Virus record (IMG/VR): IMGVR_UViG_3300037502_001507
Span: 1-23,720 of that record
Source of the DNA: a virus
Strand: one strand, 5' to 3'
Length of the DNA: 23,720 bases
A model generated the notes under the pieces. The model saw only the letters and a program-made list of their open reading frames with translations, did no database searches and was not told where the DNA came from. Position numbers and translations under genes: made by a program. Below, piece by piece: positions 1 through 23,720 of this stretch; the stretch's first letter is position 1; every line of letters starts with the position of its first letter.

Positions 1-124
1 TTTTAAACTTACCAGTGTCGGTTTCAAAGCCAATTTCACCAACTTCTAGGATTGGGCCATCGCCATCGTTGGTAGAAGTCCATTGAGCTGCAGTTCCTCT
101 GCGCTGTTGCATTCTTGTTGCCAT
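1..124 (-). CDS. Tail fibre, Mtd-like N-terminus (partial)
   Basis: Only the first 41 codons are in the window; the gene runs off the left edge. The start reads MATRMQQRRGTAAQW and continues to an ETDTGKFK segment, nearly the same as the N-termini of the genes at 3861-5579 and 5596-6933. This module resembles the N-terminal domain of the phage major tropism determinant (Mtd), which attaches a receptor-binding fibre to the virion. The ATG at 124 is preceded by a strong ribosome site AGGAGGT (133-139) and a TGATATAAT promoter box (154-162). The DNA of the three copies has diverged while the protein is conserved, so the triplication is old. The C-terminal receptor-binding part cannot be seen. 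Confidence 0.9.
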   Translation of the reverse strand, partial: MATRMQQRRGTAAQWTSTNDGDGPILEVGEIGFETDTGKFK

Positions 125-153
125 GTAAGGGGACCTCCTAATATACTGAGATT

Positions 154-162
154 ATTATATCA
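154..162 (-). promoter_or_regulatory. Late promoter -10 box (TGATATAAT)
   Basis: Extended -10 element on the minus strand upstream of the Mtd-like gene starting at 124. Transcription would begin near 147, leaving a leader of roughly 22 nt that carries the AGGAGGT ribosome site. It is one of a recurring set in this window; no clear -35 is seen. Confidence 0.6.
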
Positions 163-166
163 GATT

Positions 167-895
167 TTATCTATAAGATTTTCTATTCCAGTTTTCATCT
201 CTATACGAGTCTGGAAATTCTTTTTGAAAAAGCGTTGTATCTGGGTATTTCTGCACATAGTCATATGCATCATATATCTCATGGGTAAATTCATCTCTTT
301 TAAATGGTATAACCTGAACCATTGGTGTACCGCCTTGAATTGTGCCTTCAAAATCTGGGTCTGTAAGCGTAAAAGGAAAGTTAACAGCAAAATCAAAAGT
401 ATCTGTATCGACAATTGCTGGAAGTATTGAAAATTTTGCCTCTCTATGCATTGGCGGTAAAAATAAACATGAGTATCCTGGATCAGTTCTAATTATCCAT
501 GGATTTATAAACTTTGGTAAACCTGTCTTATGAATATTATTATGAGGATAATTCTGTACTTGTGACAAAGGATGAGTTTCAACTGGAGCCATCTTGCCCC
601 AACTAAAGGCCATTGCATAACCATTTTTAGTCTGAGTTCTAAAAACTTCTATATCATCTGGAACTTTTAAAATATACCCAATATTCATGGAATCAAAAAC
701 TGGAATACATTTTTTAATAGTTGCATTTGTTTCAAGAGACTCTAGCATTTTATTTGTTATAACAGAGCTTTTACTTTGTTTTGTGCTACCATCTAAATAA
801 GAAATAGCATCCTTATACCAATATGGTATATGTTTTGATGATGGCTCTGGAAGATGTGTTTGTATAAAGCCTGATTTATTAATGAATTGAATCAT
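167..895 (-). CDS. Conserved phage protein of unknown function
   Basis: 242-residue soluble protein with no signal peptide or membrane segment. It resembles a family of uncharacterised proteins found in tailed phages, including cyanophages, by the segments HIPYWYKD (about residues 22-29), KKCIPVFDSM, NPWIIRTDPGYSCLFLPP (about 131-148), ILPAIVDTDTFDFAVNFPF and GGTPMVQVIPFKR (near 190-205). The repeated proline/aromatic signature suggests a compact beta fold. It lies inside the tail-fibre block between an Mtd-like fibre and small accessory genes, so a virion or fibre-associated role is possible but unproven. The ATG at 895 has no good Shine-Dalgarno site; a TGATATAAT box at 914-922 would give a leader of only about 11 nt. 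The family match is from memory of motifs, not a search. Confidence 0.85.
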   Translation of the reverse strand: MIQFINKSGFIQTHLPEPSSKHIPYWYKDAISYLDGSTKQSKSSVITNKMLESLETNATIKKCIPVFDSMNIGYILKVPDDIEVFRTQTKNGYAMAFSWGKMAPVETHPLSQVQNYPHNNIHKTGLPKFINPWIIRTDPGYSCLFLPPMHREAKFSILPAIVDTDTFDFAVNFPFTLTDPDFEGTIQGGTPMVQVIPFKRDEFTHEIYDAYDYVQKYPDTTLFQKEFPDSYRDENWNRKSYR

Positions 896-913
896 ATTAA
901 ATAAATATTATTG

Positions 914-922
914 ATTATATCA
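914..922 (-). promoter_or_regulatory. Late promoter -10 box (TGATATAAT)
   Basis: Extended -10 element 18 nt upstream of the ATG at 895. It would give a very short leader with no recognisable ribosome site. Confidence 0.55.
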
Positions 923-941
923 AATAATTAAAATATAATTA

Positions 942-1223
942 TTAGATAGTTTCGTCATCTTCTACAGTAACAACGTCTTCTGGCATTATTGGAAAAGATT
1001 CAAACTGTCTTGGAGGGGCAGCAGTAAATCTTTGTGTTGCTGGATCATATGTTGAGTCTGCTGTTACAATGGCTACATCTTGATGATCTGTAACATCAAT
1101 TACAACTGGATCGCTCAAAAATATTGCAGCAAGTCTTTCATCTGTATATATAACATCTGCAACAACGTTATCCAATATAAAAGCAATTCTTACTGGCGAT
1201 TGCCCGTGATCATGCTCTGTCAT
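942..1223 (-). CDS. Small acidic tail-region protein
   Basis: 93 residues, acidic, no transmembrane segment. The middle contains STYDPATQRFTAAPP, a pattern like the short terminal segments of small phage tail-associated proteins. A virion accessory or fibre-assembly role is only an inference from position. The ATG directly follows the TAA stop of the upstream zinc-ribbon gene (TAAATG), and the ribosome site AGAGGAG lies inside that gene, so the two are translationally coupled. The C-terminus is a run of acidic residues (VEDDETI). Confidence 0.8.
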   Translation of the reverse strand: MTEHDHGQSPVRIAFILDNVVADVIYTDERLAAIFLSDPVVIDVTDHQDVAIVTADSTYDPATQRFTAAPPRQFESFPIMPEDVVTVEDDETI

Positions 1224-1472
1224 TTATTTAGTCTCCTCTTTGTAAGATATTTTTTCTTGATTCCATTTTCCTAATGGACAAGATGAGTTTGGAAGTTTTG
1301 TCTTTAGCTTCATTATACACCCACATTCTTTACATTGTGTAGTTTTTTTAATAAATCTTGGACATTCTTCACAAATTGCAAGTCTTTGTTTTGCAATAAC
1401 TGTTTCAACACGACCTATATTTTTATTAAATAGATCCCAAGGCCTTGCTGGTCTTTCGTTATTTTCTGTCAT
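1224..1472 (-). CDS. Phage zinc-ribbon protein, copy 1
   Basis: 82 residues. Signature: RPWDLFN near residue 13, then CEECPRF, CKECGCIMKLKTKL and CPLGKW, giving five or six cysteines arranged as a small zinc-binding ribbon. It looks related to DUF6171-type proteins, but that is tentative. A clear homologue lies on the opposite strand at 16769-16972. A longer frame opens at GTG 1484, but the sequence there (GTG GAG GAA) is itself the ribosome site: GGAGG at 1478-1482 sits 5 nt before ATG 1472, which fixes the start at 1472. It lies directly downstream of the 775-aa adhesin and upstream of the 93-aa protein. Function unknown; a metal-binding adaptor or regulator is possible. Confidence 0.85.
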   Translation of the reverse strand: MTENNERPARPWDLFNKNIGRVETVIAKQRLAICEECPRFIKKTTQCKECGCIMKLKTKLPNSSCPLGKWNQEKISYKEETK

Positions 1473-1491
1473 TTTTTCCTCCACCCCTATA

Positions 1492-3819
1492 TTATGCCAC
1501 AGTTACAGCAATATTGTCAACATATGAACCTTGTGCGTGAGGAGAGCTTGCTTTGATAACTCCTACACGATTTCCTTTTGTAGGAGATGAAGGGGTAAAG
1601 CTACTGCTTACTACAGCAGACCCACCCTTTCCTGCAGCGCTATAACCTGTATAGCTAATTGTATTTCCAGATGTACTGATTGCTAATGAACGTGTAGGGT
1701 TTAAGCTTGAAGCATATGTGTTTGAATGCTGTACTCCGCTTTGATTTACAATCTTAATATCTGATGTGTAATTTGTTGTATAGTTTGTATTAGTTACGTT
1801 TGTAGCATTGATAGTACAGCTTCCACCTCTGCAGTCATATATATACCAATCATAATTACAGTTAGTATTTAAATTGTTCTGCTGAGTAGCACTAAGACCA
1901 CAAGTATTTCTTGTAGTGTAATGACCAAAATCTGTTCCTGCACAATATACATATATCATAATGCTGCTACATGACTGGCCACACGTATTAGCTGGTCTAG
2001 ATTCAAAGGCATAGGTTCCACCAAGAGCTCCACCAGTACAAGAAGTTGATGTTCCTGTGGTTGTAGTGCTTGTATAGCTAGGATATATACCCCACCAAGA
2101 GTTTGCATCTGTTACCCAAAAAGACAACCCTACTCCACCTTGGTCAGCGTACATGTCTGCCTGAGCATTTGTAATTGTAGATGATGACATTGGTACTGTT
2201 GCTATGGAATTATTTGTGTCACTAGAATATGCCATGCTAGAGTCAACAGAGAAGTTTCCTCTTTGTACTGCCCATGATGATATTCCATCTGAAGATGTTC
2301 CTAGTGCACCATTTCCTCTATTAAACGAGTCAGATAACGTAATTGTAGATGTTGTAGTTGAGTTAGATGCTGACGAATAAGCGCTAGTACCGTTTGCATT
2401 TATAGCAGCAACTGAATATGTATATGCTATATTTTGTGCTAATCCTGATACAGTAATTGGAGAGGATGCCCCAGTTCCTGTTAGGCTAGATGGGTTAGAT
2501 GCCACGATGTATGATGTTATTGCTTTTCCACCATTTGCATTAGCAGTAAATGGAACTGATGCTGAGAATACTCCGACTGCTGGAGTATTTACTGTTCCAA
2601 CTGTAGGTGCTTGTGGAACCGTAGTAGCTGTTACAGAAGAAGATGCATCTGATGAAAGAGATGTTCCGTTAGCATTTGTTGCTGTAATTGTAAATGTGTA
2701 TGATGTATTTGAAGATAATCCGCCAACTACAATAGGGCTAGATGATCCTGATCCTGTATGTCCAGCATTACTTGTTACAGTATATGATGTAATTGCTGAT
2801 CCACCATTAAAAGCTGGTGCATTAAATGCAACAGAAACAGCTCCGTTATTAAAAGCTCTATTTGTTCCAACGTCTGTTACTGATGTAATTGTTGGAGCAT
2901 CTGGTGTATCCTGAGATAAGCTAAAAGTTCTATCAACATAGTTACCGCCAGAGTCTGTGACTCTAACTACAGCGGTATAAGGAGTGAGGTTATTTACTGT
3001 AGCAGTTCCAGAAAATACACCAGTTGATGTGTTAAAGGTGATTCCTGAAGGAAGATTTGAAGAAACAATTGAGTATGTAACAGAAGATGAACCATCAGCA
3101 TCTGTTGCTGCAATAGACTGTGAGAATGACTGATTCTTTTTATATCTGTTTAGTGTAACTGGTGTTACCCAAACTGGGGCGTTACCCGCAGTTGTAGAGT
3201 TTGAAAGCTTGTTAACATTAGTTCTTGTAGGGGATGCTACTCCAGGATTTGAAAGCTCAATAGTATATGGAGCATACTCTGGTGGCATATTATCTGGACG
3301 AGTAACAATAAGTTCGGTTGAATTTGATCTTACAATGCTCTTTGCTGCTCTGGCAACATTATCTGTTCCCTTAAATGCAACTTCAATATCTGAGGCAAAG
3401 TTTTTACCAATAATAGTTGTTGTATTATTTTGATTTGGAAGATCTGCTGATGATGTTGATGTAATTAATGGAGCAGCTCCAAGATCACTAGTACTATCTG
3501 AAGAAAGGCTGTATACATTTTTAAATGCAAAAGATAGTGTGTCATTATTTCCAATTCCGTAAACAACAACAACGTTAAATTCTTTTGTAGCTGTAATTGT
3601 TGTAGATGCTGTTTCTGCGTTTACGCTACCAGCATTTGTTCCATCTGTTCCTATTAAATATACATCGTATGAAGTATCTCCAAGAGATGATGTTACTGTA
3701 TATGTGCCAGCTGGAAATGTCTTAGACAAAGGACTTCTTCTGTGTCCTGATGATCCTGTATTAATAACAAAATCGTTATTTGCTCCAGCGGAGCTGGCTG
3801 AAGATCTCTTTAGAACCAT
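1492..3819 (-). CDS. Large multidomain adhesin (TIG, Ig-like, 2x FnIII, LamG-like)
   Basis: 775 residues. Visible order: short N-terminal virion-binding part with a KTFPAGTYTVTSSLGD sheet region (1-110); an IPT/TIG-like domain (about 117-205); a cadherin-like putative Ig domain with DADGSSSVTYSI and LPSGITFNTSTGVFSG (about 214-305); two fibronectin type III domains (about 306-400 and 401-493), each with SAITSYTV or KAITSYIV followed by SYTFTITATNANGTS-like strands; then a C-terminal concanavalin/LamG-like domain beginning LSDSFNRGNGALGTSSDG (about 494-775). That last domain contains a 75-residue insert with eight cysteines (594, 613, 617, 626, 640, 654, 663, 668), rare for a phage protein folded in the host cytoplasm. 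The likely role is carbohydrate or cell-wall binding at the tail tip. The ATG has an AAGGATGG-type ribosome site and a weak TACAAT box at 3846-3851. Confidence 0.88.
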   Translation of the reverse strand: MVLKRSSASSAGANNDFVINTGSSGHRRSPLSKTFPAGTYTVTSSLGDTSYDVYLIGTDGTNAGSVNAETASTTITATKEFNVVVVYGIGNNDTLSFAFKNVYSLSSDSTSDLGAAPLITSTSSADLPNQNNTTTIIGKNFASDIEVAFKGTDNVARAAKSIVRSNSTELIVTRPDNMPPEYAPYTIELSNPGVASPTRTNVNKLSNSTTAGNAPVWVTPVTLNRYKKNQSFSQSIAATDADGSSSVTYSIVSSNLPSGITFNTSTGVFSGTATVNNLTPYTAVVRVTDSGGNYVDRTFSLSQDTPDAPTITSVTDVGTNRAFNNGAVSVAFNAPAFNGGSAITSYTVTSNAGHTGSGSSSPIVVGGLSSNTSYTFTITATNANGTSLSSDASSSVTATTVPQAPTVGTVNTPAVGVFSASVPFTANANGGKAITSYIVASNPSSLTGTGASSPITVSGLAQNIAYTYSVAAINANGTSAYSSASNSTTTSTITLSDSFNRGNGALGTSSDGISSWAVQRGNFSVDSSMAYSSDTNNSIATVPMSSSTITNAQADMYADQGGVGLSFWVTDANSWWGIYPSYTSTTTTGTSTSCTGGALGGTYAFESRPANTCGQSCSSIMIYVYCAGTDFGHYTTRNTCGLSATQQNNLNTNCNYDWYIYDCRGGSCTINATNVTNTNYTTNYTSDIKIVNQSGVQHSNTYASSLNPTRSLAISTSGNTISYTGYSAAGKGGSAVVSSSFTPSSPTKGNRVGVIKASSPHAQGSYVDNIAVTVA

Positions 3820-3860
3820 TTATTTTACCATCCTTGTCATGATATATTGTACTAACATTT

Positions 3861-5579
3861 TTAAATTACTACCCATCCATAGCCAGATCCTGTATAGACT
3901 ATTGATAGAACATCATAATTAACGTCTATTTCTAGATTTTGAACAGTACCGTTGATTTTATTGCTATTAGAATCTAGTGTAATAACATTTGTAGCAGCAG
4001 ATCCAGTTACATCAAACACCTGGATTTCATCCCCGTCTGTTGGAGAAGCTGGTAGCGTCAAAGTCCTTGCTGCTGAGGTATTAACAAAATATCTGTTATT
4101 TGAAGTTAAAGTAATATTAGAAGATACAGAAGTTGTTGGAATTGGAACATATGGGAATGATATTGTTTCCCATGTTGCTGTTGTACCGTCCGTTGTTAGG
4201 TATTTTCCAGAGTTGCTGGTCTGTGATGGAAGAGCATCTACTGTAGCCCAAGAAACGACTGACCCATCTGTAGTTAGATACTTACCTGAATTTCCAGTTT
4301 GTGATGGATATTCTGCCTTTGTAGCTAAAGCATTAGTTATTGTTGTTGCATAGTTTGCATCATCTCCAAGGGCTGCAGCAAGTTCATTCAAAGTGTTTAG
4401 TGCTGCTGGTGCTGCATCAACAAGATTTGAAATTGCGGTATCTACATAAGATTCTGTTGCTGCTGTATGAGCTCCACCACCAATTGGAATAGTTGTGCTA
4501 TTTCCACTGTGGGACAAAATAACATTTCCAGAATGTAGACCTATTGTTGCTGCATCTAAGTACAGTGTTGATCCAGATAGGTATAAATCTTTAAATTTAT
4601 TTGTTGAAGATCCTAAATCATATACCCCGTCAGATGCTGGAACTAAATCTCCACCAACTGTTGCACCATTAATAGTTGGAGATGTTAAAGTTTTATTTGT
4701 AAGTGTTTGTGTTCCATCATTGGTTGTTACGGTAGAATCAATATCAATTGTTATGGTATTTGCATTGTCATCATAAGTCTTATCTAGTCCAGTACCCGCC
4801 ACAAGCGCAGTATTAACAGCATCTTGTGCTGCCTCATCTAGATCTGCAGATGCAAGCTTATTGTCTAACTGTGTCTGAATATCTGATGTAACATTTGCAA
4901 GATATCCGATTTCTGTGCTTGAAACACCTGTTACAACATCTTGTTTAGATGATAGGTCAATCACTGCCCATGATGCAATTGAGCCATCTGTAGTTAAATA
5001 TTTTCCAGCTTGGCTGGTTTGGGACGGTAGCGCATCAATTGTTACAGACCCACCTAATGAAACAGCAGATCCATTAATAGTAATACTAGAATTTGTAAGA
5101 GAAGCATTTGCAATATCAGATAATGTATTTGAAGATCCTGATATTGTTTTATTTGTTAAAGTATCTGTGCTAGACGCAGATATTTTTCCACTTATAGATG
5201 TTGTTATTGTAGATGCAAAATTTGCATCATCATTTAGAGCTGCAGCTAATTCATTAAGAGTGTCAAGTGCTCCAGGAGCTGCATCAATAATGTTTCCTAG
5301 CTGAGAAACTGGAACATTTCCAGATCCATCAAGAGTTGCAACTCCGTTGGCTTGGCCAAGGGTAGATGAGAGAACATAGTCTCCAGTTATGCTAGTTACA
5401 CCATCTTCATCAATAAAATATGGAAGATCTACCCAGTGATTATTACCATCACCTATCTTAAATTTTCCAGTATCTGTTTCAAAACCAAGTTCTCCAGCTT
5501 GTAAGACAGGACCATCTCCGTTATCTGTGGAGACCCATTGAGCAGCTGTACCTCTGCGTTGCTGCATTCTTGTTGCCAT
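3861..5579 (-). CDS. Tail fibre with Mtd-like N-terminus and receptor-binding C-terminus
   Basis: 572 residues. The N-terminal Mtd-like module (1-55) reads MATRMQQRRGTAAQW to GDGNNHWVDLPYF. The shaft is built of repeats: LDTLNELAAALNDDANF (about 105-121) and its copy at 395-410; TQTLTNKTLTSPTING (about 290-305); and three copies of a PSQT..SGKYLTTDGS..SWA unit (near 183, 424 and 450). The C-terminal domain (about 485-572) contains NRYFVNTSAARTLTLPASP and TNVITLDSNSNKINGT, a beta-rich tip domain found in many phage fibres. Ribosome site GAGGAG precedes ATG 5579, 16 nt after the stop of the upstream paralogue. It is the complete member of the three-copy family and presumably forms trimers. Confidence 0.92.
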   Translation of the reverse strand: MATRMQQRRGTAAQWVSTDNGDGPVLQAGELGFETDTGKFKIGDGNNHWVDLPYFIDEDGVTSITGDYVLSSTLGQANGVATLDGSGNVPVSQLGNIIDAAPGALDTLNELAAALNDDANFASTITTSISGKISASSTDTLTNKTISGSSNTLSDIANASLTNSSITINGSAVSLGGSVTIDALPSQTSQAGKYLTTDGSIASWAVIDLSSKQDVVTGVSSTEIGYLANVTSDIQTQLDNKLASADLDEAAQDAVNTALVAGTGLDKTYDDNANTITIDIDSTVTTNDGTQTLTNKTLTSPTINGATVGGDLVPASDGVYDLGSSTNKFKDLYLSGSTLYLDAATIGLHSGNVILSHSGNSTTIPIGGGAHTAATESYVDTAISNLVDAAPAALNTLNELAAALGDDANYATTITNALATKAEYPSQTGNSGKYLTTDGSVVSWATVDALPSQTSNSGKYLTTDGTTATWETISFPYVPIPTTSVSSNITLTSNNRYFVNTSAARTLTLPASPTDGDEIQVFDVTGSAATNVITLDSNSNKINGTVQNLEIDVNYDVLSIVYTGSGYGWVVI

Positions 5580-5595
5580 CTATCTCTCCTCTATC

Positions 5596-6933
5596 CTACA
5601 AAGCACCCATAATAACCATAATTTCATCTGGTCCTGCTTGAATGGTAACGCTACCGCCAAGAGATACTGATGAACCATTGATAGTTACTGATGAATTCGT
5701 CAATTTATTATTTGCAATTGATCCTGCAAGCATATCATTTGTTACTGTGTTATTTGGTAAAGTTACTGTTCCAGTGAATGTTGGTGAGACTAGTGGTGCT
5801 TTTGCATCAAGCTGTGTCTGAATTGCTGATGTTACACCATTTAAATATCCGAACTCTGTGTTTGAAACATCTCCGACTGTGATTGATGATGCAGTAAGAC
5901 CAGCAACAGCTAAATCATCAAGCGATCCTTGGGTAAAATCTACTGTAGTAGTAGGCTCTGTTGTTACATCTTTGAAAAGCTTCCATGTGCTAGCTGAAGT
6001 ATCTTTTACTAAACCTGCATGTTTTGCTGTACCGTCGTTGTATCCAACCACAACACCTAAATCAACTGTATTTGCTGGGTTCTGATGTGCAAGCTGAACC
6101 ATGTTATCTTCAATAACGATGCTTGTTGCGCTTGCTGCAAAGTTTGTTCCGTTTACAGTGAAGTCTCCGTCTACAATAAGATCATCTGTTGTAACAGTTC
6201 CTGTAAATGTTGGAGAAGCAAGGTTAGATTTAAGATCTAGGGCCGTTTGTGTAGCAGTAGAAACTGGCTTATTGGCATCTGAAGTATTATCTACGTTTCC
6301 AAGACCAACCATTGATGCTGTAATTCCAGATACTGTTCCTGTAAAAGTTGGCGAAGCTGTTGGAGCTTTTGCATCAAGCTGTGTCTGAATAGCAGAGGTA
6401 ACACCATCTACATAATTTAATTCTGTGGCGGTAGCAGTAATATCTGATATATTTCCTACCTGTACAGTAATTGTATTATCAGCATAAGAAATTGTTTTGT
6501 TTGTTAATGTCTGAGACCCAGAGTTTGTAGTAACTGTTGAATCTATATCTAAAGTTATTGTGTTAGCGTTATCATCATAGGTTTTATCTAAACCTATACC
6601 CGCCACAAGTGCGGTATTTATTGCTTCCTGAGAAATTTCATCAATATTTGGTATCTGTGAAGAAGTTAGCTTGCCTGAGCCATCAAGGGTAGCTACACCG
6701 TTATTTTGTCCAAGAGTAGAAGATAATACATAATCTCCTGTAATAGAGTCTATATCTGACTCATCTAAAAAATAATCAAGGTCAACCCAGTGATTATTTC
6801 CATCTCCAATTTTAAATTTACCTGTATCAGTTTCAAAACCGATTTCACCAGCATTGAGAATTGGACCGTCGCCGTTATGTGTAGAAATCCATTGAGCAGC
6901 CGTACCTCTGCGCTGTTGCATTCTTGTGGCCAC
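5596..6933 (-). CDS. Tail fibre paralogue with Mtd-like N-terminus, GTG start
   Basis: 445 residues. Residues 1-100 align almost throughout with the 572-aa fibre downstream (MATRMQQRRGTAAQW, SITGDYVLSSTLGQ.NGVATLDGSG). The shaft carries three SPTFTGTV repeats (about 194, 240, 383) and two TSAIQTQLDAKAP units (about 179 and 369), plus a segment IVIEDNMVQLAHQNPANTVD (about 272-291) common in phage fibres. Unlike its neighbour it ends abruptly at EIMVIMGAL without the C-terminal tip domain, so it may be a spacer fibre or a partner of another fibre. The start is GTG at 6933: AGGAGGG (6942-6948) lies 8 nt upstream and the GTG aligns with the ATG of both paralogues. A TATAAT box lies at 6960-6965. 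Confidence 0.92.
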   Translation of the reverse strand: MATRMQQRRGTAAQWISTHNGDGPILNAGEIGFETDTGKFKIGDGNNHWVDLDYFLDESDIDSITGDYVLSSTLGQNNGVATLDGSGKLTSSQIPNIDEISQEAINTALVAGIGLDKTYDDNANTITLDIDSTVTTNSGSQTLTNKTISYADNTITVQVGNISDITATATELNYVDGVTSAIQTQLDAKAPTASPTFTGTVSGITASMVGLGNVDNTSDANKPVSTATQTALDLKSNLASPTFTGTVTTDDLIVDGDFTVNGTNFAASATSIVIEDNMVQLAHQNPANTVDLGVVVGYNDGTAKHAGLVKDTSASTWKLFKDVTTEPTTTVDFTQGSLDDLAVAGLTASSITVGDVSNTEFGYLNGVTSAIQTQLDAKAPLVSPTFTGTVTLPNNTVTNDMLAGSIANNKLTNSSVTINGSSVSLGGSVTIQAGPDEIMVIMGAL

Positions 6934-6959
6934 TTGTGGGTCCCTCCTCTATCGTTTAT

Positions 6960-6965
6960 ATTATA
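6960..6965 (-). promoter_or_regulatory. Late promoter -10 box (TATAAT)
   Basis: Minus-strand TATAAT in the short gap between 6933 and 6970. Transcription would start near 6953, just ahead of the AGGAGGG ribosome site of the 445-aa fibre. It lacks the upstream TG seen at most other late boxes. Confidence 0.5.
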
Positions 6966-6969
6966 CTAT

Positions 6970-7428
6970 TTAATTAAAATTATCTATTGCAATTCCACCA
7001 TCCCAGGTATTTTCCCAAGATGTTGTATTGTATAGTCCTGCACTTACCATTGTTCCTGGATCATTATAAAATCCTCCAGATACAAATGTTGTAACTACCG
7101 TTCCAGTTCCACCAATTGAAGTATCGTGAATGTGATCTTGAAGTGTCTCTGCATCCTCAAGAGTTGCCATTGCATACCAAGAACCTGCATAATAAACATG
7201 AAGTCTTTCTGTTACTGTGTCATACCATAAATTTCCATTAGATGGATTAGCGGGTGGAGTATCTGATACTGGAACTTCTACTCCACCAACTATAGAATCT
7301 ACATATGCTTTAGTAGCAGCATGTGAATTTTCTGTAGGAGTGGCAACAGTGACAGTTCCTCCAAAGGTACCGCCATTTGTTACGACAAGGCCATTTTTTA
7401 CCTTAAAGTCTTTATCAACTGTTGCCAT
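6970..7428 (-). CDS. Short tail-fibre protein, KDFKVKNGL family
   Basis: 152 residues. The N-terminus MATVDKDFKVKNGLVV is shared with the 729-aa fibre immediately upstream (7446-9635), followed by HAATKAYVDSIVGG, a fibre-shaft element also present in that protein. The middle NPSNGNLWYDTVTERLHVYY is a motif often seen in phage tail proteins, where it forms a beta-hairpin unit. The C-terminal part (about 95-152) is glycine- and threonine-rich. GGAG lies 6 nt before ATG 7428, and the gene begins 17 nt after the stop of its paralogue. Probably a second fibre using the same attachment module with a short tip. Confidence 0.88.
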   Translation of the reverse strand: MATVDKDFKVKNGLVVTNGGTFGGTVTVATPTENSHAATKAYVDSIVGGVEVPVSDTPPANPSNGNLWYDTVTERLHVYYAGSWYAMATLEDAETLQDHIHDTSIGGTGTVVTTFVSGGFYNDPGTMVSAGLYNTTSWENTWDGGIAIDNFN

Positions 7429-7445
7429 CTCTACTCCTTAAATTG

Positions 7446-9635
7446 TTAAGCTATTAATGTTCCAACCACGGTAACGTCTGTTGAATTATTAACAGTTGTT
7501 ACACGAAGTCTTACATTTGATGCATCAAGATCAGCTGAAACATTTACAAGATTTCCGTTTGTTCCAACAACTGCATATTCTGTAATAGCAATATTATTTG
7601 ATCCATCAAGAGTTACTAAAACCTCTGACACTTCAGTATGCGCTGCAGTCTCAGCCTTAACCAAGAACTTAGCAGAGCGATAATCTGCGTGTGCAAACTG
7701 GTAAGCTGTTACTGTGCTTGCTGTTGGTACAGAAGTTGTAGCAGCAACCTGTGTTGCAACGCTGTTAATATCAATTTCAGTAAAGTTTGGAACAACTGCT
7801 TCAAGGGCAGATACTGCACGAGCATTTGTGAAGTATAGGTTTGTTGATCCCTCTGCAAGTTGATCTGTGTTAGAATCTGCAACACCATTTTCAGCTGTAA
7901 TGCTTAGGGTGTGTGCATTTTCATCATATGTAATCTGAATATTGGTAAGTGATGCATTTTCAAGAATATATCCTGCTGCATCTTTTGCACGATTTTCTGT
8001 AAAGTATTTATTTGTTGTACCTTCAGAAACATCATCTGTGTCTATAGAAGCATTAATATAATCATCTACACGCTGATCTGTATAATATAGATTTGTACCT
8101 TCAGCAATGTCTGATGTAGTTAAATTATCTATTGTTGTATTAACACCATTAATGGCACCATCTACATAGTTCTTAGTAGCAGCATCTTGTGCTGATGTCG
8201 GCTCTTCAAGATTTTCAATTGTATATGTGTTTGCCGCATCAATATTTGCACTAAGTAATGTTCCAGAGCCAAGGGTCTTATTTGTAAGAGTCTGTGTATC
8301 TGAAGTTCCAACTACAGTTCCAGTAACGCCATGAACGCTTGATGTTAAATCAATGTGTGCATCTAGCTCTGTATCAACATAAGTTCTTGTAGCCGTAACT
8401 GTTTCATCAATTTCAAATGTATTGCCGTCAAGTGTTAATCCATTTCCAGCAAGATATGTTCCAGCACCAGAGAACTGGCTGAAATAAATTGGATCTGTTC
8501 CAATTGTAGTTACCCCAGTTGCTGTCTGAACCCAGCCAGTGTTATCGTTGCTGTTACCTCCAGTTACGAAGATAAAGTCACCGCCATCCACTTCTGCTGG
8601 TGCATCAAAGTCTGCTGCACGAAGAGCAGACCCTGATGGCTGAACTTCGTAAATACCGTTTTCTGCAGCATTTGTCTGGTTCTTTACAAGAACACGATTT
8701 CCAGATGCTAATGTAACTCCATCAATTGTATCGCCAACCATTAGGTCATTAGCAATGCTGATATTTGTTGTAGTAGCAGCTACTGCTGATGGATGAACAT
8801 GTAAACCTTCAGAAACTGAATCAACATATGCCTTGGTTGCTGCATCTGTTGAGCTAGATGGATCACTAAGATTTGTGATTCTATATGTTCCTGCATCAAG
8901 ATTTGATCCAAGTGTTTTATTAGATATAGTCTGTGTATCCGTTGTACCTACAACGTCTCCAGTAACTCCGTGTATTCCAGATGAAGCGTTGTGTGTGCTA
9001 ATTGCATTTGTAAGGTCTGTTTCTGTAGCAACAATAGTATCATCTATCTGAATTGCTCCGCCAACAGAAAATTCAAGCCCATTACCAAGATGTGCAGAAA
9101 ATTCTCCAGTGTTGCTGTCGTAGTTTAAGCCATCTCCATTAGAAACAGCATCACGAACACGAGCATCTGTATAGTACTTATTTGTTGCACCTTCTGAAAC
9201 ATCGTCAGTGTCAATAGAGTTATTGATATAATCATCTACTCTTTGGTCTGTATAATATTTGTTTGTTGTGCCTTCTGAAAGATCATCTGTATCTAAATTT
9301 GTTTGTACATGTGTTGTAACACGTGCATCTGTATAATACAGGTTTGTTCCTTCTGATAAATCTCCAGTATCATGATTTGAAAGATCAGAAACTGTACCAG
9401 TTACATCACCAGTTAGATCTGCTGTAATTGTTCCAGCAGCAAAATTGCCTGAGCCATCACGCTTTACAACTGTATCTGGTGTATTGTTTGGTGTTGCAGT
9501 TCCGCCAATAAGACCAACAATGTAGTCTTGGTCGTCCTGCTTTTTTGTAAGAATGTCATAGTTGTTGATGGTACCTGTTGTGCCTTCAACAATCAGACCA
9601 TTTTTTACCTTAAAGTCTTTTGCGACTGTTGCCAT
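7446..9635 (-). CDS. Long tail fibre, SEGTxxYYTDxRV repeats
   Basis: 729 residues. An attachment module MATVAKDFKVKNGLIV (1-16) is followed by six SEGT..YYTD.RV-type repeats (about 92-106, 119-133, 145-160, 510-523, 536-550, 593-607), a repeat typical of phage and phage-like fibre shafts. Two TQT.(S/T)NKTLGS units (about 233 and 447) each lead into a DAATK.YVD element. Between them (about 275-390) is a domain with ASGNRVLVKNQTNAAENGIY and a GWVQTATG segment known from many tail proteins. The last 90 residues (about 640-729) form a domain shared with the next gene upstream, 9654-10100. AAGGAG lies upstream of ATG 9635. Likely the main long fibre of the virion. Confidence 0.92.
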   Translation of the reverse strand: MATVAKDFKVKNGLIVEGTTGTINNYDILTKKQDDQDYIVGLIGGTATPNNTPDTVVKRDGSGNFAAGTITADLTGDVTGTVSDLSNHDTGDLSEGTNLYYTDARVTTHVQTNLDTDDLSEGTTNKYYTDQRVDDYINNSIDTDDVSEGATNKYYTDARVRDAVSNGDGLNYDSNTGEFSAHLGNGLEFSVGGAIQIDDTIVATETDLTNAISTHNASSGIHGVTGDVVGTTDTQTISNKTLGSNLDAGTYRITNLSDPSSSTDAATKAYVDSVSEGLHVHPSAVAATTTNISIANDLMVGDTIDGVTLASGNRVLVKNQTNAAENGIYEVQPSGSALRAADFDAPAEVDGGDFIFVTGGNSNDNTGWVQTATGVTTIGTDPIYFSQFSGAGTYLAGNGLTLDGNTFEIDETVTATRTYVDTELDAHIDLTSSVHGVTGTVVGTSDTQTLTNKTLGSGTLLSANIDAANTYTIENLEEPTSAQDAATKNYVDGAINGVNTTIDNLTTSDIAEGTNLYYTDQRVDDYINASIDTDDVSEGTTNKYFTENRAKDAAGYILENASLTNIQITYDENAHTLSITAENGVADSNTDQLAEGSTNLYFTNARAVSALEAVVPNFTEIDINSVATQVAATTSVPTASTVTAYQFAHADYRSAKFLVKAETAAHTEVSEVLVTLDGSNNIAITEYAVVGTNGNLVNVSADLDASNVRLRVTTVNNSTDVTVVGTLIA

Positions 9636-9653
9636 TTATTTATCTCCTTAGTT

Positions 9654-10100
9654 TTAAGCCTTGAGTCCAATACGTGCAAAACGTACTGTGATAGGCGTAA
9701 TACCCACTGCTGGAGTTACAGTTAAGTTTACTGTAGACCCCACCTTAGAGACGCTAATGGTGCCAATATTCCCATCATTGTCTATTGTGCCATACTCAGA
9801 AACATTTACATTTGTTCCATCAACGAGTATGCTCAATTCTGTTGCATAGTATTTATTATCTCCACTTGATGTCTTAGCAATAGAAACTAAATATTTTACA
9901 AGTCTCCATGTTGTTGCATCAAAGTTGTCTATTACCGTTGCATTTTCAATGCCATAAATTGTATTTTCATTATTGCCGAACGTACCAAGGTCTGTTGATT
10001 GTGCTGCAACGGTATCAATTAAATCTTCATAATCTTCCTGAGTAGGACGATCACCAGTTTGAAATTTGGTTTTTACGAGAGGTAGTGTAGTTCTGGCCAT
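9654..10100 (-). CDS. Small fibre-type protein sharing a C-terminal domain with the long fibre
   Basis: 148 residues. The first 50 include FQTGDRPTQEDYEDLIDTV, a helical segment. The remainder (about 58-148), with LVKYLVSIAK, YYATELSILVDGTNVNVSEY and a VNLTVTP strand, matches the C-terminal 90 residues of the 729-aa fibre (SAKFLVKAE, HTEVSEVLVTLDGSNNIAITEY). This is a beta-sandwich seen at the ends of several phage tail proteins. The protein therefore looks like a stand-alone tip or collar domain on a helical anchor. The ATG lies 6 nt after a TGTTATAAT box with no ribosome site, so the gene probably has a leaderless transcript. Confidence 0.87.
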   Translation of the reverse strand: MARTTLPLVKTKFQTGDRPTQEDYEDLIDTVAAQSTDLGTFGNNENTIYGIENATVIDNFDATTWRLVKYLVSIAKTSSGDNKYYATELSILVDGTNVNVSEYGTIDNDGNIGTISVSKVGSTVNLTVTPAVGITPITVRFARIGLKA

Positions 10101-10106
10101 GGTATG

Positions 10107-10115
10107 ATTATAACA
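10107..10115 (-). promoter_or_regulatory. Leaderless late promoter (TGTTATAAT)
   Basis: TATAAT (10107-10112) with upstream TG lies exactly 6 nt before the ATG at 10100, so transcription would begin at or next to the start codon. It lies within the 23-nt gap after the 75-aa gene. Confidence 0.65.
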
Positions 10116-10123
10116 TATTTTTC

Positions 10124-10351
10124 TTAAAGTATATAGTTAGAATAACCAATAATTTGCAATCCAATGCCAGGGATATTGTTTTGATTGTACCCTGGGATTC
10201 TTATATCTGTAAATCTTATTCTAAATGGAAGAACTTCATTGATTAAAACAGTACCCCTGGATTCTGAAACGGTAGATCTAAAAAATCCATCATTCTCAAT
10301 AAGAACAGTATTAATCTTTTGTTTATCTGTTATTATTGCTCTTGCTACCAT
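10124..10351 (-). CDS. Small conserved phage protein, unknown function
   Basis: 75 residues, basic. The second half contains FRIRFTDIRIPGYNQNN then IGLQIIGYSNYIL, a C-terminal motif that looks like a conserved small phage protein of the tail region. No signal peptide or membrane helix. The ATG overlaps the stop of the upstream gene by one base (TAATG), so it is translationally coupled to the 137-aa WTVVRGDTA protein. A structural role beside that protein is inferred from coupling only. Confidence 0.8.
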   Translation of the reverse strand: MVARAIITDKQKINTVLIENDGFFRSTVSESRGTVLINEVLPFRIRFTDIRIPGYNQNNIPGIGLQIIGYSNYIL

Positions 10352-10764
10352 TATGCAGTAACATCCTCAAGGATAATCATTTTACCTTGAGCTACCGTCC
10401 AAACAATCTCATTTTGTGGCAAAGATAGTTCAATATCAAAAATATCATTTGTTTGAAGAATACCTGATTGCTCTGCTGTAAGAGAAACTGTAAATTCTCC
10501 TGGACCATCATCTGGGTCTGCAACTGGTGTAATATTTAAAATTAATGTTGCATTATCTGTAATTGCACCTGGAGTTACTGGAGCAGATGGTCTTTTAACT
10601 TGCATCTGAATTGTCCAGTCTGCAATTGTTAAAGGATCTTTATTATCATCTGTTACATAAACACGAAATGAAGCGGTGTCACCACGAACAACGGTCCAAG
10701 AAACATATGGTGGTGTTGCACCAATAGAATAATTATCTGATCCTTGCCCTCTAAATGTAGCCAT
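10351..10764 (-). CDS. Virion-associated beta-sandwich protein (WTVVRGDTA family), copy 1
   Basis: 137 residues. The motif GATPPYVSWTVVRGDTASF (about 16-34) recurs in the 131-aa protein at 14883-15278, and both then alternate beta strands (DWTIQMQVKRP, GEFTVSLTAEQSG, DIFDIEL). The layout resembles N-terminal domains of baseplate upper proteins of phages of Gram-positive bacteria (BppU-like), a tentative comparison. It is the first gene of a minus-strand series running left. AGGAGAATT provides the ribosome site before ATG 10764, and TGATATAAT lies at 10793-10801. It is divergent from the lysozyme gene, with both promoters packed into 125 bp. Confidence 0.87.
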   Translation of the reverse strand: MATFRGQGSDNYSIGATPPYVSWTVVRGDTASFRVYVTDDNKDPLTIADWTIQMQVKRPSAPVTPGAITDNATLILNITPVADPDDGPGEFTVSLTAEQSGILQTNDIFDIELSLPQNEIVWTVAQGKMIILEDVTA

Positions 10765-10792
10765 AATTCTCCTATAGTAATAATCTTTTCTA

Positions 10793-10801
10793 ATTATATC
10801 A
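10793..10801 (-). promoter_or_regulatory. Late promoter -10 box (TGATATAAT)
   Basis: Extended -10 element giving a leader of about 22 nt with an AGGAG ribosome site before the ATG at 10764. It faces away from the lysozyme promoter 10-40 bp to its right. Confidence 0.6.
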
Positions 10802-10810
10802 CCATATGAC

Positions 10811-10840
10811 TTGTACTTGTCAGTAGTTTTGTGTTATACT
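10811..10840 (+). promoter_or_regulatory. Promoter of the lysozyme gene
   Basis: -35 TTGTAC (10811-10816), an 18-nt spacer, then -10 TATACT (10835-10840). It is the only sigma70-like promoter with both boxes in the late half on the plus strand. Predicted start near 10847, at the foot of a hairpin. Confidence 0.65.
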
Positions 10841-10846
10841 AGTGCT

Positions 10847-10867
10847 ATGGCACTGTTAAGGTGCCAT
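10847..10867 (+). promoter_or_regulatory. Perfect 5' hairpin or operator before the lysozyme gene
   Basis: ATGGCAC (10847-10853), 7-nt loop, GTGCCAT (10861-10867). The predicted transcription start falls at the first base of the stem, so the mRNA would begin with a hairpin, a known way to protect an mRNA end. Alternatively the dyad is an operator. The ribosome site follows 9 nt later. Confidence 0.6.
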
Positions 10868-10889
10868 ATGCATTTTAGGAGGAAAAAAC

Positions 10890-11441
10890 TTGACAAACAA
10901 TAAAATGCTGGTAGGGGTAATTAGTGGTACGTTTCTGTTAGTGTCTATTTTGGGCGCTATACCGTCACATGCTGCTAAAAATAATTTATCTAAACAGGAA
11001 GCGTCTAGCCTTGCCACCCTCGAGGTGGCTTTTGTGCTATCTGAGGATAAAAATGAAAAAATACTTACTAAGTATGAAAATGCGACAAGTTTGACTGACA
11101 GCCAGTTGGTTGAATTACTTAAGGCGGTAGGGTTCAAAGGAAAAGCTTTAAAGACTGCTTGGGCGGTAGCTAAAGCTGAATCCAATGGTCGTCCATTTGC
11201 TTTTAATGGAAACACCAATACTGGAGACTCCTCATTTGGAATCTTTCAGATTAACATGCTAGGTACTTTAGGTCCAGATCGCAGAGATAAATACGATCTT
11301 GATTTTAATGCCTATTTGTTTAACCCAGTTATGAATGCTCAAATTGTATACCGCATGACAAAAGGCGGTATTGATTGGAGTTCCTGGTCATCTTACAACA
11401 AAGGTGCTCATTATAAATGGTTAAACAAATTTCCTGAGTAA
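10890..11441 (+). CDS. Secreted lysozyme-like cell-wall hydrolase (endolysin candidate)
   Basis: 183 residues. The N-terminus has a hydrophobic segment (about 8-23) ending in IPSHAAKNN, a signal peptide likely cut after SHA. Residues about 80-183 form a lysozyme/lytic-transglycosylase-like domain: AWAVAKAESNG carries the probable catalytic glutamate, followed by DSSFGIFQINML, NPVMNAQIVYRM and DWSSWSSYNKGAHY, all hallmarks of this fold. It should cleave peptidoglycan for lysis or DNA entry. The start is TTG at 10890, fixed by AGGAGG (10877-10882) 7 nt upstream; the next ATG would shorten the basic N-region. It is a self-contained unit on the opposite strand with its own promoter, 5' hairpin and terminator. 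A signal sequence implies Sec export, with the holin-like gene at 15581 as possible partner. Confidence 0.88.
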   Translation: MTNNKMLVGVISGTFLLVSILGAIPSHAAKNNLSKQEASSLATLEVAFVLSEDKNEKILTKYENATSLTDSQLVELLKAVGFKGKALKTAWAVAKAESNGRPFAFNGNTNTGDSSFGIFQINMLGTLGPDRRDKYDLDFNAYLFNPVMNAQIVYRMTKGGIDWSSWSSYNKGAHYKWLNKFPE

Positions 11442-11458
11442 TTAGGAAATAAAAAATA

Positions 11459-11478
11459 CCCCCTCTTTTTTGAGGGGG
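11459..11478. terminator. Bidirectional terminator between convergent genes
   Basis: CCCCCTC (11459-11465), a six-T loop, GAGGGGG (11472-11478), flanked by A-rich sequence on the left and a T-run on the right, so it works in both directions. It separates the lysozyme gene (+) from the small gene ending at 11495 (-). Confidence 0.9.
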
Positions 11479-11494
11479 TTATTTTTTTATATAA

Positions 11495-11680
11495 TTATTC
11501 TGTTATTATATTTGATGGATTTATCCAGGTACCGTTTTCTCTTTTCCATCCAATCCAAGGTTCTGAATCAGTTGATTCGATAATTTCATATATTGGGTAA
11601 ACCAATTCTGCAGATTCTTTGCTGTCTGCCACAATTACATTTATTACTTCATCATTTCTTATAATTAAATAGTTTTTCAT
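11495..11680 (-). CDS. Small fibre-linked protein
   Basis: 61 residues with a compact pattern: MKNYLIIRNDEVINVIVADS, then an acidic stretch, then EPWIGWKRENGTWI. Similar short proteins often follow tail-fibre genes in phages; a fibre chaperone or attachment role is possible but not shown. Ribosome site AAAGGT precedes the ATG. It is the last gene of the minus-strand run and ends at the bidirectional terminator. Confidence 0.8.
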   Translation of the reverse strand: MKNYLIIRNDEVINVIVADSKESAELVYPIYEIIESTDSEPWIGWKRENGTWINPSNIITE

Positions 11681-11689
11681 ATTTTACCT

Positions 11690-12817
11690 TTAGTAGTGTA
11701 TCCAAATTGCTCCACCGCCACCATTCGCACCATTCATGTTAGCGTTATAACCTCCACCTGCTCCTCCGCCGCCTCCACCTACGGTTACTGCATTAGTAGG
11801 ATTTGTACGACCCGAGTTTCCAGTTCCACTTCCACCATTTCCTCCTGATCCTCCCTGTATTGTTATTCCAAATACTGAAGTAGCAACCGAACTTCCACCT
11901 GCTCCTCCACCATTTGCTCCAGATGATCCACCACCACCGCCACCACCTGCAGTTCCTGCTCCTCCAGCACCACCTGAGCCGTTTGATGCAAGACCTCCTG
12001 AAACTCCAGCTGAATCACTTATAAATCCAGCGCCTGCGCCACCACCTCCGCCAGCATTGCTATTAGCATTATTAGTTCCTCCAGTTCCACCATTGTTATT
12101 AGTTTGTAGAGTGTATCCTCCATTATTACCTGATGTTGTTGAATGAAGCATCTGTACAAACCCACTAGATCCACCTCCTCCTGGGGAATTATTTCCAGTG
12201 GTTCCTCCGCCTCCGCCTCCTCCTGCATTTCCATAAATAAATGCAGAATTCCATTGCAAAGAGCTATTTGTTGAGCCAGGTTGTCCAGCACCGCCTCCAT
12301 TACCTGACCATGCACCATTACCGCCACCTCTACCACCTAATACTGTGCCTATTCCAGTTATAGATGTATTTCCTCCATTATTTCCAACTCCCGTGCTTCC
12401 AGTTCCACCAGCTCCAATTACTGCTGTATAAGTTCCTGGTGGAATGTTTTGATATATCGCTAATTGACCAGCACCGCCACCTCCGCCTCCAGATCCGTAG
12501 TTTGCTTGTTGATTAGCACCGCCTCCACCGCCAGCTCCTCCTCCGCCAATCATAATGATTGTATTTAACGCTGCAGTAGATGGTATGGTAAAAGTTGTTG
12601 ATGATGTTATTGTTTGTCTTAAAGTTTGTGAGGATCCAGTATTTCCCCATCCTGCTGAATTACCAGCAGATGTAATTGCTGCCACTGTAGTTGCTGCAGG
12701 TGCAGCGTTTGTTGTAATAGCAGAAGTTATTTGTGCAATTGTTGGAACCGATCCTGCTACAGATGTTGCAATATCGCTATTCTGTGGGCCAACCCCTGGA
12801 ATTCTGTCTATAGCCAT
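11690..12817 (-). CDS. Polyglycine-rich tail-fibre adhesin
   Basis: 375 residues. Residues 1-55 (MAIDRIPGVGPQNSDIATSV, then alanine-rich helix) form an attachment module shared with the 215-aa protein at 13060-13707. A strand-rich linker (about 60-90, QTLRQTITSSTTFTIPS) leads into some 280 residues dominated by GGGG and GGA runs broken by short segments such as GTYTAVIGAGG and FGITIQGGSGG, ending GGGGAIWIHY. This fits glycine-rich phage adhesins, where packed polyglycine-II helices present variable loops at the fibre tip. AGGAG precedes ATG 12817. The composition makes the opposite strand look open, but that is a shadow. Confidence 0.9.
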   Translation of the reverse strand: MAIDRIPGVGPQNSDIATSVAGSVPTIAQITSAITTNAAPAATTVAAITSAGNSAGWGNTGSSQTLRQTITSSTTFTIPSTAALNTIIMIGGGGAGGGGGANQQANYGSGGGGGGAGQLAIYQNIPPGTYTAVIGAGGTGSTGVGNNGGNTSITGIGTVLGGRGGGNGAWSGNGGGAGQPGSTNSSLQWNSAFIYGNAGGGGGGGTTGNNSPGGGGSSGFVQMLHSTTSGNNGGYTLQTNNNGGTGGTNNANSNAGGGGGAGAGFISDSAGVSGGLASNGSGGAGGAGTAGGGGGGGSSGANGGGAGGSSVATSVFGITIQGGSGGNGGSGTGNSGRTNPTNAVTVGGGGGGAGGGYNANMNGANGGGGAIWIHY

Positions 12818-12826
12818 TTTATTCTC

Positions 12827-13060
12827 CTATAACTTCTTTATTACTTCTATTAATTCTGGGGTAATACCTAGTTCAGAAAGTTTTTCATGTACCGCCGCTT
12901 TTGCAGTATCAATTTCTGACTGCTTTGACAAACGTTCTGATTCTTCTGATTCAAATGCAGCTTTATCTGATAGATATTGAGTATACTCGTAATCATTCAT
13001 TTCACGCATAGTTTCTTCTTTTGTATTTACATCTACAATCTTTATAAGTGGATTAGACAT
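12827..13060 (-). CDS. Small charged helical protein between two fibre genes
   Basis: 77 residues. MREMNDYEYTQYLSDKAAFE (about 18-37) begins a charged helix likely to form a coiled coil up to about residue 60, ending LGITPELIEVIKKL. This resembles short tail-fibre chaperones or accessory proteins of phages. The ATG overlaps the stop of the 215-aa fibre gene by one base, and AGGAG lies inside that gene, so synthesis is coupled to the fibre. Confidence 0.82.
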   Translation of the reverse strand: MSNPLIKIVDVNTKEETMREMNDYEYTQYLSDKAAFESEESERLSKQSEIDTAKAAVHEKLSELGITPELIEVIKKL

Positions 13061-13707
13061 TAGTTAGCTCCTAACACAGTTATATTTCCAGCAGAACCAA
13101 AATTTGAGCCCGAACAGAATATTTGCGCTGAACTTATTGAACTTGATGAACTATAATTCCCAAATCCAGTAACCCTATATCTATTGCTAAAAAAGTTGGT
13201 ATCGCCTGTCCATTCAACCAGTTTTGCTGTGCTACTGCTGCTTGCATTTTGAATGCTGAGATCAAAACTTGCAGGAAAACCTGCCGAAATATACATAAGA
13301 GTAAATGAACTTGCGTTTACTTCTTTAGCATAATCAGCATTAGTCCCAACTAAGCCATTCATTCTGTAAGTATATACACCTGATGAATCATTATTAAATC
13401 TCAAATTAAAATTGTGGTTGCCACCATTTTCCAGAATTTCAGTGCAAAGAAATCTAAGATATTTATATCCGTTAAGCCCTGTAATGCTAAGTTGGGTTGC
13501 ATTTGTGGGAAATGAATAACTTCCCAAGTTTGTCCAAGTTCCACCGAATGGTGAGCCAGCATTCGCCTGTACTGTGCTTGTAATCTGAGCAAGAGTTGGT
13601 ACAGATGCAGCAACTTGAGTTGCGATTGTTGCTGCACTTGGTGCTGCAACGGCAGCTGCTATATCACTGTTCTGGGGTCCTACGCCAGGAATTCTATCGA
13701 TAGCCAT
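13060..13707 (-). CDS. Tail-fibre protein, MAIDRIPGVGPQNSDIA family
   Basis: 215 residues. Residues 1-50 are the same attachment module as in the polyglycine adhesin, with a longer alanine-rich helix (AAAVAAPSAATIATQVAASV). Residues about 55-215 are beta-rich (TWTNLGSYSF, LRFLCTEIL, YRVTGFGNYSSSSS) and end VLGAN. Two paralogous fibres thus pair one module with either a glycine-rich or a compact tip. The ribosome region is 17 nt identical (GGAGGTAGTAACTAATG) to that of the gene just upstream, 13728-14030. Confidence 0.88.
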   Translation of the reverse strand: MAIDRIPGVGPQNSDIAAAVAAPSAATIATQVAASVPTLAQITSTVQANAGSPFGGTWTNLGSYSFPTNATQLSITGLNGYKYLRFLCTEILENGGNHNFNLRFNNDSSGVYTYRMNGLVGTNADYAKEVNASSFTLMYISAGFPASFDLSIQNASSSSTAKLVEWTGDTNFFSNRYRVTGFGNYSSSSSISSAQIFCSGSNFGSAGNITVLGAN

Positions 13708-13727
13708 TAGTTACTACCTCCGACTTC

Positions 13728-14030
13728 CTATGCTATTTCTACGCCAGAAATGTGAAAATTAACAGTTGTTGCTGAAGCTAGACCAGTTATTGTATTTGTT
13801 GCAGCAAGAACCTGCTTAAGATCGATAGCTGTTATGCTATTTGCTGCTAAGCTAACTCCTGAAGCAACTGCCACTCCGTTTAGGCTGAGTGTAAATGTTG
13901 CTGTTGAAGCTGCTGTATTTGTTACGATAACGTTTGTTATAACTGTAGTCGTAGCTGAAGGGACTGTATAAAGAGTAGTGCTTGATGTTGAAGCGGCACC
14001 ACGAAAAAGCGCTTTTGATGTTGTAGCCAT
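13728..14030 (-). CDS. Small beta-sandwich virion-associated protein
   Basis: 100 residues rich in T, S, A and V with alternating strands: TTLYTVPSATTTVITNVIVT, ATFTLSLNGVAVASG, NFHISGVEIA. No signal or membrane segment. It looks like a common small phage protein thought to decorate the tail or head; the specific role is unknown. AGGAGGT sits 7 nt before the ATG and a TATAAT box at 14052-14057 gives a short leader. Confidence 0.85.
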   Translation of the reverse strand: MATTSKALFRGAASTSSTTLYTVPSATTTVITNVIVTNTAASTATFTLSLNGVAVASGVSLAANSITAIDLKQVLAATNTITGLASATTVNFHISGVEIA

Positions 14031-14051
14031 TAGTTACTACCTCCTGATTGT

Positions 14052-14057
14052 ATTATA
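14052..14057 (-). promoter_or_regulatory. Late promoter -10 box (TATAAT)
   Basis: Minus-strand TATAAT preceding the AGGAGGT site and ATG 14030, leader about 15 nt. The TG is immediately adjacent rather than one base away, so it is not a standard extended box. Confidence 0.5.
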
Positions 14058-14064
14058 CATTATT

Positions 14065-14787
14065 TTAAGAAACTGCTATATGAATAGACTTTAAAATTAC
14101 AGAAGAATCATTGTCTGTTCTGATCTGTGGTATACCGCCTGAAGTCTGAAACTTCTTGTCCTCAATAAAAAGGGTATGCTGAACAGACATCTCATATTCA
14201 TATTGATATTTTAATACCCCAATATAGCTGGTAGGATAATTATCAGAGTTTTCAACATAGGTTCTTATCCATGCCTCTGTGTTATTAGAAAATGTAGATA
14301 TTTCTAGATTATAACAAATTGTTACAATTGAACCTATATTAAGAGTTTTAAAATTAATTCTATTTGTATTAGAATTCCATAATGATACTGACTCTCTTGG
14401 TAAATATTTTTCTGTAGTATTTTTACCTTTACCGTCGACAAATAGGCTTACCCAACCATCTTCTCCCTTTGTCGCACCAGCTCTAAATGTTTTTAAATTC
14501 TCTGCAGAATAAAGAGCCCATCCTATATTTTGCATTGACGGAGATAAAATATTTATTCCGTCTTTTCCATCCCTGCCGTCTCTACCAGGCTCGCCCTTAT
14601 CGCCCTTTAAACCCTGTTCTCCCTGCGGACCAGCATCTCCCTTTGGTCCTTTAGGTCCTTGCTCTCCTTGAGGGCCAGGTACAGCAATAAACATTTGAGG
14701 ATCAACAATTATAGAGTTGTCGGATGGTAAATTATCAGAGTATTTTTTCTTTTTAGAAGATGAAGGGAAATCCATACTTGTTGCCAT
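14065..14787 (-). CDS. Collagen-like tail-fibre protein
   Basis: About 240 residues. After a lysine/serine N-terminal stretch (KKKKYSDNLPSDNS) comes an unbroken block of 13 Gly-X-Y triplets, from GPQGEQGPKG to GRDGRDGKDG, a short collagen triple helix that trimerises fibres. The rest (about 160 residues) is a beta-rich tip with FRAGATKGEDGWVSLFVDG and IGSIVTICYNLEIS. The start is uncertain: GTG 14796 directly follows the stop of the 28-codon gene and would add three residues, whereas ATG 14787 gives the MATS opening common among neighbours. Neither has a strong ribosome site, and coupling to the upstream gene is likely. Confidence 0.88.
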   Translation of the reverse strand: MATSMDFPSSSKKKKYSDNLPSDNSIIVDPQMFIAVPGPQGEQGPKGPKGDAGPQGEQGLKGDKGEPGRDGRDGKDGINILSPSMQNIGWALYSAENLKTFRAGATKGEDGWVSLFVDGKGKNTTEKYLPRESVSLWNSNTNRINFKTLNIGSIVTICYNLEISTFSNNTEAWIRTYVENSDNYPTSYIGVLKYQYEYEMSVQHTLFIEDKKFQTSGGIPQIRTDNDSSVILKSIHIAVS

Positions 14788-14796
14788 ATGGATCAC

Positions 14797-14883
14797 TTAT
14801 TTCTTTACTTTAAAAACCTTCTTGCCAATTTTAATAACTGGAGGAAGGTTATCTTTAACTGGTGTAACTTTTACTACTGGCAT
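14797..14883 (-). CDS. 28-residue basic microprotein
   Basis: A complete 28-codon gene (MPVVKVTPVKDNLPP, then VIKIGKKVFKVKK). Its ATG overlaps the stop of the 131-aa gene by one base (TAATG) and a strong AGGAGGT lies 7 nt upstream inside that gene. Its own stop TAA abuts the GTG that may start the collagen-like gene. Eight of 28 residues are lysine, and the valine/isoleucine/lysine alternation suggests beta strands; no membrane helix. A small virion component or coupling peptide is possible. The ribosome site and tight packing support translation despite the size. Confidence 0.72.
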   Translation of the reverse strand: MPVVKVTPVKDNLPPVIKIGKKVFKVKK

Positions 14884-15278
14884 TAAAGAGTACCTCCTGG
14901 TGTAATATCTCCAATAACACATATTGTTCCAATAACTGGTGTCCAAGTAGTAATATCACCATTATCGTCTATTGTTACCTGCAAATCAAATGGTAGCTCT
15001 GCAACCACAGATTTAAAAGATGTTCCCCAATTTGCTGTTACATCTGCTGATGCTGAAATTACTACATACCCATCTTCTGGCGTAACAGAAAGCTCGTCTA
15101 AAAAATCTCCATTTGAGTCATATGATGTTGCAGCAAATGTCCAGTCTGTAGTATCAAAATATGTTGTTTCATCATCTTCAAAAAATTCTACCTTTAGAGT
15201 GGCGGTATCGCCACGGACTACAGTCCATTGAATGTTTGCTGGGGTTGCTCCGAGTTTTTCTAATTCTGGGGTGCACAT
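14883..15278 (-). CDS. Virion-associated beta-sandwich protein (WTVVRGDTA family), copy 2
   Basis: 131 residues. GATPANIQWTVVRGDTATLKV (about 10-30) matches the 137-aa protein at 10351-10764; later strands include DWTFAATSYDSNGDF and FDLQVTIDDNGDITTW. The rest has diverged strongly. As with copy 1, it leads a minus-strand series and is coupled by a one-base overlap to a very small gene (28 aa here, 75 aa there), suggesting duplication of a gene pair position. The ATG is 6 nt after a TGGTATAAT box with no ribosome site, so it is probably leaderless. Confidence 0.86.
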   Translation of the reverse strand: MCTPELEKLGATPANIQWTVVRGDTATLKVEFFEDDETTYFDTTDWTFAATSYDSNGDFLDELSVTPEDGYVVISASADVTANWGTSFKSVVAELPFDLQVTIDDNGDITTWTPVIGTICVIGDITPGGTL

Positions 15279-15284
15279 ACTGCG

Positions 15285-15293
15285 ATTATACCA
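15285..15293 (-). promoter_or_regulatory. Leaderless late promoter (TGGTATAAT)
   Basis: TATAAT (15285-15290) with upstream TG, 6 nt before ATG 15278. The GC-rich hairpin begins 17 bp further upstream, covering the place of a -35 box. Confidence 0.65.
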
Positions 15294-15309
15294 TTAAATA
15301 TAAGGCTGA

Positions 15310-15352
15310 ACCCGCTAGGGGCAGTGGGGGTGGGTAGAGAGCAACCTAGCGG
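15310..15352 (-). ncRNA. GC-rich hairpin with C-rich loop, candidate small RNA or leader
   Basis: A perfect 9-bp inverted repeat, CCCGCTAGG (minus strand, 15344-15352) and CCTAGCGGG (15310-15318), encloses a 25-nt loop containing ACCCACCCCCACTGCC. It stands out in very AT-rich DNA. A TGTTATAAT box ends 12 bp upstream, so an RNA would start just before the stem. No protein is encoded and no T-run follows. Actinobacteria are known to use small RNAs with C-rich loops, so a regulatory RNA is one reading; a 5' leader structure, an operator or a DNA-level site are others. Confidence 0.4.
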
Positions 15353-15364
15353 GCCAGCAATTGA

Positions 15365-15373
15365 ATTATAACA
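15365..15373 (-). promoter_or_regulatory. Promoter -10 box (TGTTATAAT) before the GC-rich hairpin
   Basis: Same extended -10 form as the other late promoters, but the next start codon is 87 nt away and has its own promoter. Predicted start near 15358, about 6 nt before the hairpin. Confidence 0.5.
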
Positions 15374-15404
15374 TTTGTTTATTATAAAAACGGACAAAAG
15401 GTAT

Positions 15405-15493
15405 AAAAACTTTCAAACCAGACAGTATTTACTAATTGTTATAAAAGAGTTATAAAGAAAAAACAGTATAAGTTGAAAAACTTTCAAACCAGA
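15405..15493. repeat. Two direct 18-bp repeats in an AT-rich gap
   Basis: AAAAACTTTCAAACCAGA occurs at 15405-15422 and exactly again at 15476-15493, 71 bp apart. The 302-bp gap 15279-15580 has no gene: it holds these repeats, the GC-rich hairpin, two promoter boxes and, at 15500-15580, almost pure A/T including an alternating TA tract. A near copy of the AAAACGGACA motif lies at 15387-15396. The repeats may bind a regulator. Confidence 0.6.
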
Positions 15494-15580
15494 GTGTATA
15501 ATTGAAATATATAAAGAAAAAGAATATTAAGTAAATAAGTTTTTAAAATATTTAATATATATTATATATAGTAATAAAGA

Positions 15581-15808
15581 TTATTTTTTAGAATGATCTT
15601 CTAGATGGTTTATCATCATGTCAAATACTTTATCCATTTTATCTTCTAGACGTGTTATTTGATCTTTCATAGAAGATCCACTATTTGGCTTTAATTCTGA
15701 TAGAATATCTTCAACGTATTTTTTCACGATCCATCTCCCTGCGATTCCGACAGCACCAATAATGGAGATAACTGTTAAAATGAATCCTGCCCAATCTTGT
15801 GCTGACAT
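15581..15808 (-). CDS. Holin-like small membrane protein
   Basis: 75 residues. Residues about 8-26 (FILTVISIIGAVGIAG) are one membrane helix. The tail is charged and predicted coiled coil (LKPNSGSSMKDQITRLEDKMDKVF), ending in a basic KK. This matches small one-helix holin-like proteins of actinobacteriophages with an SELKPN.GSS.KDQ motif. It would permeabilise or depolarise the membrane during lysis with the hydrolase at 10890, 4.1 kb away. The ATG is 7 nt after a TGATATAAT box without a ribosome site, so it is leaderless. An AT-rich tail after the stop may serve as terminator. Confidence 0.8.
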   Translation of the reverse strand: MSAQDWAGFILTVISIIGAVGIAGRWIVKKYVEDILSELKPNSGSSMKDQITRLEDKMDKVFDMMINHLEDHSKK

Positions 15809-15815
15809 AAGACAA

Positions 15816-15824
15816 ATTATATCA
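15816..15824 (-). promoter_or_regulatory. Leaderless late promoter (TGATATAAT)
   Basis: TATAAT (15816-15821), upstream TG, 7 nt before the holin-like ATG at 15808. It allows lysis-gene expression independent of the upstream fibre gene. Confidence 0.65.
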
Positions 15825-15838
15825 TTATTTGAAACAAA

Positions 15839-16282
15839 TTATTCACAGATGTACGAGAAAGACATGTGAAATTTATCTTCTGGATTTGGAGAAAATGGAG
15901 TGTTGTAATCCATTGGCTCATCGTTTCCAGATCCCGCATGTTGCCACAAAGTCATAGTTGTGCTGGAAGGAATTAAATGTCCTTTTAAGCTATAGTGTCT
16001 TAAAGTTGGAAGAGTATCGTGTGCAGATCCACCATAAACATCTGTATGGTATTTAGATGCAAAAGGCAAAGTCAAAGAATACTGACCAGTCCCAAAATTT
16101 GTAACGTTTGTATACAAAACGTCAATTTGAACAATAACAAGATTTCCAATTTTAATATAAGATCCAGTTGCTGGGTTATTGGTAAAAGCAAGTCCAGTTC
16201 CAGACCATACTGGGCTATAAGTATTTATCGTAGTTGTAAGTCCGCCAGCATCACCAAAAGCGGGATGTGTAAACCGTGCCAT
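15839..16282 (-). CDS. Short tail-fibre tip protein
   Basis: 147 residues. TYSPVWSGTGLAFTNNPATG (about 21-40) followed by YIKIGNLVIVQIDVLYTNVT and FGTGQYSLTLPF is a beta-rich domain often found as the C-terminal tip of longer phage fibres; here it stands nearly alone behind a short N-terminus (MARFTHPAFGDAGG). The ATG overlaps the stop of the upstream gene by one base, so translation is coupled. It probably binds another tail protein rather than forming a long shaft. Confidence 0.85.
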   Translation of the reverse strand: MARFTHPAFGDAGGLTTTINTYSPVWSGTGLAFTNNPATGSYIKIGNLVIVQIDVLYTNVTNFGTGQYSLTLPFASKYHTDVYGGSAHDTLPTLRHYSLKGHLIPSSTTMTLWQHAGSGNDEPMDYNTPFSPNPEDKFHMSFSYICE

Positions 16283-16569
16283 TACTTATTCTGGCTTTCC
16301 AAGCTAGTGCTAATTACTGCAGCTTTCATTCCGTTAGCGGATGCAATCGCAAATAAAGCATCCTTTGGAGGAAGTTCGAATGATATTGAATGATTAGGCA
16401 TAATTCTAAAACCGTAATTGGTAGAGCTTAGGGTTTCAGTTCCGCCGAGATATATGTAACCCGTGTCATTCACATTTTGAATTGTAAAGTCCATTCCAGA
16501 ATGTGTTCCAAGCGGGGTCAGGCGGGTAACAGAAGTATTGCTCAGTGTATGTAATATATGTGCAGTCAT
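16282..16569 (-). CDS. Small beta-rich virion-associated protein
   Basis: 95 residues. TRLTPLGTHSGMDFTIQNVN (about 15-34), GYIYLGG and FRIMPNHSISFELPPKDALF mark a small beta-barrel-like protein that looks common in tailed phages. Its role is not known; the tail-fibre operon context suggests a virion part. The start is leaderless: ATG 16569 lies 6 nt after TGTTATAAT (16576-16584). It is the first gene of the leftward late series. Confidence 0.83.
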   Translation of the reverse strand: MTAHILHTLSNTSVTRLTPLGTHSGMDFTIQNVNDTGYIYLGGTETLSSTNYGFRIMPNHSISFELPPKDALFAIASANGMKAAVISTSLESQNK

Positions 16570-16575
16570 ATTGGT

Positions 16576-16584
16576 ATTATAACA
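16576..16584 (-). promoter_or_regulatory. Leaderless late promoter (TGTTATAAT)
   Basis: TATAAT (16576-16581), upstream TG, 6 nt before ATG 16569. Divergent from the plus-strand promoter at 16687. Confidence 0.65.
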
Positions 16585-16635
16585 CCGAAAATACGACGGT
16601 ATAAAGCGAAGCCGAAAATAGAGCTATCAAACCTC

Positions 16636-16683
16636 CCTATAGACAAATACATGAATGTAAACATTCCCATATGTCTGTATATA
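16636..16683. promoter_or_regulatory. Imperfect dyad between divergent promoters
   Basis: Centre GAATGT-AA-ACATTC (16653-16666) is a perfect 14-bp dyad, flanked by AGACA (16641-16645) and TGTCT (16672-16676) and by CTATAG/TATATAG ends. It lies just upstream of the plus-strand -10 at 16687, placing it across the -35 position, as expected for an operator. Confidence 0.45.
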
Positions 16684-16686
16684 GGA

Positions 16687-16692
16687 TATAAT
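16687..16692 (+). promoter_or_regulatory. Leaderless promoter (TATAAT), plus strand
   Basis: TATAAT exactly 6 nt before ATG 16699. A further TATAAT at 16758-16763 lies 5 nt before ATG 16769 and could start the zinc-ribbon gene separately. Confidence 0.6.
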
Positions 16693-16698
16693 GGCTAT

Positions 16699-16776
16699 AT
16701 GTTACAATTTGTTATAAATATGGCATTAGCTATTTGCATTTGTATTGGCATATGGAGTATAATTAAGAATGTCTGA
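16699..16776 (+). CDS. 25-residue membrane peptide
   Basis: Starts MLQFVINMALAICICIGIWS and ends with a charged tail IIKNV: one membrane helix spans most of the peptide, with two cysteines near its centre. The ATG is placed at leaderless distance from TATAAT (16687-16692), the same geometry as five minus-strand genes, which favours this start over the longer open frame beginning upstream. It overlaps the zinc-ribbon gene by 8 bp. Similar tiny hydrophobic peptides occur at 18291, 20499 and 23554. Function unknown; small phage membrane peptides can inhibit host transporters or aid lysis. Confidence 0.6.
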   Translation: MLQFVINMALAICICIGIWSIIKNV

Positions 16777-16972
16777 TCAGAAGGATGTTAGACCTTGGGA
16801 TTTAATTAATGGATCTCCAAGATCGCCAGAGGAATTGGCTCAATACCGCCTTGAAATCTGCTCTGGATGTGAGTTATTTAGACCAAAATCTCAAACATGC
16901 AAGAAGTGTGGATGTTTTATGAAATTAAAGACATCTCTGGAACATGCTAAATGTCCTATAGGTAAATGGTAG
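16769..16972 (+). CDS. Phage zinc-ribbon protein, copy 2
   Basis: 67 residues, homologous to the minus-strand gene at 1224-1472: VRPWDLINGSPRS, CSGCELFRPKSQTC, CKKCGCFMKLKTSL and CPIGKW line up with RPWDLFNKN, CEECPRF, CKECGCIMKLKTKL and CPLGKW. The cysteine spacing predicts a compact zinc ribbon. Its short N-terminus starts inside the 25-residue membrane peptide gene, so the two may be co-expressed, or a second TATAAT 5 nt upstream could give a leaderless transcript. Two copies on opposite strands 15 kb apart suggest a role the phage needs at two doses or times; none is known. Confidence 0.87.
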   Translation: MSDQKDVRPWDLINGSPRSPEELAQYRLEICSGCELFRPKSQTCKKCGCFMKLKTSLEHAKCPIGKW

Positions 16973-17009
16973 TTATTGTTGTAAATAAGCGAAATAATTC
17001 AATACCCCG

Positions 17010-17041
17010 AAAATAACCAGGAGAAGTATTAGGGCTATTTT
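17010..17041. terminator. Hairpin between convergent genes
   Basis: AAAATAACC (17010-17018) and GGCTATTTT (17033-17041) pair at eight of nine positions. It separates the zinc-ribbon gene (+, ends 16972) from the gene ending at 17041 (-) and has A/T ends in both directions. Confidence 0.55.
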
Positions 17042-17265
17042 CATATATCCCACCATACTCTTAATGTACCGCCACAATGATCACATTTATATTTAAGATG
17101 TTTTCCTTCAGCATAGTATTGTCTGTATAGCTGTATTTGTAATTGCATATCAGGTTCATGTGTATGCCCTCCGCAATCAGGGCATATTTCAGATCCTACA
17201 TATTCATAGACATGGCGACAATATTTAGTTGAAGCTTTCTCCACAAGCACACCCTCCCTGTGCAT
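17041..17265 (-). CDS. Small zinc-ribbon protein downstream of HesB/IscA
   Basis: Up to 74 residues. YCRHVYEYVGSEICPDCGGHTHE and YKCDHCGGTLRVWWDI supply CxxC pairs typical of a zinc ribbon; the C-terminal CDHCGGT.RVWWDI resembles short zinc proteins of actinophages. ATG 17265 overlaps the HesB/IscA gene by 41 bp. A GTG at 17244, 8 nt after GGGAGG, would give 67 residues and a smaller overlap and may be the real start. Overlap and order imply co-translation, so a link to metal or cluster handling is plausible but unproven. Confidence 0.8.
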   Translation of the reverse strand: MHREGVLVEKASTKYCRHVYEYVGSEICPDCGGHTHEPDMQLQIQLYRQYYAEGKHLKYKCDHCGGTLRVWWDI

Positions 17266-17554
17266 TTGGATTATCTATAGTAAAACCTTGTTTGTCGATT
17301 TTGTCTACAAAATCCATAGTTGCACCATCTAGATATGGCCAGGACATTTTATCTACCCTTAGATCAAAATCGCCATAGGAAATTATTTGATCCCCGTCTT
17401 TTTGCTCATAATCAAAATATGTTTGATATCTTAATCCAGAACATCCTCCAGGTTGTACCGCTAATCTTAAAAATATATTATGCCCAGGGGAGGTTATTCT
17501 GCTTTCCTCTATTAATTGAGATACCTTTGTTTGGGCTGTTTCTGTTAATTGCAT
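17225..17554 (-). CDS. HesB/IscA-type iron-sulphur cluster carrier
   Basis: 109 residues, the normal length for A-type carriers. All three cluster-binding cysteines are present: one in QPGGCSGLRYQ (about residue 41) and two in the C-terminal GGCACGESF. N-terminal MQLTETAQTKVSQLIEES matches the family. Such proteins take up iron-sulphur clusters and pass them to target enzymes in the cytoplasm. Phage copies are known from aquatic phages and may support cluster enzymes during infection. The start is ATG 17554, exactly 7 nt after TATAAT (17562-17567); the longer frame from TTG 17575 would begin inside the promoter. It is not possible to say whether it is closest to ErpA, IscA or SufA. Confidence 0.9.
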   Translation of the reverse strand: MQLTETAQTKVSQLIEESRITSPGHNIFLRLAVQPGGCSGLRYQTYFDYEQKDGDQIISYGDFDLRVDKMSWPYLDGATMDFVDKIDKQGFTIDNPNAQGGCACGESFN

Positions 17555-17561
17555 GTTTTCT

Positions 17562-17567
17562 ATTATA
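17562..17567 (-). promoter_or_regulatory. Leaderless promoter of the HesB/IscA gene
   Basis: TATAAT 7 nt before ATG 17554, without the TG extension. Upstream, 17574-17592 and 17601-17618 are near-identical direct repeats (AAAATCTGAA.A.TTTTTC), a candidate regulator site. Confidence 0.6.
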
Positions 17568-17666
17568 CCCCACAAAATCTGAAAAATTTTTCATTTTGAG
17601 AAAATCTGAATATTTTTCGAAGATGTATGATACACATATAAATAAAAAAAGATCAAAATAATAGTG

Positions 17667-17714
17667 AGCACACACTAGTGCCACCCCTTTATTTATTTAG
17701 AGGTGGCATGTGCT
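17667..17714. terminator. Two-part hairpin terminator
   Basis: Inner stem TGCCACC (17679-17685) with GGTGGCA (17702-17708), outer stem AGCAC (17667-17671) with GTGCT (17710-17714), followed on the plus strand by TTATTTTTT and on the minus strand by T-rich sequence. It ends the minus-strand small-gene cluster, which stops at 17722, and shields the HesB/IscA promoter. Confidence 0.75.
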
Positions 17715-17721
17715 TTATTTT

Positions 17722-17904
17722 TTATCTTGTGGGAGCTGTGCCCTGTAAATACCCGTCAATTCCTAATAGGTCACAAGTAATTTTTACTCGTTGATTTCGC
17801 TTTAGACTTTTGCGATACATTTCAATAAAGTAATTTACATTTTCTTTTGTAGGCAAGTCCATGTCAAAAGTCTTGCCGTTCATGCTAGTGATTGTTAGTT
17901 TCAT
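17722..17904 (-). CDS. Small phage protein, unknown function
   Basis: 60 residues: MKLTITSMNGKTFDMDLPTK, then an aromatic helix NYFIEMYRKSLKRNQRV, then ITCDLLGIDGYLQGTAPTR. It looks like a compact strand-helix-strand fold. GAGGAA lies 8 nt before the ATG, inside the upstream gene, which it overlaps by 20 bp. It is the last gene of the cluster before the terminator. No recognised family. Confidence 0.8.
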   Translation of the reverse strand: MKLTITSMNGKTFDMDLPTKENVNYFIEMYRKSLKRNQRVKITCDLLGIDGYLQGTAPTR

Positions 17905-18010
17905 TTAGTAATTCCTCTTTCTGTTCTTGTGTTGCTTTGTGATACCCTGCTGGGCTTCCGTGCTTTGTAATCCATGCGAGCCGTAATTGTTGCTCATGCG
18001 TGTAGGTCAT
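17885..18010 (-). CDS. 41-residue helical protein
   Basis: 41 codons: MTYTHEQQLRLAWITKHGSP, then AGYHKATQEQKEELLNE. Two short helices around a GSPAGYHK turn resemble small actinophage early proteins with a GSPA.(F/Y) turn. The ATG overlaps the stop of the 36-residue zinc protein as ATGA, and the gene runs 20 bp into the next one. Length and overlaps on both sides are typical of this cluster. Confidence 0.72.
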   Translation of the reverse strand: MTYTHEQQLRLAWITKHGSPAGYHKATQEQKEELLNETNNH

Positions 18011-18117
18011 AACACGCACTCACAAGGTTCTACATCATAGTCCTCATCATTACCCCAAAAGATAACGCCGTGTCCCTGACACTCATCGCACTCAATTCTA
18101 GTTAGTGTGTTTATCAT
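18007..18117 (-). CDS. 36-residue mini zinc protein (CxxCxGxG)
   Basis: 36 residues. CDECQGHG (about 10-17) is a DnaJ-like zinc half-motif, followed by an acidic loop and CECVL at the end, giving four cysteines for one metal. The 70-residue protein at 21590 has the same plan (CDLCGGKG, acidic loop, CICNP). The ATG directly follows the stop of the membrane protein gene (TAAATG), with AGAAAGGAA as ribosome site inside it. An internal promoter at 18149-18177 may also drive it. Role unknown; perhaps an adaptor binding a host protein. Confidence 0.72.
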   Translation of the reverse strand: MINTLTRIECDECQGHGVIFWGNDEDYDVEPCECVL

Positions 18118-18273
18118 TTATTTATTTCCTTTCTTTGCTTTCTTGTAAATCTTAGCACCTACCACTGACAAAATCACGAGGGCAATTCCTAGCCATGAGG
18201 CGTAGAAATCTGCCTGAGCGGTCTCTATTGCGATACCCTCTGAGCCTAACTCTATTAGTAAATATCTATCCAT
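18118..18273 (-). CDS. 51-residue single-helix membrane protein
   Basis: 51 residues: an acidic N-terminus (MDRYLLIELGSEG), one membrane helix SWLGIALVILSVVGA (about 26-40) and a very basic tail KIYKKAKKGNK, so the N-terminus probably faces outward. AAGAAAGGAA precedes the ATG. Small single-helix early phage proteins are sometimes inhibitors or superinfection factors; nothing specific is shown here. Its coding sequence contains a promoter-like sequence matching those between operons. Confidence 0.72.
   Translation of the reverse strand: MDRYLLIELGSEGIAIETAQADFYASWLGIALVILSVVGAKIYKKAKKGNK
18149..18177 (-). promoter_or_regulatory. Internal early promoter within the membrane protein gene
   Basis: On the minus strand GTGATT (18172-18177), a 17-nt spacer starting TTGTCAG, then TAAGAT (18149-18154). 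The TGATTTTGTCAG stretch is the same as at the promoters at 18795 and 20726. It would give extra transcript of the 36-, 41- and 60-residue genes. Confidence 0.5.
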
Positions 18274-18290
18274 TTTATTTTATTCCTTTC

Positions 18291-18365
18291 TTAGTGTTTA
18301 GTTAATTGTGCGTAAATCATAACAGCGAACGCTGACATTTGGATAATTAGTAGAAACTCTAGCAT
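18291..18365 (-). CDS. 24-residue membrane peptide
   Basis: 24 codons beginning MLEFLLIIQMSAFAVMIY and ending AQLTKH: one membrane helix with a basic end. The ATG overlaps the stop of the 58-residue gene by one base (TAATG), so it is coupled. Its length, hydrophobicity and coupling match the peptides at 16699, 20499 and 23554. Confidence 0.62.
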   Translation of the reverse strand: MLEFLLIIQMSAFAVMIYAQLTKH

Positions 18366-18541
18366 TAGCCGTTCCAATGCTGAGAGTTATCTCCGTCACA
18401 CACCTCTGTGGTGAGGATTGTGTATCCGTTAGACACTAGAGTGTCTAGGAGATTGTTAATCATGCGCTCACTTACCATGAGGCGATTTGATACTGTGACA
18501 ACATTGTTGTCCTTTTCTGCTGTATAACTTAGTGATAACAT
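18365..18541 (-). CDS. 58-residue early protein, unknown function
   Basis: 58 residues: MLSLSYTAEKDNNVVTVSNR, helix LMVSERMINNLLDTLV, then YTILTTEVCDGDNSQHWNG. A small alpha/beta protein with one cysteine. AGAAAGGATAA precedes ATG 18541 and promoter boxes lie at 18593-18621. It heads the leftward operon through 17722. A perfect 16-bp palindrome (18431-18446) lies within it. No recognised family. Confidence 0.76.
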   Translation of the reverse strand: MLSLSYTAEKDNNVVTVSNRLMVSERMINNLLDTLVSNGYTILTTEVCDGDNSQHWNG

Positions 18542-18592
18542 TTGGTTATCCTTTCTTTTTGTTTATTTAATCTTATTTAATTTTATAGGAGA

Positions 18593-18632
18593 ATCTTATC
18601 ATCTACCCTGCCAAAAGTCAAGGCGACACGCC
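18593..18632 (-). promoter_or_regulatory. Early promoter with GGCGTGTC box (minus strand)
   Basis: Minus strand: GGCGTGTC (18625-18632), 3 nt, -35 TTGACT (18616-18621), 17 nt, -10 TAAGAT (18593-18598). It drives the cluster beginning at 18541 with a leader of about 45 nt, and it overlaps the end of the upstream gene (18638-18760). Confidence 0.75.
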
Positions 18633-18637
18633 GTAGG

Positions 18638-18760
18638 CTAGTTGTGAGCCTTGTCACAATCATGCTTGTAATAGACTTGGTAGCCCCATACTGGGCAGGT
18701 CTTGTATTCGCTAGGATTGACAATCATGTAATCGTTTTTGCTTTCGTATATAGTGTTCAT
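18638..18760 (-). CDS. 40-residue early protein
   Basis: 40 residues: MNTIYESKNDYMIVNPSEYK, then TCPVWGYQVYYKHDCDKAHN. Aromatic-rich, with two cysteines and three histidine/aspartate residues near the end that could bind metal. The start is ATG 18760, fixed by AAGAAAGGAAAAC upstream; a longer frame opens at 18823, but that part overlaps the promoter. It is the gene nearest the divergent control region. Confidence 0.72.
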   Translation of the reverse strand: MNTIYESKNDYMIVNPSEYKTCPVWGYQVYYKHDCDKAHN

Positions 18761-18794
18761 TTTTAGTTTTCCTTTCTTAATTTCTAATAGTGGA

Positions 18795-18823
18795 ATAATA
18801 ACATACCCCACTGACAAAATCAA
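18795..18823 (-). promoter_or_regulatory. Early promoter of the 40-residue gene
   Basis: -35 TTGATT (18818-18823), 17-nt spacer beginning TTGTCAG, -10 TATTAT (18795-18800) on the minus strand. The GGCGTGTC octamer (18834-18841) lies upstream but in the opposite orientation. Confidence 0.7.
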
Positions 18824-18986
18824 GTCCTGGCACGGCGTGTCGTACCCCTATTTTTGTGGTGTTGGTCACATGCCCCGATAGCTTTAGATCGTCGGGCCGT
18901 GTGGTGTACGTCACATGTTATCTACGTCACAAAGTCCTAAATGTCCGTTTTATCCCCTGGAAAATGTCAGTCCCCCCTGCTAGAAT
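18824..18986. promoter_or_regulatory. Divergent early control region
   Basis: No gene. From left: GGCGTGTC (18834-18841, plus); a hairpin CCCGA/TCGGG (18874-18878, 18892-18896); two TACGTCACA boxes 16 bp apart (18907-18915, 18923-18931); ATGTCCGTTTT (18941-18951), repeated at 22538 and inverted at 21501; then a plus-strand promoter TGGAAA (18958-18963), 17 nt, TAGAAT (18981-18986). It serves both early clusters. Confidence 0.6.
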
Positions 18987-19021
18987 ACTTGTATTAGATA
19001 AAAAGAAAGGTTGGTTCTAAA

Positions 19022-19222
19022 ATGACTAACACTAACAAAGTAATAGACGCAGTAGATTTTCTACTAGAAAATAACATAGCAATTCAGGATAACATTTGCG
19101 TATTCTGCTCAAACAGATTTGATAGGTGGGATAGTATCTGCCGCAAGTGTAAAGACTACAAAGGTGTAATGAATGTAGTTGATGCCGTAGAATACTATGG
19201 CACAGAAATTATTGGATACTAA
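19022..19222 (+). CDS. 66-residue early zinc-binding protein
   Basis: 66 residues. ICVFCSNRFDRWDSICRKC (about 25-43) is a CxxC-x13-CxxC zinc finger between a helical N-terminus (VIDAVDFLLENNIAIQ) and an acidic C-terminus in which VVDAVEYYG echoes VIDAVDFL, hinting at an internal duplication around the finger. AAAGAAAGG lies upstream of the ATG. First gene of the rightward early region. May bind nucleic acid or a host protein; family not recognised. Confidence 0.82.
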   Translation: MTNTNKVIDAVDFLLENNIAIQDNICVFCSNRFDRWDSICRKCKDYKGVMNVVDAVEYYGTEIIGY

Positions 19223-19239
19223 AGAAAGGTTAAACTAAA

Positions 19240-19386
19240 ATGGATACTTATAACAGAATACTAAAAGAGCAACAAGAAAAAAGAATTGCTCAAAGAGAAA
19301 AAGATAAAAAAGTTATTGAGTCAATGTTCTCAAATAATTCTCGTAACTTAAACAATAATTATTTGTTAAATAAGTTTGATAAATAA
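19240..19386 (+). CDS. 48-residue charged helical protein
   Basis: 48 residues. After MDTYNRILKEQQEKRIAQRE, a lysine/glutamate helix continues to residue 26 and probably forms a coiled coil; the rest is asparagine-rich (NNSRNLNNN). AAAGAAAGG precedes the ATG. It is co-transcribed with the zinc protein 17 nt upstream and ends 5 nt before a perfect hairpin terminator. Confidence 0.7.
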   Translation: MDTYNRILKEQQEKRIAQREKDKKVIESMFSNNSRNLNNNYLLNKFDK

Positions 19387-19391
19387 AAAAG

Positions 19392-19418
19392 TTTTTGCTA
19401 ATAAAAAGTTAGCAAAAA
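19392..19418 (+). terminator. Perfect hairpin terminator
   Basis: TTTTTGCTAA (19392-19401), 7-nt loop, TTAGCAAAAA (19409-19418). A second dyad CCCGAG/CTCGGG (19422-19427, 19443-19448) follows at once. Confidence 0.75.
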
Positions 19419-19446
19419 TTTCCCGAGTAGATCCTCGGCGGGCTCG

Positions 19447-19528
19447 GGCGTGTCGCTTTAAGTGTGATTTAAATCATACCCCCAAAACGGCGTGTCGTAT
19501 TGACTTTTTAGAGTTTATGTGTTAGACT
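19447..19528 (+). promoter_or_regulatory. Early promoter with two GGCGTGTC boxes
   Basis: GGCGTGTC at 19447-19454 and again at 19489-19496, 42 bp apart, with a perfect TGATTTAAATCA palindrome (19465-19476) between. The second box is 3 nt before -35 TTGACT (19500-19505); 17 nt later is -10 TAGACT (19523-19528). Confidence 0.75.
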
Positions 19529-19560
19529 TACGGAGTAAGAAACTAAAGAAAGGTAAAACT

Positions 19561-19662
19561 ATGTCAGACTTTTTAGACTATATGGACGAAATCTATGAGG
19601 AACTTGTCTCAGAATTTGGACACGATATTGAAGAAAAATGTGACCATAATCACACCGCTTGA
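19561..19662 (+). CDS. 33-residue acidic protein
   Basis: 33 residues: MSDFLDYMDEIYEELVSEFG then HDIEEKCDHNHTA. About a third of residues are Asp or Glu, with a His/Cys-rich end that may hold a metal. AAAGAAAGG is upstream and a full early promoter lies in front. Highly acidic small phage proteins can imitate DNA; that is only a possibility here. It is alone in its transcript, since the next promoter starts at its stop codon. Confidence 0.65.
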   Translation: MSDFLDYMDEIYEELVSEFGHDIEEKCDHNHTA

Positions 19663-19675
19663 GCGTGGGTCTAAT

Positions 19676-19704
19676 TTGACTTTTCGCTAAAAAAATGAAA
19701 TAAT
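19676..19704 (+). promoter_or_regulatory. Early promoter of the 19738-20579 operon
   Basis: -35 TTGACT (19676-19681), 17 nt, -10 AATAAT (19699-19704) with upstream TG. A degraded box (GCGTGGGTC) precedes it. The same TGAAATAATAAAT core recurs at 23682. Confidence 0.6.
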
Positions 19705-19737
19705 AAATTATTAGAAACTAAAGAAAGGTGACAACTA

Positions 19738-19944
19738 ATGTCAGCAAATGTCTATTCAATTGAAAGCCTACTCGTAGGCAAAATGTATCGTTCCAATACT
19801 CTCACAGGAGAGATAATCTCAGCAGAGCCACACCCTAAAGCGGTATGGTATAAAAATTGCGAGAGTTATCTCGTAGAGGTTCGTGACTCTCTTAGAGGCA
19901 AAATCGTATGTCGCACAGTAGCAGTAAAGGTAAGTGATAACTAA
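19738..19944 (+). CDS. YSIExLLVG-family early protein, copy 1
   Basis: 68 residues. VYSIESLLVGKMYRSN at the start, GEIISAEPHPKAVWY in the middle and RTVAVKVSDN at the end match the 66-residue protein at 20785-20985, so these are paralogues. Small beta-rich fold, no membrane segment or cysteine cluster. AAAGAAAGGTGA precedes ATG. First gene of a five-gene chain with overlapping stop and start codons. Confidence 0.82.
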   Translation: MSANVYSIESLLVGKMYRSNTLTGEIISAEPHPKAVWYKNCESYLVEVRDSLRGKIVCRTVAVKVSDN

Positions 19945-20060
19945 TGAAATTAGATGAATTCAAGGCCTATGTAGAGGCACAGCGCAAAGCGCAACAATTG
20001 ACAAACTTAGAGAAAATCGCTAAAATTGTAGAAACTACTAAAGAAAAGGAAATTAACTAA
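19944..20060 (+). CDS. 38-residue helical protein
   Basis: 38 residues: MKLDEFKAYVEAQRKAQQLT, then NLEKIAKIVETTKEKEIN, one long amphipathic helix likely to dimerise. Its ATG overlaps the previous stop by one base and its stop overlaps the next ATG by one base (TAATG at both ends). AAAGGTAAGTGA lies upstream. Confidence 0.72.
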   Translation: MKLDEFKAYVEAQRKAQQLTNLEKIAKIVETTKEKEIN

Positions 20061-20311
20061 TGACTACATATACAGACTATCCATTCACCGCAGACGGAGT
20101 AAATTTCGTCTCTCGTATCGCTGACCATTCCCCATTCTTGGGTCCTATCAGAAACCTGCCTGCTGAGGATTTTATTGCTCTAAATATCTCTGCTATTACT
20201 GAATTACTTGGCAGACCTTCGCTAATGACAAAAGCAGAAATTCTTTCTGAGTTAGAGCGTGTCAATGAAGGCGCAACTCATTCATGGATTTTGTTAGGAG
20301 CGAATGAATAA
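20060..20311 (+). CDS. 83-residue early protein, unknown function
   Basis: 83 residues. Motifs: YPFTADGVNFVSRIADHSPF, then LPAEDFIALNISAITELLG and a C-terminal helix MTKAEILSELERVNE. Soluble, mildly acidic. AAAGAAAAGGAA provides the ribosome site, and both ends overlap neighbours by one base. The order in a tight chain suggests a complex with neighbours. No family recognised with confidence. Confidence 0.83.
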   Translation: MTTYTDYPFTADGVNFVSRIADHSPFLGPIRNLPAEDFIALNISAITELLGRPSLMTKAEILSELERVNEGATHSWILLGANE

Positions 20312-20502
20312 TGATGACACGAAAAGACTATGTAAAAACTTCAAACATTCTCAAAGGCTTCGCTGATGAAATTCATCCAGCAGTTTTTGAGGATTTGGTA
20401 GAGGAATTCGCTCAATACTTTCAAAGTGACAATGATAGATTTGACAAAGCAAAATTTGAAAAGGCTTGCGGTGTTGATGAGATAGGACTAATTCCAGTAT
20501 GA
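20311..20502 (+). CDS. 63-residue early protein
   Basis: 63 residues; the second ATG (20314) is an equally good start. MTRKDYVKTSNILKGFADEI, then LVEEFAQYFQSDNDRFDKAK, then FEKACGV. The FDKAKFEKACG end resembles small proteins seen in actinophages, of unknown role. All-helical. It overlaps the preceding gene by one base and the next by four. Confidence 0.82.
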   Translation: MMTRKDYVKTSNILKGFADEIHPAVFEDLVEEFAQYFQSDNDRFDKAKFEKACGVDEIGLIPV

Positions 20503-20579
20503 TAGTTTTACAAACAATTGGATTGCTAACAATGTGCATTGGCTTGGGATTTAGTTTAGCTTTGCTTATTGCAAATTGA
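20499..20579 (+). CDS. 26-residue membrane peptide
   Basis: 26 codons: MIVLQTIGLLTMCIGLGFSL then ALLIAN. Essentially one hydrophobic helix with a GxG bend and a single cysteine. The ATG overlaps the preceding stop as ATGA, typical of real coupled genes, and it ends 9 nt before a strong hairpin. One of four such peptides in the window. Confidence 0.65.
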   Translation: MIVLQTIGLLTMCIGLGFSLALLIAN

Positions 20580-20588
20580 TCTAAAAAG

Positions 20589-20630
20589 TTTTGTTGAGAT
20601 TTCAATTAGATAGTTGAAGTTTCAACAAAA
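20589..20630 (+). terminator. Long hairpin ending the five-gene operon
   Basis: 20589-20605 and 20614-20630 pair over 17 bp with two G-U pairs; the loop is 8 nt (TTAGATAG). It starts with TTTTGTTGA and ends TTCAACAAAA. No T-run follows on the plus strand, so termination may be partial or factor-aided. It borders the DnaA boxes. Confidence 0.65.
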
Positions 20631-20641
20631 TGCCCGAGGGG

Positions 20642-20661
20642 TTATCCACAGGTTATCCACA
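20642..20661 (+). promoter_or_regulatory. Two perfect DnaA boxes
   Basis: TTATCCACA at 20642-20650 and 20653-20661, spaced 11 bp, so on the same face of the helix. A TACGTCACA box follows at 20670-20678, then an early promoter. This gap (20580-20784) has no gene. It may be a replication origin, a DnaA-controlled promoter, or a DnaA-titrating site. Confidence 0.7.
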
Positions 20662-20713
20662 GTGTTAATTACGTCACACTTTACGGGTTTTGTGAATTTT
20701 CTCACAAAAAGCT

Positions 20714-20754
20714 GGCGTGTCTAATTTGATTTTGTCAGTAGAAAATGGTAGGCT
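20714..20754 (+). promoter_or_regulatory. Early promoter with GGCGTGTC box
   Basis: GGCGTGTC (20714-20721), 4 nt, -35 TTGATT (20726-20731), 17 nt beginning TTGTCAG, -10 TAGGCT (20749-20754). Drives 20785-21497. Confidence 0.75.
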
Positions 20755-20784
20755 AGAAGCCTGAAAATAAAGAAAGGAAATTCA

Positions 20785-20985
20785 ATGAGAAGTTATTCAA
20801 TTGAAGATTTACTTGTAGGTCAGTATTATAGACCTACTTCTTTTGCCCGTAAATATCAGGGTGGAGAAATTAATTTCGCTGAAAAGCGTGATGATGTTTG
20901 GGTAGGTACTGATTATCAGGCTTATTCAATTCGCTTCAATGGCTCTAAATGGGCTACTATTGCCGTAAAAGTATCAGACCTATAA
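20785..20985 (+). CDS. YSIExLLVG-family early protein, copy 2
   Basis: 66 residues. RSYSIEDLLVGQYYRPTSF, GGEINFAEKRDDVWVG and ATIAVKVSDL align with the 68-residue protein at 19738, with the middle more diverged. AAAGAAAGGAAA lies before the ATG and an early promoter just upstream. Each copy leads its own operon, which suggests it is needed whenever an operon is switched on, or that both operons arose by duplication. Function unknown. Confidence 0.82.
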   Translation: MRSYSIEDLLVGQYYRPTSFARKYQGGEINFAEKRDDVWVGTDYQAYSIRFNGSKWATIAVKVSDL

Positions 20986-20999
20986 GAAAGGAAATATAA

Positions 21000-21497
21000 A
21001 TGGGATTAGATATGTATTTAAGTGCTCGTAAGCACATTAATAAAATTGAGTGGGATAAACTTGATCGTGATAGCGATACAAGATATTCTGAGGCTACCGC
21101 TCCACAATGGAATGATGTAGTAAATGCTGCTGGCGTTGATACTCTTGTAGATAAAGAAAGTATCTATGGCGTAGATGTATCTGTAAATGTAGCCTATTGG
21201 CGCAAGTGTAATCAGATACACAATTGGTTTGTTAATACTGTACAGCGTGGTGAAGATGACTGCGGTGAATACTATGTAGCGCATAAACACCTAAAACAAT
21301 TGGTAAATGACTGTACTCTAGCGATTACCAATAAAGACCCTAATATCTTGCCACCTAGAGAAGGATTTTTCTTTGGCGGTACTGATATTGATGAATGGTA
21401 TTGGAAAGACCTAATGGATACCATTAATCAACTACAGCCCCTTATTGATAGACCTGACTTTGAAAGCCTATCATTCTACTATCAGTCCTCTTGGTAG
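21000..21497 (+). CDS. Conserved phage protein (MGLDMYL family)
   Basis: 165 residues. The start MGLDMYLSARKHI, then VAYWRKCNQIHNWFVNTVQ (about 64-82), DDCGEYYVAHKHLKQL and GFFFGGTDIDEWYWKDL (about 122-138) are hallmarks of a family common in tailed phages and some prophages, with no known activity. The invariant Trp, Tyr, His and Asp residues suggest a binding or catalytic pocket. AAGAAAGGAAA is upstream; it follows copy 2 of the YSIE family by 14 nt. Confidence 0.9.
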   Translation: MGLDMYLSARKHINKIEWDKLDRDSDTRYSEATAPQWNDVVNAAGVDTLVDKESIYGVDVSVNVAYWRKCNQIHNWFVNTVQRGEDDCGEYYVAHKHLKQLVNDCTLAITNKDPNILPPREGFFFGGTDIDEWYWKDLMDTINQLQPLIDRPDFESLSFYYQSSW

Positions 21498-21500
21498 GAC

Positions 21501-21561
21501 AAAACGGACATATTGGACAGGGCGTGTCAGATTTGATTTTGTCACCCCTATCTGATAGGAT
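21501..21561 (+). promoter_or_regulatory. Early promoter with GGCGTGTC box
   Basis: AAAACGGACAT (21501-21511), GGCGTGTC (21521-21528), 4 nt, -35 TTGATT (21533-21538), 17 nt beginning TTGTCA, -10 TAGGAT (21556-21561). Drives 21590-22517. Confidence 0.75.
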
Positions 21562-21589
21562 TTCAATATTGAAAGAAAGGAAATGAAAA

Positions 21590-21802
21590 ATGGATAAATT
21601 GGAATACGCACTACGCACTATCGCTAACTGTGATTTGTGTGGCGGTAAAGGTAATGATGTATGGACACAAGGAGAGGACTTTGATTTTGAGTCTTGTATT
21701 TGTAATCCTTATGACATAATCCTAGATGAAAACGGAGATGTAATTTGGGATAATGGTTTGCTAAGCGAGCCTGAATTGTTATCAAGCATGGAGGCTAACT
21801 AA
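21590..21802 (+). CDS. Mini zinc protein (CxxCxGxG), 70 residues
   Basis: CDLCGGKGNDVW (about 15-26) followed by an acidic stretch and ESCICNPYD gives four cysteines in a DnaJ-like half finger, the same plan as the 36-residue protein at 18007. The acidic C-terminal half has ILDENGDVIWDNG. GAAAGAAAGGAAA lies upstream; a nearer ATG in another frame overlaps the site. Probably a metal-stabilised adaptor; the target is unknown. Confidence 0.82.
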   Translation: MDKLEYALRTIANCDLCGGKGNDVWTQGEDFDFESCICNPYDIILDENGDVIWDNGLLSEPELLSSMEAN

Positions 21803-21803
21803 T

Positions 21804-22085
21804 ATGGGAAGTATCTTTGCTAATGATTTAGCCCTTGCTGATAATTTAGATATTGAAAGTCAGATAGCAATACACCTATCTGCTAATCACTACCCGCCCG
21901 TTCCCCGTTCTATGGTTGCGCCTTGCGTTGAAGCCATAGATGCGGTCAATGATGCTGGACTTTGGGATTTAGATATTTCTATGCCTGAAGGAATTACCTA
22001 TAAGGGTTTGACTACTGCTCCTGCGTGGGCTATTATTGAACAACACCACCTAGATGCGTGGATTATTGAAAGAGAGGAATACTAA
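21804..22085 (+). CDS. Conserved actinophage-type early protein
   Basis: 93 residues. IAIHLSANHYPPVPRSMVAP (about 21-40), CVEAIDAVNDAGLWD, then LTTAPAWAIIEQHHLDAWI. The NHYPPVP and TTAPA.AIIEQHHLDAW motifs mark a family that appears widespread in phages of actinobacteria, of unknown function. It starts 1 nt after the zinc protein's stop, so it is co-translated. Conserved histidines and the HHLD motif hint at metal binding or catalysis. Confidence 0.86.
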   Translation: MGSIFANDLALADNLDIESQIAIHLSANHYPPVPRSMVAPCVEAIDAVNDAGLWDLDISMPEGITYKGLTTAPAWAIIEQHHLDAWIIEREEY

Positions 22086-22086
22086 A

Positions 22087-22296
22087 ATGGAATACACTTA
22101 TGCTATAACTACTTCGTATGACGGAGAATTAGTAAATACCCTGCGAGTATCAGACATGATGACTGCGGTAGATGCTTGGAATAAATGCGCTGACTTTGGT
22201 GATGCTAAAGAATACGCAACTTATAATTTATCTGACCCAACAGGTAAAATGTATACAAAAACTTTTTATCGTAATGGAAAGGTATCTGTAAAATGA
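22087..22296 (+). CDS. 69-residue early protein
   Basis: 69 residues from ATG 22087: MEYTYAITTSYDGELVNTLR, helix MMTAVDAWNKCADFG, then strands YATYNLSDPTGKMYTKTFYR. AGAGAGGAAT lies 8-13 nt upstream, so this start is preferred over an in-frame ATG at 22054 inside the preceding gene. It looks like a small alpha/beta fold. The stop overlaps the next ATG by four bases. Confidence 0.8.
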   Translation: MEYTYAITTSYDGELVNTLRVSDMMTAVDAWNKCADFGDAKEYATYNLSDPTGKMYTKTFYRNGKVSVK

Positions 22297-22517
22297 CTGA
22301 TACAATAATTGGCATGGACTATTTGTATGTAGATAATCTATCAGCAGACCAACTAATGGAAAACGATCTCATTGAAATAAATGATGAGGTTGTTCAAGTT
22401 CTTGAATTGTCTTCAACTAAAGATGGAATTGCTATCACCTATGAAAATGAATTTGGTGAAAAAGAAACTGAAGAGTTTGCTGATGATACAATTTTTAAAT
22501 TCTTTATCATGAGCTAA
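22293..22517 (+). CDS. 74-residue acidic early protein
   Basis: 74 residues: DLIEINDEVVQVLELSSTKD, then GIAITYENEFGEKETEEF, a small beta-barrel-like (SH3-like) pattern with strongly acidic charge. Similar short LIE.(D/N).EVV proteins occur in phages, without known function. Starts with an ATGA overlap and ends the operon just before a GC-rich hairpin. Confidence 0.8.
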   Translation: MTDTIIGMDYLYVDNLSADQLMENDLIEINDEVVQVLELSSTKDGIAITYENEFGEKETEEFADDTIFKFFIMS

Positions 22518-22519
22518 AA

Positions 22520-22532
22520 GCGCCCGAGGCGC
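22520..22532 (+). terminator. GC-rich hairpin after the operon
   Basis: GCGCC (22520-22524), loop CGA, GGCGC (22528-22532), followed by ATGTCCGTTTT. A T-run is nearly absent, so termination is uncertain. CCCGAG also occurs at 19422 and 20633, each time at the end of an operon. Confidence 0.45.
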
Positions 22533-22573
22533 CTGAAATGTCCGTTTTGTTACGAATTACGTAGAACCTCCCC

Positions 22574-22606
22574 AAATTTGTATTTTTATTTTATTTCTGC
22601 TAATAT
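22574..22606 (+). promoter_or_regulatory. Early promoter, near-leaderless
   Basis: -35 TTGTAT, 17 T-rich nt, -10 TAATAT ending at 22606, which leaves 6 nt before ATG 22613. The T-rich spacer differs from the GGCGTGTC-type promoters. Confidence 0.55.
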
Positions 22607-22612
22607 TATTAT

Positions 22613-22756
22613 ATGAAACTAAGGAAGACTAAAGAAGAGTTACGACGCCTAATGGAATTACGGCGATCTAATGCTGCTTCCCCAATTCAAAATAAAAAGA
22701 AATACAAAAGGACTAGACAAAATACTAGAAAAATGTTAGACTTGTCTAAGGAATAA
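22613..22756 (+). CDS. 47-residue basic protein
   Basis: 47 residues: MKLRKTKEELRRLMELRRSN then AASPIQNKKKYKRTRQNTRK. About 17 are Lys or Arg, so it probably binds nucleic acid. No ribosome site is seen; the ATG lies 6 nt after a -10 box, so it may be leaderless, as in the late genes. It directly precedes the Gp88-like gene, whose ribosome site AGAGAGGA overlaps its stop. Confidence 0.7.
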   Translation: MKLRKTKEELRRLMELRRSNAASPIQNKKKYKRTRQNTRKMLDLSKE

Positions 22757-22769
22757 GAGAGGACCCCCA

Positions 22770-23489
22770 ATGAAACTAAAACGCTCTATGGATAGAAAGG
22801 TGACTAATGCTGTCTCCCCAAATGGAAAAACCCCAACAATTGCCAACACTTTTGGATTACCTGCTGGCAAGGCTTACTCATGCCCTGGCGCCACTAACAC
22901 TTGTGAGAGTGTTTGCTACGCAGGAAAACTTGAAAGAGTATACAAAGGAGTAAAGGCTGTCCTACTTCATAACTGGGAATTATTAAAAGACGCAGACCAG
23001 GAAACTATGGAAAATCTGCTGCAGGATATGATTAATGATTTTAGAACAGATTGTGAAAAGCGTGACGCTGCAATGCTATTCCGTATCCACTGGGATGGTG
23101 ATTTCTTTAATGATACTTATACCAATGCATGGCGCAATGTTATTAGAAATAATTTTGATATAAAATTTTGGGTATATACACGTGTAGCTGCCGCTGCTGA
23201 AATTCTAAACGGTATAGATAATCTATCTTTATATTATTCTACAGATAAAGACAATAAAGATATTGCAATTAATCTTAATAAAGATACAGGAATTAAGTTA
23301 GCATACCTTGCAGATACCTTCGCAATTGGGCAGGCAGACCTAAAAGCCATGATTGGCAAGGTAGGCGCAAAGTGTCCTGAAAATAAAAAGGCTATTCCAC
23401 TTATCTCTACAAATGGCTCTGCTTGTGTATCATGTGGCTTGTGTATAGATAATAAGGCTAATATAGTTTTCTCTGCTAAAAAGAAGTAG
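22770..23489 (+). CDS. Gp88-like phage protein
   Basis: 239 residues. The N-terminal part SCPGATNTCESVCYAG (about 37-52) and C-terminal CPENKKAIPLI and CVSCGLCIDNK supply a set of cysteines likely to bind metal, with a core FRIHWDGDFFNDTY (about 103-116) between. This is the pattern of the Gp88 family of mycobacteriophages and other actinophages, which may be an iron-sulphur or zinc enzyme; no activity is established. AGAGAGGA precedes the ATG. It is the largest gene in the early region and the strongest hint of actinophage ancestry. A phage HesB/IscA carrier in the same genome could serve it if it holds a cluster; that is speculation. Confidence 0.88.
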   Translation: MKLKRSMDRKVTNAVSPNGKTPTIANTFGLPAGKAYSCPGATNTCESVCYAGKLERVYKGVKAVLLHNWELLKDADQETMENLLQDMINDFRTDCEKRDAAMLFRIHWDGDFFNDTYTNAWRNVIRNNFDIKFWVYTRVAAAAEILNGIDNLSLYYSTDKDNKDIAINLNKDTGIKLAYLADTFAIGQADLKAMIGKVGAKCPENKKAIPLISTNGSACVSCGLCIDNKANIVFSAKKK

Positions 23490-23494
23490 AGATC

Positions 23495-23531
23495 TGGGGG
23501 ACTTGCCAAATACCCCCAAAAATGATAAAAT
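23495..23531 (+). promoter_or_regulatory. Promoter overlapped by a hairpin
   Basis: -35 TTGCCA (23503-23508), 17 nt, -10 TAAAAT (23526-23531) with upstream TG. The -35 sits in the loop of a TGGGGG/CCCCCA hairpin (23495-23500, 23513-23518), which may also end the Gp88 transcript. Confidence 0.55.
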
Positions 23532-23553
23532 GAAAGGCAACAGAAAGGGCAAT

Positions 23554-23616
23554 ATGGAAATAATAATCTTATTAGTTATCATGTTCATAATGTTCATGGG
23601 CATGGGTCATGAGTGA
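23554..23616 (+). CDS. 20-residue membrane peptide
   Basis: 20 codons: MEIIILLVIMFIMFMGMGHE. One hydrophobic helix, methionine-rich, with acidic ends. AGAAAGGGCAAT lies before the ATG, a promoter is upstream, and a good terminator follows 10 nt after the stop, so it is a complete one-gene transcription unit. Together these favour a real gene despite its length. Confidence 0.6.
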   Translation: MEIIILLVIMFIMFMGMGHE

Positions 23617-23626
23617 TTTACCTCAC

Positions 23627-23649
23627 AAATCTCAAAATGTGAGATTTTT
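23627..23649 (+). terminator. Hairpin terminator
   Basis: AAATCTCA (23627-23634), loop AAATG, TGAGATTT (23640-23647), running into a T-tract to 23649. Ends the 20-codon gene. Confidence 0.8.
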
Positions 23650-23661
23650 AGGGAAAATAAC

Positions 23662-23720
23662 TTGACAAAGCCAAAAATAAATGAAATAATAAATACCATA
23701 ACCAACTAACAAAGGAGAAA
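23662..23720 (+). promoter_or_regulatory. Promoter and ribosome site of a gene beyond the window
   Basis: -35 TTGACA (23662-23667), 17 nt, -10 AATAAT (23685-23690) with upstream TG, then AAAGGAGAAA at the very end. The next gene starts just past 23720. Confidence 0.7.

Follow-up and report, generated by a model that had tools for sequence, protein, structure and literature searches.

A probable multi-fibre receptor-binding array with constant framework and exchangeable tips in a virus likely to infect freshwater actinobacteria

Does a virus that carries one fibre-type gene after another, several of them starting with the same N-terminal module, combine fixed anchors with changing tips, and does it display several different fibres on one virion? 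This question is raised by a DNA fragment of 23,720 bases that belongs to the record of an uncultured virus and is called the window below. Its fibre-type genes lie on the minus strand and extend from position 16569 to the contig end at position 1. Nine of them are complete and one is truncated, and their summed ORF lengths correspond to about 11.1 kb of coding sequence; an earlier sequence-only reading, which had counted at least nine such genes between positions 1 and 16569, is thus borne out. The three repeated N-terminal modules that it described are likewise real and located as claimed. Its list of varied tips on these modules holds in part: the polyglycine and the beta tip were found again, but the collagen-like protein and the protein taken to be LamG-like possess N-termini of their own and bear none of the three modules. 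Moreover, a Pfam search of the latter protein detected He_PIG and fn3 domains and no LamG domain. Taken together, the results presented here make it probable (roughly 70%) that the block is a multi-fibre receptor-binding array, composed of a constant framework and exchangeable tips, of a sheath-less phage of freshwater actinobacteria.

For comparison, about 250 related loci and contigs were gathered by four viral scans. The gene maps have a conserved order, namely A95, MARF, p75, p131, collagen, variable zone A and an opposite-strand lysozyme, followed by p137, p75b, an optional zone B, the gp9-like 148-aa gene, the long and the short KDFKVKNGL gene, and Mtd_N. The block is cut at the left end of the window; in the related contig G002 it continues to a ribonucleotide reductase gene and head genes. 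The features of the window are listed in Table 1.

Table 1. Genes of the fibre block and their positions in the window.
Feature	Position	Strand	Family or basis
A95, conserved small protein, immediately before the MARF gene	16282..16569	-	
MARF gene, 147 aa, exchangeable	15839..16282	-	
Conserved small protein, 75 aa	15581..15808	-	weak PHROG matches: holin-like or minor tail
Conserved protein, 131 aa	14883..15278	-	phrog_1084
Collagen-like fibre, N-terminus SMDFPSS, conserved over its full length among relatives	14065..14796	-	PF01391
P100, 100 aa, mostly before a fibre gene or another P100	13728..14030	-	
MAIDRIPG fibre a, constant anchor (~41 aa) and compact tip ending LGAN	13060..13707	-	
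Coiled small gene, 77 aa, accompanies GAN-type tip	12827..13060	-	
MAIDRIPG fibre b, anchor as in a and polyglycine tip	11690..12817	-	PF21722, phrog_863
Small gene, 61 aa, behind polyglycine tip	11495..11680	-	
Secreted lysozyme/transglycosylase (SLT_3), position conserved, bounds variable zone A	10890..11441	+	PF18896
Conserved protein, 137 aa	10351..10764	-	phrog_1084
Conserved protein, 75 aa	10124..10351	-	
Conserved protein, 148 aa, residues 40-148 with T4 gp9 C-terminal domain fold	9654..10100	-	AlphaFold2
Long KDFKVKNGL fibre, 729 aa, constant in family	7446..9635	-	
Short KDFKVKNGL protein, 152 aa, constant	6970..7428	-	
Mtd_N fibre M445, ends ...QAGPDEIMVIMGAL, without globular tip	5596..6933	-	PF18454
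Mtd_N fibre M572, beta tip ...GYGWVVI with relatives among solved tailspikes	3861..5579	-	PF18454
He_PIG/fn3 protein, 775 aa, MVLKRS N-terminus, in apparently tandemly duplicated cassette	1492..3819	-	Pfam
Two small cassette genes, 86 and 93 aa	942..1484	-	order same in G002
DUF6065-like accessory gene of cassette	167..895	-	
Third Mtd_N gene, cut by contig end	1..124	-	

In order to separate constant from exchangeable genes, pairs of proteins with an N-terminal identity of at least 60% were compared, and their C-terminal 100 residues were scored as noise if the identity was below 25% (null 19 ± 3.6). Global identities were used in place of single-linkage clustering of the C-termini, which was too permissive. 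Noise-level C-termini occur in 32% of the MAIDRIPG pairs and in 32% of the Mtd_N pairs, the latter set being partly selected by N-terminus. The corresponding value is 2% for the long KDFKVKNGL protein and 0% for the short one, the gp9-like protein, the collagen-like protein, P100 and p137. In loci not chosen by Mtd_N, the first 50 residues of the Mtd_N proteins are 74% identical versus 38% for the last 100, and the contrast therefore persists without selection bias. Accordingly, the idea of mix-and-match tips on fixed modules fits Mtd_N and MAIDRIPG and fails for KDFKVKNGL, which was rejected as a shuffled module because of the low fraction of noise-level pairs (0-2%). The comparison of domain order across related phages, which had been recommended as a check, led to this division, with exchanged tips in Mtd_N, MAIDRIPG and MARF and a constant KDFKVKNGL pair. 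Judged from these comparisons, the fixed backbone comprises the gp9-like 148-aa protein and the long and short KDFKVKNGL fibres, which are conserved end to end; the exchangeable proteins are Mtd_N, MAIDRIPG and MARF, which keep the N-terminus and have an unalignable tip. Some of the differences between tip classes may be due to old divergence instead of recombination.

The KDFKVKNGL motif does start two genes, as had been noticed, although the products are unlike each other beyond the first ~16 residues. Most whole records give two KDFKVKNGL matches. In loci not chosen by Mtd_N, the long form precedes the short form in 56 of 59 cases, and of 50 complete genes that come after the short form, 49 are Mtd_N. 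Since the C-termini are conserved and the gene order is constant, the presumed duplicate is an old and constant pair of a long and a short protein. The predicted structure of the short protein has a pLDDT of 61. For the 148-aa protein, the AlphaFold2 model (pLDDT 81) superimposes with residues 40-148 on T4 gp9 (1qex; Z 13.9, rmsd 2.1, 105 aa, 23% identity), and a PDB sequence search with its family yielded nothing convincing. The match is confined to the C-terminal domain of gp9 (chain residues 171-284 of 288), and the 148-aa protein lacks the three-domain layout of coiled coil, middle and C-terminal domain. For this reason it was not filed as gp9. Domains related to the gp9-like fold also exist at the C-termini of tailspikes, and the fold alone is therefore no proof of a connector role; the model supports a tail location without proving it.

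Three genes start with MATRMQQRRGTAAQW, as had been stated; the third one ends at the contig edge after 41 codons. The copies are 83% identical across the aligned part, and at the DNA level the gene starts are 139-nt repeats of 71-79% identity, which is far beyond chance. The MATRMQQ module corresponds to Pfam family Mtd_N (PF18454), which both complete genes match with 46 bits versus a cut-off of 26.3. Among solved structures, the N-termini of phage hyaluronidases are closest to this module in sequence. Seven tip classes were found on N-termini that are 56-90% identical. The end of M445, a short QAGPDEIMV(I/L)MGAL peptide, is conserved in two relatives; this short form is therefore not a truncation artefact, and it might represent a proximal segment. 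Exactly one Mtd_N match above the cut-off is present in 27 of 32 related records, compared to two in the contig G001, three in G002 and three (one truncated) in the window. Both in the window and in G002, Mtd_N is followed by the MVLKRS-type He_PIG/fn3 gene, two small genes, the accessory gene, and Mtd_N again. This repeated gene order is explained by a tandem duplication of the cassette, which, as the sequences indicate, took the lineage of the window from a single Mtd_N gene to two or three. Purifying selection acts on every copy that was compared, with dN/dS values of 0.02-0.48.

The exchange of tips is seen between close relatives at the MAIDRIPG genes, of which there are two starting with MAIDRIPGVGPQNSD, again as claimed. 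Window and G001 are nearly identical in p131, p137 and the gp9-like gene (98-99%). In the MAIDRIPG gene, the first 41 codons are 88.6% identical, the tip is at background, and the small gene is 77.8% identical; the polyglycine gene and its small gene are both at background. Two near-identical phages thus differ exactly at the MAIDRIPG tip, which is what swapped tips on a fixed module predict. Five other close contigs are devoid of the whole MAIDRIPG cassette, such that window positions 11466-11488 abut 14060-14063. Compact tips with a final G(A/G)N are carried by MAIDRIPG genes of the window, L001, L002 and L008, and in all four cases one small-gene family of 77-81 aa follows; polyglycine-tip MAIDRIPG genes have other small-gene families downstream. 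The combination of G(A/G)N tip and small gene is found in two unrelated backbones, that of the window and L001 versus that of L002 and L008, where the cassette comes after genes for an SU10-type adaptor and a tail fibre. Two further small-gene families likewise occur in more than one backbone. The association between GAN tip and small gene comprises four cases from two lineages, with a probability of ~3e-4 if these were independent, which they are not; it is therefore suggestive of an exchange as a unit. The product of the 77-aa gene is probably a tip chaperone, and that of the 61-aa gene probably a tip accessory protein.

P100 directly precedes MAIDRIPG in 13 of 28 cases, and the remaining ones mostly precede other fibre-like N-termini or another P100. 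Because fibre-like genes are its usual neighbours, P100 is a candidate adaptor of the exchangeable fibre. The cassette of P100, MAIDRIPG and small gene is present in unrelated phage backbones, in some of them next to tail-fibre genes. Similarly, a MARF gene stands behind the A95-like gene in all seven cases, and A95 is a possible adaptor. The MARF product consists of 147 aa in the window; its relatives are collagen-like with 184-214 aa or have 666 aa. Compared to G001, the DNA identity of the MARF gene is 45.9%, with flanks of 59% and 98%.

No close cultured relative of the record was found, neither in general nor by searching phage records with the 137-aa protein. The related records comprise 93-117 kb and are without a sheath gene, which puts the phage size at roughly 100 kb. 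A contractile, T4-like phage, as suggested by the gp9 fold, was rejected, since the tail sheath family PF04984 is found in none of 10 related records. A WhiB-like gene, which is a marker of actinophages (PMC10202952), occurs in seven of the eight related records that reach 93 kb or more and not within the 23.7-kb window. The nearest relatives of the GP88 protein of the window are from Mycobacterium and Streptomyces phages, and a 72-aa piece of the M572 shaft is 60.8% identical to Planktophila phage LanE43-AprF5. On the basis of WhiB, GP88 affinity and this shaft match, freshwater actinobacteria are the likely host; a host search with the lysozyme against genome contigs gave no match. The record G017, a relative of 107.7 kb, shows what comes after the fibre block: a ribonucleotide reductase, then head genes, a gene of 2859 aa that, to judge from its length, is probably the tape measure, and minor tail genes.

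These observations can be combined as follows. The gp9-like protein, the long and short KDFKVKNGL proteins and the collagen-like fibre would probably form the framework. The exchangeable fibres would be held by their short constant N-terminal ends, probably via the small adaptors P100 and A95; from analogy with known families, these N-terminal modules are expected to dock on the virion. Tips may be swapped by recombination inside the gene, just behind the anchor, and the MAIDRIPG tip would be swapped together with its own downstream small gene, probably encoding a folding chaperone or tip cap. Tandem duplication of the cassette would have raised the Mtd_N count to two or three. The likely outcome is a phage with several receptor specificities. 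The location on the virion and the simultaneous display of the fibres are what we infer from this arrangement. An extended version is tentative and rather doubtful. In it, one siphovirus-like particle would show at least five fibre types at once, each via its own adaptor (A95, P100, gp9-like), and cassettes of adaptor, fibre and chaperone would pass from phage to unrelated phage as prefabricated modules for receptor binding.

It is unlikely that most of the fibres are head or collar fibres, which keep particles near cells or surfaces, and not tail-borne receptor-binding proteins. Collagen-like proteins are often capsid decorations, one PHROG match of the long KDFKVKNGL protein, phrog_2647, is labelled 'head decoration', and the block lies upstream of ribonucleotide reductase and head genes, not beside tail-tip genes. 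Furthermore, the M572 shaft matches a solved chain of 'tail collar fibers' (9d93), and it is this match and the position upstream of the head genes that keep such a location under consideration. However, the shaft motif is generic, PHROG matches are mostly to tail fibres, the P100-MAIDRIPG cassette adjoins a tail-fibre gene in other phages, and the backbone contains a gp9-type connector fold.

Still less likely is the use of one exchangeable fibre at a time, by alternative expression or from a stored tip archive. Tandem paralogs with common anchors would suit such a scheme, but an invertase arrangement was not seen, and all genes point the same way, have intact frames and evolve under purifying selection. 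Reverse transcriptase (PF00078) had no match in the window or in 12 related records, a result that is limited by the window being a fragment; on this ground, DGR-type diversification of the tips was rejected as well. Intact frames and purifying selection are consistent with several different fibres on one virion, the second possibility named by the sequence-only reading. It is highly improbable that the additional Mtd_N copies arose by chimeric assembly or are duplicates in decay: the contig is a fragment and the third copy is truncated at its end, but the independent contigs G001 and G002 contain these duplicated types as well, with their ends conserved, G002 is contiguous through to the head genes, and dN/dS values are 0.11-0.27. 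We retain the multi-fibre array as the preferred reading.

To our knowledge, receptor-binding proteins of freshwater actinobacterial phages have hardly been described. The division into constant and exchangeable fibres points to genes whose role in host range is worth testing. The portable cassette illustrates a route by which receptor specificity may pass between unrelated phages. The microdiversity of freshwater actinobacteria, which are extremely abundant, has been attributed to phage predation (PMC10202952).

Among known systems, the branched multi-tailspike complexes of Ackermannviridae (PMC11414711, PMC8432352) are comparable. At the gene level, the present case shares with them that a phage has several receptor-binding proteins, that their N-terminal parts are constant and that receptor-binding modules are swapped. 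Ackermannviridae have up to four tailspikes, contractile tails and Gram-negative hosts, in contrast to about ten fibre genes, sheath-less actinophage relatives and other anchors in the present case. A tip with a downstream accessory gene as a unit, and a polyglycine-rich tip, recall T4-like tail fibres, for which gp38 or a chaperone at the tip (PMC6957217) and a chaperone of V22 (PMC7289586) are reported; here, the polyglycine gene has no sequence match among solved structures, and the small genes are unlike known chaperone families. The 148-aa protein shares its C-terminal domain fold with gp9, the connector of the T4 long tail fibre, but is too short for the other gp9 domains, has a different N-terminus and occurs in sheath-less phages. 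The Mtd_N module stands at the fibre start as in streptococcal phage hyaluronidases and BPP-1 Mtd, from which the present fibres differ in that no hyaluronidase domain, C-type lectin or DGR was found. Exchangeable tips are thus a known phage strategy, which takes an unusually rich form here, in a group of phages of which little is known.

The fibre block of some relatives includes a pair of glycosyltransferase genes, one Anp1-like and one of the GT25 family, in an optional gene slot (zone B); this zone-B pair is absent from the window. The fibres are possibly the substrate of the two enzymes. Several 2OG-Fe(II) oxygenase genes were furthermore found near the fibre blocks of two relatives (L104 and L198). 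The combination of these oxygenases with collagen-like fibres and GT25 gives rise to the idea that the phage collagen is putatively hydroxylated or glycosylated.

Genes of note in the window and in other phage contigs
Feature	Location	Remark
Glycosyltransferase pair	L198:9560-10979	zone B, between p75b and gp9-like gene
Glycosyltransferase pair	L023:2832-4257	zone B, between p75b and gp9-like gene
Glycosyltransferase pair	L180:2043-3471	zone B, between p75b and gp9-like gene
2OG-Fe(II) oxygenases	L104:6512-7114, 16580-17284, 20844-21548	
2OG-Fe(II) oxygenase	L198:3232-3966	
DUF6065 paralogs	G017:33349-33918, 41222-41848, 68277-68693, 79392-79799, 96719-96973	
DUF6065 gene	window 167-895	within fibre cassette
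MAIDRIPG-type fibre genes	L016:7541-11338	
Long KDF gene, N-terminus	G002:4286-4406	L024
Tryptophan halogenase	G017:69502-71058 (= L258:9502-11058)	PF04820, E 3e-99
Fe-S cluster assembly gene, HesB/IscA-type	window 17225-17575	PF01521
Secreted SLT_3 lysozyme	window 10890-11441	strand opposite to fibre genes

A single phage genome, that of the 107.7-kb relative G017, has up to five DUF6065 paralogs; it also encodes a tryptophan halogenase. In a separate phage contig (L016), three MAIDRIPG-type fibre genes are consecutive, and behind each of them lies a small gene of its own. The N-terminus of the long KDF fibre of the related record G002 is divided over two frames, its first 20 residues being matched at 95% in another frame; this is either a sequencing error or a real frameshift. 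Gene-map comparison showed that the position of the SLT_3 lysozyme gene is conserved among relatives.
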